52,783 nucleotides of DNA from a virus, in IMG/VR virus record IMGVR_UViG_3300009128_000021, positions 1 to 52,783 of that record; one strand, given 5' to 3'. The notes under the pieces were generated by a model. It worked only from the letters and a program-made list of their open reading frames with translations. It was not told the DNA's origin and searched no databases. This document shows, piece by piece, positions 1 to 52,783 of this stretch (position 1 is its first letter; each line of letters begins with the position of its first letter). The position numbers and the translations under genes are program-made.

Positions 1-119
1 CAGCTTGTCCACGGTAGTGATCTGAGGGATGGTGTCGCCGTTCTCAATCCTGACGATGCTGGCAGACGCAACGCCAGACATGGCGGTCAGCTTGCGGACG
101 CTCAGGCCCCTGGCGTTAC
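1..119. repeat. Terminal direct repeat (left copy): circular-map overlap
   Basis: Bases 1-119 are identical to 52665-52783. The repeat lies inside one regulator gene and continues its reading frame, so it is best read as the overlap of a circular or circularly permuted genome after assembly, not as a biological long terminal repeat. The unique length would be 52664 bp. Confidence 0.93.
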
Positions 120-243
120 GCAGGACGCGCAGCAGGGCACCGTACTCAGCAGTGATCTCCTTATCAGTACGCTTCTTCTTCCTGGTGGCTCCCTTGGCCT
201 TCTTCCTGGGGGTCTTTTTCGCCACCTTCTTCTTGGCTGCCAT
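1..243 (-). CDS. XRE-family transcriptional regulator, N-terminal part (gene crosses the map junction)
   Basis: The first 81 codons of a 132-aa regulator that continues at 52664-52509. The ATG at 243 is preceded by GAGGAGG. Residues 1-25 are rich in Lys and Arg, like a histone tail, and are followed by a helix-turn-helix (LRNARGLSVRKLTAMSGVAS, then SIVRIENG). It sits just downstream of the integrase in circular order and diverges from the recombination operon, the usual place of a lysogeny or early-gene repressor. The basic tail is unusual and may add nonspecific DNA binding. The repressor role is inferred from position and fold. Confidence 0.85.
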   Translation of the reverse strand, partial: MAAKKKVAKKTPRKKAKGATRKKKRTDKEITAEYGALLRVLRNARGLSVRKLTAMSGVASASIVRIENGDTIPQITTVDKL

Positions 244-277
244 TACTAGTACCTCCTCGGTAGTGTGTGACTCATTT

Positions 278-306
278 ACGTTAGCTCGTAGCACTATACA
301 TGTCAA
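278..306 (-). promoter_or_regulatory. Putative leftward promoter for the XRE regulator
   Basis: On the minus strand TTGACA (301-306) is followed after 17 bp by TAACGT (278-283), 35 bp upstream of the regulator ATG. An alternative in the same place is TTGTCA-18-TATAGT. Assigned by sequence only. Confidence 0.5.
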
Positions 307-400
307 GTGTAAAGCCTGACAAACGTACTCGTGCGGTAGCTTATAACACACCAAAAATCAAGGCCATGAGAAAAAGTCTTAGTTTAAACGGGTCAAAGTC

Positions 401-429
401 TTGACTCTGATAGCGCCCCGTGGTATCAC
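401..429 (+). promoter_or_regulatory. Putative rightward early promoter
   Basis: TTGACT (401-406) and TATCAC (424-429) are 17 bp apart and point at the ERF operon. A GTTTAAAC palindrome (382-389) lies 11 bp upstream of the -35 box, in the interval between the two divergent promoters, where a phage operator would be expected. Confidence 0.5.
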
Positions 430-608
430 GGTATTGTCCTCGCTAACAGAGGATATGGGGTGAGAGAACATAAAACCCCTCCATGTAGGGGCACAAAAAG
501 AGGGCACCGCTAGATGTGGCAATCGGCACGGTGCCCCCCGAGACACCCCGTAGGGCGCTGCTTTAGTGTACCCGAAGCTCCCAACGGGATCAACCCGAAG
601 GGAGTTAC
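430..608 (+). other. Structured 5' leader of the ERF operon
   Basis: The 365 bp between the divergent genes hold no convincing ORF. After the promoter there is a small hairpin CCCCT-N6-AGGGG (476-491). A longer hairpin follows, GGGCACCG (502-509) with CGGTGCCC (529-536). The first, read on the minus strand, is followed by TTTT and could be a weak leftward terminator. No known riboswitch is recognised. The ribosome site GAAGGGAG lies 4-5 bases before ATG 609. Confidence 0.45.
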
Positions 609-1454
609 ATGCCTGAGCAAAAGCTGTCTCTGAAGGGCCTGGAAAAGCGCATCAAGTCGCTGGAGGCCCAGCCAAAAGAGGCCGCTCCCACCGAATCCTC
701 TTCAGCAAATTACGTCCACACCGACACGGCCACCTGGCACCCCATCTCCTACACCACGAGCTACTCCAGCTCAGTGCCCAAGGAGATTGCCGGGAAGCTG
801 GCCCTGGTGGTGGCGGAGATCGGCTTCGTTGAGGCCACCGGGAAGAATGACCACTTCGGCTACAGCTACCAGACGCACGAGGACATCCTCATCGCGGCCC
901 GAAAAGCCTTCAGGTCGCATGGATTGGTCCTGCTGCCTGAGTGCGTGGAGGATGAGGTCATCCGGGGGAGCAAGGGAATCCTGACGCGGGTGACCATGCG
1001 CTACACGCTAGTTGACTCTGAAACCGGCGTGTCCTGGTCCGCCACCTGGAAGGGTGACGGCATGGATTCCTCGGACAAGGGCCTCTACAAGGCTTACACC
1101 GGAGCCCTCAAGTACTTCCTCAAGGAACTCCTCATGATTCCCTCCCAGGAAGACGAGGACTTCCCCACCCAGGCCGACCCGGAGACGGAGGACCTGGAGC
1201 TGGGCCTGGAAGTCACTGAGCCCACGGTGGAGCAGAAGTCAATGCTCAACCGCCTGTCCGCAGCTCACACCTACTTCGCAGTCAACAAGCTCTACGGGAA
1301 AGACGGCACCCGCAAACAGGTGGAGGGCTGGCTGGACGAGTGGCAAGCCGCCTCCGGGCGTCCGCAGTGGGCCTCCGATAAGTGGTCCACCGTTGAGTAC
1401 ACGTTCCAGACCATGGCCACCATCGCCAAGAACCATCAGGGAGGGACCGCATGA
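609..1454 (+). CDS. erf: ERF-family single-strand annealing recombinase
   Basis: A 281-aa protein of the Essential Recombination Function family, which anneals complementary single strands during phage recombination and genome circularisation. The N-terminal 60 residues are a charged, low-complexity leader. The ERF core runs from about residue 60 to 185, with an HFGYSYQTHEDI block and the family signature GDGMDSSDKGLYKAYTGALK followed by an acidic EDED. The C-terminal 70 residues look like an accessory domain. It is first in the rightward operon, overlaps the next gene by an ATGA junction, and has a good ribosome site. Family call confident from motif order. Confidence 0.9.
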   Translation: MPEQKLSLKGLEKRIKSLEAQPKEAAPTESSSANYVHTDTATWHPISYTTSYSSSVPKEIAGKLALVVAEIGFVEATGKNDHFGYSYQTHEDILIAARKAFRSHGLVLLPECVEDEVIRGSKGILTRVTMRYTLVDSETGVSWSATWKGDGMDSSDKGLYKAYTGALKYFLKELLMIPSQEDEDFPTQADPETEDLELGLEVTEPTVEQKSMLNRLSAAHTYFAVNKLYGKDGTRKQVEGWLDEWQAASGRPQWASDKWSTVEYTFQTMATIAKNHQGGTA

Positions 1455-1999
1455 AGAAGCTCTATGAGCTGGCTGACGAATTACAGCAGCTCTACATCCG
1501 CTGGGAAGAAGTCGCCAACGACCCGGACCTCCTTGAGGACGAGCAGGAGAAGCAGCTCGCCTCCATCGAGGAGGACATGGACGGCTGGAAGATGGACCTG
1601 GAGGTGAAGGCGGAGAACATCGGCAAGCTCATCAAGAACTTCCAGCAGGAGGCTACCGTTGAGCTGGCCAAGGCCGAGCCCTTCATGGAGCAAGCCATGA
1701 AGCACAAGAACCGCGCCCGGTCCCTGAAGAACCGCGTGGACCGCCTCAGGGAGTACCTGAAGGTCCAGCTCCAACGCGCAGCGATTGACCGGATTGACGG
1801 CATGGACTTGTCGGTCCGGCTCATGAACAACTCGCGCCCCACGGTCACGCTCTCGGTGCCTGTGGAGCAGATCCCCCAGGAGTTCCACAAGGTCCACCCC
1901 CCGGCCGCTGACAACACGAAGATCCTGGAAGCCTGGAAGGCCGGAGAGGAGATCCCGGGCACCCATGTGATTAGGGGGGCTCATGTCCGGGTCATCTGA
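1451..1999 (+). CDS. Siphovirus Gp157-like protein
   Basis: A 182-aa protein of the Gp157 family, common beside phage single-strand annealing proteins. Residues 1-105 are strongly helical and charged, with the typical order of a helical region, a KNRVDRLREYLKVQLQ segment and a C-terminal beta-rich part (VRLMNNSRPTVTL) ending near IRGAHVRVI. It starts inside the ERF stop (ATGA), so translation is probably coupled. Family members are linked to recombination or phage resistance, but the biochemical role is not settled. Confidence 0.85.
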   Translation: MKKLYELADELQQLYIRWEEVANDPDLLEDEQEKQLASIEEDMDGWKMDLEVKAENIGKLIKNFQQEATVELAKAEPFMEQAMKHKNRARSLKNRVDRLREYLKVQLQRAAIDRIDGMDLSVRLMNNSRPTVTLSVPVEQIPQEFHKVHPPAADNTKILEAWKAGEEIPGTHVIRGAHVRVI

Positions 2000-2264
2000 G
2001 CAGTTTAAACAGCTTGCCCAGGACCTGGGGCAGGACATCGCCTTTCGCCTTCAGAAGCTGACCGATGAGATGCCGAAGGCCGCACCCCCTGGCCTCATGA
2101 AGGCCGAGGAGGCGGCTGAGTACCTGAAGATCAGTGTGAGCAAGATCAGGGAGATGGTCCGCCTGGACGCGATCCCTTATGTGCGCTTCGGCTCCTCCGT
2201 CCGTTTTGATCCCAGTCGTCTGCGGGACTGGTGGCTCAACAGGATGGAGGGTGCCGATGCCTAA
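1983..2264 (+). CDS. Helix-turn-helix (MerR/excisionase-like) DNA-binding protein
   Basis: A 93-aa protein whose residues 38-88 form an HTH_17/MerR-like domain: MKAEEAAEYLKISVSKIREM, then a wing with RFGSSVRFDPSRLRDWW. Such domains serve as phage excisionases and small regulators. Position in the early operon, away from the integrase, fits a regulator or a recombination directionality factor expressed at induction. It overlaps the preceding gene by 17 bp. Residues 8-10 (Gln-Phe-Lys) are encoded across a GTTTAAAC site (2003-2010). Confidence 0.75.
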   Translation: MSGSSEQFKQLAQDLGQDIAFRLQKLTDEMPKAAPPGLMKAEEAAEYLKISVSKIREMVRLDAIPYVRFGSSVRFDPSRLRDWWLNRMEGADA

Positions 2265-2445
2265 GTTTGAGAAGGCGATCTCCGTCAGCCTGTACATCGC
2301 CGGGGAGGAGCACAGCGGGTCGGCACCGTTGCCGGACCACATCGGGTTTAAACCGAACTGGCTGGACAAGTGGCTGGAGGAGAAGGCGGAGGAGCTGAGC
2401 GAGGAGCTGAGGCGGAGGTATCACGGGGTCAGCCGTGGCCGATAA
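2257..2445 (+). CDS. Small protein of unknown function
   Basis: A 62-aa acidic protein starting at ATG 2257 (GGAGG 8 bases upstream) and overlapping its neighbours at both ends. An N-terminal beta-like stretch (FEKAISVSLYIAG) is followed by a helical charged tail (WLEEKAEELSEELRRRY). A GTTTAAAC site encodes Phe-Lys at 2346. No family recognised. Kept as a gene because of the tight operon overlaps. Confidence 0.6.
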   Translation: MPKFEKAISVSLYIAGEEHSGSAPLPDHIGFKPNWLDKWLEEKAEELSEELRRRYHGVSRGR

Positions 2446-3172
2446 GCGGGGCTTCATCTACCTCCACCGGAAGATTCTGGACGAGAAGCTGTGGCGGCTT
2501 CCTCGCATGAGGAACCAGCTCCACGTCTTCCTGACCCTGCTTCTGAAGGCCACACATCAGCACTACCGACTACCCGGTAACCGCACACTGGAGCCGGGTG
2601 AAACCGCAACATCAACCGCACAACTGGCGAAGGAGACCGGACTGTCCCGGGACCAGGTAGTACGGGCGTTTGCGGGACTCCAGAAGGATGGCCGGATCAA
2701 AACCCGCACAACTAACCGCTCAACCATCGTCACGATAACCGCATGGCAGGAATACCAAAACCGCACACACACAATAACAGAGAACAATAACACCTCTACA
2801 AGAACACAGAAAGACACCCCGGCTCAGAAGCCGGGGAACGGATCTGTGAAGGGGGGAAAGATCCCCTACGAGGAGATCCTCACACACCTCAAAGACCAGA
2901 CGGGCAAACGGCTGGTCCTGGGAGCCAAGTGCAACCGCGACCCGATCCGTGCCCGGTGGAAGGAGGGCTTCCGCAAGGAGGACTTCATCCAGGTCATCGA
3001 CAACATGGTCCAGGCGGCGAAGGACGGGAGCTGGGTGGAGGGCAAGGACATGACCCGCTACCTCGTGCCGGAAACGCTCTTCAGGGCCAGCAACATGCAG
3101 AAGTACCTGAGCTGGAACGAGGGCAAGCAAATGGATGCCTGGGAGGAGCTCAGGCGGAGGGAGGCACGATGA
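2435..3172 (+). CDS. Phage replication initiator-like protein (winged helix plus phage_rep C-terminal domain)
   Basis: A 245-aa protein with a GTG start. Residues 1-105 form a winged-helix region (TAQLAKETGLSRDQVVRAFA). A Thr/Asn/Gln-rich linker (about 107-140) leads to a C-terminal domain of the conserved phage replication type, with ILTHLKDQTGKR, RARWKEGFRKEDFIQVIDN and YLVPETLFRASNMQKYLSW. Such proteins bind the phage origin and recruit the replisome. It is directly followed by a loader-like gene. Base use in the linker is richer in A and C than in the flanks. Confidence 0.8.
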   Translation: MADKRGFIYLHRKILDEKLWRLPRMRNQLHVFLTLLLKATHQHYRLPGNRTLEPGETATSTAQLAKETGLSRDQVVRAFAGLQKDGRIKTRTTNRSTIVTITAWQEYQNRTHTITENNNTSTRTQKDTPAQKPGNGSVKGGKIPYEEILTHLKDQTGKRLVLGAKCNRDPIRARWKEGFRKEDFIQVIDNMVQAAKDGSWVEGKDMTRYLVPETLFRASNMQKYLSWNEGKQMDAWEELRRREAR

Positions 3173-3735
3173 CGCTGTACGACTTTGAGCGGGGGATGAA
3201 GAAGCTCATGAGCTTCTTCGCCCGGAAGCAGCTCGACACCGAGCAGCTCCAGAGCTGGTACGACAAGTTTAAACGCTGCGATACCAACGCCTTTTTCTCT
3301 GGAGTGGATGAGATCACGGAGAGCAACCGCTTCTTCCCGACTCCCGCCGAGCTGAGAGCTGCGGTGGGGAAGTACGAGAAGCTCCAGGGGTTGGACTTCG
3401 TGCTGGACCCGGACGATGGCCTGTCCGTGCCGGAGGTCTTCGGCGTCCAGGCTTCCATCAACGTCCGCCGAATACTGACCGGAGAGATCACCTACCACCA
3501 GGGCGTGGAGAACCTCGCGCACCTGAGGGAGAAGCACCTGACCGATGACCTGAAATCTCCCTGGTGGATGACCGGGGATAAACAGACGGACCGGAAGACT
3601 GCGGCCCGTTTACACCGCGAGAGGGTGACGGCGTGTTTAAACGCGGGTCGCCTCAGGAGGATGAGAGATGCCGGAGCAGAAGAGCAAGTGGATCAGGGTG
3701 GGAGCTGGATGGAAGCCCAAGAAGCAGGGCGGTGA
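3169..3735 (+). CDS. Putative replicative helicase loader-like protein
   Basis: A 188-aa protein starting at ATG 3169, overlapping the initiator stop (ATGA). The N-terminal 75 residues are helical with the pattern QLQSWYDKFKRCDTNAFFSG and RFFPTPAELRAAV. This resembles the small helical domain of phage helicase loaders and loader/inhibitors such as SPP1 G39P. The middle is a degenerate linker and the C-terminus is basic. No Walker A motif is present, so it is not a DnaC-type ATPase. The role is inferred from this pattern and its place after the initiator. It contains two GTTTAAAC sites (3267, 3635). Confidence 0.55.
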   Translation: MTLYDFERGMKKLMSFFARKQLDTEQLQSWYDKFKRCDTNAFFSGVDEITESNRFFPTPAELRAAVGKYEKLQGLDFVLDPDDGLSVPEVFGVQASINVRRILTGEITYHQGVENLAHLREKHLTDDLKSPWWMTGDKQTDRKTAARLHRERVTACLNAGRLRRMRDAGAEEQVDQGGSWMEAQEAGR

Positions 3736-3973
3736 CATCCTGGGCACCGGAGTCCTGGATAACGAGGGGATGATGGACGCCAGCCAGCACGGCGAGGAGC
3801 ACAAGAGCGGCGGTCCGAGGTTCGTGCTCTTCCGCAACACGAAGAAGAAGCACGAGAACTCCCCGGACTTCCAGATCGTGGTCCCTCGCAAGGAAGACGA
3901 TGAGCCGGAGGAGGACTTTGACTGGGGCGGCGGCGGTGGGTCCGATACCGCCGATGACGATTTGCCGTTTTAG
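3668..3973 (+). CDS. Small SSB-like protein with acidic DDDLPF tail
   Basis: A 101-aa protein overlapping the previous gene by 68 bp. Residues 5-75 look like a small beta-rich domain (WIRVGAGWKPK, RFVLFRNTKKK, SPDFQIVV), similar in pattern to DUF736-like proteins. The tail is acidic and Gly-rich and ends exactly in DDDLPF, the motif by which bacterial SSB docks host repair and replication proteins. The sequence is shorter than a classical OB-fold SSB. Its role as a phage SSB or SSB mimic is inferred from the tail and the replication context. Confidence 0.65.
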   Translation: MPEQKSKWIRVGAGWKPKKQGGDILGTGVLDNEGMMDASQHGEEHKSGGPRFVLFRNTKKKHENSPDFQIVVPRKEDDEPEEDFDWGGGGGSDTADDDLPF

Positions 3974-4056
3974 GGGCGAGAGAGTGCCCGGCCTCTGCCC
4001 CGACAGTTCCGGGGGGAGCTGCATAAGGGGCCGGGCGTTTAAACGAGGAGGAAGTG

Positions 4057-4335
4057 ATGGACATTTGGATGGTCTTCGGTATTCCGCGTCCGATGGATAC
4101 CGAGACTCTGGTGGAGGAAACCGAGAAGCTGCGGGACGAGAGCCGTCACGCCTTCTTCACGGGACGTTTTCCTCAGGGAGCCAGCCGGTTCCTCATGCGG
4201 TTCTTCGCCACGAGGGATGAGGCGCGTGAGGCTGCTATCGAGCTGGCCGAGTACAACAGCAACACCAAGTACATCCTCATGAAGGCTGTGTCCGAGTTCA
4301 GCCTGGGTGAGGTCATCGAGGTGGTGGAGAAGTAG
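4057..4335 (+). CDS. Hypothetical early protein
   Basis: A 92-aa protein of unknown family. ATG 4057 is preferred over GTG 4054 because of the spacing to GAGGAGG (4045-4051). It has a mixed alpha/beta pattern, with RFLMRFFATRDEAREAAIEL as a helix and a hydrophobic segment near YILMKAVSEFSLGEVIEV. A GTTTAAAC site lies just upstream of the ribosome site (4037-4044), so it is well placed to affect expression. Confidence 0.65.
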   Translation: MDIWMVFGIPRPMDTETLVEETEKLRDESRHAFFTGRFPQGASRFLMRFFATRDEAREAAIELAEYNSNTKYILMKAVSEFSLGEVIEVVEK

Positions 4336-4923
4336 ATGGAGGCAAAGAGAGCGCGAAGGCGAGCAAAGGCCCGGGGTCGGATGGCGGAGGTTTGGGCGGC
4401 AAAGAGATTGCACAAGCTCTTCCCCAACGCTGAGCCTCCGGTTGAGCGCAGAACAACCGTGAGCTGGGGCGACAGTCGCAGTGACCTCACCGATGAGGGG
4501 ACACCCTATTGCGTGGAGGTCAAGAAACGTGGCGGCAAGAATCCCTGGCCAGCCTTCCTTGAGAGGGCACTGGTCCAGGCCCAGGGTTACGCGGACCTTC
4601 GTGTCTCTCCCTCCATCGCCATGGTCATGTTGGTGAATTCGCCGGGGCCTGGTGTCCCGCAGGAGGGCCGGGTGTACATGGCCGAAGACACCTGGAACGA
4701 GAGAGAAGAAGGGAGAGGGGAGCTGGAGGTGGAGCGTAATGAGCTGCGGCAGGAAGTCGCGGCCCTGACCGGGCAGCTCACCCACCTGTACAGCTCTGCC
4801 TCTCCCCTTATTCCCGCGCTAGTCCAGATCCTTGACAACGAGGCCACGGAGCTGGAGCGCGGAGACATACAGGAGTTCATAGATGCGTTCACGACTTTCA
4901 CCCAGCACCCTGAAAGACATTAG
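4336..4923 (+). CDS. Putative PD-(D/E)XK nuclease (resolvase-like) with coiled-coil tail
   Basis: A 195-aa protein starting directly after the preceding stop. The N-terminal 120 residues show a Holliday-resolvase or restriction-nuclease pattern: basic start, MAEVWAAKRL helix with Glu18, RSDL with Asp50, and VEVKKR with Glu61 and Lys63 as the E-x-K catalytic pair, then a helix with QAQGYADL. Residues 130-160 are a charged helix likely to form a coiled coil. It would cut or resolve phage DNA intermediates next to the ERF recombination genes. Call rests on the D...ExK spacing. Confidence 0.65.
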   Translation: MEAKRARRRAKARGRMAEVWAAKRLHKLFPNAEPPVERRTTVSWGDSRSDLTDEGTPYCVEVKKRGGKNPWPAFLERALVQAQGYADLRVSPSIAMVMLVNSPGPGVPQEGRVYMAEDTWNEREEGRGELEVERNELRQEVAALTGQLTHLYSSASPLIPALVQILDNEATELERGDIQEFIDAFTTFTQHPERH

Positions 4924-5119
4924 GGCCAGGGCGCGGACCAAGACTCCAAAGCATGAAACCCTCCGGGTTCCCTTCATGGAGAAGGCAGTGGATGACCGCA
5001 AGCTCCTGGTGGCCGCGCACACCGATCTCTTGCGGGAGCACAAGCTGGCCTCTCGGAGGCTGAAGCGGCTCACCGACAACTTGACCCGGATCAGGAAGTG
5101 GGTGCGGAGATGGAAATGA
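4883..5119 (+). CDS. Small basic protein of unknown function
   Basis: A 78-aa, strongly basic protein overlapping the nuclease gene by 41 bp. It has helical Arg/Lys-rich ends and a central MEKAVDDRKLLVAAHTDLL helix. The long overlap makes the start uncertain; ATG 4976 (internal Met) would avoid it. Its stop overlaps the next ATG as ATGA. No family recognised. Confidence 0.5.
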   Translation: MRSRLSPSTLKDIRARARTKTPKHETLRVPFMEKAVDDRKLLVAAHTDLLREHKLASRRLKRLTDNLTRIRKWVRRWK

Positions 5120-5340
5120 CGGGGACAAAGGTAGTCCTCGCGGCTTGCGAGATCATGCTGGCCTACGACTTGGCCCACTGGGAGCCGAAGGCGGAGAATC
5201 TACGCGGAGAGGTGAGGCGGAGGTTGCGGGAGAAGGAGGAGGTCCCGGGCTTCCTGGTCAGGATGTGGAAGGAAGCGGAGGATCAGGCGGAGTCAATCCT
5301 CGCGGAAATGGCCTTCATTGAGAAAGCCCGGTCTGCTTGA
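5116..5340 (+). CDS. Small helical protein of unknown function
   Basis: A 74-aa helical protein, last gene of the rightward early operon. ATG 5116 is chosen because it overlaps the preceding stop (ATGA) and has GGAG six bases upstream; an in-frame GTG at 5098 has weaker spacing. Contains an acidic/basic helix (LRGEVRRRLREKEEV). No family recognised. It is followed by a terminator-like hairpin (5411-5437). Confidence 0.55.
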   Translation: MTGTKVVLAACEIMLAYDLAHWEPKAENLRGEVRRRLREKEEVPGFLVRMWKEAEDQAESILAEMAFIEKARSA

Positions 5341-5388
5341 CGGAGTTCTCGCGGGGGTGTAATGTGGGGGTATCGCTGGAGCCTCCAT
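5293..5388 (-). CDS. Possible leftward mini-gene (31 aa) with the conserved leader
   Basis: ATG 5388 on the minus strand is preceded by CACACTACCGAAGGAG, the same leader seen before almost every leftward gene in the 5.4-9.5 kb block. The 31-aa product is Pro-rich (MEAPAIPPHYTPARTPSSRP) and overlaps the 3' end of the rightward gene. The leader is the main support; the peptide has no recognised family and the ORF could be a decayed gene remnant. Confidence 0.35.
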   Translation of the reverse strand: MEAPAIPPHYTPARTPSSRPGFLNEGHFRED

Positions 5389-5410
5389 GTCTGGCTCCTT
5401 CGGTAGTGTG

Positions 5411-5441
5411 CCCCGGGAGGCTTCATGCCCCCCGGGGTTTT
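5411..5441 (+). terminator. Intrinsic terminator-like hairpin between converging operons
   Basis: CCCCGGG (5411-5417) pairs with CCCGGGG (5431-5437) around a 12-13 base loop and is followed by TTTT (5438-5441). On the plus strand it can end the early rightward operon. The hairpin is just downstream of a leftward gene whose stop lies in a GTTTAAAC site (5444-5451). Confidence 0.7.
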
Positions 5442-5445
5442 CCGT

Positions 5446-5706
5446 TTAAACATCCTTGCGGGGGAGGGAGACACCATCCCCTGTCTCCTCGCGGATGGCC
5501 TTAGCTTCGGCGCGGATCTCCGGGGTGATGGTCAGGATCGCGGAGGCGGGGGAGATGTCCAGCCACTCCCCCTCCTTGTCCAGCTCCAGGTCCACGCCCT
5601 CGCGGGTGAGCAGAATCTCCACAGCCTCATCGCTGGGATGCTCGTCTGCCTCCACCAGGAAGAAGTCGGACCCGTGGCGGTGGTGGTGGGTCACGAAGTA
5701 TAGCAT
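5446..5706 (-). CDS. Hypothetical protein, distal gene of the leftward block
   Basis: An 86-aa acidic protein of unknown family. The N-terminus reads MLYFVTHHHRHGSDFFLVEA, with a His cluster, followed by a DEHPSDEAVEILL region. GTTTAAAC brackets it: one copy (5710-5717) lies between ribosome site AGGAGG and ATG, and a second (5444-5451) supplies the final Val codon and the TAA stop. This double placement is a clear example of how the octamer is built into gene borders. Confidence 0.65.
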   Translation of the reverse strand: MLYFVTHHHRHGSDFFLVEADEHPSDEAVEILLTREGVDLELDKEGEWLDISPASAILTITPEIRAEAKAIREETGDGVSLPRKDV

Positions 5707-5720
5707 GGCGTTTAAACCTC

Positions 5721-6038
5721 CTAAGCTAACAGGTCCCGCAACGCACAGGCGAGGCGGTCCGTCCGGGGTGCCCCATCCTCGGGGCTTGACTGGTGAATCC
5801 GATCCACCATCTCGTTGGCGGCGGCGAGTACCTCATCCAGGGCCTCGGGGTTGCGTCCCTCCAGGGCCTCCACGCAAGAGATGATCCTCTCGGCGGTGGC
5901 CTCGGCGGTCCAGGTGTCCAGCGGCTGCTGGTACACCCGGGCGATGCTGACATCCTGCTCGTCCACGATCAGGACATGGCCCCCGTCCTCGGGGGAGTCA
6001 GCGTCAACGCGCCAGGGTGTGGGCGTGTGGTCTGACAT
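5721..6038 (-). CDS. Hypothetical protein (HTPTPWRV family-like)
   Basis: A 105-aa protein; ATG 6038 is chosen for GAGGAGG with the conserved CACACTACC leader. It begins with SDHTPTPWRVDADSP, a start shared by many small phage proteins that end with a helical segment about removing invalid or out-of-range entries, here AERIISCVEALEGRNPEAL. The function of that family is unknown. Its downstream neighbour is separated only by the ribosome site and a GTTTAAAC. Confidence 0.65.
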   Translation of the reverse strand: MSDHTPTPWRVDADSPEDGGHVLIVDEQDVSIARVYQQPLDTWTAEATAERIISCVEALEGRNPEALDEVLAAANEMVDRIHQSSPEDGAPRTDRLACALRDLLA

Positions 6039-6084
6039 TGTAACCTCCTCGGTAGTGTGATCCCAGGCGATAATGCCCAGGCGG

Positions 6085-6110
6085 GAGGGCACCGTTTAAA
6101 CGATGCCCTC
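6085..6110 (-). repeat. Intergenic hairpin centred on GTTTAAAC (copy 1)
   Basis: Arms GAGGGCA (6085-6091) and TGCCCTC (6104-6110) flank CC-GTTTAAAC-GA. No U-run follows on either strand, so it is not a classical terminator. It belongs to the family of palindromes at 7295, 8141 and 8758. Confidence 0.7.
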
Positions 6111-6123
6111 ACCGTCTGCGGCA

Positions 6124-6519
6124 CTACTCCTCGTTGTCAATCGGGTCGGTCAGTTCCACAGCCTCAAAGATCAGTTCCCGGTCCGGTAGATCCTGGAGCC
6201 TGGACATGCACCTCTGGCGGATCAGCGCGGCCAGTTCCTGCACCTCGCGGTCACTCAGGTCCTCGGGCACGAAGCCAGCCCCGTTGCTGGCCTCGTGGTC
6301 CGTCTGGATGGAGAAGCAGATCGTGGCGGCGTAGTCATAGCGAGGTTCGGGCTTGTTCATAAACTCCCTGAGGCTCACGCGGAGCCGCATGTACTCCTCG
6401 GGGGAGAGGTCCAGGTCCTGGGCGATCAGGTCCAGGGAGTCATTCTCCATGGCGATCCGTGCGATCTCCAGGTAGGTCAGCTTGTCCGCGTCAATCGCGG
6501 GGGTCAGATTCTTCGGCAT
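6124..6519 (-). CDS. Hypothetical acidic helical protein
   Basis: A 131-aa acidic protein with start ATG 6519; the ribosome site GGAG is separated from the ATG by TTTAAAC, part of a GTTTAAAC site (6520-6527). The region LDLIAQDLDLSPEEYMRLRV looks like a DNA-binding or sigma-like helix pair, but the match is weak. A C-terminal acidic tail ends DPIDNEE. No family assigned. Confidence 0.6.
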   Translation of the reverse strand: MPKNLTPAIDADKLTYLEIARIAMENDSLDLIAQDLDLSPEEYMRLRVSLREFMNKPEPRYDYAATICFSIQTDHEASNGAGFVPEDLSDREVQELAALIRQRCMSRLQDLPDRELIFEAVELTDPIDNEE

Positions 6520-6578
6520 GTTTAAACTCCTTCGGGTAGTGTGTAATGGAGGCTCTTCGGTGTCCCCCAGCATGTACT

Positions 6579-6941
6579 TCATACGCTGTATCCGTACTTC
6601 CGAAGCATGACCCGGGCGCGATTGCCCGGGCAGTCATCGTGCTTGCAGTGGACATCAAACGGGGTGCGGTTCCGCATGTGTCGGCCACAGTGGATGCAGT
6701 CGCTGTCCCCGTCAAAGTCGATCTCGGGCAGCGTGTCATGCAGCAGCTTCACCAGATCCTCGTGGACGTTGTAGCGATCCGCCAGATCGGCAGCCACGGC
6801 CTCCTCGTACCCAGGCAGGAATCGGCCCCGGGTATCCACTCGGGCAAAGGTCTTCCAGCGTCCGCCCTCAATCGTCTTGATGCTCTTGCCCTCGGCGCGG
6901 AGTGGCCGGAGGCAGGGGGCGGTCTTGGTCTTCTTGGTCAT
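6579..6941 (-). CDS. Hypothetical zinc-binding protein
   Basis: A 120-aa protein with a basic N-terminus and a C-terminal cysteine/histidine cluster, CIHCGRHMRNRTPFDVHC then HDDCPGN, likely one zinc site. Start ATG 6941 has the leader ACACTAACCGAGGAG. Small zinc proteins in phage accessory blocks often act as host-takeover factors, but nothing here fixes a target. Confidence 0.65.
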   Translation of the reverse strand: MTKKTKTAPCLRPLRAEGKSIKTIEGGRWKTFARVDTRGRFLPGYEEAVAADLADRYNVHEDLVKLLHDTLPEIDFDGDSDCIHCGRHMRNRTPFDVHCKHDDCPGNRARVMLRKYGYSV

Positions 6942-6955
6942 GTCTCACTCCTCGG

Positions 6956-7255
6956 TTAGTGTAGGATGTCCTCGTTTAAACGGTCCGCGTACTCCTTGGC
7001 CTCGCGGTAGCTGGGGAAGGGGATGACCTCATCGTCATCACCCCAGCGGCACGGCTGGCCGTCCTCCTGGGGGCGGGTAATGGTCCAGCCGCCTCCGTAC
7101 ATCATGGGGCGGTAGCCCTCGCGCCCGATCAGGTACTTCTGATAACAGGCGGCGGAGCAGCAGCCCTCCTCCTCGTAGCCGGTGGGGTTGTGTGGATCAC
7201 CGAAGAACTCCCCCCGGCAGACCACGCAACGCTCACCTAGTTTGATGGTACTCAT
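6956..7255 (-). CDS. Hypothetical zinc-ribbon-like protein
   Basis: A 99-aa protein with CVVC near the N-terminus and CCSAAC about 20 residues later, consistent with a zinc ribbon, then a Gly/Trp-rich middle and a helical tail. GTTTAAAC (6974-6981) encodes Leu-Asn in the C-terminal DRLNEDILH. ATG 7255 has AAGGAG upstream. Confidence 0.65.
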   Translation of the reverse strand: MSTIKLGERCVVCRGEFFGDPHNPTGYEEEGCCSAACYQKYLIGREGYRPMMYGGGWTITRPQEDGQPCRWGDDDEVIPFPSYREAKEYADRLNEDILH

Positions 7256-7294
7256 GTCTCACTCCTTGGTAGTTCCCGGCGTAATGCTCGGGCC

Positions 7295-7320
7295 GGAGGG
7301 CCGCGTTTAAACGGCCCTCC
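7295..7320 (-). repeat. Intergenic hairpin centred on GTTTAAAC (copy 2)
   Basis: Arms GGAGGGCC (7295-7302) and GGCCCTCC (7313-7320) surround GC-GTTTAAAC. It is followed on the plus strand by AGTCCG, a flank shared with copies near 7800 and 8170, so the whole unit looks like a repeated intergenic element. Confidence 0.75.
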
Positions 7321-7327
7321 AGTCCGG

Positions 7328-7681
7328 TCACTTGCTCCGGCACTCGCTCAGGGGGCGGGGCCTCCAGTGGCAGTCACGCTCCACGGCGGGGACCATGCAG
7401 CCGAAGGCGTTAAACTGAGCCTCGGCCAGCTCGTGGAAGGAGAAGGAGCCAAGCTCCTCCTCAAAGCCGTGGACCAGCCCAAAGAAGATGCCAGTCTCCG
7501 GGTCATACTCGGTGGCGTACCATGTCCAGTTGGAGTAGGGGCAGAACAGCTTGAGCCAGACCGTGGGGTCCTCGGGGACGGTGTTGCCCTCCTCGTCCAC
7601 GGTGGTGACGGGCAGCTTGGCCGCGATCTCTCGCGGGAGCAGCTTGTGGCGGCGTTTGGATTCTTGCGGTTCGCGTTCCAT
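7328..7681 (-). CDS. DUF2958-family protein
   Basis: A 117-aa protein matching the DUF2958 pattern: leading LLPREIAAKLPVT, then VWLKLFCPYSNWTWYATEYD, GIFFGLVHGFEEELGSFS and a closing VERDCHW. The family is widespread on plasmids, phages and integrative elements; its function is unknown. Usual family length is about 100-120 aa, so it is complete. Start ATG 7681 with ACAGGAG upstream. Confidence 0.85.
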   Translation of the reverse strand: MEREPQESKRRHKLLPREIAAKLPVTTVDEEGNTVPEDPTVWLKLFCPYSNWTWYATEYDPETGIFFGLVHGFEEELGSFSFHELAEAQFNAFGCMVPAVERDCHWRPRPLSECRSK

Positions 7682-7704
7682 GTCATGTCTCCTGTCGGTA
7701 GTGT

Positions 7705-7746
7705 TTAAACGGTCTTGTCTTCACAGCGGATTGGGTAGTGCCTCAT
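7705..7746 (-). CDS. Possible mini-ORF (13 aa) ending in a GTTTAAAC site
   Basis: On the minus strand ATG 7746 opens MRHYPIRCEDKTV, ending in GTT-TAA inside the GTTTAAAC at 7703-7710, the same Val-stop ending seen in two neighbouring genes. CGAAGG lies upstream. Far too short to be secure; it may be a leader peptide or chance. It lies in an otherwise non-coding 147-bp gap. Confidence 0.25.
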   Translation of the reverse strand: MRHYPIRCEDKTV

Positions 7747-7828
7747 GTCGGTGACCTTCGGGGGTCTGACCCCGCGCACCATGCCCGGGCCGGAGGCCCC
7801 CAGCGGGAGCCTCCAGTCCGCGCACCGT

Positions 7829-8095
7829 TTAAACGGTGGCCTTCAGGATGTCAGCCTGGAACTCCAGGGCCTTCAGCTTCAGGTCGGACATGCCGCCCTG
7901 GACCCGCTCCAGGTCCACCTTGAGTTGCTCCAGGTCCTCCAGAGTCTCGCGGACCTCCAGGACCTTGGGGTGACGGTTGGCCCACTCGGGGACCTCGGCC
8001 AGGACCTCCTCGGCCCGGGCGATCTGGTCATCAATCAGGTCCGCCATCTTGGCCAGGGTTGGGGTGGCTTCGCTCAGGTACTTGATCTCGCTCAT
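7829..8095 (-). CDS. Hypothetical coiled-coil protein
   Basis: An 88-aa almost fully helical protein with heptad-like spacing (IARAEEVLAEVPEW, LEDLEQLKVDLERVQGG). Start ATG 8095 with the ACACTAACCGAGGAG leader. Its last codon and stop are GTT-TAA of the GTTTAAAC at 7827-7834. Likely a small oligomeric protein; no family. Confidence 0.65.
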   Translation of the reverse strand: MSEIKYLSEATPTLAKMADLIDDQIARAEEVLAEVPEWANRHPKVLEVRETLEDLEQLKVDLERVQGGMSDLKLKALEFQADILKATV

Positions 8096-8140
8096 GTCGT
8101 TCTCCTCGGTTAGTGTTGACTCCGGCCCGATGGCCGGACC

Positions 8141-8170
8141 GGAAGGCGGCGTGTTTAAACGCCGCCCTCC
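8141..8170 (-). repeat. Intergenic hairpin centred on GTTTAAAC (copy 3)
   Basis: GGAAGGCGGC (8141-8150) and GCCGCCCTCC (8161-8170) pair with one mismatch around GT-GTTTAAAC. Flanked by AGTCCG as in copy 2. Confidence 0.75.
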
Positions 8171-8181
8171 AGTCCGCTCAC

Positions 8182-8709
8182 CTAGCTGAGGGCTTCCCGC
8201 CAGTCCTCGGCATCCTCCACCCACTGCTGCATGATCCTCGCGGCTTCCCGTAGCGCGGCCTTCTTGGTCCCGGCCCCGCCCTCCTTCACCTTGGGGCCGG
8301 AGCGGTCAGCGTCCTGCATGGCCTCGGGGGCGGTCACCCTGTACCGCCACTCCTTCATGGTCTGCGTGGCCAGGATGCCGAAGACCTCAGCCCGTACCGG
8401 GTCCTCGTAGCCTCGGGCGTACATGCTGGACCGCTCCACGGTCTGCCACTTCACCCCAGCAGCCCGGCGGCTGTGGCGTTTAAACGCTGCCCAAGCGTCC
8501 TCGCTCAGGACCCGGAGGCCCTCGGGGTCCTGGTCTTCGCGGTGGCCCTCCATGCCCAGGAGGTCACCGTTGGGGGCGTAGTCAAAGCGGATGTTGGAGG
8601 CGGGACCGAAGCAGGGCCAGTCAGCGGCGAACCGCTCCATCTCCTCGGCGGAGATATGGACCACGGCCCCCCGTGTCCCGTCATGAAGGTTGCTGTAAAA
8701 GGTTGGCAT
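8182..8709 (-). CDS. Hypothetical protein
   Basis: A 175-aa protein; ATG 8709 is preferred for GGAAAGGA and the CACTACC leader. The N-terminal 60 residues look globular (FYSNLHDGTRGAVVHISAEE), and the C-terminal 50 residues form a charged helix (GTKKAALREAARIMQQWVED). GTTTAAAC (8478-8485) encodes Phe-Lys. No family recognised. Confidence 0.65.
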   Translation of the reverse strand: MPTFYSNLHDGTRGAVVHISAEEMERFAADWPCFGPASNIRFDYAPNGDLLGMEGHREDQDPEGLRVLSEDAWAAFKRHSRRAAGVKWQTVERSSMYARGYEDPVRAEVFGILATQTMKEWRYRVTAPEAMQDADRSGPKVKEGGAGTKKAALREAARIMQQWVEDAEDWREALS

Positions 8710-8757
8710 GTCTGTCCTTTCCGGTAGTGGTTTCCAGTCCAGGGAGTAGGGCTGGCC

Positions 8758-8787
8758 GGAGGGCACCGTGTTTAAACGGTGCCCTCC
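8758..8787 (-). repeat. Intergenic hairpin centred on GTTTAAAC (copy 4, perfect arms)
   Basis: GGAGGGCACC (8758-8767) and GGTGCCCTCC (8778-8787) are perfect 10-bp arms around GT-GTTTAAAC. This is the best-preserved member of the family. Confidence 0.8.
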
Positions 8788-8797
8788 TCCGTCAGCC

Positions 8798-9517
8798 CTA
8801 CGCCTCACCAAACTTTCCACCACAAGCACAAGTAGGAAGACCTGTCCGGTCCAGCCACTTGCGAGTAGTGCGGATCACCATGCCGCAGTCGGGGCACTCG
8901 GCCTTGACCATGCGCGTGGTCTGGCGGGGCGGGGCACTGGTGCGGGGCTTGCCCGTCTTCGGGTCAATGCGGGGGTCCGGCTTCGGCTCTCCAGGCTTGC
9001 GGGAAGCGAAGGGGGCAAGCTCAGCATGGGCCAGGGGTCCCAGCCGCTTGGCCAGCTTCTCCAGCCGGGCCTTGAGCGCGTCCCCGGCCACCGTGGCGGT
9101 CATCTTGCCTTCCAGACCGGAGGCAACCGCCAGGGTCTTAAAGTCGCCCTTGTGGCCATGGTCAAAGCCCACGGTTGCATGGATCATCTCATGCTGGAGG
9201 ATGTCCAGGGCGCGGACCGGATCATCCAAGTGGGGAGTGATGAAGATTTCCCAGGTGCCGTCACCGGAGCAGTCCTTGGTCCAGCACTCGCCCAGGATCT
9301 TGCCGCCGTGAGAGTAGGCACGGGCAGAAGAGAAAGGCCAGCCCACAGCGGCCCGGATGTTCTCAGGAACCTTGCACTTCAGGCCAGCCTCAGCGGCCGC
9401 CTTGTTCAGGTCCTTGGCCAGTGAGCGCATGGCCTGTTCCAGCCACTGCTCCCGGGTCTTGTTGGTCTTCTTCGCCGGGGCCTTCTTGGCCGGGGCTTTC
9501 TTCTTGGTCTGCTTCAT
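8798..9517 (-). CDS. SprT-like zinc metalloprotease-fold protein
   Basis: A 239-aa protein, first gene after the leftward promoter. Residues 1-20 are a Lys/Ala tail (KKKAPAKKAPAKK). The SprT-like core has LQHEMIHATVGF, with the HExxH zinc site at His109-Glu110-His113, followed by HGHKGDF with a third His. The C-terminus is a zinc ribbon, CPDC...CAC. Related SprT/Spartan proteins act on proteins near DNA; in phages the role is unknown. ATG 9517 has AAGGAGCGAG upstream; a longer in-frame start at 9658 would cross the promoter and is rejected. Confidence 0.85.
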   Translation of the reverse strand: MKQTKKKAPAKKAPAKKTNKTREQWLEQAMRSLAKDLNKAAAEAGLKCKVPENIRAAVGWPFSSARAYSHGGKILGECWTKDCSGDGTWEIFITPHLDDPVRALDILQHEMIHATVGFDHGHKGDFKTLAVASGLEGKMTATVAGDALKARLEKLAKRLGPLAHAELAPFASRKPGEPKPDPRIDPKTGKPRTSAPPRQTTRMVKAECPDCGMVIRTTRKWLDRTGLPTCACGGKFGEA

Positions 9518-9565
9518 GTCTCGCTCCTTGGTTACGGGCCTAAGCCCTTCGGTTGTGTAAAGGAG

Positions 9566-9594
9566 AATATACACGAAGGGTGTAAACGTGTCAA
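9566..9594 (-). promoter_or_regulatory. Leftward promoter of the 9.5-5.3 kb block, with overlapping inverted repeat
   Basis: On the minus strand TTGACA (9589-9594) and TATATT (9566-9571) are 17 bp apart, nearly a consensus vegetative promoter, about 50 bp before ATG 9517. An inverted repeat GGGTGT-N10-ACACCC (9578-9599) and a GTGTAAAC half-variant of the octamer (9580-9587) overlap the spacer and -35 box, where a repressor would block polymerase. Confidence 0.75.
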
Positions 9595-10000
9595 CACCCG
9601 ATAGCGAGAAAAACAACAAACTCACCCCGGGCAACAACAACGCTATGCGACACAGCAAACAACACAGCCGCGCCCAGGTAGATCAAGGGGGGGTTTAAAC
9701 GCCCTGGAGCATACCCGGCCCTTTTCCTGGGCAAGTGAGTCCTCGCGGAGGTGTAACGCCCCGGCCAATGCAAACAGGGCCAGGACCCGGCCCGGATCAG
9801 CCCAGCCCAGGCCCGGCCCAGCCCCAGCATGGAGCCAGCATGGAGCGGGGCAGACCGGGCAACGCGCAACGTGCTATAAGTGGAGGAGATCAGGCCGCGA
9901 TGCCACTGTCCCCGGGAGCCAGTGGCGGACCGCGCCCCGTTTAAACAGTGGAGCAACCGCACGCGAAACCGATTGACTTGCAACGAGATCCGACCCCCGG

Positions 10001-10021
10001 CCCCCCGGCGAAGCCGGGGGG
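10001..10021. terminator. GC-rich hairpin, terminator-like without U-run
   Basis: CCCCCCGGC (10001-10009) pairs with GCCGGGGGG (10013-10021) around a GAA loop. The stem is very stable but no T-tract follows on either strand. It may stop leftward read-through from the 10.4 kb genes before the 9.6 kb promoter. Confidence 0.5.
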
Positions 10022-10238
10022 GGTCATGTGTATATCCCCCACGCACAAAGTACGGCTACTTTCCTGTTTTTGGGCCAGGAGGCTATCAGGTATCACCTGG
10101 GCGACAACAGGGTCTTAGGGAGGCTCTCAGGGCCTCTCAGGGGCATCCTGGGCGCGTCCTCGGGCTGTGGTGGTGTTGTTCAGTACGGATGCGGTAGTCC
10201 GGGCGGGGGTGTGTAAGGTGTTAGTTACGGCGCTATCG

Positions 10239-10270
10239 TTTTCCACAGGGTTGTCAACAGGTGTGGAAAA
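10239..10270. promoter_or_regulatory. Candidate replication origin: inverted DnaA-box-like pair
   Basis: TTTTCCACA (10239-10247) and its exact inverse TGTGGAAAA (10262-10270) flank TTGTCAACA (10251-10259), a third weaker match. Two matches to the TTWTNCACA pattern in 32 bp of non-coding DNA suggest an origin or host DnaA-controlled site. No clear AT-rich unwinding element is next to it, and the initiator gene is elsewhere, so this stays tentative. Confidence 0.45.
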
Positions 10271-10350
10271 GGTGGGGTGGGGTTGGCGGGATCTTAAACC
10301 CACCCTGGACAAAACCGGCCTTGTGGGGGTCGATTCTGTCCAGGGTTGTA

Positions 10351-10377
10351 AAGCCCCCGTTTATTTTTCGGGGGCTT
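10351..10377 (-). terminator. Terminator-like hairpin overlapping a stop codon
   Basis: AAGCCCCCG and CGGGGGCTT pair around an AT-rich loop that contains the TAA stop of the 10361-10534 gene. A short T-run follows on the minus strand. It ends the 17-10 kb leftward series. Confidence 0.6.
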
Positions 10378-10534
10378 CGTCCACGGGGAGCTGGATGGAG
10401 TCAAAGCTGATGATGAGCTGGGCCTCCAGGTTGGCCAGGAGCTGGAGTAGCTCGGTGATGGTGGTCGGTTCGGGGGGTGTGGGTTGGCCTCGGTATGCGG
10501 CCAGTGCTGTGGTGATGTGGAAGAGCTCAGCCAT
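10361..10534 (-). CDS. Small hypothetical protein
   Basis: A 57-aa protein with start ATG 10534, chosen for AAGGAG eight bases upstream. One amphipathic helix (ITELLQLLANLEAQLIISF) dominates. The stop codon lies in the loop of a terminator-like hairpin. Between this gene and 10669 lie 134 bp with an inverted repeat ATAGTG-N8-CACTAT (10580-10599), a possible operator, and no other gene. Confidence 0.5.
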   Translation of the reverse strand: MAELFHITTALAAYRGQPTPPEPTTITELLQLLANLEAQLIISFDSIQLPVDEAPEK

Positions 10535-10579
10535 GTATCTTTCTCCTTTGTGTTTTTTTTTTGGTATAGGTCTCCTTTC

Positions 10580-10599
10580 ATAGTGTTGTTTTGCACTAT
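10580..10599. promoter_or_regulatory. Inverted repeat, possible operator
   Basis: ATAGTG-TTGTTTTG-CACTAT sits between the small gene ending at 10361 and the XRE gene at 10669. An XRE dimer site would look like this, but no promoter boxes are convincing around it. Confidence 0.35.
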
Positions 10600-10668
10600 A
10601 TCGTGTGTGAGTGCCCCGAATCACGGGGCTGGACCGGATATATGGGATTTCTCAGCCTGGGGGGTCTC

Positions 10669-10908
10669 TCATCGTGTGGCTTTCGGTAGGTGTGGGGGGA
10701 TGATCTCGGAGATGTCTTTGCCGAAGAGTTTGGCCAGCTCGTAGAGCTTGGGGAGGTGGGGGTGTTGCTGTCCCTTCTCCCATCGGACCACGGCTCCGTC
10801 CGTGATCCCCAGCATCTGTCCCAGCTCCCGCTGGGTCATTCCGGCATCGGTCCGGAGGTTGTAGATGTTGTTGCCGATGTACTGGTTCAGCCACTTCTTC
10901 GGGTCCAC
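10669..10908 (-). CDS. XRE-family helix-turn-helix regulator (small)
   Basis: A 79-aa single-domain XRE protein: NIYNLRTDAGMTQRELGQML, then ITDGAVVRWEKGQQHP and a closing helix KLYELAKLFGKDISEII, the full 5-helix domain. GTG 10908 directly follows the upstream TAA. Cro-like in size. One of three XRE proteins in the genome. Confidence 0.85.
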   Translation of the reverse strand: MDPKKWLNQYIGNNIYNLRTDAGMTQRELGQMLGITDGAVVRWEKGQQHPHLPKLYELAKLFGKDISEIIPPHLPKATR

Positions 10909-11358
10909 TTAGACCCTCGTGACCAGCAGCGCGGCCCACTCTTTCATGAGGGCCTTCTCGTCCTTGTCGAGCATGTCAAACTGGGATGCCATCTGGAGGG
11001 TGGCTGTCAGCAGGGTCTTCTGCCACTGGGGGGTTGCCTTGTCCCACTGGAAGAAGACGGGGGCCGGTTCTTCGGCCGGGGGGTTGGCCGGGGGGTTGGC
11101 CGGGTCCCTGAGCGGCATGGCCTTCTTCTTGGCGGCTTTCTTGGCGCGGAGGCCCTTCCGGGCGGACTTGGCTCTCCTCTTGTCTAGGGTGGTGGGCACG
11201 TCCTTCCCGGCCTCGATGTCGGCCCGGAGCTTCTTGTCCACCTCTACGGCTTCGGCCTTGGTGTCGCAGTGTCGGCTGTACGCCTTCTTGCCTTTCCAGA
11301 AGCGGACGATCCATTTGGTGGACCCGTCAGCGTAGGTCTTCTTGGTGATGTTCGGCAT
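10909..11358 (-). CDS. Protein with integrase-arm-like N-terminal domain
   Basis: A 149-aa protein. Residues 8-50 (GSTKWIVRFWKGKKAYSR, then DTKAEAVEVDKKLRADIEAG) follow the pattern of the small three-stranded AP2-like arm-binding domain at the start of tyrosine integrases, but no catalytic domain follows. A basic Lys/Arg/Ala stretch (60-80) and a Pro/Ala/Asn repeat lead to a helical C-terminus. It may be a stand-alone DNA-binding or architectural protein. Function inferred only from the pattern. Confidence 0.55.
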   Translation of the reverse strand: MPNITKKTYADGSTKWIVRFWKGKKAYSRHCDTKAEAVEVDKKLRADIEAGKDVPTTLDKRRAKSARKGLRAKKAAKKKAMPLRDPANPPANPPAEEPAPVFFQWDKATPQWQKTLLTATLQMASQFDMLDKDEKALMKEWAALLVTRV

Positions 11359-11376
11359 GTCTCCTCCTTGGTAGGG

Positions 11377-11577
11377 TTACTGATGATCTCTGGCGATCTG
11401 GCGGACTTCGGCGGCGAAGTCCAGGAAGTCAGCCAGCTCACACTCGGCGTACTGGATCTCGCCCTCGCCCTTCTTCCAGGTTGCCACGCGCACGATGTCC
11501 TCACCCTCGGTGTACTCCAGGTACTCCAGGTCGCTGTTGCTCAGCCTGAGCTTGGTGGCCTTCTTTACATCGGTCAT
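11377..11577 (-). CDS. Small hypothetical protein
   Basis: A 66-aa acidic protein with a beta-rich core (LRLSNSDLEYLEY, IVRVATWKKGEGEIQYAE) and a C-terminal helix. ATG 11577 has AAGGAG upstream and overlaps the preceding gene's stop region by four bases. Confidence 0.55.
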   Translation of the reverse strand: MTDVKKATKLRLSNSDLEYLEYTEGEDIVRVATWKKGEGEIQYAECELADFLDFAAEVRQIARDHQ

Positions 11578-11798
11578 GCGTTCTCCTTCCGGGGGAATTG
11601 CTCATGGAGCCGGATGATGGACGCCTCCACCAGCTCCCAGGCTTCTTGATCTCGGTCTTCTTCGGACAGGCGGGTCCAGCTCCAGAGCATGACGGCCGCG
11701 TCCAGGAGGGATTTGGGCGCACCTCTCCAGTAGGTGGTGTCGCTGAGGACCTTCTGGACGGACTCGGGGTGGACGTGGCCGGTGCTACGTTGCTTCAT
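11574..11798 (-). CDS. Small hypothetical protein
   Basis: A 74-aa protein; ATG 11798 is preferred to the upstream ATG at 11819 because AAGGAAGAG lies directly before it. Mostly helical (PKSLLDAAVMLWSWTRLSEE). It overlaps both neighbours slightly, typical of this operon. No family recognised. Confidence 0.55.
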   Translation of the reverse strand: MKQRSTGHVHPESVQKVLSDTTYWRGAPKSLLDAAVMLWSWTRLSEEDRDQEAWELVEASIIRLHEQFPRKENA

Positions 11799-12141
11799 GC
11801 TCTTCCTTGTACTCGGCAATCTGACTGATGAGCTGGTTCCAGACGCGGGTGAGCTGGGCTGACTCTTCTGTCCGGAAGATGACGGCCTTGGCCAGGGTCA
11901 CCGCCTGCTCTTCGGCCCTCTTGAGCTGCTCGTCATTTTGGAGTTTGCCGGTGACCAGCAGCTCCTTCTCATCCCGGGACCTCTCCATCCAGTCGGAAAA
12001 TTCTGAGAGGTTTGCCAGGATCTCCAGGTGGCCATCCTCTTCGGCGCAGTGCTTACAGACGGGGGGCAGTCCCGACATGGTGATCCCCGGTCTCTCAACC
12101 CGGGTGACCGTCTCGGTGTTGTTGCAGCGGGGGCAATTCAC
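11785..12141 (-). CDS. Hypothetical zinc-finger protein
   Basis: A 118-aa protein starting at GTG 12141 with GGGGAGG upstream. CPRC at the very N-terminus and CKHC about 30 residues later form a probable four-Cys zinc site. The rest is a long charged helix (KLQNDEQLKRAEEQAVTLAK) likely to dimerise. A longer frame upstream lacks a ribosome site. Confidence 0.6.
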   Translation of the reverse strand: MNCPRCNNTETVTRVERPGITMSGLPPVCKHCAEEDGHLEILANLSEFSDWMERSRDEKELLVTGKLQNDEQLKRAEEQAVTLAKAVIFRTEESAQLTRVWNQLISQIAEYKEEHEAT

Positions 12142-12362
12142 GGTTTCCTCCCCAGGTTCAGGTAGGCGTTCAGGGCGTGGAGGTTGTCGGTCTCGGTCCC
12201 CGCCCACTTAGCCTCAGCTACCACGAGCCGGGCACAGCTCTCAACTTGGCGGAGCCGCTTCAGCTCCTTGCTATGACGGTGGCGAAGGACGGTGGGCAGG
12301 GTGTAGCCGATGGCAAACCCGGCCAGGACTCCGAACACGCCGACCAGCTCAATCAGTGGCAC
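12138..12362 (-). CDS. Small membrane protein
   Basis: A 74-aa protein (GTG start, AAGGAG upstream) with one N-terminal transmembrane segment (LIELVGVFGVLAGFAIGYTL) followed by a basic RHRHSKELKRLRQ segment. A bitopic inner-membrane protein with a cytoplasmic tail is likely. Possible roles include superinfection exclusion, but nothing proves it. Confidence 0.55.
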   Translation of the reverse strand: MPLIELVGVFGVLAGFAIGYTLPTVLRHRHSKELKRLRQVESCARLVVAEAKWAGTETDNLHALNAYLNLGRKP

Positions 12363-12886
12363 GGCTCGTCTCCTTCCTTGCAGTCATCCTTCTCCGGGCA
12401 CGTCTCGCAGACTTCGCCCTCAAAGGCGGCTTTGGCCATCTTCATGAAGACTTCGGTGGGGGAGCCCACCACGATCCGGCCCTCGCCCACGTTCCCATGG
12501 ATCTTGCCCAGGTGCTCGATGAGGGTTTGGGCGGTCATCTGGAAGGATTCCTTGCTGGCCCCGCCCTCGATCCCGGCGTAGCCGTAGATCAGCAGGAACA
12601 TGCGGAGGACATCGTTGGGCAGACGCATGAAGGGCGGGGCGGTGAGCATGTGCTCCAGGAATTGCCGGATCTCGCCCATTTCCTTGGGTGCTTCGTTGAT
12701 CCAGTCCACCAGCTCCTGGCGGTCAATGTGGATGGTCTTGACCAGCTCACCGTTGCGGACGGCCTCGCCCAGGTTGTGGGGGACCTCCAGCTCTTCGCCG
12801 TCTGGCATGATGAGGGAGTAGTCCTCGTCCTCCCAGGTCAGGGAGGCTCCGGCCTTCATCCTGGCGATCAGCTCATCCTTGGTCAT
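12353..12886 (-). CDS. Hypothetical protein with Cys-rich tail
   Basis: A 177-aa acidic protein with ATG 12886 (GGAGG 4-5 bases upstream). The central part is helical and hydrophobic (PNDVLRMFLLIYGYAGI). The C-terminus is Cys-rich (CETCPEKDDCKEGDEPCH), probably metal-binding. No family recognised. Confidence 0.6.
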   Translation of the reverse strand: MTKDELIARMKAGASLTWEDEDYSLIMPDGEELEVPHNLGEAVRNGELVKTIHIDRQELVDWINEAPKEMGEIRQFLEHMLTAPPFMRLPNDVLRMFLLIYGYAGIEGGASKESFQMTAQTLIEHLGKIHGNVGEGRIVVGSPTEVFMKMAKAAFEGEVCETCPEKDDCKEGDEPCH

Positions 12887-13136
12887 TGTCCTCCATATCC
12901 CTGATGGTCCAGGCCAGTCCCAGTAGGTAGCGGTCACTGACCGGCTCAGAGTCCAGAAGGCGGCGGAGGGTCTCCGCACAGATTTCAGCCGGGCGGTTGC
13001 CGGACAGGGCCACGGAGCTGAAGCTCTCCATGAAGACCATGAGCTGAGCCAGGGAGAAGCCCTGCATGTACCTCAGGGCGTCCTTTGCGGCCGGGTGAAA
13101 CTCCTCCGGCTCCAGGGTTCCGCGTTCTTTACTCAC
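12873..13136 (-). CDS. Small hypothetical protein
   Basis: An 87-aa helical protein with GTG 13136, overlapping the upstream stop (GTGA). Contains MQGFSLAQLMVFMESFSSVAL and AEICAETLRRLLD. No family recognised. Confidence 0.55.
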   Translation of the reverse strand: MSKERGTLEPEEFHPAAKDALRYMQGFSLAQLMVFMESFSSVALSGNRPAEICAETLRRLLDSEPVSDRYLLGLAWTIRDMEDNDQG

Positions 13137-13303
13137 CCCTTACTGGTCCTCTCCGTGTAGGCGAAGACGGCGGCGATCCCCAGGAGCAGGAAGGCTCCGG
13201 CCATGTCGTACCAATCATCCTTGATGACCGCCACGAGGGCACAGATCCAGGCCCCGGTGATCGGCCCGTAGATGTTCAGGTTCCAGGTTACCTTGCCGTT
13301 CAT
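13133..13303 (-). CDS. Small two-helix membrane protein
   Basis: A 56-aa protein with AGGAGG five bases before ATG 13303. Two hydrophobic segments (ITGAWICALVAVI and MAGAFLLLGIAAVFAY) are separated by KDDWYD, a typical hairpin membrane protein. The stop overlaps the next GTG (GTGA), which supports the gene. Holin-like in size, though far from the lysis genes. Confidence 0.65.
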   Translation of the reverse strand: MNGKVTWNLNIYGPITGAWICALVAVIKDDWYDMAGAFLLLGIAAVFAYTERTSKG

Positions 13304-13311
13304 GTCCCTCC

Positions 13312-13337
13312 TGAAAAGCGGGGGGACTTTCCCCCCG
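13312..13337 (-). terminator. Leftward intrinsic terminator
   Basis: On the minus strand CGGGGGG-AAAGT-CCCCCCG is followed by CTTTT. It closes the 15.0-13.35 kb cassette and separates it from the operon starting at 13303. Confidence 0.8.
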
Positions 13338-13354
13338 TGTCACTACCGCATCGC

Positions 13355-13732
13355 TCAACCGTTCGGGAGAGTTGAGCTGCCCATTTCCTCCGGGCGGTTC
13401 TTTCCACTCCAGAAAGCGGGTCCACCGAAAAAACGGACCGCGAGATAGTACGATAACGCCCGTACACGCCGCAACAATTTTAAATAGCGTGTACCGCCGT
13501 TGATGAGCCGGTTGAGGTTGTTGAGGAATACTCGGTCCGCCTCGTCCTTGTCCCGGATGTGCTGGCCGTGGTGGTACATCCAGTCATGGATGCGACACGC
13601 CTCCGTGACCTTCAGGCCCCACAGCCGGTCCGAGACCATCCAGCCCAGCTTCCGGGCTCCGCACCCGTTGGTGACCTCCAAGATCCAGGCTCGGTCCGTG
13701 GTCCAGTAGTCGGCCGGGGCGTACAGCTTCAC
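13355..13732 (-). CDS. Phospholipase A2-like protein
   Basis: A 125-aa protein starting at GTG 13732 (GTGA overlap with the upstream stop). It shows the prokaryotic/phage phospholipase A2 signature: NGCG at 22-25, then EACRIHDWMYHHG with Cys46, catalytic His49-Asp50 and Tyr53, and KDEADRVFL with Asp66. Such enzymes hydrolyse the sn-2 ester of phospholipids with calcium; phage examples are of unproven activity. No signal peptide is seen. The C-terminal third is basic with a YYLAVRFFGG hydrophobic patch. Confidence 0.7.
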   Translation of the reverse strand: MKLYAPADYWTTDRAWILEVTNGCGARKLGWMVSDRLWGLKVTEACRIHDWMYHHGQHIRDKDEADRVFLNNLNRLINGGTRYLKLLRRVRALSYYLAVRFFGGPAFWSGKNRPEEMGSSTLPNG

Positions 13733-14220
13733 TCTTCCCACAGGTCCATCCAGTTCACCATGTCGCCGGTACAGGTGTAGGCGATGCACTCATCCCCGCC
13801 ACGGGTCCGGTCATTGTAGGTCCGGATGCCCCACTTGTGCCGGGTGGAGGGGACGTGCAGGATCGCCGCGTGGGTCATCGGCGTGTTGATGAGGAAGAAG
13901 AACTCCGGGAGCTTCCCGCTCAGCTCGTACTTCTCCCAGGTTGCCAGCTCACAGATCATGTAGTCCTGGTACGGCCAGTTGTACACGCCAGTGGCATCGG
14001 TGTTGTTCTGCTTCACCTCCAGCCGGTACTGCTCGGTGCCAACGTGCATGTGGATGTCCCCGGCGTCCGTGTAGTCGGCGTAGTTCTCACCCCGGGGACA
14101 GATCCGCAGCTTCGGGAAGGTGATGTCCAGGCCCTGCTTACTCAGGTAGGCAGCCACCACGGCCACCGGCATCTGGCTCTTCTTGAGCTTCCGCGTCAAG
14201 CGCGTGTGGAAGTCGATCAC
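13729..14220 (-). CDS. Putative PD-(D/E)XK-like nuclease
   Basis: A 163-aa protein (GTG start, overlapping the next gene by four bases). Asp55 in AGDIHMHV and Glu68/Lys70 in YRLEVKQN give the D-x(12)-ExK core typical of the PD-(D/E)XK fold, preceded by a helix rich in Val/Ala. It could be an endonuclease or a decayed restriction-type protein. No partner methylase is present. Confidence 0.55.
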   Translation of the reverse strand: MIDFHTRLTRKLKKSQMPVAVVAAYLSKQGLDITFPKLRICPRGENYADYTDAGDIHMHVGTEQYRLEVKQNNTDATGVYNWPYQDYMICELATWEKYELSGKLPEFFFLINTPMTHAAILHVPSTRHKWGIRTYNDRTRGGDECIAYTCTGDMVNWMDLWEE

Positions 14221-15047
14221 GGCAAGGGTATCCTCAGGTTGCCGAACTCATCCACCAGCGGCTGGCCGTCCGGATTCCCGCACCCGGCGTGTGCCCTCCG
14301 AAGCGCAGCGATCACCCGGCCGTAGTAGCAGTGCCGGGCGTTGCCCGTGTTGGAGTAGATGAAGTCCCCCGGCTTGGCCCCAGTGAAGACCCGCAGGATC
14401 GGATTGTAAGGCTGCCCGATGCCCTCCCAGTAACGGTTGTGGTGGGGGGTTTTCCGGGTGCCATTGAGCAGCACGATCTTGTCCGTCTCAAGGTCTTCCT
14501 CAAGCCGGGGGAGCAGGATGTCCAGGAAGTCCGGGTGGACCAGCTTGTAGTGCTTCGGGTCCATGCCGGTCCACCAGCCATGATCCTCCCACCAGTCATC
14601 CAGCAACACGCCAGCGCAATCGGTGTTGTCCAGGAACTGCTGCACCGAATCCAGCCAGACCTTCGGCCACCGGGGGTCTGACACGTTAAAGGCCATCGCG
14701 CCGTACCCGTCCGGGCTCCAGACCAGCGGCATCTTCGGATGTCCCGCGCCCTGGGGAGACGGCTGGAGGTCATGCTCCTTGGACTCCCAGCGCGGGTAGG
14801 CGAACATGTTAAAGTACACTACGGCTTTGTGCGCGAGGCTTGTGCCCTCGATGCGGCTCCAGCCGTAGGCGGTGGTGACGATGTGGTCAAATTGGAGTGC
14901 CGCCTCACGGACGGCCGGATGGTCCAGGCTGGACCCAGTGGCTACGATAAACAAAGGCTCCCCCCTCGGAGGTAGATGAGGGGGGAGCTGCAACGTGCGG
15001 CCGGGAGTCGGCCTGTGTCCCTGCACGACTCTGATAGTCTGCTGCAT
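14217..15047 (-). CDS. TIM-barrel glycosidase-like protein
   Basis: Up to 276 aa. A segment order typical of GHL/GH114-like TIM barrels is visible: IVATGSSLDHP, KAVVYFNMFAYPRW, MAFNVSDPRWPKVWLDSVQQ, then DCAGVLLDDWWEDH with paired Asp at the end of a strand, and KIVLLNGTRK. These folds cut or rearrange polysaccharides. Whether this copy is active is unknown. The start is uncertain: ATG 15047 has no good ribosome site, while TTG 14954 follows GAGGGGGGAG inside a hairpin. Flanking terminators mark it as the first gene of an independent cassette. Confidence 0.6.
   Translation of the reverse strand: MQQTIRVVQGHRPTPGRTLQLPPHLPPRGEPLFIVATGSSLDHPAVREAALQFDHIVTTAYGWSRIEGTSLAHKAVVYFNMFAYPRWESKEHDLQPSPQGAGHPKMPLVWSPDGYGAMAFNVSDPRWPKVWLDSVQQFLDNTDCAGVLLDDWWEDHGWWTGMDPKHYKLVHPDFLDILLPRLEEDLETDKIVLLNGTRKTPHHNRYWEGIGQPYNPILRVFTGAKPGDFIYSNTGNARHCYYGRVIAALRRAHAGCGNPDGQPLVDEFGNLRIPLP
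14957..14988 (-). promoter_or_regulatory. Perfect hairpin covering a possible ribosome site
   Basis: GCTCCCCCCTC (14957-14967) and GAGGGGGGAGC (14978-14988) pair perfectly over 11 bp with a 10-base loop. On the minus strand the 3' arm is the purine-rich ribosome site just before TTG 14954, and CCTTTGTTT follows. It could hide the start site, or act as an attenuator. Confidence 0.6.
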
Positions 15048-15065
15048 ATCGGACGTTGGTGTCAA

Positions 15066-15103
15066 GAAAAACCCCGCACCCATGTCCATCCTGGAGTGCG
15101 GGG
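15066..15103 (-). terminator. Leftward intrinsic terminator
   Basis: CCCCGCAC (15072-15079) pairs with GTGCGGGG (15096-15103); on the minus strand the stem is followed by TTTTTCTT. It ends the 17.6-15.1 kb operon upstream of the glycosidase-like gene. Confidence 0.85.
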
Positions 15104-15120
15104 ACGCGATTGCGGCGCGT

Positions 15121-15501
15121 TTAAAGCTGCTGGCCTCCGATGTCCTTGTCAAAGCGATGGAGGAAGTAGCTCTTCTGGAGATTGGCCAGTTCCTTCATCA
15201 TGTTCTTGGTCCCCGGGCTTCGGCCGTCCCAAAAGATCAGGGCAAGGTCACAGTACTCCGCCATCTCGCGGTTGCGGATGACACCCGCGCTCTTGCCGTG
15301 GATGTTCCAGTCGGCACGAAACTCTTTCCAGGGGACTCCATGCTCTTGCGCCCACACTTCACCGAGAAAATCTGCTCCGAGAGCGTGGCCGCTCACCACT
15401 TCGGTGACATCTGCTTCCAGCTTGTCCTCAAGTCGGCGGATCTCCGACTTGAGCCATGGGTAGTCGCGGAAATCCCGCGACCCTGCAACGAGGAGCTTCA
15501 C
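15121..15501 (-). CDS. SLOG-domain (DUF2493-like) protein
   Basis: A 126-aa protein of the YspA/cpYpsA-related SLOG type: LLVAGSRDFRDYP, VVSGHALGADFLGE, EFRADWNIHGKSAGVIRNREM and ALIFWDGRSPGTKNM are the full set of family motifs. SLOG folds bind nucleotide-derived ligands such as NAD or ADP-ribose derivatives. In phages they may sense or remove signalling nucleotides, an inference only. GTG start overlapping the preceding stop (GTGA). The length is normal for the family. Confidence 0.85.
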   Translation of the reverse strand: MKLLVAGSRDFRDYPWLKSEIRRLEDKLEADVTEVVSGHALGADFLGEVWAQEHGVPWKEFRADWNIHGKSAGVIRNREMAEYCDLALIFWDGRSPGTKNMMKELANLQKSYFLHRFDKDIGGQQL

Positions 15502-15791
15502 GGCTGAAATCCCTCCAGGAAGTCCTCACCCTTGAGGCTCTGCTGGAGAGAGCCGCCTTTGACTTTGGGGACATGGACCTCGGCCACCCCGAAGGTCGGC
15601 CGGACAATGTAGGTGATTTTGCAGCATGATCCTTGGAAGTGGGTGAAGCGTCCTGACTGATCGTGACGCTCCTGCATGTGGACTTTCGCCATGCACCGCT
15701 GACACAATGAAGTATGCACCAATTTCTCAAGCGGCCCTGTGTCTTTATCTTTTAGGCCCCTGACTGCTTTTGTGGCTTGTCTTCCTGCCAT
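15498..15791 (-). CDS. Small Cys/His protein of unknown function
   Basis: A 97-aa protein; ATG 15791 shares its A with the preceding TGA stop (TGATG). CQRC at about 30, His residues and SCC about 20 residues later suggest one zinc site. The C-terminal half is beta-rich. It may be a partner of the SLOG or alpha-CTD-like protein in the same operon. Confidence 0.55.
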   Translation of the reverse strand: MAGRQATKAVRGLKDKDTGPLEKLVHTSLCQRCMAKVHMQERHDQSGRFTHFQGSCCKITYIVRPTFGVAEVHVPKVKGGSLQQSLKGEDFLEGFQP

Positions 15792-16258
15792 CACTTCTCC
15801 TTCAGCTTCAGTCCGTACTTCTCCAGGATCATGCGGATGTTTTCCACCGATCCCTTGCCCATGCCGGGCAATTCCAAGAGCTGCTTGGGAGCTTTCTCCA
15901 CCAGCTCAAAGACATAAAAAATCCCTGCATGGAGCAGGGCGTTTTCGGCGCGAGAGCTGAGGACCAGCTCCTGGATTGTGTTGTTAAGAACCGCAGCATC
16001 GGCTTCAGGTTCTCCAGCCTCCGTCACCGGCACTCCGGGCGCAGACTCAATCGCTTTCGCGTCATCGGTGCTGAGTACGTCCTTGTCCCAGGCTGTGTCC
16101 AGGATCTCGTAGAGCTGCCTCAGCGCCCTCTTCTTCCCAGCCTCCAGGCGGATCGGAGCGGGGGTCCAGTTGATGATCTCCCCGTGGTCATTGTAGGTGA
16201 CCTCGTACACCCCGTAGGCTCCGCCCGGATTCCTCATGATCCGGTAGTTAAACGACAC
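15791..16258 (-). CDS. RNA polymerase alpha-CTD-like protein
   Basis: A 155-aa protein, GTG start with AAGGAGG upstream. Residues 95-152 match the C-terminal domain of the bacterial RNA polymerase alpha subunit: LVLSSRAENALLHAGIF, then LVEKAPKQLLELPGMGKGSV and an ending helix. Residues equivalent to E. coli Arg265, Asn268, Gly296 and Ser299, the contacts to A/T-rich UP-element DNA, are present as Arg103, Asn106, Gly134 and Ser137. The N-terminal 90 residues are unrelated to alpha-NTD, with a beta-rich start and an acidic linker. It may act as a transcription regulator that mimics or competes with host alpha-CTD. Confidence 0.8.
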   Translation of the reverse strand: MSFNYRIMRNPGGAYGVYEVTYNDHGEIINWTPAPIRLEAGKKRALRQLYEILDTAWDKDVLSTDDAKAIESAPGVPVTEAGEPEADAAVLNNTIQELVLSSRAENALLHAGIFYVFELVEKAPKQLLELPGMGKGSVENIRMILEKYGLKLKEK

Positions 16259-16259
16259 C

Positions 16260-16706
16260 CTACGCCTCCTTCTTCCCCACCACCCCGGCGACCAGCCGGT
16301 GGGTCATGCTGACCGCAGCATCCACCATCTCGTGGTTCTGCTGGGGGGAGCGGACCCCGTGACGGTCTATCATGCGGAGGAGAATGGCGTGGGCAATCTT
16401 GAGGTCGGTTTCGCGGGTCTTGGTCTTGGCAGTGTGCTTGACCAGGGCTTCCTTCGTCTTCGGCCCCAGTCGCTTCCCGATCCGCTGTCCGCCCATCGGC
16501 CGTCTCGGTGTGGGGATGGGCTCATCCCCTGCGGCCTGTGCTTTCTCGTTCTTCTTGATCCAGTCCCAGGCTTCTTCGTCTGAATCAAAGCGGCCAACGA
16601 GGTAGCCGGATGAGTTGGCCTCAGGCCAACGGAATCTTGCGATGTGAACGTCTTTTCCAGACTTCAGAGTCTGGACGATGACCGTAGGTTTAGCTTCCCT
16701 CGGCAT
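16260..16706 (-). CDS. Hypothetical protein
   Basis: A 148-aa basic protein. The N-terminal 55 residues look like a small beta-rich domain (TVIVQTLKSGKDVHIARFRW), then a Pro/Arg linker (PTPRRPMGGQRIGKRL), and a helical C-terminus. No family recognised. Overlaps the XRE gene by 17 bp. Confidence 0.6.
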   Translation of the reverse strand: MPREAKPTVIVQTLKSGKDVHIARFRWPEANSSGYLVGRFDSDEEAWDWIKKNEKAQAAGDEPIPTPRRPMGGQRIGKRLGPKTKEALVKHTAKTKTRETDLKIAHAILLRMIDRHGVRSPQQNHEMVDAAVSMTHRLVAGVVGKKEA

Positions 16707-17034
16707 CCTCTACCTCCTGAATGACCGCCTCACCTTCCTCAACCGCTTTGGCCCCACGCATAAAGACCCGCTTGAGGGAGTAGTAGGCGTGTTTGTAAGG
16801 GGGAACTGTCCAGATAGGTTTCTTGCCGAAGGCCAGCCATGCAGGGCAGCAGCCTAAGGCAACCGATAGCGCGATGACGGTCACCAGGGGAGGGAGCTGG
16901 TTACCGTTCTCATAGTTGCTGATGGTGATGCGACTGAGCGAGGAGATCGCCGCGAGATCCTTCTGAGAAAGGTTGGCCTTTTCACGAGTGCCCCGGAGGC
17001 GTTCTCCCAACTCAACCGCCAGATCGTTCTTCAC
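16690..17034 (-). CDS. XRE-family regulator
   Basis: A 114-aa protein, GTG start. Residues 8-65 are an XRE domain (LRGTREKANLSQKDLAAISS, ISNYENGNQLPPL). The C-terminal half contains a hydrophobic, Cys-containing stretch and a basic helix (KRVFMRGAKAVEE), without autocleavage motifs. Being near the divergent leftward/late control region, it could govern one of these promoters. One of three XRE proteins, so which is the lysogeny repressor is open. Confidence 0.8.
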   Translation of the reverse strand: MKNDLAVELGERLRGTREKANLSQKDLAAISSLSRITISNYENGNQLPPLVTVIALSVALGCCPAWLAFGKKPIWTVPPYKHAYYSLKRVFMRGAKAVEEGEAVIQEVEDAEGS

Positions 17035-17186
17035 TACGCATCCTTCCGAAGAGCGTCCTCTTTCATCCAGACTTCCAGCTCAGCCATGATCCTGACCCAG
17101 CTTTTCATCTGAATGGCGATCCACAGGATTGATCCCGTCAGGACCGCACCCATCACCAGCAAGATGATCGTGCAATATTGTGACAT
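17034..17186 (-). CDS. Small membrane protein
   Basis: A 50-aa protein; ATG 17186 has GGGAGG five bases upstream. One transmembrane helix (TIILLVMGAVLTGSILWIAI) near the N-terminus, then a charged cytoplasmic tail. It overlaps the XRE GTG by one base. Function unknown. Confidence 0.55.
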   Translation of the reverse strand: MSQYCTIILLVMGAVLTGSILWIAIQMKSWVRIMAELEVWMKEDALRKDA

Positions 17187-17306
17187 CCGCACCTCCCTGT
17201 TTGCCAATTGGATCTGTAATAGCAAACGCGGGGGGCGGGGGGCAAGGTCAAAATACCGACTGTGCTATTTTAACACACCACGGCTCCCTACAGCAAGTGA
17301 CAGCAA
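17187..17306 (-). promoter_or_regulatory. Leftward control region with promoter and two inverted repeats
   Basis: On the minus strand TTGCTG (17291-17296) and TAAAAT (17267-17272) are 18 bp apart. Downstream lies AAAATA-N10-TATTTT, then GTTTGC-N17-GCAAAC just before the ribosome site of the 17186 gene. This 120-bp gap holds no ORF and is probably the operator region of the XRE operon. Confidence 0.5.
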
Positions 17307-17507
17307 CTACTTGCGCTTCTCCTGCTCGACCTCCACCTGAATTCGGCGGAGTACGGCCTTGCAGTGGACCCACATCCGGGGGCTCATGCGATAACGGGTG
17401 CTGACGGCCCGGGAGTCGTACCAGTCGGTCAGCTCTTCCAGGATGTGAAGCAGCTCCCTCCGCTGACGGAGGAGCCGCGCCCGGTCATGATCCGGGGAAT
17501 TCTTCAT
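17307..17507 (-). CDS. Small basic hypothetical protein
   Basis: A 66-aa, Arg-rich helical protein (RARLLRQRRELLHILEELTD). ATG 17507 lies within the upstream gene's end (23-bp overlap). No family recognised. Confidence 0.5.
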   Translation of the reverse strand: MKNSPDHDRARLLRQRRELLHILEELTDWYDSRAVSTRYRMSPRMWVHCKAVLRRIQVEVEQEKRK

Positions 17508-17655
17508 CGGTTAGGATGTCCACCCGGCCGGACTCGTGAAACACGATCCAGTCCCCCGGGTTTCCCGAAAGCATCCGCTCCCCTTGCTTGAGTTGGATGT
17601 GCCGCTTCAGCTCCAGGGCGTTCACTTCCTCTTCCTTCAGCGTCATTTTCTCCAC
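17485..17655 (-). CDS. Small hypothetical protein
   Basis: About 56 aa, starting at GTG 17655 (GGAG five bases upstream); ATG 17646 and ATG 17715 are alternatives. The product is mixed alpha/beta, with a closing DWIVFHESGRVDIL strand pair. First gene leftward of the divergent control region. Confidence 0.5.
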   Translation of the reverse strand: MEKMTLKEEEVNALELKRHIQLKQGERMLSGNPGDWIVFHESGRVDILTDEEFPGS

Positions 17656-17683
17656 GCCATCTCCATTTCGTGCCGCAAACTCC

Positions 17684-17717
17684 TTGACAACATATGGTAG
17701 TTTACTCAATACCATAT
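17684..17717. promoter_or_regulatory. Divergent control region: -35 box and palindromic operator
   Basis: ATATGGTA (17692-17699) and TACCATAT (17710-17717) form a perfect inverted repeat with a 10-base spacer, i.e. half-sites one and a half to two DNA turns apart. TTGACA (17684-17689) precedes it on the plus strand; the -10 is not clear (CAATAC, 17707-17712, at 17 bp). It sits between the leftward operon and the late operon and is the best candidate for late-gene control. Confidence 0.6.
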
Positions 17718-17744
17718 ACTACACCTATGAGTACAGGAGCAAAG

Positions 17745-18023
17745 ATGCTTTCTCCGACAGGTACGCGGCTTTTGGTGCGGCCCCTCCCCGAAGAACAGTG
17801 GCCCGAGGGCACCCTTCCTGAAACACCCGCCATCCACCTCCCCGACTCGGTGCGGAAGCAAACGCCGGATTGGGACTTCGGAACCATCGTGAGGACCGGC
17901 CCCGAGGTTTCCAGGGTGGAGAAAGATCAGATCGTCTTCTTCCAGTACCACGACAACCGGCCGAGCATCACCGGCCTGTCCATCGTGGAGGAGGGGGAGA
18001 TCGCTGGGGTTTATGAACCGTGA
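17745..18023 (+). CDS. GroES-like co-chaperonin
   Basis: A 92-aa protein resembling 10-kDa chaperonins: MLSPTGTRLLVRPLPEEQ, IHLPDSVRKQ, GTIVRTGPEVSRVEKDQIVF and a closing GLSIVEEGEIAGVYEP. ATG 17745 is chosen for CAGGAG six bases upstream; ATG 17727 lacks one. The mobile-loop region is shortened and changed, as in phage co-chaperonins. It would cap host GroEL and help fold the large capsid protein, by analogy with T4 gp31. First gene of the late operon and overlaps the terminase gene by GTGA. Confidence 0.85.
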   Translation: MLSPTGTRLLVRPLPEEQWPEGTLPETPAIHLPDSVRKQTPDWDFGTIVRTGPEVSRVEKDQIVFFQYHDNRPSITGLSIVEEGEIAGVYEP

Positions 18024-18880
18024 TTCAGCATACCTACGGCAAGAACACCTGGACCTACTACACGGAGGAAGAGGCCCAGGAGCGGGGGATTGAGTACGAG
18101 GCTGACTGGCGCAACGGTGTTGCCGGTGGTCACGTCCTCACCGATGACGGCTGGGTAGCCCCGGTTGTCCACAACGGCCGCGCCTCCCATGGCACTTACC
18201 CATGGGTGCGGATTCCAACCGGCACCTTCTTGGGATACCCCAAGGAGAAGATGACCTCCGAGGAGCGGGAAGACCGGCACAGCTTCCTGGGCAAGCGCAC
18301 GGATTACAAGAATCCCCATAGGCGCTTGACCAAGAATGAGCGGCGGTTCGTCCTCTTCTTCCTGAAGACCTTTGACACGGTGCAAGCGTACTGGGAGGTC
18401 ATCGAGAAGAAGAAGGATCGGACGTTGCCTGAAGCGGAGATGGAGCGCCGGGCCTACCGCTACGCAACACAAAGGGCCAATGTCCGGATGGCAATTGAGA
18501 AGGGCACTGAGCAGATCCTTGAGAAAGCTGGCCTGACCAAAGAGTGGTGGGCTAGGAAGCTCAAAGACACCGTGGAGTCCTCAGAGCGTCCCATAGACGC
18601 GCTGAAGGGCCTGGAACTTGGGGCAAAGGTACTCGGACTCACCTCAGGCGACAGCCAGGACAAGGGGCCGCATTTCTTCGGCATCGCCACCCGCGAAGTA
18701 GAGCTGGTGGCTGGAGAGAGGCGCGAACTCCTTGACGAGGCAAGAGAGGTGGGCGGCGGAACAAACGGAGGCAGCGGAGCTACTGTCCCGGATGAGGGAG
18801 GACATGGGGCTCTTCGGGAAGCTGATGTTTCCGAGGGTGCTGTCCAAGAAGATCCCGCCGTTTCACAACGAGATTTATAG
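18020..18880 (+). CDS. terS: Terminase small subunit
   Basis: A 286-aa frame with GTG start. Residues 100-215 show the terminase-small pattern: LTKNERRFVLFFLKTFDTVQ as the N-terminal HTH, then AYRYATQRANVRMAI and WWARKLKDTVESSERPIDA. Residues 1-95 are an extra N-terminal domain. The last 50 residues overlap the large subunit in another frame and look low-complexity, but no earlier stop occurs. TerS recognises packaging sites and loads the motor. Confidence 0.75.
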   Translation: MIQHTYGKNTWTYYTEEEAQERGIEYEADWRNGVAGGHVLTDDGWVAPVVHNGRASHGTYPWVRIPTGTFLGYPKEKMTSEEREDRHSFLGKRTDYKNPHRRLTKNERRFVLFFLKTFDTVQAYWEVIEKKKDRTLPEAEMERRAYRYATQRANVRMAIEKGTEQILEKAGLTKEWWARKLKDTVESSERPIDALKGLELGAKVLGLTSGDSQDKGPHFFGIATREVELVAGERRELLDEAREVGGGTNGGSGATVPDEGGHGALREADVSEGAVQEDPAVSQRDL

Positions 18881-20213
18881 CCTCCTCGCTAATCAGGAGG
18901 TCAAGAAGAGGGCCATCCTCGCTCCCCGTGGACACTCCAAGTCCACCTTGGGGAGCTTCGTCTATCCCATGTACAAGGCCCTCTTTAAGGACCCCGAGGA
19001 ACCGCGCTTCATCGTGATTGTCTCGGAGTCCCAGGACCAGGCAGTCAACTTCCTCAGCAATATCAAGATGGCCTTAGAGGAGAATCCCCGGATTCGCTAC
19101 TACTTCGGGGATCTGGTGGGGGACCTGTGGACGCAGGATGACATCATCCTGAAGAACAAGGTCCGCATCAAGGCCATCGGTACTCGCCAGCGTGTCCGAG
19201 GCATCAACTTCCTCTCCAAGCGTCCCACCGACATCATCCTGGATGACTTTGAGAGTGAGCTTAACTCGCTCACTCCGGAGAACCGTCACCGCAATATGGA
19301 CTGGGTGGCTGGTGCCATCGAGCCCAGCCTGGATGACGATGGCGTCCTGACGTGCATCGGCACGATTGTCCATGAGGGCACCTACCTCAACGGTCTTCGC
19401 AAGGACCCGCGCTTTGAGGTCCTCTTTTACGAAGCGATCATGGATGGCGAGTCCATCTGGCCGGAGCGGTTCCCCAAGGAACGCATGGAGCAGATCCGCG
19501 AGAGCTACCGCGCTCGTGGCCTGATCCACATGTACTACCAGGAGTACTTTAACCAGCCGCGCAACCCCGAAGAGCAGGCGTTTAAACAGCAGGACATCCA
19601 GCACTATGACGGCGACATCACCGTCAAGGATGGCCAGTCCTACATCTCCCTGAATCAGCCGGACGGCACCACGAAAGAGAAGCCGGTCAACGTGTACTGC
19701 GGCGTTGACCTGGCTATCAGCTCCCGGGGTGACTTCAGCGTCATCGTTCCTCTCGCCGTGGACGCGGACGAGAACCTCTACGTTGGCGACTACTTCCGCA
19801 AGCGCGTGGAGCCGGACCGGATCATTGATGAGCTGTTTCAGTTCCGCTTCCGGTACAACCCGCAGCTCTTCGTCATCGAGACCACGGCATACCAGCAGGC
19901 TCTCATCACTTTCCTGAGGAAGGCGATGGTGGAGCGGGGAATCCATTTCCCCATCAAGGAAGTCAAGCCGCGTCTCGCCAAAGACATTCGGCTCATGAGC
20001 CTCCAGCCCTTCTTCGTGGCCAACAAGATTTTTCTGAAGCGCCGTCACACGGAGCTGGAAGAGGAGCTGCTCGCGTTCCCGCGAGGCAAGCACGATGACC
20101 TTTTGGATGGGCTGCATAACGCGGCCTCCTTCGCGGTCCGCGCTGCCCCCAACCAAGATGCGATCACAACCAACTGGGAGTACTTCAGTGCCCCTAGCTG
20201 GAGGGTGCTATGA
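18732..20213 (+). CDS. terL: Terminase large subunit
   Basis: A 493-aa packaging ATPase/nuclease. Walker-A-like APRGHSKST at 64-72, Walker B IILDDFE at 168-174, and RNase-H-like nuclease residues Asp326 and Asp334 (GVDLAISSRGD), Glu383 (FVIETTAYQ) and Asp455/456 (KHDDLLDGLHNA). The TTG at 18732 keeps the full N-terminal helix and has GGAGAGAGG upstream; ATG 18804 is an alternative. Overlaps TerS by 149 bp and the portal by four (ATGA). A GTTTAAAC (19580) encodes Phe-Lys. Confidence 0.95.
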   Translation: MTRQERWAAEQTEAAELLSRMREDMGLFGKLMFPRVLSKKIPPFHNEIYSLLANQEVKKRAILAPRGHSKSTLGSFVYPMYKALFKDPEEPRFIVIVSESQDQAVNFLSNIKMALEENPRIRYYFGDLVGDLWTQDDIILKNKVRIKAIGTRQRVRGINFLSKRPTDIILDDFESELNSLTPENRHRNMDWVAGAIEPSLDDDGVLTCIGTIVHEGTYLNGLRKDPRFEVLFYEAIMDGESIWPERFPKERMEQIRESYRARGLIHMYYQEYFNQPRNPEEQAFKQQDIQHYDGDITVKDGQSYISLNQPDGTTKEKPVNVYCGVDLAISSRGDFSVIVPLAVDADENLYVGDYFRKRVEPDRIIDELFQFRFRYNPQLFVIETTAYQQALITFLRKAMVERGIHFPIKEVKPRLAKDIRLMSLQPFFVANKIFLKRRHTELEEELLAFPRGKHDDLLDGLHNAASFAVRAAPNQDAITTNWEYFSAPSWRVL

Positions 20214-22183
20214 GGAAAAACAAGGAAGCCCAGCTCAGCGCGACACTCTACAACGAGTACCACAGCGCACGAGACGAGTGGGCCTCCGCCCAGGCCAAGG
20301 ACCGAGACTACTACCTCAACAAGCAGTGGACCGAGGACGAGGCCACCACTGTCAAGGATCGGGGACAGGCTCCGCTTGTCGTGAACCGGATCTACCCGGT
20401 GGTCCAGCAGAAGCTGGCGCAGCTTGCCAGCCATAAGCCGGTCATCCGTGCGATGGCCGTGGAGGAGAGCGACTACAAGAAGGCCGAGATGTGGACGCTC
20501 ATGCTGGAGTACATGCTCCAGCAGAGTGACTTCCAGCTCGTGGACCTGGACGTGAAGCGTAACCACATCGTTTCCGGTGTCGGTTACTACTACGCCTACA
20601 TCGACAGCTACGCCGATGACGGCAAGGGCGAGGTCAAGGTCATCTCGCTCCCGCCTGACCTCGTGTATGTCGATCCCAACAGCCGGAAGGTGGATTACTC
20701 GGACGCGGATCACATCATGATCTCGCAGCTCTACACCTTCCAGCAAGCCCTCAACATGTTCCCGGACAAGCGCCGGAGTTTAAACAAGGCCAAGAACCAG
20801 CTCCTGGAGACCCAGGACTACTTTGGCACGGAGCTCCACTCCGATGACAACACGGTCCTACCCCAGGACGTGGACTACGTTTCGGGGCTGGCTGAGAAGC
20901 AGAGCAAAGTCCGGATCATCGAGCGATTCTCCAAGGTCCGGGTGCCCTACTACATCGCCATCAATCAGGGCATGGGCTTTTACGATGTGGTGGACCAGGC
21001 GAAGTACAATCAGTTCTTCGCTGAGGACGATGACTACGACACCACCAGGATCTACCGCACGCACATCGAGCGTGTGGTGACGGCGGGGGACTCGGTGCTC
21101 CTCGCCAAAGAGATCCTCCCCATCGAGGACTATCCGATCATCCCCAGCCCCAACGTGTGGGTGGGGACGCCCTATCCCATGAGCGATGTCCGCTACCTCC
21201 GTCCCATCCAGGACGAGATCAACAAGCGCCGATCCCTCCTCATCCTTAACGCCACGTCCGGCTCATCTTCCAAGTGGCTGGTAGAGGAGGGCTCTATCGA
21301 GGAGAAGGAGTGGGACCGTAAGGCTCATATCCCGGGTGCAAGGCTCCGCTACCGTGCGGGGTTTAACCCGCCTACGCCCATCTTCCCGGCTCCGCTTCCC
21401 GCCGCGATTGCTCAGCTTGAGGCTGAGGGGAAGCATGACCTCGACTACACGGCCGGGGTTTTCGGGGTCAGCCACGGCGACCCCCAGGACGCTCCCGAAA
21501 CTTACGGAGCAACCCTGGCCCTGGAGGAGCACGCCAACCGGCGTGTCTCCGCCAATGTGGAAGTCTTCGCGCACGCGAAGAAGGTGCTGGGCCGCGTCCT
21601 CATCGGACTGGCTCAGGACGTTTACACGGTTCCCAAGTTCATCCGCGTGACGGGTGACGAAGGGACGGTGCAGGAAGTGGTGGTCAACGAGGGCCGCAAT
21701 TTCCTGGATCAAGAGAAGTATGACGTAATCATCGAGTCCGGGCGCTTCGCGCCCACCAACCGGATTGCTCACGCTCAGTTCATGATGAACCTCTACGAGC
21801 GTGGCGCAATCGACAACTCCGCTCTGATCCAAGAGCTGGACATCCCCAACAAGGAAGACCTCCTCCAGCGCCTGGGGACCATCAATCAGCAGTCACAGAC
21901 CATCCAGGCTCTCCAGCAGGAGCTGAAGAACGAGCAGGGTCTCAATCAGACCATGCGCCGTCAGCTTCAGCAGGCTGGGGTCAAGGGCGTGGTGGACGAA
22001 GTGCGCGTCCTGGAGAAGGGCGAGCTGCTTGAGACCAAGGCGAAGGAGGCGGTTGAGCGCAAGGAGCTGGACCTCGCTGAGAAGGAGGCCGAGCTGGAGC
22101 TTGAGCACGTTGTCCGGATGCACGAGCTGGAACTCAAAGCGGATCGACAAAACCGCACCCCTGACAAGGGAGCTGGCAACTAG
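20210..22183 (+). CDS. Portal protein (P22-like)
   Basis: A 657-aa protein in the usual place after TerL. The N-terminal region (DRDYYLNKQWTEDEATTVKD, then VVNRIYPVVQQKLAQLASHK) is typical of P22-type podovirus portals. The middle has GVGYYYAYID and IPSPNVWVGTPYPMSDVRYL. The C-terminal 100 residues (about 557-650) are a long coiled coil, like the barrel helix of such portals. Forms the dodecameric ring for DNA entry and exit. Confidence 0.92.
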   Translation: MRKNKEAQLSATLYNEYHSARDEWASAQAKDRDYYLNKQWTEDEATTVKDRGQAPLVVNRIYPVVQQKLAQLASHKPVIRAMAVEESDYKKAEMWTLMLEYMLQQSDFQLVDLDVKRNHIVSGVGYYYAYIDSYADDGKGEVKVISLPPDLVYVDPNSRKVDYSDADHIMISQLYTFQQALNMFPDKRRSLNKAKNQLLETQDYFGTELHSDDNTVLPQDVDYVSGLAEKQSKVRIIERFSKVRVPYYIAINQGMGFYDVVDQAKYNQFFAEDDDYDTTRIYRTHIERVVTAGDSVLLAKEILPIEDYPIIPSPNVWVGTPYPMSDVRYLRPIQDEINKRRSLLILNATSGSSSKWLVEEGSIEEKEWDRKAHIPGARLRYRAGFNPPTPIFPAPLPAAIAQLEAEGKHDLDYTAGVFGVSHGDPQDAPETYGATLALEEHANRRVSANVEVFAHAKKVLGRVLIGLAQDVYTVPKFIRVTGDEGTVQEVVVNEGRNFLDQEKYDVIIESGRFAPTNRIAHAQFMMNLYERGAIDNSALIQELDIPNKEDLLQRLGTINQQSQTIQALQQELKNEQGLNQTMRRQLQQAGVKGVVDEVRVLEKGELLETKAKEAVERKELDLAEKEAELELEHVVRMHELELKADRQNRTPDKGAGN

Positions 22184-22224
22184 CCACACCTCCGCAGGGC
22201 CGGGTGAGAGAAAAGGAGACAGAC

Positions 22225-23073
22225 ATGCCTGAGGACACCCCCCGAGGCTCCCAGGAATATGAAGCAACGGACGCTTATCTGAAGCGCACGGTCACGGCGA
22301 ACTTCCCCGAGCCGGTTGGGGAACCGTCAAGTGAGCCTGCCTCTGATAGTGCCGTGGATCAGTCGGAGCCCGACAGCTTGCTGAGTGGCAAGTACAAGAC
22401 TGAGGAGGCGCGAGATGAGGCGTACCGTCACGCACAAGCGGAGATGAACCGCTCCGTGCAAGAGGCGGCCCGACTCCGAGCTTCTGCTGAAAGGGCGGAA
22501 AGATTCCCGCTGCTTCTGGACGAGGCAGAGAACAACCCTGAATTCGCCGCTTACATCAAGCAGTGGATTGACGGAGGGGGACAGCAAACCGCTGCACCCG
22601 AGCCGGAGATCCCTGTGATTCAGGAGACGGACGAGTTTGGCGTCCCGACTGGCCAGGTCAAAATTGACCCCAACGCCATGCAGGATGTCATCGACGCTCG
22701 TGTCCGTGCGGCGACTCAGGAGGCTCTCTCTGCTCACCAGCAGCAGCAAAGTTTTCAGCAGCAGATCAACCAGCTCAAAGAGCGGGAGGGACTAACGGAC
22801 ACCGAAGTGCAGGACTTCATGCAGTCGGTGAACCGCCCCGTGACCGTTGAGGACATGTGGCACATCCACAACCGCGACAGGGCAGCCGCCCAGGCTGCGA
22901 ATCGTGGACGCACGGAAGTCGCTGAGCGCATACGCCAGACACAGGCAAGGGGACCCGCCATCGGTGCTACCACCGGACAGGCGGAGCGTCCTAAGGCCCT
23001 GGATGAGCAGATGGCCGAGGACATCCTGGAAGTGGGCCGCAAGTCCCGACTGCAACGCGAGCTGGGGATCTAA
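22225..23073 (+). CDS. Scaffolding protein
   Basis: A 282-aa acidic, mostly helical protein between portal and capsid. ATG 22225 has AAGGAG six bases upstream. The N-terminus is disordered (Pro/Ser/Glu), the middle has Gln-rich coiled coil (SAHQQQQSFQQQINQLKERE), and the C-terminus is a short basic helix (GRKSRLQRELGI), the usual capsid-binding end. Scaffolds guide procapsid assembly. Confidence 0.8.
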   Translation: MPEDTPRGSQEYEATDAYLKRTVTANFPEPVGEPSSEPASDSAVDQSEPDSLLSGKYKTEEARDEAYRHAQAEMNRSVQEAARLRASAERAERFPLLLDEAENNPEFAAYIKQWIDGGGQQTAAPEPEIPVIQETDEFGVPTGQVKIDPNAMQDVIDARVRAATQEALSAHQQQQSFQQQINQLKEREGLTDTEVQDFMQSVNRPVTVEDMWHIHNRDRAAAQAANRGRTEVAERIRQTQARGPAIGATTGQAERPKALDEQMAEDILEVGRKSRLQRELGI

Positions 23074-23093
23074 AGAAGTAGGAGAAGATCCTC

Positions 23094-24743
23094 ATGAGTA
23101 TGGAAACCGACATCGGAAAATACGGTTCCGGTTTTTATGGGAGTGACCTCGATGGCCGCAGAATGGTCATCGACATGTCCAAGAAGATTCACATGCTTTC
23201 CCCGACTGACACGCCGTTTTACGTCCTTCTCGGACAGACCGCGAAGGAAACGGCGCAGAATCCCAAGTTTGAGTGGATGGAGGATGAGTACTTCACCCTC
23301 CGCACGGTGAAGTGCAAGTTCGGCGTCATCGCCGCGACTCACAGCTTCTCGTACCTCCGCTTTGACAGCCCGAATGACATCCAGGCTCTGGAAGCCGCGC
23401 CGTTTAAATCCACGGCTGCGGACTACATGCTGGATGGGTCCGAGGTCCTGGTCAAGCTGACCCTGGCCGAGCACACCCATGATACCGCTGCTGACGGTAG
23501 CGGTGACATCATGTGGGTCATTCTGGAGAAGAACGCGGTCAACAACGCCGGGACTTGGCGGTCCGTTTCCGCCAACGACTACGGCGGCACGCTGACCACG
23601 GACGCTACCGGGTACGTTATCCCGCTGGCGTGGCAGGACAGCTCTGAGACCATTGATAACCACGGCGTCACCTACTCTGCCCGGACGGGCACCATGGCGA
23701 CTTCCGAGGCTATCTGTCTGGACCTTGAGAGCGGTGGAGCTGACGAGGGACTGTGGAGCACCGTCATCAACGCGGTGTCTTCCACTACCGTCATGGACGG
23801 CTTTGACAAGGCTGTCGGTTCCGCCACGGGCACGGAGTACGACTGCTACCTCCAGGTGTACACCCCGAACTTCCTCAACGAAGACGCCAGCTATGCCGCT
23901 GGTGGCTACTACGAGGGATCGGGCCTGCCCGAGGAAACCCGTAAGGGCGTCCGTCTGAGCAGCAACTACACTCAGATTTTTAAGACCCCTTACACCATCA
24001 CCAACACGGCCATCTCCACGAGCTACATTGGCGGAGATGAGCTGGCCCGACTCCGAGCCAGGAAGGCGATCCAGCACAAGATCGACCTGGAGCAGGCGCT
24101 TCTGTTTAACGGGGCGAAGGCGATTGACGCCACCACCTCCGAGAGCCCGAAGCGCGTCACTGCTGGCCTTGGAATCGGAACCGCTCAGGCGGGATTCATC
24201 AAGAGCCACTCTGCTGGTCAGGCTACGGCCAACGCGACCAGCGGCACGGGGCTCTACTGCATCGGCGGCAAGGGCGATGCTTACGATGATTTTTACCCGG
24301 AGCTGATGGCCGCGCTGGAGAAAATCTTTGATGACTCCATCGTGGGCTCCGACACCAAGATGATGTTCTGCTCTCAGAAGTGGCTTGGTGCCTTCACGAA
24401 GTACAGCGGGACCAGCGCCACGGCTCCGTTCCCCAACGTGACTACCATGACGATGGGCGACCCTGAGGCCACCTTCGGCCTCCGGGTGATGAAGTACATG
24501 TCCCCCTACGGGGTCGTGAACGTCATCCCCACGCCCGTCCTTCGCGGTTTTTACGAGGACTACGCCGTGATCCTGGACTTCGCCAACATCTCGCTGAAGG
24601 TTCTGCCTGGACGTGACACGCACATCGTCACCAACGCGCAGGGTAACGATGAGGACGGACTCAAGGAGTACATCCTCACCGAGATGGGCCTGAAGGTCAT
24701 GCACGAGCAGACCCACGGCATCCTCAAGCTGGTGAGCCCGTAA
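23094..24743 (+). CDS. Major capsid protein (SU10/DUF5309-like)
   Basis: A 549-aa protein. The pattern LSPTDTPFYVLLGQT, FEWMEDEYFTL at the N-terminus and RKAIQHKIDLEQALLFNGAK, DTKMMFCSQKWLGAFTKYS and DFANISLKVLPGRDT later matches SU10-type (DUF5309) major head proteins of the HK97 fold. It is longer than most relatives; residues about 110-290 appear to be an inserted beta-rich domain (DTAADGSGDIMWVIL). Phe codons follow a strict context rule here (see findings). Confidence 0.88.
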   Translation: MSMETDIGKYGSGFYGSDLDGRRMVIDMSKKIHMLSPTDTPFYVLLGQTAKETAQNPKFEWMEDEYFTLRTVKCKFGVIAATHSFSYLRFDSPNDIQALEAAPFKSTAADYMLDGSEVLVKLTLAEHTHDTAADGSGDIMWVILEKNAVNNAGTWRSVSANDYGGTLTTDATGYVIPLAWQDSSETIDNHGVTYSARTGTMATSEAICLDLESGGADEGLWSTVINAVSSTTVMDGFDKAVGSATGTEYDCYLQVYTPNFLNEDASYAAGGYYEGSGLPEETRKGVRLSSNYTQIFKTPYTITNTAISTSYIGGDELARLRARKAIQHKIDLEQALLFNGAKAIDATTSESPKRVTAGLGIGTAQAGFIKSHSAGQATANATSGTGLYCIGGKGDAYDDFYPELMAALEKIFDDSIVGSDTKMMFCSQKWLGAFTKYSGTSATAPFPNVTTMTMGDPEATFGLRVMKYMSPYGVVNVIPTPVLRGFYEDYAVILDFANISLKVLPGRDTHIVTNAQGNDEDGLKEYILTEMGLKVMHEQTHGILKLVSP

Positions 24744-24757
24744 GGGACCGCCTTGAT

Positions 24758-24778
24758 CGGGGGGCCTTGAGCCCCCCG
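24758..24778 (+). other. Strong intercistronic hairpin after the capsid gene
   Basis: CGGGGGGC-CTTGA-GCCCCCCG forms a perfect 8-bp stem without a U-run. It is well placed to protect the capsid mRNA 3' end or to lower read-through to the next gene. Confidence 0.7.
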
Positions 24779-24800
24779 GTCTCCTGAAAGGAGAGCAGAA

Positions 24801-25199
24801 ATGCCTACCGCACGGAGTATCGCGGACAAGGTTCTGATTAACGAAGACGCCTTGACCAAGCGAGTCACCACGATGAGCGCCACGAATGTTGACGCTCAGA
24901 ACAACACCATCACAGCCGCTCAGATTGCTGGCGGCCTCGTGGTCCACACGTCCGTCACGGGCGCGGGAACGGCTACCAGTGACACGGCAGCCAATCTTGT
25001 TGCCGCCCTGCTAGGCGCGAATGATGACTGCGTGGCCTGTTACTACGTCAACGATGGAGACCAGACCGTCACGTTTGCCGGGGGCACGGGCGTCACCGTG
25101 GCCGATGCCGGTCAGACCGTGGCTGAGAATGAGTCTGCCATCCTCATCTTCCGTAGGACCAGCGCGACGGCTGTTTCGCTCTACGTCTTCGGAGCCTAA
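24801..25199 (+). CDS. Putative capsid decoration (head fiber/cement) protein
   Basis: A 132-aa protein between two hairpins. After a helical N-terminus (residues 1-25) there is a Thr/Ala/Gly-rich beta region (NNTITAAQIAGGLVVHTSV, DQTVTFAGGTGVTVAD, ILIFRRTSATAVSLYVFGA), a composition typical of small outer capsid proteins. The function is inferred from position and composition. Confidence 0.6.
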   Translation: MPTARSIADKVLINEDALTKRVTTMSATNVDAQNNTITAAQIAGGLVVHTSVTGAGTATSDTAANLVAALLGANDDCVACYYVNDGDQTVTFAGGTGVTVADAGQTVAENESAILIFRRTSATAVSLYVFGA

Positions 25200-25207
25200 C
25201 CCTGAGA

Positions 25208-25230
25208 CTGGGGGGCCATGTGCCCCCCAG
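25208..25230 (+). other. Strong intercistronic hairpin
   Basis: CTGGGGGGC-CATGT-GCCCCCCAG forms a perfect 9-bp stem, similar in design to the one at 24758. The pair isolates the decoration gene within the operon. Confidence 0.7.
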
Positions 25231-25246
25231 CCCTTAAAGGAGGGCT

Positions 25247-25696
25247 ATGCGTAGGAAGTACGCCGACACGGAGACTCTCCGCAACATGGGAACCACTCAG
25301 GTTCTGGATGCTGCGGGTGAATGGGCGACCTTTGACGTGTCCAAGGTGGATGGCTGGATTATCGGCGTGAAGATGGCGAAGAACGGCGGCACCAACGTCA
25401 CCTACCAGCTTCATGGCTCTTGGGACGGCACTACGTCCACGGCGTCCAAACAGTCGATGCAGCTTGGCGTGTCCGCCTTGGACAACATGGACGTGGACTA
25501 CGATGACGCAGGGAGCAACGTGGTCTGTGACGATGAAGTGCAGCGGTACTTCTTCTTCACCCGTGACGCCCTGTTTGAGTACAAGCCTGTCGCTTTCGCC
25601 CAGGGCTTCCACGTCTATTACGGAGCGCAAACAGGAGGCCCTGGCCAGACGCTGACATGCACCATCGTCCAGGCGTGGCGCAACCTGACCACATAG
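25247..25696 (+). CDS. Putative minor head or decoration protein
   Basis: A 149-aa beta-rich protein (VDGWIIGVKMAKNGGTNVTY, AQGFHVYYGAQTGG). ATG 25247 has AAAGGAGG upstream. Composition and place after the decoration gene suggest a virion protein of the head. No family recognised. Confidence 0.55.
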   Translation: MRRKYADTETLRNMGTTQVLDAAGEWATFDVSKVDGWIIGVKMAKNGGTNVTYQLHGSWDGTTSTASKQSMQLGVSALDNMDVDYDDAGSNVVCDDEVQRYFFFTRDALFEYKPVAFAQGFHVYYGAQTGGPGQTLTCTIVQAWRNLTT

Positions 25697-25703
25697 GAGG
25701 ATC

Positions 25704-26492
25704 ATGGCTGAGACTTTAACGGAATCCGTCCTCCTTGACGGCGTGGCTGCGAACCTCGACTTGGAGAGCACGGACTTAACGACAACGGTGGAGAGCGCCG
25801 TTAAGCAGTGGGCAATCGAGGGTCTGCACTTCCTTGCCCAGGTTGCGGCCGACTACGCAGTGGAGAGTTACCTGTCCACTACGGTTGCCGCCACCAATCC
25901 GATCACCTTCCCGAGCGATGCCCTCAAGGTCATCCGGGTGGTGACCAGTGACAATGACGAGGCGAAGTACGTCAAGCCGTCCAAGCTGACGGCGGTGAAA
26001 AACCTCTTCGCCGGAGGCACCAACAGCTACAAGGCCGGACAGCAGATTTGGTCTGTGGTCAACGGCAAGGTGGAGGTCTTCCGGCACTCCGGGAACATCA
26101 CGGCGCACTACGTCCCGACTCAGAGCTGGGGCAGTACGCAGTGGTGCAAGCACGTTGAGACTGCGGTGGACTACTACTATCGCTGCATCAACACGCACTA
26201 CGGAGACGCGACCTTTGAGCCCCAGGACGGGGAAAACTGGGAGCTTGTTTGGGGTGGACGCACCACCACGGAGCCCTCTGCCTGGACCTTGTGGGCGGCG
26301 GAAGAAGACTTCACCACGTCCTCCATCACCATCCCTACCGGGTGGACGGGTCTTGTTGTGGACTACGCCACGGTCAAGGCGAAGATGAAGGATGAGGAGA
26401 GTCAGCAGGCGCAACAGCTCTGGCAGATGTTCATGCAGGGGCTCGTGCGCTTCCGGGGCTTTGAGGATCTCAAGGCAACGGTAGGGGGTTAA
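25704..26492 (+). CDS. Head-tail adaptor-like protein with inserted CBM5/12-like segment
   Basis: A 262-aa protein. The flanks follow the helical adaptor pattern (VESAVKQWAIEGLHFLAQVA at the N-terminus, VVDYATVKAKMKDEESQQAQ at the C-terminus). Residues about 150-196 (VDYYYRCINTHYGDATFEP, then NWELVWGG) look like a carbohydrate-binding (CBM5/12) module inserted between them. The next gene is a paralogue with two such inserts. Likely a connector or collar ring protein displaying binding modules. Confidence 0.6.
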   Translation: MAETLTESVLLDGVAANLDLESTDLTTTVESAVKQWAIEGLHFLAQVAADYAVESYLSTTVAATNPITFPSDALKVIRVVTSDNDEAKYVKPSKLTAVKNLFAGGTNSYKAGQQIWSVVNGKVEVFRHSGNITAHYVPTQSWGSTQWCKHVETAVDYYYRCINTHYGDATFEPQDGENWELVWGGRTTTEPSAWTLWAAEEDFTTSSITIPTGWTGLVVDYATVKAKMKDEESQQAQQLWQMFMQGLVRFRGFEDLKATVGG

Positions 26493-26494
26493 TC

Positions 26495-27541
26495 ATGGCC
26501 TCGCTGACTACCGCCGAGCTGCTTGACGCAGTTTCGGCCCGGGTGGGCAAGACGCCGACTGAGTTTGGTCCCGTGCAATCGGACCTGGAAAACTGGGCGG
26601 TGGATGCGCTCATGTGGCTATTGCCGCTTGCCCCGGAGTCCGGGCTGGTCAGCGTGACGCAGACCGCCTCAAAGACTCCGCCCTTCACCATGCCCTCCAC
26701 CTACATGAAGGTGCAGAGGGTCTCGGCCCTGGACGGGCGGCTGGCTCATTATGTCGCGCCGGAGCAATTCCTGAAACTCACCGGCTCCACTGGCACGGAT
26801 ACGGTGGATGACGGGGCGCAGGAGTGGTCTGCCAGGGAGGACTCCTACCTCCCCAATCCGAGCATCGTCAAGTATCCCGGCACCGGGGGGTCGATCTACG
26901 TTTGCAGGAAGACCCACACTTCTGACGATGCCTACAAGCCCGGCGACAACGCCGTGACATGGGGCGAGTATTGGTGGGGGCCTTTCGCCAACGATACCAC
27001 CTACGACACCTGGGACACGGAGCAGTCCTACACAGGGCAGGGTCTCCATCAGGGGGTGGGTGGTCCCAGTCACAGGATATGGACTGAGATTGGTGGGACG
27101 GTCTCCGTCTATCGCAAGCTCTGTCCCTCCGAGACGTTTTACATCCACTACCTGGCAGTCCCGGCCTGGGGCGATGCGACCTACAAGCGCAACGATCCCA
27201 GTGGTGACGCCGCCACCTACTACCTCTACAGGATGCTTCGTCCTCATGTGTGCGCGGCCGACAACGAGCCGGGCGTGGGGGACAACTGGGAGGACTACTG
27301 GAGCGGTCCGCTCTCCGATGATGAGAGCTACGGAGCCTGGACGCTGGGCGCGGACCTGACCACCGACCCCACCATGGAGATCCCCGTGGGGTGGGAGGGC
27401 ATCCTTGCCGACTACTGTGCCATGCAGTTTCACCTCCGTGAGGGGAACGTCAACGGTGTGGACCGCATGAACGCGATCATCCAGCAGGAGATCAGGCAGT
27501 TCGGGATCTACACGGACACGCCGAAATCGGTAGGGGGCTGA
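26495..27541 (+). CDS. Adaptor-like paralogue with two CBM5/12-like modules
   Basis: A 348-aa paralogue of the preceding protein, sharing its order: N-terminal helices (SDLENWAVDALMWLLPLAPE), then strands (VQRVSALDG), and a terminal helix set ending KSVGG as the neighbour ends KATVGG. One module is at about 133-172 (IYVCRKTHTSDDAYKPGDN) and another at about 231-291 (YLYRMLRPHVCAADNEPGVG). The second is 93% identical in DNA to part of the 1503-aa tail protein gene. Confidence 0.6.
   Translation: MASLTTAELLDAVSARVGKTPTEFGPVQSDLENWAVDALMWLLPLAPESGLVSVTQTASKTPPFTMPSTYMKVQRVSALDGRLAHYVAPEQFLKLTGSTGTDTVDDGAQEWSAREDSYLPNPSIVKYPGTGGSIYVCRKTHTSDDAYKPGDNAVTWGEYWWGPFANDTTYDTWDTEQSYTGQGLHQGVGGPSHRIWTEIGGTVSVYRKLCPSETFYIHYLAVPAWGDATYKRNDPSGDAATYYLYRMLRPHVCAADNEPGVGDNWEDYWSGPLSDDESYGAWTLGADLTTDPTMEIPVGWEGILADYCAMQFHLREGNVNGVDRMNAIIQQEIRQFGIYTDTPKSVGG
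27185..27367 (+). repeat. Duplicated module, copy A (183 bp)
   Basis: An ungapped 183-bp match to 35088-35270; I count 12 differences by eye (about 93% identity). It encodes the CBM5/12-like module of the adaptor-like protein. Confidence 0.9.
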
Positions 27542-27542
27542 T

Positions 27543-27836
27543 ATGGACCGCAAGGAAGTACGCACGATCATCCGTAGGATGCTGACGCCGGACGAGAACG
27601 TGCTCGTGGCCGACTATGAACTCAACAGCATGATCCGCCAGGGGCTCATCGAGTTATTCACTGAGCTGGGTGGTGAGCTGTACGAGGAGGACGTGACCAC
27701 GGATGCCGATGGATACGGCGACCTCACCGACCTCACCAACGAGCTTCTCCGGATTGTGCGCGTGGAGCTGGACGGGGTGAGGGTGAACCGGATCAGCCTG
27801 GATGAGATTTACGACACGAGCCAGGAGGCCACCTAA
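27543..27836 (+). CDS. Adaptor N-terminal-half-like protein
   Basis: A 97-aa protein, helical start (RKEVRTIIRRMLTPDEN, LNSMIRQGLIELFTELGG) followed by YGDLTDLTNELLRIVRVELD, which is the first half of a podovirus head-tail adaptor fold. It stops where the adaptor would continue; the matching second half appears at 28421. The stop overlaps the cupin start (TAATG). Confidence 0.55.
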   Translation: MDRKEVRTIIRRMLTPDENVLVADYELNSMIRQGLIELFTELGGELYEEDVTTDADGYGDLTDLTNELLRIVRVELDGVRVNRISLDEIYDTSQEAT

Positions 27837-28216
27837 TGCCGCACAGCCTGAAGAAGCTCAAGGAGCTTACGGCCAGCCTTCAGCCCCCTCGTGTTTCCCC
27901 CGGCTACCAGTACTACGAGACCAATGGTGGGGGGAAGGTCAAGACGGAGGGACTCCTGAAGGAGGATGGGTGTGCTGTGCAGAACGCCGTCTTTGAGACG
28001 GAGGAGGAATTCCCGGGCCACACTCATGACATGCTGGAGTACCTGATTGTCTGGAAGGGCAAGGGCATCCTCACCATGAACGGGGAGGACATCGAGCTGG
28101 GCGTGGGGAGCTGCATAGCGATCCCTCCGCACACTTCGCACTCGTTCCGGGCGGAAGCAGGGACGCAAGTGCTAGGCATCACCATCCCTGCGGAGGAGGC
28201 GTACCCGGATGCCTGA
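27836..28216 (+). CDS. Cupin-domain protein
   Basis: A 126-aa single-domain cupin. Motif 1 is FPGHTHDMLEYLIVWKGKG with His62, His64 and Glu68. Motif 2 is GSCIAIPPHTSHSF with His102, which complete a metal site. Such small cupins bind metal and a small ligand or sugar. Its place between two adaptor-like halves is unusual; a structural use or an accessory enzyme carried in the late operon are both possible. Confidence 0.8.
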   Translation: MPHSLKKLKELTASLQPPRVSPGYQYYETNGGGKVKTEGLLKEDGCAVQNAVFETEEEFPGHTHDMLEYLIVWKGKGILTMNGEDIELGVGSCIAIPPHTSHSFRAEAGTQVLGITIPAEEAYPDA

Positions 28217-28421
28217 TATGAACGGGTGGAACGAGTGGAGTAAACACGTTCTGGCTGAGCTGGAGCGTTTAAACGATTGCTACGAGCGGCTTGACAGCAA
28301 GGTCACGTCCCTCCGTGAAGAGGTGGTCATCCTCAAGGTGAAGGCTGCGGTGATCGGGGCAATCGCGGGCTTCGTTGTGGCTGCTGCTATCAAGCTCATT
28401 GACTTTGGAGGGGGACCCTAA
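28209..28421 (+). CDS. Coiled-coil membrane protein (XhlA/holin-accessory-like)
   Basis: A 70-aa protein with an N-terminal coiled coil (LERLNDCYERLDSKVTSLRE) and a C-terminal transmembrane helix (AAVIGAIAGFVVAAAIKLI), the layout of XhlA-like phage lysis-accessory proteins. GTTTAAAC (28267-28274) encodes Leu-Asn. The location in the structural operon is unexpected. Confidence 0.55.
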   Translation: MPDMNGWNEWSKHVLAELERLNDCYERLDSKVTSLREEVVILKVKAAVIGAIAGFVVAAAIKLIDFGGGP

Positions 28422-28768
28422 TGGGAATCTCAGACGCTGCGGCCGGGACCTTCTGGTATCCCTTCGGCCGAAGCAAAATTGGCACCTGGAAGGCGCTGGC
28501 CTCAGACGATCTCACGATTGTGTACGAGGGCTACCCGACTTTGGAGGCGATGACCAGCTCCGCAGACAACGAGCTGGACATGCCCGAGGAGTGGGTCCAG
28601 GCCCTGATCGACTTTTGCGCGTGGAGGATCTTTGAGCGCGTGGAGAAGGATGACCGCAAGAGAGCTGCCCACCACAAGGGGCAGTTCCTCTACTTCCTGC
28701 ACCGGGCCAAAGCCCGGGATGACATCAGCGATGGGCACCGGGCCTTCCCGAGGCTCCAGGACTTTTAG
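28421..28768 (+). CDS. Adaptor C-terminal-half-like protein
   Basis: A 115-aa protein. DLTIVYEGYPTLEAMTSSAD and ELDMPEEWVQALIDFCAWRI followed by a helix to FLYFLHRAK follow the closing half of podovirus head-tail adaptors. Together with the 27543 protein it would give one complete adaptor of about 200 aa. ATG 28421 overlaps the preceding TAA and has GGAGGGGG upstream. Confidence 0.55.
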   Translation: MGISDAAAGTFWYPFGRSKIGTWKALASDDLTIVYEGYPTLEAMTSSADNELDMPEEWVQALIDFCAWRIFERVEKDDRKRAAHHKGQFLYFLHRAKARDDISDGHRAFPRLQDF

Positions 28769-28770
28769 CC

Positions 28771-31700
28771 ATGGGTGAGAAGAAGCTGCTGAAGCTGAGC
28801 GATTGGTCCCGGGGGATGATTACGGCGTCCAGCCGTATGGACCTCCCGCCCAATGCGCTTTGGTATGCAGAGAACGTGGACTTCTCCATCCCCCTCCGCC
28901 AGGGCTTCCTGGAGTGGGATGCCATGCTTGGCAGCGGTGACACCACGGAGCCCAACCCGAATCACAACACGGCCGCTCAGGCTGCGGCCACCTTTGACTG
29001 GCAGTGGACGGCCGGGATCGGGTCCTTTAACTGGGTCTATCCGTACACCTTTGCCGGGTCCGCCTACATGGTGAAACAGGCGGGGACCGACCTCTACTAC
29101 CGCAAGCAGTACGTCACCCAGGAGTGGCAGACTCTGGACCTTTCGGGGCCTGACCCCGCACCCACGGTCAATGCAGATGCCCCGGTGCATAGTACTGGGG
29201 AGCAGCTCCTCATCCCGACTACCGAGAGCGGCTCCAACTACACGGTCCGCATGTGGGACAACTCGGCGGTGTCGCAGGCATCTTTCCCGATCATCGAGAT
29301 CAAGAACGACAGCAATTTTGCCTGGGCAAGCCTCGCCAAAGTCCGGGTCCAGACCTCGCCTTCCGGCAAGTGGTACTGCTACGTCTGCATGAAGAGGCAT
29401 CAAGCCGAGAATAGCGATGAGACGGATGGGACGTATCTGCCCAACTCCATCGCTGACCTTTATCCGGATGAGGGGCCTCAGCCCTGGATGCAGCACTGGC
29501 TGTACACGGGGAAGTACTCCAGCGAGGGCGATGCGATTGCTGCTGGCTACACCACCGAATGGACGGACGGCACTTGGTATAACGCGGAGCTGGTGGGGCA
29601 GTGCAAGATCACGGTCACGAAGGCAACGCTGGTGGCTGCCACCACGGGAGCAGCAGTCCAGGTGGAGTTTGAGGGGCATGAGAGTACGGACGGCGTAAGC
29701 TCCGTGCTGACGGCCAGGGGCTCCTACTTCGGGAACTACTGGGATGACCCCGACAACTTTTACACCAAGATCATCCCCCCGAGCGGGACCGAGACCGACT
29801 ACGATTGGCCGGATGGCTTCGCCAGCAACAGCCTCAGCTTCGCGGACAACGGGCTGATTGCTGCTGGCAACGGCTTCCATGTCAGCCCCTACAAAGTGGT
29901 TTCTCCCCGGCCTCCCGAGACGGTCAGCGGCGGTCCTATCGAGTACTGCCCGTCTGCCTTCACCGTGACCCCGGAGTGGAAGAAGCCCACCAAGCTCACC
30001 TACTACGTTGTGTACCAGCTTGAGCATGGTGGCTTCACCAAGCCCACGGAGCTTTTCAGCGACGACGTGGTGGATGAAGAGGCCGGACACCAGGCCATCG
30101 CCTTTCAGGTCTGGCATGATCTGACCAACTGGTCCCCCACGGTTGTCCGTGCCCACTTCTTCCGTGTTGCCGAGGCAGACGGCAACGAGGCTTCCGAGGA
30201 GACCTGGCTCTTCTCGGCGGATCGGGAAACCTCTCAGTGGATCACGCTGATTGCTGGGACGCCCTCGTCATACCTCCTGGCCCCCACGGACACAAACGTC
30301 ACGGGGTCCACCTACGGATACGGTCACTGCTTCGGCGGCTCTCCGGAGTGTACTGTCCGCTCCCAGCGGTATCATACTCAGGGCGACATGGGCGCTTCGG
30401 TGGAGGACCAGCGGTGGGCCTCCGGGATTAGCGCGGCCTTCCTGGATCTGGCGGAGAAGGGTGTAAACCTTTCCGCTGGCCTCAAGGGTGGTATGGGCAT
30501 TGTCAGCTTCCTGGACTACGGCCAGGATGCCACGGAGTCCGCCACCACCCTGCTGGGTGTGAGCCTCAATGATCTCATGGGCACTACGTCCATTGACGTG
30601 TCCACCCTGACTCTTGTTGGGGTGGTGCTGGGCCGGGCCTTTTACAAGGACCTGGGCCAGGGCACGGTGTACTACTCCGAAGTGGACCGCTTCAGCTTCG
30701 TCCCGCCCACCAACTACCTCTACTTCCAGGACGCTGGCCAGCTCGTACAGGTGCTTAACCTTCACGGCTATCTGCTCCTGCTCTTCAACTACAAGAGCGT
30801 GATCCTGGACGCCCGGACCGGCCTGGATGAAACGTGGTCTCTTGTCCAGGAGCTGCGTGGCGTAGGGTGCGTCAACGCCAACTGCGTGGTGCAACACGAG
30901 AGCCTCATCTTCTGGATGGGCTCCGGCTCCATTTGGCAGTGGGATGGTGCTGGGAGGCCGGAGCGAATCTCCGGGGCCATCGAGTACCCGGGCTTTGACA
31001 AGGACATGACCATCGCGGCTTCCAGCGGGGCCTGGGTGGCGGTGGACCCGGCCACCAAGGAGCTGCTCGTGTACATGGGTGAGAATACCTATCACAGCGG
31101 CTGGGGCGAGTTGCTATGGGAGGACACTGAGGGGACCCGGGGCAAGTGCATGGTGTACTCCATCGCACGGAAGACCTGGACCGCTGAGACCTTCCGAGGG
31201 TATGTGGCCACCGACAAAACCGACTACTCCGCGCTGGGCAAGCCCTTCCCCCTGGACAATTATCTCCTGATCCCTTGCGACCAGGACGCCGGTACGCCGT
31301 GGACATACATTATCGTCCGGCAGGGATACCGGAAGTTCCTGACGGACGTGATTACCCACGATGAACATGCGCCCCTGTTTAAACGCCAAGTCCTGGAGAC
31401 GGGCTTCATGGACCTGGGGGAGCACTTCCGGGACAAGAAGCTCAAGCGACTCCACACCAGCTTCACGGCCCCCCTGGATACCAGCGAGACGATCAGTGCT
31501 GAGGTCCTGGATCACTGGACGATCAGCCTCTACCTCTTCCAGGACTGGGAGGATGACTTCGGCGCAGCTCCCTGGACCATGCTCAGCGACTTCACGGCCG
31601 ACTACACCTGGGAGGTGGCTGACGAGGACGGCACCGGCTACACGAAGACCATGTACCGTTTAAACAACATCCCCAGCCAGCAGCATCGCTATGTGGCGAT

Positions 31701-31809
31701 GTGCCTGGAGAGTGCTGGCACGGATGGCACGGGGATGCTTGACGAAAATGTGACGAAGGCTGAGCTGGGAGAGCTGAGCCTGAGCTTCGCTACCAAGGAG
31801 AAAATCTAG
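28771..31809 (+). CDS. Tail nozzle/stopper-like virion protein
   Basis: A 1012-aa protein. Its start (LSDWSRGMITASSRMDLPPN, then ALWYAENVDFSIPLRQGFLE) matches the pattern of short-tail tubular/nozzle proteins. The interior is beta-rich with WGEL-, TWS- and VILDARTGLDE-type blades suggestive of a propeller. Residues about 197-270 (YCYVCMKRHQAENSDETDG) resemble the CBM5/12-like insert of the adaptors. GTTTAAAC at 31377 and 31658. Role by order: lower end of the short tail. Confidence 0.65.
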   Translation: MGEKKLLKLSDWSRGMITASSRMDLPPNALWYAENVDFSIPLRQGFLEWDAMLGSGDTTEPNPNHNTAAQAAATFDWQWTAGIGSFNWVYPYTFAGSAYMVKQAGTDLYYRKQYVTQEWQTLDLSGPDPAPTVNADAPVHSTGEQLLIPTTESGSNYTVRMWDNSAVSQASFPIIEIKNDSNFAWASLAKVRVQTSPSGKWYCYVCMKRHQAENSDETDGTYLPNSIADLYPDEGPQPWMQHWLYTGKYSSEGDAIAAGYTTEWTDGTWYNAELVGQCKITVTKATLVAATTGAAVQVEFEGHESTDGVSSVLTARGSYFGNYWDDPDNFYTKIIPPSGTETDYDWPDGFASNSLSFADNGLIAAGNGFHVSPYKVVSPRPPETVSGGPIEYCPSAFTVTPEWKKPTKLTYYVVYQLEHGGFTKPTELFSDDVVDEEAGHQAIAFQVWHDLTNWSPTVVRAHFFRVAEADGNEASEETWLFSADRETSQWITLIAGTPSSYLLAPTDTNVTGSTYGYGHCFGGSPECTVRSQRYHTQGDMGASVEDQRWASGISAAFLDLAEKGVNLSAGLKGGMGIVSFLDYGQDATESATTLLGVSLNDLMGTTSIDVSTLTLVGVVLGRAFYKDLGQGTVYYSEVDRFSFVPPTNYLYFQDAGQLVQVLNLHGYLLLLFNYKSVILDARTGLDETWSLVQELRGVGCVNANCVVQHESLIFWMGSGSIWQWDGAGRPERISGAIEYPGFDKDMTIAASSGAWVAVDPATKELLVYMGENTYHSGWGELLWEDTEGTRGKCMVYSIARKTWTAETFRGYVATDKTDYSALGKPFPLDNYLLIPCDQDAGTPWTYIIVRQGYRKFLTDVITHDEHAPLFKRQVLETGFMDLGEHFRDKKLKRLHTSFTAPLDTSETISAEVLDHWTISLYLFQDWEDDFGAAPWTMLSDFTADYTWEVADEDGTGYTKTMYRLNNIPSQQHRYVAMCLESAGTDGTGMLDENVTKAELGELSLSFATKEKI

Positions 31810-34800
31810 TGCCTCTGGAACCCAAGCAGATTGTGGAGCGATTCCGCCAGCTTGAGACCCAGCGGGTTTGCAAGGCATACCCTCGTGCGCCCAAGCCTTC
31901 CGATGGCGCTGAGGGAGAGATGGCCATTTATCCCACGCCCTCCGGCAACGGCTTCTCCGTCAAGTTTAAGGGCAAGTGGCGCGAGGTGGGGGCCAGCGAG
32001 GGCGAGGGCAATCCCTACGGCTATGGGGCTGCCAGCAGGATCATCTACACTGTGGGTGACCACGATCACGAGGACTACCCGCCCTGGTCTGAGATCCAGC
32101 GGCTGGACTCTCTCATCCGGGATCTGATTGACCGGGTGAACGTTCTCTTCGGTGAACTCTTCACCGTGGACCCGCGCTTCATCACCTTCCCGTACATCGC
32201 ATACGGCACCCCCCAGGGCGAGGTCCCGGTGGGGACCGTTGTGGCCAAGAGCTATGCCGAGGGCGAGGCGGAAATCTACCTCTCCTTTGAGTCTGGCAGC
32301 GTCTTTGAGGTCTATGACCCGGTGGCCGATGATTGGGTGCAGTCAGTCGGTGGTGACGGCGAGATCATGGTGTACCCGATTGACTGGCAGGAGCCGGACC
32401 CTGGCATTGGCCCGAAAGAAATCTATGCTCGGCTGGATGTGGACGGCGGTAGGGGCCGGGCGACTCAGAGCGACACCCTCTACGTTGACTTTTACATGAA
32501 TGACCTCCGGGTCAACCGTGTGGAGGTCAGCCTATCGGCGGACTTCGGCGTGGGTGCTGACATCGAGATCACCCCGTTTAAGCAACTCCGCCTGGAGGAC
32601 GTGGAAGTCAATCACGTCTATGACGATCACCCGGATGCAAACGATGGCACCGGGTACATCACCGTCAAGAACAACGGGATGACATCCACCAGCTTCACGC
32701 TGACCACGTTTAACTCCCACTACTACGATAGCGCCCTGGCGCGGCTGCGGTACATCTCCACCGATGACCCGCCTTGGGTCACCATTCTCAACGATGATGG
32801 CGACCCCAACATCGAGCTGATAACCGGCACCCCTACGGTGGAGCAGGGTGATGACGATGACGGCGGCAACGAGACCTTTGCCGTCACGGTGGATGCCAGT
32901 GAGGAGCTGAGGATCTTCCCCAGGGCGCGGCCCAAGGCGGAGGGGACCGGAGATGGCGGAGCCACTCAGGACAACCTCATGCACATCGGGATGAACCTCT
33001 CCAGCCCCTACGATGACTACCAAGTCATCGTAGAGGCGGTGAATTACAACCTCATCTCCGTCACGCCGGACATGGACTACGACTTCGGGCCGCACAAGGT
33101 TGGGCAGTTGGAGGCCAATCAGCCCTACGTCACCTACACCGTCCAAAACGAGAGCACGGTCCACGCCGTCAAGGTCCTGGTAGAGTGGGGGCAGAAGTAC
33201 GCCACCCTGGACGAGGAGTACTGGGACAGCGGCTACAACTTCCGGCTGGACGCCGACTGGGGACAGGCTGACCCGGACTTTGAGTGGTACAACGCCGCCA
33301 ACGGCTTCTGGCCGAATGACACGGACGATGGCTCCGACCCGCTGTATGTGGAGCACCGTTTAAAGCCGAAGGGTGACCCGGGCGGCTTGGACAAGGCAGA
33401 GATCCGTGTGTACTTCGCCCCCTCCGGGATGTGGTCCCTCCGCGAAGCAGAGATTGAGTTTAATGTCTGGTATGAAAACCCGGACGCACCTGACGTTTGG
33501 GTTGAGGTCCTCCAGCGTGAGGTGCGCGGGACAGGCGTGGCTGACGGCGCAGTCTTTGACTACTCCCACGGCACGGACTGGGATGGGAGCAAGGTCGTGG
33601 GTGAGATGGACTTCGGCATTGTCACCCAGGAGATGGTCAATGAAGGCGAGGAGCGGTATCTCACGTTCACGATTGACAACGTGGGCACGGACGCCGGGAC
33701 CGTTTACGGCGAGCTGCACACGTCCATCTATGAGAGGTTTGTCATCTCCTCCGCCGTCCTCAATGACATGGACGGCACCCACTCCGATGTGACGGTCACA
33801 GAGATCACGAACTACATGACCAAGTTCGCGGAGACCAGTATCCCCGCTGGTGGCAGCCTCACCCTTGAGCTGAAGACGGACATTGACCAGCTCCCGGACG
33901 GGTACGAGGACGGGTACTATGTCCGCATTTGGGACAATGACGAGAAGGACACTCAGCTCGGCCAGTTTGAGTGCGTGGTCATGAAGGCTGTGCTGGACGC
34001 CATCCTCCAGTGGGAGTTCCAGGACCCGAATGACTCCAACTGGTATCCCGTCACGGAGCTGGACCTGGGGATGGTCCGGGCCGGTGCTACGAGCAGCGGC
34101 GTGGAGGTGGAGTACACCAGCGGCATCGTGGATGGGCTCCGCATCACCAACATTGGGGGGCAGACCGGCACCTTTGATCTTGGTGTCAGGAACCTGGATT
34201 CAGCGGGGGTCTTCGCCCTCCATGCTGGAGATGTCAGCGATGTGGAGTTGGCCCCTGGGGCGAGTGAGTCCGGCTACGTCTTTAAGATGACGGCTCCGGT
34301 TTGGGACGAGAGCAACTACCCGCCCGGCTCAACGGAGATGCAGCACTCTGCTGTGGTGGGACCGACTAACACGCCTTACGGAGACCTCAATCTCCGTGGG
34401 CGCTCCGGCCGGTTTTACGAGTTCCTGGGTCTGGACACCCAGCGTGGCGAGATCAACCTGGGCCAAGTGGTCCGTGGTGGCAAGTCTCGGCGTGAGTTCT
34501 CCATCGCCAACGTCAGCGAGGGGCTGTCTGTCGGATACAGTCTCAAGATTTGGGGCGACTCGGTGGGCAACTTCACCGACCCCAAGCTGACGCTCTACGA
34601 GATTGACGGGTTAGGGAGCTGTGAGTTTGGCACGGACGCCTCGCCCGGAGGGACGGTCTCCGGGACGATTCAGCACATTGGCTCAGGCCAAAACACGGTG
34701 GCGCGGTTTGTGATCGAGTATGCCCCGGACCATGATGATCCTGAAGTGAACCTGGAAGCCTGGAAGTACTCGGGCTCTGAGGGCGGTAGCAAGCCGCACG

Positions 34801-36320
34801 GGGATAGCACCTGGCAGTCGGTCATCATCGACTGTGACATGACCATCCAGGGGGAGTCTCAGGAGCAGGGACCGTGCATCACTCTTCACGGGTCTGTGGG
34901 CTCGGATGTGCTCTGGTGTCGGCCTATCAACGCCACCACCAACCTGGGGAAATTCCATGAGCTCAATCAGGGGTTGTTCTGTGTGATGTTTGAGAACACC
35001 TCTGGCGGGTATCACACCTTTGACCCGGAGACGGTGGGGGATGCGATCCTTTGCCGCCCGACTACCTATAACGCCACCGACATGGGCAAGCGCAACGATC
35101 CCAGTGGTAACGGCTCCACCTACTACCTCTACAGGATGCTTATTCCTCATGTGTGCGCGGCCGACAACGAGCCGGGCGTGGGGGCTAACTGGGAGTACTA
35201 CTGGAGCGATCCGTTCTCCGATGATGAGAGCTACGGAGCCTGGACGCTGGGCGAAGACCTGACCACCGACAACCCGATGTCTCAGGCGAAGGTGCTTTCT
35301 CCGGGCGAGCAGCACCCGGTCTTCATTGACCGCCGCCCCTCCGGGATGGACACGATGGGGGGGATTGACTCCAACCCGGACCCGGAGGAGCCGTGGATCA
35401 ACACCACGGCCGTCCCGTCTGGACAGGTCTCCTATACGGTGCGTGGCAACTCCGGCAGCTTGGACCACACAGTCCTTTACGAGGAGGGCTCCGGCCCTGG
35501 CTACGCTGGGGCCTGGTGGGGCACCCTGGGTGATGAAGGCTTTTACGATCTCGGAGAGCTTCGCGCTGGGCGGTGGCTGGAGGCGTGGAACAAGCGCATC
35601 CTGATCGGGGTGAGGCCGTACTACGTCTCCTTCACCACGGCGGGGGTGACCATCGGGAACTTCCTCATGGACAACTGGAACAACTCCTTCTCCCTGAGTG
35701 CTCAGGCACCGTTTAAATTTAAGGACCCGTCCAACTCGGAGCTTATTGGGTGGGATGAGCGGCCCTTCACCATTGACGGGGACGAGCAGAGCATCCCCAC
35801 GAGCTGGGGTGACTTAACCCATCGGTACAGGTGGAACACATCCTACTTCACGGGTGACAAGGAGATCGCCTACTTCTGGTTTGTCCCCTACATCTCTACC
35901 ACCACCTACAACGCCATGCCGGTGGCCAATAAGTGGTTCCGGTTCCAGCTTATGATGCGAAACACCGGCTCCAACGATCTCCACCCGGTCTCTCCCATGT
36001 TCCAGGGCCGTGCTCTTGCCGCGAGTACGGAGACAGAGGTGGTGCTTTCTCCCCAGGGCGGGGACGTATTCACCATTGGGGATGAGGTCACCATCGTCTG
36101 GACGGGCACCAACGATGTTACGGCTGTGGATGTGTCGATCAAGTCCGTGTCCCAGGGCTTCATCTGCACCGTCATCTACAACGACTTTAACGAGGGCCGA
36201 TGCGTTTGGGACACGAGTGACGGCTCTCCCTCGGCTGGCGATGACTTTTACGTTGCGCTGGAGATCGGTGGGACCACCACTAACCTCGCTTACAGCGATT
36301 ACTTTTCCTTGGTGACCTGA
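31809..36320 (+). CDS. Large tail protein with ASH/Hydin-like Ig repeats and CBM-like module
   Basis: A 1503-aa protein, GTG start. At least four Hydin-type Ig-like units start near residues 420 (YDFGPHKVGQLEA), 598 (MDFGIVTQEMVNEGE), 750 (LDLGMVRAGATSS) and 880 (INLGQVVRGGKSR), each with a late N-x-G-type strand. A CBM5/12-like module at about 1093-1154 is the copy of the adaptor module. The last 90 residues (VVLSPQGGDVFTIGDEVTIV, then YVALEIGG) resemble a Kre9-type Ig domain. Likely a tail spike shaft or appendage. Confidence 0.65.
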   Translation: MPLEPKQIVERFRQLETQRVCKAYPRAPKPSDGAEGEMAIYPTPSGNGFSVKFKGKWREVGASEGEGNPYGYGAASRIIYTVGDHDHEDYPPWSEIQRLDSLIRDLIDRVNVLFGELFTVDPRFITFPYIAYGTPQGEVPVGTVVAKSYAEGEAEIYLSFESGSVFEVYDPVADDWVQSVGGDGEIMVYPIDWQEPDPGIGPKEIYARLDVDGGRGRATQSDTLYVDFYMNDLRVNRVEVSLSADFGVGADIEITPFKQLRLEDVEVNHVYDDHPDANDGTGYITVKNNGMTSTSFTLTTFNSHYYDSALARLRYISTDDPPWVTILNDDGDPNIELITGTPTVEQGDDDDGGNETFAVTVDASEELRIFPRARPKAEGTGDGGATQDNLMHIGMNLSSPYDDYQVIVEAVNYNLISVTPDMDYDFGPHKVGQLEANQPYVTYTVQNESTVHAVKVLVEWGQKYATLDEEYWDSGYNFRLDADWGQADPDFEWYNAANGFWPNDTDDGSDPLYVEHRLKPKGDPGGLDKAEIRVYFAPSGMWSLREAEIEFNVWYENPDAPDVWVEVLQREVRGTGVADGAVFDYSHGTDWDGSKVVGEMDFGIVTQEMVNEGEERYLTFTIDNVGTDAGTVYGELHTSIYERFVISSAVLNDMDGTHSDVTVTEITNYMTKFAETSIPAGGSLTLELKTDIDQLPDGYEDGYYVRIWDNDEKDTQLGQFECVVMKAVLDAILQWEFQDPNDSNWYPVTELDLGMVRAGATSSGVEVEYTSGIVDGLRITNIGGQTGTFDLGVRNLDSAGVFALHAGDVSDVELAPGASESGYVFKMTAPVWDESNYPPGSTEMQHSAVVGPTNTPYGDLNLRGRSGRFYEFLGLDTQRGEINLGQVVRGGKSRREFSIANVSEGLSVGYSLKIWGDSVGNFTDPKLTLYEIDGLGSCEFGTDASPGGTVSGTIQHIGSGQNTVARFVIEYAPDHDDPEVNLEAWKYSGSEGGSKPHGDSTWQSVIIDCDMTIQGESQEQGPCITLHGSVGSDVLWCRPINATTNLGKFHELNQGLFCVMFENTSGGYHTFDPETVGDAILCRPTTYNATDMGKRNDPSGNGSTYYLYRMLIPHVCAADNEPGVGANWEYYWSDPFSDDESYGAWTLGEDLTTDNPMSQAKVLSPGEQHPVFIDRRPSGMDTMGGIDSNPDPEEPWINTTAVPSGQVSYTVRGNSGSLDHTVLYEEGSGPGYAGAWWGTLGDEGFYDLGELRAGRWLEAWNKRILIGVRPYYVSFTTAGVTIGNFLMDNWNNSFSLSAQAPFKFKDPSNSELIGWDERPFTIDGDEQSIPTSWGDLTHRYRWNTSYFTGDKEIAYFWFVPYISTTTYNAMPVANKWFRFQLMMRNTGSNDLHPVSPMFQGRALAASTETEVVLSPQGGDVFTIGDEVTIVWTGTNDVTAVDVSIKSVSQGFICTVIYNDFNEGRCVWDTSDGSPSAGDDFYVALEIGGTTTNLAYSDYFSLVT
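35088..35270 (+). repeat. Duplicated module, copy B (183 bp)
   Basis: An ungapped match to 27185-27367 with about 12 substitutions. It encodes the CBM5/12-like module inside the 1503-aa tail protein. Confidence 0.9.
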
Positions 36321-39139
36321 TGGCTATTTATCTCTACGCACGGTTTACGGAAAACGCCAGCGGCACGGAGTACACCCGTGACCGGGGGATTAAGGAGTTC
36401 ACGGCCGCTGACAGCGAGGCCGAGATCCTTGGCAGCTTTAAGGCGAACATGCGCCACCAGGGGGCCAACCCGAAGCTGACCCACTGCGTCATCACCACGG
36501 ATGAGGGTGGGGCCGAAGAGGACCTGAAGATTTACGAGTACTACTGGTCTGAGGGCAAGCAGATCCTGGTCCCGGTCTTTTACGAGGATGACCGCGCCGG
36601 GGACATCACCCTTGACTGGGAGTACTCCGCGACCTACGAGCCGCTGTGGCTGGACACGAGCACCGGCCCTCCGGCCGTGGACACCTTCACCTTCCCTGGT
36701 CATGTGTGCCAGTACATCGCGGTGTACAACAACGGCACTGGGGACATCACGGCCGGAGACCTCTGCTCCTACAACAGCAACGATGCTGACAAGCGGCACT
36801 ACGTTGAGCTGCGGGGAAGCGGGAAGACTGCGGAGCCCCCGGCTGGAGTGGCGCTGGATGACATTGACGAGGACTGCTGGGGTCGCATGGCCATCGCTGG
36901 CTTCTGTGATGTGACCACGAGTGATGACCGCTCAGCCACGAGCGGCACTCTCTTCGCCAGCGAGACCGCAACAGAGTACCACGAGGTTACCACCACACCC
37001 ACGGATTGGCTGGTGGGCACGGCGGCGGGAGGAGTCGGGTCCAGCTACGTTAGCACCTGGGCTCGGGTCCAGCTCAGCCTCGCGGCCGGGACGGACCCGG
37101 ACTCCATCACGCTTGACAGTGAAGCCTGGACGGCGGTGCTGTCAGGGCTCAGCGCCCCCGATCTCCAGGAGGCGATGGATGAGATTGACGGCCATGAGAT
37201 CGAGGACCATTTAAACACCACGGCCACGGGCGCGGAGTTGGAGACGCTGACCGATGGCTCGGACGCGGACAGTCTCCACACCCACAACCTGAAGCTAAAC
37301 ATCTCGGACATTGATGACTCTCCGGTGAACGGGGAGACCTCCGCGCCGATCTCCAGCAACTGGGCCTATGACCACGATGCTGACGAGGACGCGCATCACC
37401 TCGCCATCTACCCGCCGCTTCCGATCATGACAGACCGGGTGCTCTACACGGACTCCGGCGAGTCTGGCCATATCAACTTCAGCTCGGTCACACAGACGGA
37501 GCTCCAGACCCTGACAGACGCCTCCGATGCGGACAGTCTCCACACTCACGGGGACTTTGTGAAGCATGACGGCTCCGTGGTGATGACGGGCGACTTGGAC
37601 ACCGATGGTAACGATGTTGATTTCGGCGCGACTGGTAAGGCCAGGAGCCTCACTGAAATCACAACTGAGACCGTCCTGAATGTTGAGTTTAACAACGCTG
37701 GCGCGGCAACCGCCAGATGGCGCAACGATGTCTCGGGCCAGCTTGAGTTTGACCTTGAGGGTGACCTGGACGTGGACGGGGATGCCGACATCTCCGGGGA
37801 CATCACCACCAGCGTCATGGCCAGCAGGGTTGTGGTCACCGATGGCAGCAAGGTCCTGGACGCGGCCACCATGACCTCGGCCCAGCTTGACGATCTCATG
37901 CTGTGGGAGGACACGTCCACGGGCGCGGATGCCGGAACGTGGCAGGGTCACAAGTGCGCCTACATCACTCTCCAGAACGAATCCGGCTCCACGATCAGCG
38001 CCGGAGACCTCGTAGTCTATGACGATGACAGCAGCACCTATCAGGAGGTGAAGACTCGGGACGCGGCCGATGAGCTGCCCATTGGAGTCGCTCTCGCTGA
38101 GGCTGAAGATGGCGAGGACGTGAAGGTGGGGATCGCCGGATTCTGTGACGTGAACCTGTACACGGATACCTGGAAGTCCACCACCGTGGGGGAGAAGACC
38201 TCCGCGCAGAACTTCCCCATCCGGTGCAGCTACGTCCGGGGCAACTACGAGAAGTGCATCATTGATGACTTCTTCGGCAGTAGCGACTACGACATGAGCG
38301 GGTACGGGCACCTCCTTGGGACAGCAGTGAGCGAGGCTGGGATCGGCTACGCCTCGGGCAAGGTCCGCGTTCAGCTTAACATCGTCCAGCAGAGCAAGGC
38401 TCCGCTGGAGGCGATGACTCACGGCGGGGACCTGACGCTGTGGCTGCGAAACTTTAAGGACACGGACGAAGAGCCCCTGGACGGCACCGACTACGGGTAC
38501 AGCTCCGACAACTGGCTGGACCTCACCCCCTGGAACAACGACTTCGCTTGGTCCGCCTATCCCAGCGGCTCGGAGCCCAGCTACGAGCGCGACACGCAGA
38601 ACGGGTACGGGGTTGCATCCTTCACCGTGGGCAACTACGACAACCTGACGCTGAAGCACGCCTCCTACGGGGATGACACCTACCTCCACGACAACAACGA
38701 TGGCCTGTCCATCATGGCCTGGGGCAACTGGAACGCGGACAGCGACTGCATCATCGCCAAGTACAACACGAGCGGGAATGACCGCTGCTTTTACCTCCGC
38801 ACCCATGCGGCCTATATCAGCGAGGATGGGACATACAGCGCCACGCTCTACGATGGGTTTACACGCCCCACGAGTTTCGGCTGTGTGGGTTTTGTGTGGG
38901 GGACAGGCGAGGTGATGACCACCTACGTCAACGGGACCAGCACCGGCACCACATCCGCGACTTGCACAGACCTCCCCGACTCCACCACGGGGTCGGACCT
39001 CCACATTGGCTGTGACCGCCACGCACAGGCCAGCAACTTAGACGGCGACATCGCAGAAATCACTGCGTTTAAACACAAGCTCACCAGCGGAGAGTTGAGC
39101 GCCCTTATAGACGAGGGCGAGGAAAGGTATGGGATCTAA
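36320..39139 (+). CDS. Tail fiber with internal duplication and LamG-like C-terminal domain
   Basis: A 939-aa protein. Residues about 120-205 and 534-612 are a duplicated unit (HVCQYIAVYNNGTGDITAGD against HKCAYITLQNESGSTISAGD, both ending IAGFCDV). Between them lie fiber repeats with DADSLHTH twice and a DLDVDGDADISGDITT shaft. From about 704 to the end is a concanavalin/LamG-like domain (SIMAWGNWNADSDCIIAKYN, DGDIAEITAFKHKLTSGELS), a likely receptor-binding tip. The fiber is followed by a small gene overlapping by one base. Confidence 0.75.
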   Translation: MAIYLYARFTENASGTEYTRDRGIKEFTAADSEAEILGSFKANMRHQGANPKLTHCVITTDEGGAEEDLKIYEYYWSEGKQILVPVFYEDDRAGDITLDWEYSATYEPLWLDTSTGPPAVDTFTFPGHVCQYIAVYNNGTGDITAGDLCSYNSNDADKRHYVELRGSGKTAEPPAGVALDDIDEDCWGRMAIAGFCDVTTSDDRSATSGTLFASETATEYHEVTTTPTDWLVGTAAGGVGSSYVSTWARVQLSLAAGTDPDSITLDSEAWTAVLSGLSAPDLQEAMDEIDGHEIEDHLNTTATGAELETLTDGSDADSLHTHNLKLNISDIDDSPVNGETSAPISSNWAYDHDADEDAHHLAIYPPLPIMTDRVLYTDSGESGHINFSSVTQTELQTLTDASDADSLHTHGDFVKHDGSVVMTGDLDTDGNDVDFGATGKARSLTEITTETVLNVEFNNAGAATARWRNDVSGQLEFDLEGDLDVDGDADISGDITTSVMASRVVVTDGSKVLDAATMTSAQLDDLMLWEDTSTGADAGTWQGHKCAYITLQNESGSTISAGDLVVYDDDSSTYQEVKTRDAADELPIGVALAEAEDGEDVKVGIAGFCDVNLYTDTWKSTTVGEKTSAQNFPIRCSYVRGNYEKCIIDDFFGSSDYDMSGYGHLLGTAVSEAGIGYASGKVRVQLNIVQQSKAPLEAMTHGGDLTLWLRNFKDTDEEPLDGTDYGYSSDNWLDLTPWNNDFAWSAYPSGSEPSYERDTQNGYGVASFTVGNYDNLTLKHASYGDDTYLHDNNDGLSIMAWGNWNADSDCIIAKYNTSGNDRCFYLRTHAAYISEDGTYSATLYDGFTRPTSFGCVGFVWGTGEVMTTYVNGTSTGTTSATCTDLPDSTTGSDLHIGCDRHAQASNLDGDIAEITAFKHKLTSGELSALIDEGEERYGI

Positions 39140-39420
39140 TGGCTGAGACCATCTTTACACTGGAGGCCACGATCACCGGAGCCGCCGACATGTCTGAGGT
39201 GGTGGCGGAGGTCGGGGCGATCTTTGACGCGGGGGCTCCTTACGAGCTGGAGGGCACCCCGCCCGATCCGGTCACGGTCCGCCAGGACTGGGACCACACG
39301 AAGGCGAAAGACCAGTGGGAGGCGAAGGCCCAGCGTGTAAACGAGCTGGAGGCGGAGCTGGCCACGGTCTTGGAGTGGAAGGCCCACCTGGAAGAGGGAC
39401 AGCGGCTCCTCGGGCTGTAA
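39139..39420 (+). CDS. Small coiled-coil protein
   Basis: A 93-aa protein after the fiber gene (TAATG overlap). The N-terminus is beta-like (TIFTLEATITGAADMSEVV), the C-terminus a coiled coil (AKAQRVNELEAELATVLEWK). Could be a fiber chaperone or accessory protein; no family recognised. A 14-codon ORF (39425-39469) follows in the 67-bp gap but is not called. Confidence 0.55.
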   Translation: MAETIFTLEATITGAADMSEVVAEVGAIFDAGAPYELEGTPPDPVTVRQDWDHTKAKDQWEAKAQRVNELEAELATVLEWKAHLEEGQRLLGL

Positions 39421-39487
39421 CGCCATGCCGCAAGATCCTTCCCTGGCAAACACGCTGGGGATAGGCTGAGAGAAAAGGGTGAGAGTT

Positions 39488-40393
39488 ATGAGATACCTCG
39501 GATACACGGGACCCGTTGACCCTTGGGCGGCTCCTGAGCCGGAGCTCCCCTATGACAGCGCGGCGGCTGGGCGGCCTCTACTGTCGCACGAGGCTGCGGC
39601 CAGTTTAAACCGACCCAACTACAAGGCAAACTACGGCGCGGCCCCCAAGGAGCTGGCGGCTCGTTCCTTGGTGGGGGGTGCTGTCCCCCTTACAGAGCTG
39701 CATCCCGGAGCCATGCTCAAGAATCCGCTGGGCACCCTCAACCTCGGCTGGAAAAACATCAAGGAGACCGTGACCAGCAACCCCTCGGCCGCTATGGCGG
39801 CGGGAGGGGCTTTGCTTGCTGGGAAGATCGGTGACTGGATGGGCGATGCCGCCCTGAAGGAGTCAAAGAAGTGGACCAGCCGAATCACGGACCAGACCAC
39901 TGTGGACCCGTACTCCATGGGTGGTGAGCTGGACGAGGCGATGGCGAGGGCAAAGGCCAGCAAGGTGGCCGACCTCGGGAAGTCAGCCCGGAAGGCGGGG
40001 ACTGCGGCGATGGCCGGGGGCAAAACACGCGCCCATGAAGCAGCCGGGCGTGTAGTCCGCGAGGCGGTTCCCCTCATCGAGGATGCCGTGAACCGGGCCA
40101 ACATCGTGCGGAACGATCTCCGGCGAGAAGGGTCTCGGCACATCGGTACGGGCATCGTCCAGCAGGGGAGGCTTCGCACAGGGCTGGCGGGGATGAACGC
40201 CACCCAGGCTCGGGCCTTCGGTGACATCGCTGTCAACGACGCCAATCAAGTGGCGGCTCGGTGGCAACGGGGCATCATGGGTTTCACCAAAATGGCCGCG
40301 TTTGTCATGACGGCTGGCCAGTCCGGGGTGGTGGATGCCCTCTCTCAAGAGGTGGCGTCCTACGGTCTCGGCAAGGCTTTTGGAGGTGACTGA
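39488..40393 (+). CDS. Putative internal virion (ejection) protein
   Basis: About 301 aa; ATG 39488 or GTG 39479 start, both downstream of AAAGGG. It is Ala/Gly-rich with hydrophobic stretches (SAAMAAGGALLAGKIGDWMG, AAFVMTAGQSGVVDAL) and basic helices, a pattern of podovirus ejection proteins that cross the host envelope. A GTTTAAAC near the start (39603) encodes Leu-Asn. Confidence 0.6.
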   Translation: MRYLGYTGPVDPWAAPEPELPYDSAAAGRPLLSHEAAASLNRPNYKANYGAAPKELAARSLVGGAVPLTELHPGAMLKNPLGTLNLGWKNIKETVTSNPSAAMAAGGALLAGKIGDWMGDAALKESKKWTSRITDQTTVDPYSMGGELDEAMARAKASKVADLGKSARKAGTAAMAGGKTRAHEAAGRVVREAVPLIEDAVNRANIVRNDLRREGSRHIGTGIVQQGRLRTGLAGMNATQARAFGDIAVNDANQVAARWQRGIMGFTKMAAFVMTAGQSGVVDALSQEVASYGLGKAFGGD

Positions 40394-41112
40394 TGGCAGA
40401 CCCGATCCTGACTGACCAGGAATACAACGCACTAGCAACGGGGGTGCAGACATCCGCTGAGGCGTGGCAGAACTACGGGAATTGGATGCAGGACTCCGCG
40501 ATTGCGGAAGCCTACAACGATCCTGAGTACTTCATGCGCGAAGCGGACACGATGTACGCCCAGCAAGCCCGGGGCTTTAACGAGCAGACCCAAGCCGCAA
40601 ACCAGCAAGTCCGTATGGGCCGGGCGATGCGGGGTCTGTCCGGGGGGGCCTTTAAGAAGGGCCTCGCCAGAAACGAAGCCGCCAACGTCTCCCGGCTTTC
40701 GGGTCTCCGCACGGAGCTGGACGCTGCTGCTGAGCAGAAGCGGATCGGTGTGGAGCGCGAGTGGATGGGGATGCTGGCCAAGAAGGATGAACTGAAGATG
40801 GAGGCGGTGGCCCAGCACCAAGCCTTTGCCCGGAGGCTGGGAGAGCAAGCCGCCTACGACAAGCAGTACAAGAAGGACTGGTACTACTACGACACGAAGA
40901 GCGATGCCACCCGCGCCCTCTACGCCGAGATTTCGCCGGGGATGCTGGATGAGATTGATACCTGGAAGGCCCGGAAGGAAGCCTGGGACCCCAGCTACGG
41001 AAACTGGGGCAAGTACATCGACACCGGGACCACAGAGGCGGAACGCCGGGCCGCGTACCAGCGATCCCGGCCGACAGGCACGGGCGGCTACATGCCTAGT
41101 GGAGGATTCTGA
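40393..41112 (+). CDS. Putative internal virion (ejection) protein
   Basis: A 239-aa helical protein rich in Ala, Gln and Met (MYAQQARGFNEQTQAANQQV, MGRAMRGLSGGAFKKGLARN), ending in a flexible Gly/Ser tail. The composition and position before two larger ejection-type genes suggest an internal virion component. Starts by TGATG overlap. Confidence 0.6.
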   Translation: MADPILTDQEYNALATGVQTSAEAWQNYGNWMQDSAIAEAYNDPEYFMREADTMYAQQARGFNEQTQAANQQVRMGRAMRGLSGGAFKKGLARNEAANVSRLSGLRTELDAAAEQKRIGVEREWMGMLAKKDELKMEAVAQHQAFARRLGEQAAYDKQYKKDWYYYDTKSDATRALYAEISPGMLDEIDTWKARKEAWDPSYGNWGKYIDTGTTEAERRAAYQRSRPTGTGGYMPSGGF

Positions 41113-42647
41113 TGGCCAAGCTCAACGTAAGCAGCTCCCAGGCCCTGGAGATGGCGGACACTTTTGCCCTCATGGGACATGTGGCTGACATCTTTATGCA
41201 GTACAAGGCGCAGTCCGATCAGCAGAAGTTCCAGGAAATGGCGCTTCGCATGGACATGATTAAAGAGCGGGGCATCCAGCGCCGTCACGAGCAGCAGATC
41301 AGCGCCACGGAACGTCAGGCCCGGATGGGCAGGGCGCATGAGATGAAGATGATGGAGGCACGTCAGGCTTTCCAGACTGGGGAGCGGCTGGCTGGCCAGG
41401 AGTGGCAAGCAGGGCAGAACGCGGCTCAGCGTGCTCTGACTGAGCGTGGTCAGCTCCTCAACCAGCTCCAGTTTGCCATTCAGGAGACGCGCCTGGGTAC
41501 GCAACTCGGGCTGGACACCACCACGGCAACGCTGGACTCCCTCCGTCCGGAGCTGGAGCCCTCCCGTTTAAACGCGCTCTCCGTCTTCTTTAAGCAGGAC
41601 GCCCACGGCAAGTACGACTTTAAGGACGGCCGACTGAAGAAGCTGGCCAAGAACGCGCTGGGCGAAGGCTACGTTGGCCAGTTCGCCAAGCCTTTCCTCA
41701 ACGCCCTGACCGCATCCTCCGTGGGGAGGAAGCAGGGACAGGCCCTGGACTTTAAGAATGATGTCCTCCCCTTCCTCCCTGTGGACGTGCAGGAGAAGAT
41801 CATCACCAACATGGGGGAGTACACCGACTTCGGCCAGGAGCTGGAGGACTTTTGGGGCGAGTTTGACGGGGGCAGCTACGGCGCAGAGTACGGCGTCCTC
41901 CAGAATCAGGTTTGGGGAGCCGAGAACCGGCTGGCCTACTTCCAGGAGCAAGTGGCCCACCACGCCCCGATCATCCAGAAGGTCACCGCCGCTGCTGCGT
42001 CTGGTGATCCCAACAAGTTCCTGGACCTCGCCTCAAAGGCAATCCCCATGATGCAGAGCTGGACCCCTCAGAGCCCGGCCGCGCAGAAGGTGGTGACGTG
42101 GCAGATCCCGGACGGGTCTGACCCGATCACACCCACCTCCATGCACAGCAAGGTCAGCGATGAGCAAGCGGATGCTGAGCGGCTCTACCGGGAGCAGAAG
42201 ATCATCGCGGGTCAGAATCCTGACGATCTCGCCAAGGTGGAGGCGGAGCACGCCGCCCGGATGGAGAAGATCAAGGAGAAGTCTGACCGCTTCCACGCCA
42301 CCGATGCCAGCAACAAGTCCATGGCTGTGGAGAAGGTGTCCCGCTGGGGCCTGAGCTACCTGGACAAGAGGCGCAAGGGTGAGCACATGCCTGACGCGGC
42401 CGTCCCGTTTGGTGGCTGGGACAAGGAGAACATCCTTGGCGGCTTCACGCCGGACCAGTTCCAGGACGTAGTGACCACCGCCTTCCCCGGCATCCAGCAG
42501 GGGGACGAGTTCCACTCCTGGGTTTGGGATGTCTATGACCAGGGCCAGGAGAACATCGCCGCCGCCGAAGAGCAAAAGACCCGCCGCCGTGTGGACCCCC
42601 ATGTGGGTCCCGGACCCATGGGCGGAAGGCAAAGGATGATGCCGTGA
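41112..42647 (+). CDS. Putative internal virion (ejection) protein
   Basis: A 511-aa, largely helical protein. The N-terminal 130 residues are a coiled-coil region with Gln/Met/Arg (QKFQEMALRMDMIKERGIQR); the rest is globular and helical. It is followed by the giant ejection-type protein with a GTGA overlap. GTTTAAAC at 41566 encodes Leu-Asn in SRLNAL. Confidence 0.6.
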   Translation: MAKLNVSSSQALEMADTFALMGHVADIFMQYKAQSDQQKFQEMALRMDMIKERGIQRRHEQQISATERQARMGRAHEMKMMEARQAFQTGERLAGQEWQAGQNAAQRALTERGQLLNQLQFAIQETRLGTQLGLDTTTATLDSLRPELEPSRLNALSVFFKQDAHGKYDFKDGRLKKLAKNALGEGYVGQFAKPFLNALTASSVGRKQGQALDFKNDVLPFLPVDVQEKIITNMGEYTDFGQELEDFWGEFDGGSYGAEYGVLQNQVWGAENRLAYFQEQVAHHAPIIQKVTAAAASGDPNKFLDLASKAIPMMQSWTPQSPAAQKVVTWQIPDGSDPITPTSMHSKVSDEQADAERLYREQKIIAGQNPDDLAKVEAEHAARMEKIKEKSDRFHATDASNKSMAVEKVSRWGLSYLDKRRKGEHMPDAAVPFGGWDKENILGGFTPDQFQDVVTTAFPGIQQGDEFHSWVWDVYDQGQENIAAAEEQKTRRRVDPHVGPGPMGGRQRMMP

Positions 42648-45600
42648 ACCTTCAGCAGATCCTGGATGCTGCACAGCAAGATCCGGCCCTGCTTGAGGAG
42701 CTTCAGCGCCGACTCCGCTCTGACCAACGCCTCCAGGGTAGGGCCGCTGAGGGTCCTGCTCGTGAGGCGATCATGGAGCGGATCGCGCAGGAGACCTACC
42801 AGGACCTCACCGATGACGGGTCCGTGGGCACCCAGCGTTTACACAACAATGCCACGGCCGACATAAACGGTCCGACTCTCTCCCGCATGGCCCGTGACAA
42901 GATGGGCTTTTGGGAAGGGCTCAAGCTGGGCTTCACCAAAGAGGGCCTGGGGCAAATGGCCTGGCGTGGCGTGACCGGGCAGGGCCTCCCTGAGACCATG
43001 AAGCAGGAGATCCCGTCCACCTTTTGGGGTGAGGTGGGGCGTGAGGTGGGCTCCTTTGTAGAGCCCGGCTCCCTGCTGACCATGGCCCTCACTGGAGGAC
43101 TGGCCGGAGCTGGTGTGAAGGTGGCTGGCAAGGGTGTCCTCACCTCCGCCGCCCGGAGAGGTGCGGCCAAGGCTGGGGTCAAGGCCGCGATGAGGAAGAA
43201 GGCCCTCCAGACTGGCCTGGAGCCGTCCCGCAAGCTGCTGACTGCTGCCCAGCGCCGGGCAGCTCAGCGTGGTGGGATCTCCAGCGCCCTAAGGAAAGAG
43301 CTGTACGAGGGTGGTCCGCTGTGGCGGAGAGCTGCGGCCTCCGGTGCTACCGGAGCTGGGACCCTGGCTGGATACAGCGCGGCCGGGTCCGTGGCCCAGC
43401 AGGGTGCGGCCGGTGAGGGTGTGAGCTGGCAGCAAGTCTTTAAGGATGCCATGCACGGCGGGGCCATGGGTGCTGTGGCACTCGGTCCGGCTGGTGCTAT
43501 CCCTCCGCTCAACCCCAGCATCTTCCTCAAGGCTGGGGCCTCCAAGACTGTGGCCAATCGCATGGCCAAGTTGGGCACCACGGCCGCGAAGTTCACGGCC
43601 GAGAGTCTGGCCTTTGGTTCCTTTGAGCCTGCTCTTGAGGGTAGGTTGCCCACATCCATGGAGCTGGCCAAGAGCTTCGCCTTCCTGGGCACGCTCAAGG
43701 CTGCGTTTAAACTCCCCGCCCTCCCCAAGGCCGCGATGGAGGGGCTGGCTCATCACCCGTCCGTCCGCACCCCGAAGCAGAAGGCTGCCCTCACTGAGGC
43801 CGAGAAGGCTGGCATCCTGAAGCAGTGGCAGGAAGGTGCCAAGGTGGTGGCCCCGCTCATGGCTCAGGGCGAGGTCCCGCAGTACATGGCCAGCCGGGTG
43901 GGACAGGCGATTGATGCCATCCCGTTTAAAAAGCCCAAGCCCGCGATCCAGTTCCTTCGCCAGATCGAGAAGGGCCAGCAGATCAAGAAGACTGAGCTGG
44001 AGCCCCTCCGTCAGATCCTGGAGGAGCTGGGCAATCAGGAGCTGACCAAGGATGATGTCCGCCGCCTCCACGATCTGTCCGCCCATGAAATCAAGGTGGA
44101 GACCCGCCACCAGGGCGAACAAGTGGACATCGAGGCCAGGGAGGAGGCTGAGTCCCATCTCAACGAAGCCAAAGAGCGGATGGACAATGCCGAGTATGTG
44201 AACCAGAACCCGTATGAGCACGTTGACCTGGACTACATCCAGGAGACGATAGACCGCCACATCGCGGGTGACATCCACGACTACGCTGCGAACCGGGCGG
44301 ACGCCATCATGAGGCACGCCACCCAGGGCGTGCAGCAGGACCTTTTCGCCGGGCGCGAGATTACTCGTGCGGAGGCCCGGAACCAGCTCATTGACCGCTA
44401 CACGAGGCGGATCGAGGACAGCGAGAACTTTGAGAACATCCGGGAGCGTCTGGAGGAGAAGTACCGGGAGCAAGTCGAGGAAGCGGAGATTGAGTCTGTC
44501 AGGGAGCAAGCCTGGGAGGACTACACTGAGGCCCGGGGCGATGTCGAGTACTGGACCGAGCAGATGGCGGAGACGGAGTACGCCGAGAACCTGGAGTACA
44601 GTGAGTACTCCTACATAGACGAGTTTGAGCACGCTGAGTCCTACCGAGAGCTGCTGCCCTATGTAGAGTCCACCGCCTTTGAGGGACAGGCTCCCCTGTC
44701 TCTGATCTCCGAGGCGCTCAAGCACTTCGGCGTGACCGAGGAGCAGCTCAAGGCTGCGGACCGAGCGGACATCCCGAGGGCGGCTTACGCTGAGCTTGCA
44801 GCGGAACACAGCCCGGCTCTGGCCCAGGCCATCGCCCGGCGTGAGATGTATCGCCAGCAGCCTTACGTCTCCCAGCATTACAACAACATGAACGACCCCA
44901 AGAATCTCCTGGGCCACATCCGCGTGTCCGATGCCATGGACGGCGAGGGCAAGAGTGGCGTCTTCGCCTGGGAGCTTCAGACGGATTGGACCATCGGAGA
45001 GAATCGGAAGCTCCGCCAACGGATCAAGCACTGGGAAGACCAGGGCCTGAGTCGTGAGGATGCGGTCCAGCGCGTGAAGGATGAGGGCGGGGTCATGAAG
45101 GACCCGCTCAAGCCGCCCGTCCCTGAGGAAATCCTGAGGGAGATGGAGCGTGCCGACAAGGCTTTGGATGCGAAGATGGAGGAGGTCCAGAAGGAGCTGG
45201 CCTCTGACCCGGAGTTTATTGAGGACGGTGGCTGGACTCCGGAGCTTATGACCACCCTCAACTCCGGTCAGGCACTGGGGGCGCTGAGGACGATCAAGAG
45301 CAACATCGAGCATTACGAGGCGATGATGCGTGAGGCTAAGACTCACGAGGAGGCCGCTGTCGCACGGGCCTCTAAGCCTCCGTACTACGAGCGCCGGAAC
45401 CGCTACATGAAGATCATCAAGGATTACGAAGCGGTCATGCAGGAGCAAACCGATGCCACGGCCGCGAAGATGCTTTACGAGAGCAAGGAACCGGCGTACC
45501 CGCTGGGCGATGCGTGGCTGGAACACTTGGTCAATCAGACTGTGGCCGAGGGTGTGCGTTCCGGGGCCAAGAGAATCTACTGGCCCCGAGGTGAGACCAT

Positions 45601-48600
45601 CGCCGCCAAGTGGGGCGGCCGGGGCAAGATCAGCGAGATCAAGTACGACATGGAGAACGAGCGGCTGGAGATCCCCAGTGGTCCGCACGGTCTTCAGACG
45701 GAGCCGATTGGCAGCGTCATCGACAACGTGACCAAGGCCAAGCTGCCCGAGGTCATGTGGGATCTGGTCCGCAACATCACAGCCAACATGGACAGGCCCA
45801 GGCTCCGCCAGGAGACCAAGGAGATCGCGGAGCGCCTCATCAAGGACGCTGAATCCAAGGGCCTGGAGAACCGCGAGGGCTACTACGCCGACAAGGGACC
45901 CAAGGGTGTGGGCCATGCCGTTTACACGCAGGGCGGCGAGTACCTCTACCTCTTTGAGCAGATGGCGGAGGCCGAGGCGAAGGCCACGGCGCTGAACGCT
46001 GAGAAGCCCACCCGCCTGGGGCACATCCGCCTGGACGATCCGGTCACCATCTCAGGGATCTGGCAGAAGAAGATTTACGATGACCGGATGAATAAGATGT
46101 TCGGCCGTCTCGCCAAGAAGCACGGCGGCGAGAGTGGCAACACGATCATCGGGGACTTCACCAGCGATCTCGGCGTCCAGAAACAGACGGACGGAACGTG
46201 GAGGGCGTGGGAGAGAAACACGGCCCAGGTCGATGTCCCGCTAGGGGAGCCTTCCGCTGACAGGGCTGGGGCTGAGTTCACCCTGGCCAAGCACATCGGC
46301 AACGAGGAGCCGTTTAAGAACCTCGTCAACTTCGCAGACCTGACCGATGGCCTGAAGCAGCACGCCCGGGAGAAGGGCATGGCTCTCTACGAGCTGCCCC
46401 CCGGTGCGCGGGAGCAGCTCCGCAGGGTCATGGTGGAGGGTGAGTCCACCCGACTTGAGAACCGGGACCAGGCTGTGGGGGTCATCAAGGACCGGATGAA
46501 GGTCAGCAAGGCCAAGGCGGAGTCCCTGGCCGATGTCCTGGACTTTCACGCCAACGCCTACACCGAGATGGTGGGGCTGGACAAGGCTGACTACTACCGC
46601 TCAATCAGAATCGGTGAGGGGAAGAGCCGCGAGGCCCGTGGCGCGTTTGACGTGCTGGAAGACGGGCAGCGTGTGATCTACGCCCTCAACAATCCGGACG
46701 TGCGTGTTGGGATACACGAGTTCGGGCACCTCTTCATGAATGATCTCCTTAGGGGGTCCAAGCTCAACGAGGACTTGGCCAAGGATCTGAAGACCCTTGA
46801 GGATTACGTCAGGGTGGAGGGGGGCAATTGGTCGATAGAGGCCCACGAGCGGGTCAACACTATCTTTGAGAAGTATATGGCAGAGGGGCGTGCCCCTGTG
46901 CCGGAGCTTCAGCCCCTCTTCACCCGCTTTAAGAAGTGGCTTGGCCACCTCTTTCAGAAGGTCACGGGCATGGAGCATGTCCCCGTGGACCCGGAGCTCC
47001 GCAGTGTCTTCCATCGCTTCTTTGACTCCACGGGCGGCAAGGCTGACCTGGAGATCATGGCCGACAAGAAGGGAGCCAACCCGTTTAACCTGGGCATGGA
47101 GGATGTCCGCAAGTGGAGCGTGACGCAGAAGCAGCAAGCGGCCATCGCTGCCCTGGAGGCCCGGAACATCGAGGAGCTGTGGTCCCGGGATGCCAGAGGC
47201 AAGAGGAAGAACCGGGGCAAGTCCTTCCCGGATGACTTCGCCTTCCTCGTGGAGGAGAAGGCTCCCGAGGGTAAGAACCTTGGGGAGATCGAGCTGAGGT
47301 TGACCAAGGGCTTCGGCAGCAAGGCAAGGCTGGATGAAGCTCTCGGCCGCGCCCGGAAGATCCTGGACGTACTCCGAGACGATGCCAACAAGAAGGTGGA
47401 GGAGGGCATCCCCAAGAACAAGCGGGGGGATGGTCCCTGGATTGCCAGGGTGGAGCGGTATCTCCCGCACGTCTGGCGCAAGGTGAGCCGGGGGATTGAG
47501 AACCTCCAGAATCCCCGCTGGCAGACGGAGGGCTCCTTCCTCCGCAAGCGTAAGCTCCCGACCCTGGCCGAGGGAATTGAGCTGGGCCTGGAGCCGGTGA
47601 GTTTAAACGTCCCCGACCTGATCCGCTACTACGGCAACATGACCGGGCGGATCGGTGCCAACAAGATGCTCGTCTTTGACATGCACCGGCACAAGGTTGG
47701 GAACGAGAAGGGGGAGCTGGGGCCTGTCATCATGCGGGTCCACAAGGCTCCCAGCGGCTGGAAGAAGCTGACCCACCCGGCCCTGTCCCACTACTGGGCG
47801 AGGCAGAAGGGTGACAAGGTTTACATCTACAAGGACCAGCAAGCCGCCGTCCACCCCGACTACTATCAGGCCATCCGTATGGCCCTGGAGGAGCCCAGCC
47901 AAAAGGGCTTCCTCAAGAACGCGGCCAACGTGGCTGCCATCGCCAAGAGGGCGGAGCTGTACTTCAGCTTCTTCCACCACATCGCGCTGACCGAGAGCGC
48001 CCTGGCTACGCTGGGGCTCAAGGGTCTCTTCACCAACAAGATTGAGCAGGACCCGCACACCGGGAAGTGGGTGAAGACCTCCGGGAGGATGGCCACGAAG
48101 AACGTGGGCAAGCTCCTCATGAGTGACGTGAACTACCTGAAGCACCTCATTGAGTGGGGTGTGGACCTGGGCGGGACCCCGGACGTGGGTGTCCGCCAGT
48201 TCGCTGAGATGTGGGCCTCCCTGGAGGCGAAGACACGCAACGTGCCCGGCCTCCATGCCCTGGCCCGGAGGGCTCAGGACTTTAACAAGGCTTGGGACCG
48301 TGGGCTGTGGGACCACTACCACGCAGCTCTCAAGGCGGCTGCCTTCTTTGAGGCGGAGGCCGACTTCGCCAAGCGCAAGCCCAACGCCACGGCGGCGGAG
48401 TGGGCGAAGAAGCGCAGGGAGACCGCCTCCTTTGTGAACGATGCCTTTGGTGGGCAGAATTGGTCACTCATGGCCAAGCAAGTCACCCTCCCTGAGAGAC
48501 TCGGACCTCTCAAACTTCCTCCTCGGCTTGCCGGGCGGAACGTGACCCTTTCTGCCCACCCCAAAATGCGCCAAGCCCTCCAGGTCATCATGCTGGCCCC

Positions 48601-49621
48601 GGACTGGACCTTCTCTAACATGCGGATCGCTGGCAAAGCGGTCAACGCCCTGAAGGGCGGCAGGAGGGGCGGGAAGTTTGCCTTTGATAACCCGGAGCTG
48701 GCCCGGCTGTACCTGAGGTACTGGCGCAACATGATGGCCACCGTGCTCATGGGCGGCACGGCGGTCCAGGCCCTGTCTTACCTCATCGCTGGGGATGATG
48801 ACAAGGGCGACAAGATGTGGATTTGGGACAACGAGCATGACCGGAAGACGGACATGGACGTAACCCCGCTCATGAGAGCCTTGGGGCTGGTGCCGGAAGG
48901 TGAGCGCCGGTACTCCCACCTGGGCAAACAGGCCCGGGAGGTCCTGGGCTGGGTGACCAATCCCATCAAAGTCTTCCACGGGAAGATGAGCCCGGTTGCT
49001 CACATGGCCATGGAGCAGCTCACCGGGTCCCAAGGCTTCGGCTTTGAGACTGAGTACAGCCGCATGAAGTTTTGGGAGTCGCTCCCGGCCAGGGGCAAGG
49101 GCATCGCCAGCAAGTTCGTGCCCTTCAGCTTCCGGGGCAATCAGTTCGCCCTGTCTGTGCCGCTGAAGAAGGGAGCCACGCCCTGGAAGGTTCAGGTTGC
49201 CCTCCAGAAGGCGCTCCGAGGCTACGCCCATCCCAAGTTTAAACAGAGCCCCTTCGCCAGCAACATGGAGCCGCTCGTGGCGGACATCGTGGATGCCGCT
49301 CAGCGCAACGGTTTAAACGGAGAGACCATGTTCCGGGAGGCACTGTCCCGGACACGAGGAGAGTTTTACGGGAAGTTCTTTGAGGCCCTGGAGAAGCAGG
49401 ACCAAGAGGAGATGGATAGGTGGGCTGAGGTCATCGTCAGGCTGCACGGCGGTCTGAAGGGCCTCCTCCGAAGCGTGGAAACCCGCAAGCGCCGGAGAGC
49501 ATCGTCCACCTCAGATAGGGAGGTGCAACTTGCCACCACCAGCTATCGCCGGGCTACCCGGTCTCAAGGCCGCACTGCCCAAGATCGGGCACTGCTTAAT
49601 GAGCTAACTCGCGGACCCTGA
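42644..49621 (+). CDS. Giant polyvalent ejection-type protein with HEFGH metalloprotease site
   Basis: A 2325-aa protein, GTG start. Residues about 130-330 are Ala/Gly-rich with membrane-prone stretches; 470-700 are acidic coiled coil with Tyr/Glu repeats. Near 1345-1365, VIYALNNPDVRVGIHEFGHL carries a zincin HExxH (His1358-Glu1359-His1362). The C-terminal third (LAPDWTFSNMRIAGKAVNAL, NMMATVLMGGTAVQALSYLI, NPIKVFHGKMSPVAHM) resembles LPD38-type domains of large polyvalent phage proteins. It probably enters the cell with the DNA and may digest peptidoglycan-linked or host proteins. Five GTTTAAAC-type sites lie in frame (four exact, one ending in A). Confidence 0.75.
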   Translation: MNLQQILDAAQQDPALLEELQRRLRSDQRLQGRAAEGPAREAIMERIAQETYQDLTDDGSVGTQRLHNNATADINGPTLSRMARDKMGFWEGLKLGFTKEGLGQMAWRGVTGQGLPETMKQEIPSTFWGEVGREVGSFVEPGSLLTMALTGGLAGAGVKVAGKGVLTSAARRGAAKAGVKAAMRKKALQTGLEPSRKLLTAAQRRAAQRGGISSALRKELYEGGPLWRRAAASGATGAGTLAGYSAAGSVAQQGAAGEGVSWQQVFKDAMHGGAMGAVALGPAGAIPPLNPSIFLKAGASKTVANRMAKLGTTAAKFTAESLAFGSFEPALEGRLPTSMELAKSFAFLGTLKAAFKLPALPKAAMEGLAHHPSVRTPKQKAALTEAEKAGILKQWQEGAKVVAPLMAQGEVPQYMASRVGQAIDAIPFKKPKPAIQFLRQIEKGQQIKKTELEPLRQILEELGNQELTKDDVRRLHDLSAHEIKVETRHQGEQVDIEAREEAESHLNEAKERMDNAEYVNQNPYEHVDLDYIQETIDRHIAGDIHDYAANRADAIMRHATQGVQQDLFAGREITRAEARNQLIDRYTRRIEDSENFENIRERLEEKYREQVEEAEIESVREQAWEDYTEARGDVEYWTEQMAETEYAENLEYSEYSYIDEFEHAESYRELLPYVESTAFEGQAPLSLISEALKHFGVTEEQLKAADRADIPRAAYAELAAEHSPALAQAIARREMYRQQPYVSQHYNNMNDPKNLLGHIRVSDAMDGEGKSGVFAWELQTDWTIGENRKLRQRIKHWEDQGLSREDAVQRVKDEGGVMKDPLKPPVPEEILREMERADKALDAKMEEVQKELASDPEFIEDGGWTPELMTTLNSGQALGALRTIKSNIEHYEAMMREAKTHEEAAVARASKPPYYERRNRYMKIIKDYEAVMQEQTDATAAKMLYESKEPAYPLGDAWLEHLVNQTVAEGVRSGAKRIYWPRGETIAAKWGGRGKISEIKYDMENERLEIPSGPHGLQTEPIGSVIDNVTKAKLPEVMWDLVRNITANMDRPRLRQETKEIAERLIKDAESKGLENREGYYADKGPKGVGHAVYTQGGEYLYLFEQMAEAEAKATALNAEKPTRLGHIRLDDPVTISGIWQKKIYDDRMNKMFGRLAKKHGGESGNTIIGDFTSDLGVQKQTDGTWRAWERNTAQVDVPLGEPSADRAGAEFTLAKHIGNEEPFKNLVNFADLTDGLKQHAREKGMALYELPPGAREQLRRVMVEGESTRLENRDQAVGVIKDRMKVSKAKAESLADVLDFHANAYTEMVGLDKADYYRSIRIGEGKSREARGAFDVLEDGQRVIYALNNPDVRVGIHEFGHLFMNDLLRGSKLNEDLAKDLKTLEDYVRVEGGNWSIEAHERVNTIFEKYMAEGRAPVPELQPLFTRFKKWLGHLFQKVTGMEHVPVDPELRSVFHRFFDSTGGKADLEIMADKKGANPFNLGMEDVRKWSVTQKQQAAIAALEARNIEELWSRDARGKRKNRGKSFPDDFAFLVEEKAPEGKNLGEIELRLTKGFGSKARLDEALGRARKILDVLRDDANKKVEEGIPKNKRGDGPWIARVERYLPHVWRKVSRGIENLQNPRWQTEGSFLRKRKLPTLAEGIELGLEPVSLNVPDLIRYYGNMTGRIGANKMLVFDMHRHKVGNEKGELGPVIMRVHKAPSGWKKLTHPALSHYWARQKGDKVYIYKDQQAAVHPDYYQAIRMALEEPSQKGFLKNAANVAAIAKRAELYFSFFHHIALTESALATLGLKGLFTNKIEQDPHTGKWVKTSGRMATKNVGKLLMSDVNYLKHLIEWGVDLGGTPDVGVRQFAEMWASLEAKTRNVPGLHALARRAQDFNKAWDRGLWDHYHAALKAAAFFEAEADFAKRKPNATAAEWAKKRRETASFVNDAFGGQNWSLMAKQVTLPERLGPLKLPPRLAGRNVTLSAHPKMRQALQVIMLAPDWTFSNMRIAGKAVNALKGGRRGGKFAFDNPELARLYLRYWRNMMATVLMGGTAVQALSYLIAGDDDKGDKMWIWDNEHDRKTDMDVTPLMRALGLVPEGERRYSHLGKQAREVLGWVTNPIKVFHGKMSPVAHMAMEQLTGSQGFGFETEYSRMKFWESLPARGKGIASKFVPFSFRGNQFALSVPLKKGATPWKVQVALQKALRGYAHPKFKQSPFASNMEPLVADIVDAAQRNGLNGETMFREALSRTRGEFYGKFFEALEKQDQEEMDRWAEVIVRLHGGLKGLLRSVETRKRRRASSTSDREVQLATTSYRRATRSQGRTAQDRALLNELTRGP

Positions 49622-49638
49622 CCGGAGGAGACCCGGCG

Positions 49639-50022
49639 ATGAGCGACACTCCTTGGCCCCATTTCTCACAGGCAGAGCTGAGCTGTAAGTGCGGCTGTGG
49701 CCGCTGGGACATGGACGCCTCATTCATGGAGCAGATCGAGACGCTGAGGATGCGGATGGGCTTCCCCTTCCACGTCTCCAGCGCCTTCCGGTGCCCGGAG
49801 CACAACGATCACGTCTCCAGCACAGGTTTAAACGGTCCCCATACCACGGGCCGGGCGATTGACATACTGGTGTCCGGCGAGGACGCCTACTCCCTGATCC
49901 GGATTGCCCTGCTGCACAATTTCACAGGACTGGGCGTGGCCCAAAAAGGACTACACGCTAGTCGCTTCGTGCATCTGGACGATCTGACGGACGGGACCCG
50001 CCCCTGGGTGTGGACCTACTAG
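49639..50022 (+). CDS. Endolysin, peptidase M15 type
   Basis: A 127-aa M15_3-type D,D-/L,D-carboxypeptidase fold. Zinc ligands His68 and Asp75 (GPHTTGRAIDI) and His112 (RFVHLD) are present, with the SSAFRCPEHN strand before them. It would cut peptidoglycan peptides at lysis. No signal peptide, so release should depend on the adjoining holin-like proteins. GTTTAAAC (49826) encodes Leu-Asn four residues before His68. Confidence 0.88.
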   Translation: MSDTPWPHFSQAELSCKCGCGRWDMDASFMEQIETLRMRMGFPFHVSSAFRCPEHNDHVSSTGLNGPHTTGRAIDILVSGEDAYSLIRIALLHNFTGLGVAQKGLHASRFVHLDDLTDGTRPWVWTY

Positions 50023-50031
50023 GAGGGTGAG

Positions 50032-50238
50032 ATGAATTTCGGAAGCAAGAAACTATGGGTGGCCGCTGGGGGAGGACTCTTCCTGACGGCCCTGGGCTGG
50101 AAGGCTGGAGGCAGCCTCCCGCCCGAGCAAATGATGGCGGCGGTGACCAACCTGGGCAAGTACTTCATGTGGTACATCGCCATCCAGGGCGGCATCGACA
50201 TCATCAAGGGTGTGACCGGAATCTGGACGAAGAAATGA
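50032..50238 (+). CDS. Holin-like small membrane protein
   Basis: A 68-aa protein with two hydrophobic segments (LWVAAGGGLFLTALGW and YFMWYIAIQGGIDIIKG) and Lys-rich ends. ATG 50032 with GGAGG upstream, right after the endolysin. The layout suits a class II holin or antiholin. Confidence 0.6.
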   Translation: MNFGSKKLWVAAGGGLFLTALGWKAGGSLPPEQMMAAVTNLGKYFMWYIAIQGGIDIIKGVTGIWTKK

Positions 50239-50624
50239 TACTGGGAGACATCCTCAAGGGCGGAGTCTCCAAGCTCCTGGGCGGCGTGAAGGATCTGGTG
50301 GGGGAGTTCCACCTCGCGCCGGACAAGCAGCTTGAGTTTGATGCCAAGCTCCGGGAGCTGGAGGTCCAGGAGTCGGACACGATAGTCAAGGCGGCGGAGT
50401 CGGTCCTGGTAGCCGAAGCTACCAGCGATGACGGTTACGTCCGCCGTGCCCGTCCCACATTCCTGTATCTCGTGTACGCAATCCTGCTGTACAGTTACCT
50501 TGTCCGGCCAGCCATGGGGCAGCCGGTTCTCCCCCTACCGGAGGAGATATTTTGGCTGTTTGGCTCTGGTATCCTGGGCTACCAAGGTGCCCGGAGTTGG
50601 GAAAAGAAACTGGGGAAAGCATGA
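50235..50624 (+). CDS. Holin, three-TM (GTA-holin-like)
   Basis: A 129-aa protein starting in the previous stop (ATGA). The N-terminal amphipathic region (DILKGGVSKLLGGVKDLVG) and acidic helix lead to SDDGYVRRARPTFLYLVYAI and two hydrophobic segments, matching the 3TM holin family known from gene transfer agents. With the preceding gene and endolysin it forms the lysis module. Confidence 0.7.
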   Translation: MILGDILKGGVSKLLGGVKDLVGEFHLAPDKQLEFDAKLRELEVQESDTIVKAAESVLVAEATSDDGYVRRARPTFLYLVYAILLYSYLVRPAMGQPVLPLPEEIFWLFGSGILGYQGARSWEKKLGKA

Positions 50625-50851
50625 AAATCATCAACCGAATCCAGCAGCGGGTCTCCCTCCCGGACACTGCGGTGAGCCCACTCTTTGGGGGGGCTTCAGG
50701 CAAGAAGCGGAAGCGCCGGGAGAAGAGTCGCAGGAAGGGCAAGCGGAAGCGGACCGGCGATGGGATCACGGAGGGTCCCGGCTGGCTGGGTGGTGGCGGT
50801 GGCGGCAAGGAGATCCCGCAGAATCCTCCGGGCGGAGGGGGTGCTAAGTGA
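50621..50851 (+). CDS. Small basic protein, tandem paralogue 1
   Basis: A 76-aa protein overlapping the holin stop (ATGA). It is very basic in the centre (GKKRKRREKSRRKGKRKR) and Gly-rich at the end. Its start, MKIINRIQQRVSLPDTAVSP, parallels that of the next gene. Unknown function; possibly DNA-condensing or a virion protein. Confidence 0.6.
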   Translation: MKIINRIQQRVSLPDTAVSPLFGGASGKKRKRREKSRRKGKRKRTGDGITEGPGWLGGGGGGKEIPQNPPGGGGAK

Positions 50852-51045
50852 AGATAATCAAGAGGAGCCTGAAGCGGATCAAGCTGGCCGAGACCCAGCC
50901 CCATCCTCTCTTCGCCAAGGCTGTGGCCTATGCCAGGGACAAGGAGCGGAGCTGGGGCAGGGCCAGGAAGCCGGTGAGCAACCCGGTCCCCCCGCCCCCC
51001 AAGCCGCCCCCGCCCCGCATGGGCGAGGGTGGACACGGCCCTTAG
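50848..51045 (+). CDS. Small basic protein, tandem paralogue 2
   Basis: A 65-aa protein with GTG start (GTGA overlap), last gene of the late operon. MKIIKRSLKRIKLAETQPHP aligns with the preceding protein's start, but the tail is Pro-rich (NPVPPPPKPPPPRMGEG). Its stop is immediately before the attP arm repeats. Confidence 0.55.
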   Translation: MKIIKRSLKRIKLAETQPHPLFAKAVAYARDKERSWGRARKPVSNPVPPPPKPPPPRMGEGGHGP

Positions 51046-51102
51046 CTCCATACTGGAGTATGGAGCGGCCCATTTCCGCTCCATACTGGCTCCATACTGG
51101 AG
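51046..51102. repeat. attP arm-type repeats, P side
   Basis: CTCCATACTGG occurs at 51046, 51079 and 51090, and its inverse TATGGAG at 51059. Such short direct and inverted repeats left of the core are typical binding sites for the integrase N-terminal domain. Confidence 0.7.
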
Positions 51103-51199
51103 CGTATTTGTATGGTATCCTGTGTGTCTGTGTGGCATAGTCCTACGAGAAATCAAGCACTTAGGACCACACAAATACAGGGAGATGGGTGATACTGGA

Positions 51200-51243
51200 C
51201 TGGGGGACAAGTGGTCGCGGGTTCAAATCCCGCCGCTCCGACC
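51200..51243 (+). promoter_or_regulatory. attP core: 3' half of tRNA-Pro(GGG)
   Basis: From the anticodon loop CTGGGGG (51200-51206) through stem ACAAG, a 5-nt variable loop, the T arm GCGGG-TTCAAAT-CCCGC (51217-51233), to acceptor CGCTCCG-A, the sequence is a canonical tRNA 3' half. The 5' half is absent. On integration it would restore the host tRNA-Pro gene. The attachment crossover probably lies at or near the anticodon loop. Confidence 0.85.
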
Positions 51244-51251
51244 CTTAACAC

Positions 51252-51286
51252 GAAGCCCTGCAACGACTTGTTGCAGGGCTTCTTTG
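51252..51286. terminator. Terminator after the attP core
   Basis: GAAGCCCTGCAA (51252-51263) and TTGCAGGGCTTC (51271-51282) form a perfect 12-bp stem with a 7-base loop, then TTTG. It may have come with the host tRNA's own terminator and separates the late operon from the integrase. Confidence 0.88.
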
Positions 51287-51301
51287 CGGCGGGATTTGGC
51301 C

Positions 51302-51321
51302 GCTCCATACAGATCCATACT
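51302..51321. repeat. attP arm-type repeats, P' side
   Basis: CTCCATAC (51303-51310) and ATCCATACT (51313-51321) repeat the P-side motif on the other side of the core, completing a two-armed attP directly at the integrase gene end. Confidence 0.65.
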
Positions 51322-52487
51322 CAGCCAGCCATCGCCTCCCGGGCCTTCAGCTCCAGGATGTTGGCGGCTTCTCTCATCTCCGTCTCCTGGGCGTGATCGT
51401 AGTGGCTGGTCATAGCGTCACTGGCGTGACCCATGAGAGCCTGACCGACCTTGGCCCGGATACCCTCCTGCTGGAGCCATGTGTTGTAGGTGTGGCGAAG
51501 GTCATGCCACACGCCCCACACCGGGATGTCGGCCCGGCCCATGCAGCTCCTGAGCGCCCGGCTGTACCAGCCCTTCTCACGCTCAAAGAAGGGGAGGGAG
51601 GGGTCCAGGGTCCCCTTGCCAGCGATGTACGCCTTGAGGGCGTCCAGGGCCAGCTCAGGGACCGGGATGACCCGGTACTCGCCCGTCTCGGTCTTCGCGC
51701 CGGGCTTGATCCCCACCTTCTCAACGTAGTGCCAAAGGATGGTGATGGTCTTCTTCTGCCAGTCCACGCCATCCTGCTTCAGGCCACGCATCTCCCCCTG
51801 GCGCATCCCCGTGAGGGCGGACAGGAGGAGCATGGCACGAAGCTCACGGCTGGCGGACTGGGCCATCTGGATGACCTCATCCATGGAGAAGACCCGCTTG
51901 CGCCGGGTCCGCTTGGGCATCCCGTCCAGCTTCTTGCCGGTAGGGATGGGGTTGACTGAGATGATCCGCTTGGTGTCCCGGGCGTAGGTGAGAACTGCCC
52001 GGAGGCGCTTGACGTACTTGCGGAGGGTCCCGTTGGCCAGGGGCCGCTCCGGCTTGAGGATGCCCCGCCGCTCATCCCCGTCCCTGTGGTAGGCGATGAG
52101 GTTGAGGGCAAAGTCATCCCCGTCCTCGGCGGTAAACTCCACCACGGGGATGTCAACGATCCCCATGCGGGGGTCCTTGAGCTTCTTGGCGCTGGCTTCG
52201 TAGTCATCCAGGGAGCTGGGCACCAGCCCCAGCTTCTTCTTCCTGAGGAGCCACTCGTCCACGAGGTCCCCGATGGTAAACTTGGCCTTGGCCTCATCGT
52301 CCAACTTGGCAGAGAACTCTGCCATGAGGGACTTCATGAGCTTCTGCTGTCCGGCCACGTCATTCTCAGTGGCCGGGACCAGCCGGGTGGTGACGGTGGT
52401 GCCGTCCGGGCGGTACACATGAACGGCACGGCGGCGTTTCGGCTCCGTCTTCGCTTTGCCCCATCCTTCCCTAAGTGTGTATCTCAT
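51321..52487 (-). CDS. int: Tyrosine recombinase (phage integrase)
   Basis: A 388-aa integrase. The N-terminal region (1-70) is an arm-binding type; 70-175 is the SAM-like core-binding domain (TIGDLVDEWLLRKKK, then GTLRKYVKRLRAVLTYARDT). The catalytic domain has Arg229 (ALTGMRQGEMRGL), His328-x-x-Arg331 (WHDLRHTYNTWL), His354 (LMGHAS) and Tyr363 (SHYDHA). Its stop lies in the P' arm repeats. It would integrate the phage into tRNA-Pro(GGG). ATG 52487 has a weak purine-rich site upstream. Confidence 0.95.
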   Translation of the reverse strand: MRYTLREGWGKAKTEPKRRRAVHVYRPDGTTVTTRLVPATENDVAGQQKLMKSLMAEFSAKLDDEAKAKFTIGDLVDEWLLRKKKLGLVPSSLDDYEASAKKLKDPRMGIVDIPVVEFTAEDGDDFALNLIAYHRDGDERRGILKPERPLANGTLRKYVKRLRAVLTYARDTKRIISVNPIPTGKKLDGMPKRTRRKRVFSMDEVIQMAQSASRELRAMLLLSALTGMRQGEMRGLKQDGVDWQKKTITILWHYVEKVGIKPGAKTETGEYRVIPVPELALDALKAYIAGKGTLDPSLPFFEREKGWYSRALRSCMGRADIPVWGVWHDLRHTYNTWLQQEGIRAKVGQALMGHASDAMTSHYDHAQETEMREAANILELKAREAMAG

Positions 52488-52508
52488 GTCTGTCTCCTAT
52501 CGGCGTGT

Positions 52509-52783
52509 TTAAATGTCGCCCAGGTCCAGGGTGCTCACCCGAGAGATCAGGGGGAGCGCCTTGTCCAGGTAGTCCGCGATCTTCCTCATCATCCCCGGCA
52601 CAGCCAGCGGGTCCTCAAATGCCAGGAGGACCTCAGTGACCGTCCCAATCTCCATAGCGCGGAGCAGCTTGTCCACGGTAGTGATCTGAGGGATGGTGTC
52701 GCCGTTCTCAATCCTGACGATGCTGGCAGACGCAACGCCAGACATGGCGGTCAGCTTGCGGACGCTCAGGCCCCTGGCGTTAC
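52509..52783 (-). CDS. XRE-family transcriptional regulator, C-terminal part (gene crosses the map junction)
   Basis: The 3' part of the regulator that starts at 243 on the joined map; the last 119 bases duplicate the left end. The C-terminal half (about residues 80-132) is short and mostly helical, without a recognisable LexA-type peptidase (no Ser-Lys autocleavage signature). It resembles small regulators that work as simple dimers. It ends 21 bp upstream of the integrase start, so the two are probably co-transcribed leftward. A start confined to this end (ATG 52745) would remove half of the HTH and is rejected. Confidence 0.85.
   Translation of the reverse strand, partial: NARGLSVRKLTAMSGVASASIVRIENGDTIPQITTVDKLLRAMEIGTVTEVLLAFEDPLAVPGMMRKIADYLDKALPLISRVSTLDLGDI
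52665..52783. repeat. Terminal direct repeat (right copy): circular-map overlap
   Basis: This is the second copy of the 119-base end overlap. Joining 52664 to base 1 restores an uninterrupted leftward XRE regulator gene, which supports circular closure. A headful-packaged, terminally redundant phage genome would also assemble this way. Confidence 0.93.

Follow-up and report, generated by a model that had tools for sequence, protein, structure and literature searches.

In Cluster A mycobacteriophages such as L5 and TipsytheTRex, operators and stoperators serve as repressor sites, and 20–40 identical short copies are found genome-wide, in promoters as well as in and between genes (PMC9283540). 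These sites are 13-bp asymmetric sequences oriented with transcription, and the repressor carries an HTH and a Stoperator domain. The SAS/ESAS elements of Cluster K and EF phages are short repeats near the start codons of small genes (PMC3203893, PMC7302621), in which an asymmetric sequence is conserved and confined to ribosome binding sites. The cyanobacterial HIP1 motif is a highly iterated palindromic octamer that is in excess in the host genome.

Here we analyzed a stretch of viral DNA of 52,783 nucleotides (the window) in which the octamer GTTTAAAC is iterated. As in the Cluster A phages, many identical sites are present in promoters and across the genome, and a single phage regulator is proposed to act on them. 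In contrast to the Cluster A sites, they are 8-bp palindromes or near-palindromes, the one-base variant GTTTACAC being found in both orientations; the candidate regulator combines an SprT and a ribbon domain; and the phages with the motif infect many bacterial groups. GTTTAAAC-type repeats resemble SAS/ESAS in their proximity to the start codons of small genes, but SAS/ESAS have another sequence, are not palindromic octamers and show no tie to an SprT-ribbon protein, whereas GTTTAMAC is also found in promoters and ORFs. Unlike HIP1, the octamer is not a host-wide feature but is confined to phages, where it goes with a single phage protein.

Excess and distribution of the octamer

The window represents a complete circular phage genome of 52,664 bp, as the contig ends share a 119-bp overlap. 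When the whole window was counted, 32 exact copies of GTTTAAAC were present between positions 382 and 49833, reproducing the count of the original prediction, which had set it against fewer than one copy by chance. Indeed, about 0.1 copies are expected: dinucleotide shuffles gave 0.06 (largest value, 1), and Markov models of order 1 and 2 gave 0.11 and 0.09, ruling out a low-order expectation near 30. The order-3 expectation was raised to 2.3 because higher Markov orders absorb the motif itself. Furthermore, GTTTAAAC stands apart from all other palindromic octamers, the runner-up reaching 6 copies. The seven copies with an altered end base that had been reported were likewise recovered (GTTTAAAT, 3; GTTTAAAG, 2; GTTTAAAA and ATTTAAAC, 1 each), and the internal variant GTTTACAC/GTGTAAAC was also over-represented (8 versus 0.48 expected). 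Within predicted ORFs there were 18 GTTTAAAC copies, compared with 0.22 upon synonymous-codon resampling (largest value, 3 in 300 resamplings). That roughly every second site of the window lies in an ORF speaks against the operator reading proposed below.

The spread along the genome is uneven, with 19 copies in the first 10 kb, none between 10 and 19.5 kb and 13 in the remainder; no strand is assigned to GTTTAAAC. The copy at 382..389 has an XRE gene on one side and an ERF gene on the other. Start codons follow the copies at 3635..3642, 4037..4044, 5710..5717 and 7703..7710 after 25, 12, 3 and 21 nt, respectively, and the copy at 6520..6527 is flanked by a Shine-Dalgarno sequence and an ATG. 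The copies at 5444..5451 and 7827..7834 contain the stop codons of the ORFs 5446–5706 and 7829–8095, while those at 6094..6101, 7305..7312, 8153..8160 and 8770..8777 form the centers of GC hairpins. Two copies are non-coding (9693..9700, upstream of sprT, and 9939..9946), and two lie within the terminase (19580..19587) and portal (20778..20785) genes. The other exact copies are located at 2003..2010, 2346..2353, 3267..3274, 6974..6981, 8478..8485, 28267..28274, 31377..31384, 31658..31665, 39067..39074, 39603..39610, 41566..41573, 43705..43712, 47601..47608, 49237..49244, 49311..49318 and 49826..49833. GTTTACAC occurs on the plus strand at 3608..3615, 21620..21627, 38857..38864, 42837..42844 and 45920..45927, and on the minus strand at 30461..30468, 39335..39342 and 9580..9587. 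The last of these is located in the spacer of the predicted sprT promoter (TTGACA-17-TATATT; 9566..9594, minus strand).

The SprT-ribbon protein and its association with the motif

Pattern scans of public viral contigs revealed more than 100 further contigs densely filled with GTTTAAAC, at up to 4.4 copies per kb and a GC content of 30–60%; the reversed-sequence control pattern retrieved 5 contigs versus 67 for the true pattern. The only gene of the window that proved to be widely common to these phages encodes an SprT-ribbon protein (58 loci), the next being the terminase gene (8 loci). Searches for relatives by terminase or portal returned near-identical contigs only.

This protein of 239 aa (8798..9517, minus strand), the proposed GTTTAAAC-binding repressor, consists of an SprT-like metalloprotease and a C-terminal zinc-ribbon-like domain. 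It matches phrog_6361 (E 1.9e-44) and carries the HExxH active-site motif of the SprT-like family, identified from alignments at residues 109–113 (9179..9193, minus strand), while its match to PF10263 remained below threshold (E 0.044). The ribbon, RQTTRMVKAECPDCGMVIRTTRKWLDRTGLPTCAC, spans residues ~197–239 (8798..8929, minus strand) and is the proposed DNA-recognition part. The structure was predicted with a pLDDT of 86.7, and a Foldseek comparison with solved structures gave no match at E<=0.001. The order of domains, HExxH...H protease followed by a zinc-ribbon-like domain, is that of SprT/Spartan (SPRTN, PF10263). In most actinophage ribbons, the first cysteine pair lacks its second member, and zinc binding is therefore unsure. 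Ribbon-only proteins had no Pfam match above the cut-off.

The ribbon was detected in 88 of 114 motif-selected contigs; none was found in three GTTTAAAC-rich contigs of 30–37 kb, which may be incomplete. Since an alignment of diverse SprT sequences varied too much for scanning, a three-sequence alignment was used as query, which brought up 347 SprT loci. Of 77 loci picked by SprT homology alone, 56 contained at least two copies of GTTTAAAC, with less than one expected in each. High-GC actinophages carry 14–43 copies of GTTTACAC instead. In actinophages free of GTTTAAAC, it is the top octamer, with 23 copies in UtzChips (0.04 expected) and 21 in Crewmate (0.08 expected).

Cultured phages allowed the determinant to be narrowed down. 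All 13 with an intact ribbon contained 4–43 motif copies, whereas all seven in which the ribbon was lost or altered contained 0–1, so that ribbon and sites disappear jointly; six phages without a detected SprT contained 0–2. Several phages have lost the protease while keeping ribbon and motif, one ribbon-only protein having 61 aa, and HExxH is lost in some relatives, these protease-dead members retaining the motif. The SprT protein as a whole was therefore rejected as the determinant, because the motif follows the ribbon and not the protease: SprT without ribbon goes with no motif, and ribbon without protease with motif. The metalloprotease domain is thus dispensable for the association with the sites, which sets these phage proteins apart from cellular SprT proteins. 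We know of no iterated binding sites or repressor action of the latter. In cross-phage comparisons, in which neither the sequences nor the pair counts are independent of phylogeny, 57% of sites were conserved at 65–75% nucleotide identity, as opposed to 12–13% of other octamers.

Placement of the sites at promoters and genes

In seven actinophages, 39 sites were located in promoter-like zones versus about 1.2 expected. They were found in both orientations and in three registers, namely in the −35/−10 spacer, over the −10 element or just after it, and sprT's own promoter was among those bearing a site. Not every locus has a site immediately ahead of sprT: 25 of 118 had one within 60 nt (6.7 expected), and medium-density loci showed no enrichment there. 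Over all loci, the fraction of sites 0–10 nt from an ATG was slightly above the control (0.232 versus 0.197).

A proposed regulator and its alternatives

GTTTAAAC is probably a scattered docking site for a family of phage proteins that silence genes and had so far gone unrecognised, since the many unrelated phages filled with it almost always carry the SprT-ribbon protein. We give a probability of roughly 0.7 to the more specific reading that GTTTAAAC and GTTTACAC are the DNA sites of an SprT-ribbon regulator that is autorepressing and stoperator-like. Its C-terminal ribbon would recognize both sequences, and the promoter-bound protein would block RNA polymerase, at the sprT promoter with the result that it represses its own gene. 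Between and inside genes, the sites would work as L5 stoperators do, halting or retarding transcription genome-wide, and the N-terminal metalloprotease may lift this repression. Such coupling of DNA binding to proteolysis would be reminiscent of LexA/CI or of ImmA/IrrE with XRE repressors, except that here the metalloprotease is fused to a ribbon and there is no HTH. A dispersed operator was one of three readings originally offered, and it gains support from the promoter placement and the tie to one phage protein; the other two, a host-wide motif and a segregation site, found no support.

It is unlikely, though conceivable, that another DNA-binding protein of phage or host owns the sites and that SprT-ribbon acts as a partner of that protein, perhaps removing it by proteolysis in the manner of ImmA/IrrE proteases and XRE repressors. 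The SprT family consists of proteases, HTH or DNA-binding genes adjoin sprT in AZ/EH phages, and XRE genes are present in the window. However, the sprT neighbors vary between clades, and no other window gene is widely common to GTTTAAAC phages; the XRE and alpha-CTD-like proteins suggested earlier as binders were rejected on this ground. Moreover, a partner model based on the protease does not predict what is seen in ribbon-only and protease-dead phages, where sites are kept, and where the protease is kept but the ribbon lost, sites are absent.

The dispersal of sites, late genes included, and the selection on those within ORFs could suit a non-regulatory function in which the ribbon protein would organise, for instance, replication, packaging, segregation or the nucleoid, but the three promoter registers, the site at sprT's own promoter and the strong clustering in the early region make this improbable, and nothing pointing to segregation or packaging was found. 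Many sites lie between Shine-Dalgarno and ATG, in the window those at 6520 and 5710, as would be the case if the ribbon protein bound GUUUAAAC in RNA and controlled translation like the start-associated sequences. This is likewise improbable, as the asymmetric form in actinophages faces either way with respect to the genes and sites are placed in promoter spacers, upstream of the transcript. A HIP1-like host motif copied by the phage would also appear as an iterated palindromic octamer, but many different hosts have phages with the motif, and it goes together with one phage gene. When the genomes of 84,980 species were scanned for spaced triplets in one spacing pattern, 33 matches appeared, 30 of them in repeats, for the most part CRISPR arrays, and 3 seemingly due to chance; no cellular genome had a phage-like density. 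This origin is scarcely credible. In agreement with the claim that the octamer had not been known in such a role, a search of the open-licence PMC literature for the octamers gave only unrelated papers among those listed.

The SprT-ribbon protein is a strong candidate for the repressor of the Cluster AZ phage Powerpuff. This phage makes immune lysogens, and to our knowledge no repressor has been identified for it. Its SprT-ribbon protein is gp49, and it carries 27 GTTTACAC sites, with octamer-bearing promoters at 34931 and 41032. SprT-ribbon is also present in phages with no integrase seen and would therefore not solely serve immunity. More tentatively, and with some doubt, it may represent a new class of master repressor, a DNA-activated metalloprotease fused to an operator-binding domain, in which damaged or single-stranded DNA would trigger self-cleavage and genome-wide derepression, and which would be the missing AZ/EH immunity repressor.

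If the proposed SprT-ribbon regulator is real, a function would be assigned to a widespread phage protein that is mostly annotated merely as 'SprT-like protease' (163 phage records). The natural variant pairs, with GTTTAAAC or GTTTACAC and a ribbon that is intact, altered or lost, make its rules of recognition testable. It would also define a regulatory network common to phages of Actinobacteria, Alpha-, Beta- and Gammaproteobacteria and many uncultured hosts.

Excess of GTTTAAAC in the window and in related phages

A recount returned the 32 copies of the palindromic octamer GTTTAAAC, each at its originally stated position, together with the seven end-altered copies noted earlier. The expectation was 0.06 copies from dinucleotide shuffles and, rather than lying near 30, ~0.1 from low-order Markov models; the second-ranking palindromic octamer has 6 copies. 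The internal variant GTTTACAC (GTGTAAAC on the other strand) was also in excess in the window, with 8 copies versus 0.48 expected. Open reading frames (ORFs), predicted in this analysis like all window genes, hold 18 GTTTAAAC copies versus 0.22 under synonymous-codon resampling, so that selection acts on the DNA word itself. The first 10 kb contain 19 copies, 13 of them wholly or partly non-coding; the non-coding share of this stretch is ~16%. Positions 1-119 are identical to 52665-52783, and this exact 119-bp terminal overlap indicates that the genome is a complete, closed circle of 52,664 bp. It encodes an integrase, and the junction falls within an XRE gene (243 down to 52509, minus strand).

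When IMG/VR was scanned for spaced GTTTAAAC triplets, 53 and 67 contigs were matched in two scans, and the reversed-word control CAAATTTG, with the same pattern, matched 5. The majority of triplet loci, with GC contents of 30 to 60%, had 5-40 copies versus <0.6 expected. One possibility raised earlier was a host-wide, HIP1-like motif. Scanning 84,980 cellular genomes at one spacing gave 33 matched stretches, of which 30 were repeated DNA, mostly CRISPR arrays with GTTTAAAC in the repeats, and 3 were apparently due to chance. Since the cellular matches are of these two kinds, GTTTAAAC iteration at the scanned spacing is, as judged from sequence, a phage and not a host feature, contrary to the HIP1-like proposal. 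In many cyanobacteria and in others, one end of the CRISPR repeat contains GTTTAAAC (genome contigs L124-L155). A group of contigs including L016, L034 and L064 has GTTTAAAC at 2-4 per kb and a WhiB-like gene, which suggests actinobacterial hosts; some of these encode the ribbon described below only.

Association of the motif with a SprT-ribbon protein

All predicted window genes were compared with six-frame ORFs of the 114 triplet contigs, which are partial. The gene at 8798-9517 (minus strand) had relatives in 58 of these, and the terminase, ranking next, in 8. Its product is a SprT-like metalloprotease (phrog_6361, E 1.9e-44) with a C-terminal zinc-ribbon-like domain of ~40 residues (ribbon). 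Another 14 contigs matched the ribbon profile only, the majority with small ribbon-only proteins of ~60 aa and one (L107) with a truncated, degenerate protease plus ribbon; in six other contigs the HExxH of the protease was destroyed and the ribbon intact. Once whole contigs were searched, the ribbon was found in 88 of the 114, the others being mostly short fragments. Neither SprT nor ribbon was detected in three site-rich contigs of 30-37 kb, namely L008, L015 and L095 (37, 18 and 14 GTTTAAAC copies, respectively). In L008, GTTTAAAC repeatedly lies 7 nt before a TTGACA -35 box. The structure of the window protein was predicted with confidence in both the protease core and the ribbon (pLDDT 86.7), and a search with this model retrieved no solved structure at E≤0.001.

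In the reverse direction, 77 viral loci were picked by SprT homology only. At least two GTTTAAAC copies were present in 56 of these, with GTTTAAAC as the top palindrome in most, and GTTTACAC was often raised in loci without GTTTAAAC. GTTTACAC was the most over-represented octamer genome-wide in the actinophages UtzChips (23 versus 0.04 expected) and Crewmate (21 versus 0.08). Cultured phages with an intact ribbon carried iterated GTTTAAAC (Venkman 34, R5C 17, Arya 7, KA2-1 7, Persinger 4) or GTTTACAC (Microdon 43, Marky 35, Powerpuff 27, UtzChips 23, Zeta1847 22, Crewmate 21, IAmGroot 18, Percival 14). Only 0-1 copies of either were found in the ribbon-less SprT phages CN1, Psa21-HRN and Epa43, and in Dismas, AvGardian, Eden and Brahms, where QxTR...R of the ribbon is altered to SRSGK...S. 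Six terminase/portal-similar phages, absent among the SprT matches listed, had 0-2 copies. The split of 13/13 (intact ribbon) versus 0/7 (lost or altered) would have a probability of 1 in 77,520 if the genomes were independent, which they are not. On the SprT tree, the states GTTTAAAC, GTTTACAC and neither need 13 changes versus 27.8 for shuffled labels, so that inheritance of the motif state follows the clades. The EB phages, with their altered ribbon, and the CN1/Psa21 phages, which lack it, fall into separate clades.

Conservation and promoter placement of the sites

Among alignable contig pairs, 57% of GTTTAAAC sites were kept at 65-75% nucleotide identity versus 12-13% of other octamers, and 79% versus 28% at 75-85% identity. 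The pairs overlap phylogenetically, so these percentages strongly indicate selection but do not enumerate independent events.

Promoter-like zones (TTG[ACG][CG]N-16..19-TANNNT) of seven actinophages contained 39 sites versus ~1.2 expected. Three registers recur: within the spacer (UtzChips, TTGCGC-gcacc-GTGTAAAC-gcga-TACACT), over the -10 box (gcgtgTAAACT) and straight past it (Crewmate and Powerpuff, TAGACT-GTTTACAC). The asymmetric form occurs there in both orientations, which argues for recognition of DNA and against that of RNA. The actinophages examined have a site within sprT's own promoter; in Arya, KA2-1 and Persinger, GTTTAAAC lies 18-20 nt upstream of sprT, and the window sprT promoter (9594-9566, minus strand, TTGACA-17-TATATT) holds GTTTACAC in its spacer. 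Sites within promoters in these positions are typical of a repressor and not of most activators. Immediately upstream of sprT, sites exceed expectation (25 of 118 versus 6.7) without being present in every locus, and with a simple promoter pattern promoter enrichment was not seen in the AT-rich Venkman (1 versus 1.5). The annotated sprT starts of Zeta1847 (33389/33421) and Percival (35897/35907) either precede the predicted promoter or fall within it; the true starts are therefore probably further downstream.

Other sites separate a Shine-Dalgarno sequence from the ATG, occur at stop codons or in hairpins, or lie within genes; by analogy, these would fit roadblock-like stoperators. Long GC-rich hairpins directly past leftward-gene stop codons of the window (6085-6110, 7289-7326, 8135-8176 and 8758-8787) have GTTTAAAC at their centre. 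The spacer of the near-consensus XRE gene promoter (293-322, minus strand, TTGTCA-18-TATAGT) contains CTTTACAC, which differs from GTTTACAC by a single base, and cross-regulation is possible. A SAS-like leader repeat, CACTACCGAGGAG, which includes the Shine-Dalgarno sequence, is found at 253-265, 6045-6057 and other leftward gene starts (42 matches at ≤3 mismatches versus 19 expected).

Proposed mechanism and role in immunity

The proposed binding site of the ribbon is GTTTAMAC, and the two-fold symmetry of this site makes a dimer the probable bound form. Bound SprT-ribbon protein would repress its own promoter and others and hinder elongation at dispersed sites; removal of this repressor may fall to the protease. 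The block at 10000-19500, mostly leftward genes, has no GTTTAAAC or GTTTACAC, compared with 19 GTTTAAAC in the neighbouring 10 kb, and its genes may escape repression. L5-type repressors bind >20 asymmetric 13-bp sites oriented with transcription (PMC9283540). The SprT-ribbon system would thus be stoperator-like in its working, yet it is not a member of the stoperator system because both site and protein differ.

Powerpuff lysogens are stable and homoimmune with no identifiable repressor, and a SprT-like protease is among the genes common to Clusters AZ and EH (PMC8758107). Likewise, no repressor was identified for Zeta1847 and Cluster EH, and Cluster EB (Dismas) is without integrase and lytic in appearance (PMC7302621). 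An immunity role of SprT-ribbon in AZ/EH phages would fit these genomes, since the temperate-looking AZ/EH phages retain ribbon and sites and Dismas and its SprT relatives have lost both. Venkman possesses the ribbon/site system with no integrase annotated, and the general role of the system is therefore probably broader than immunity.
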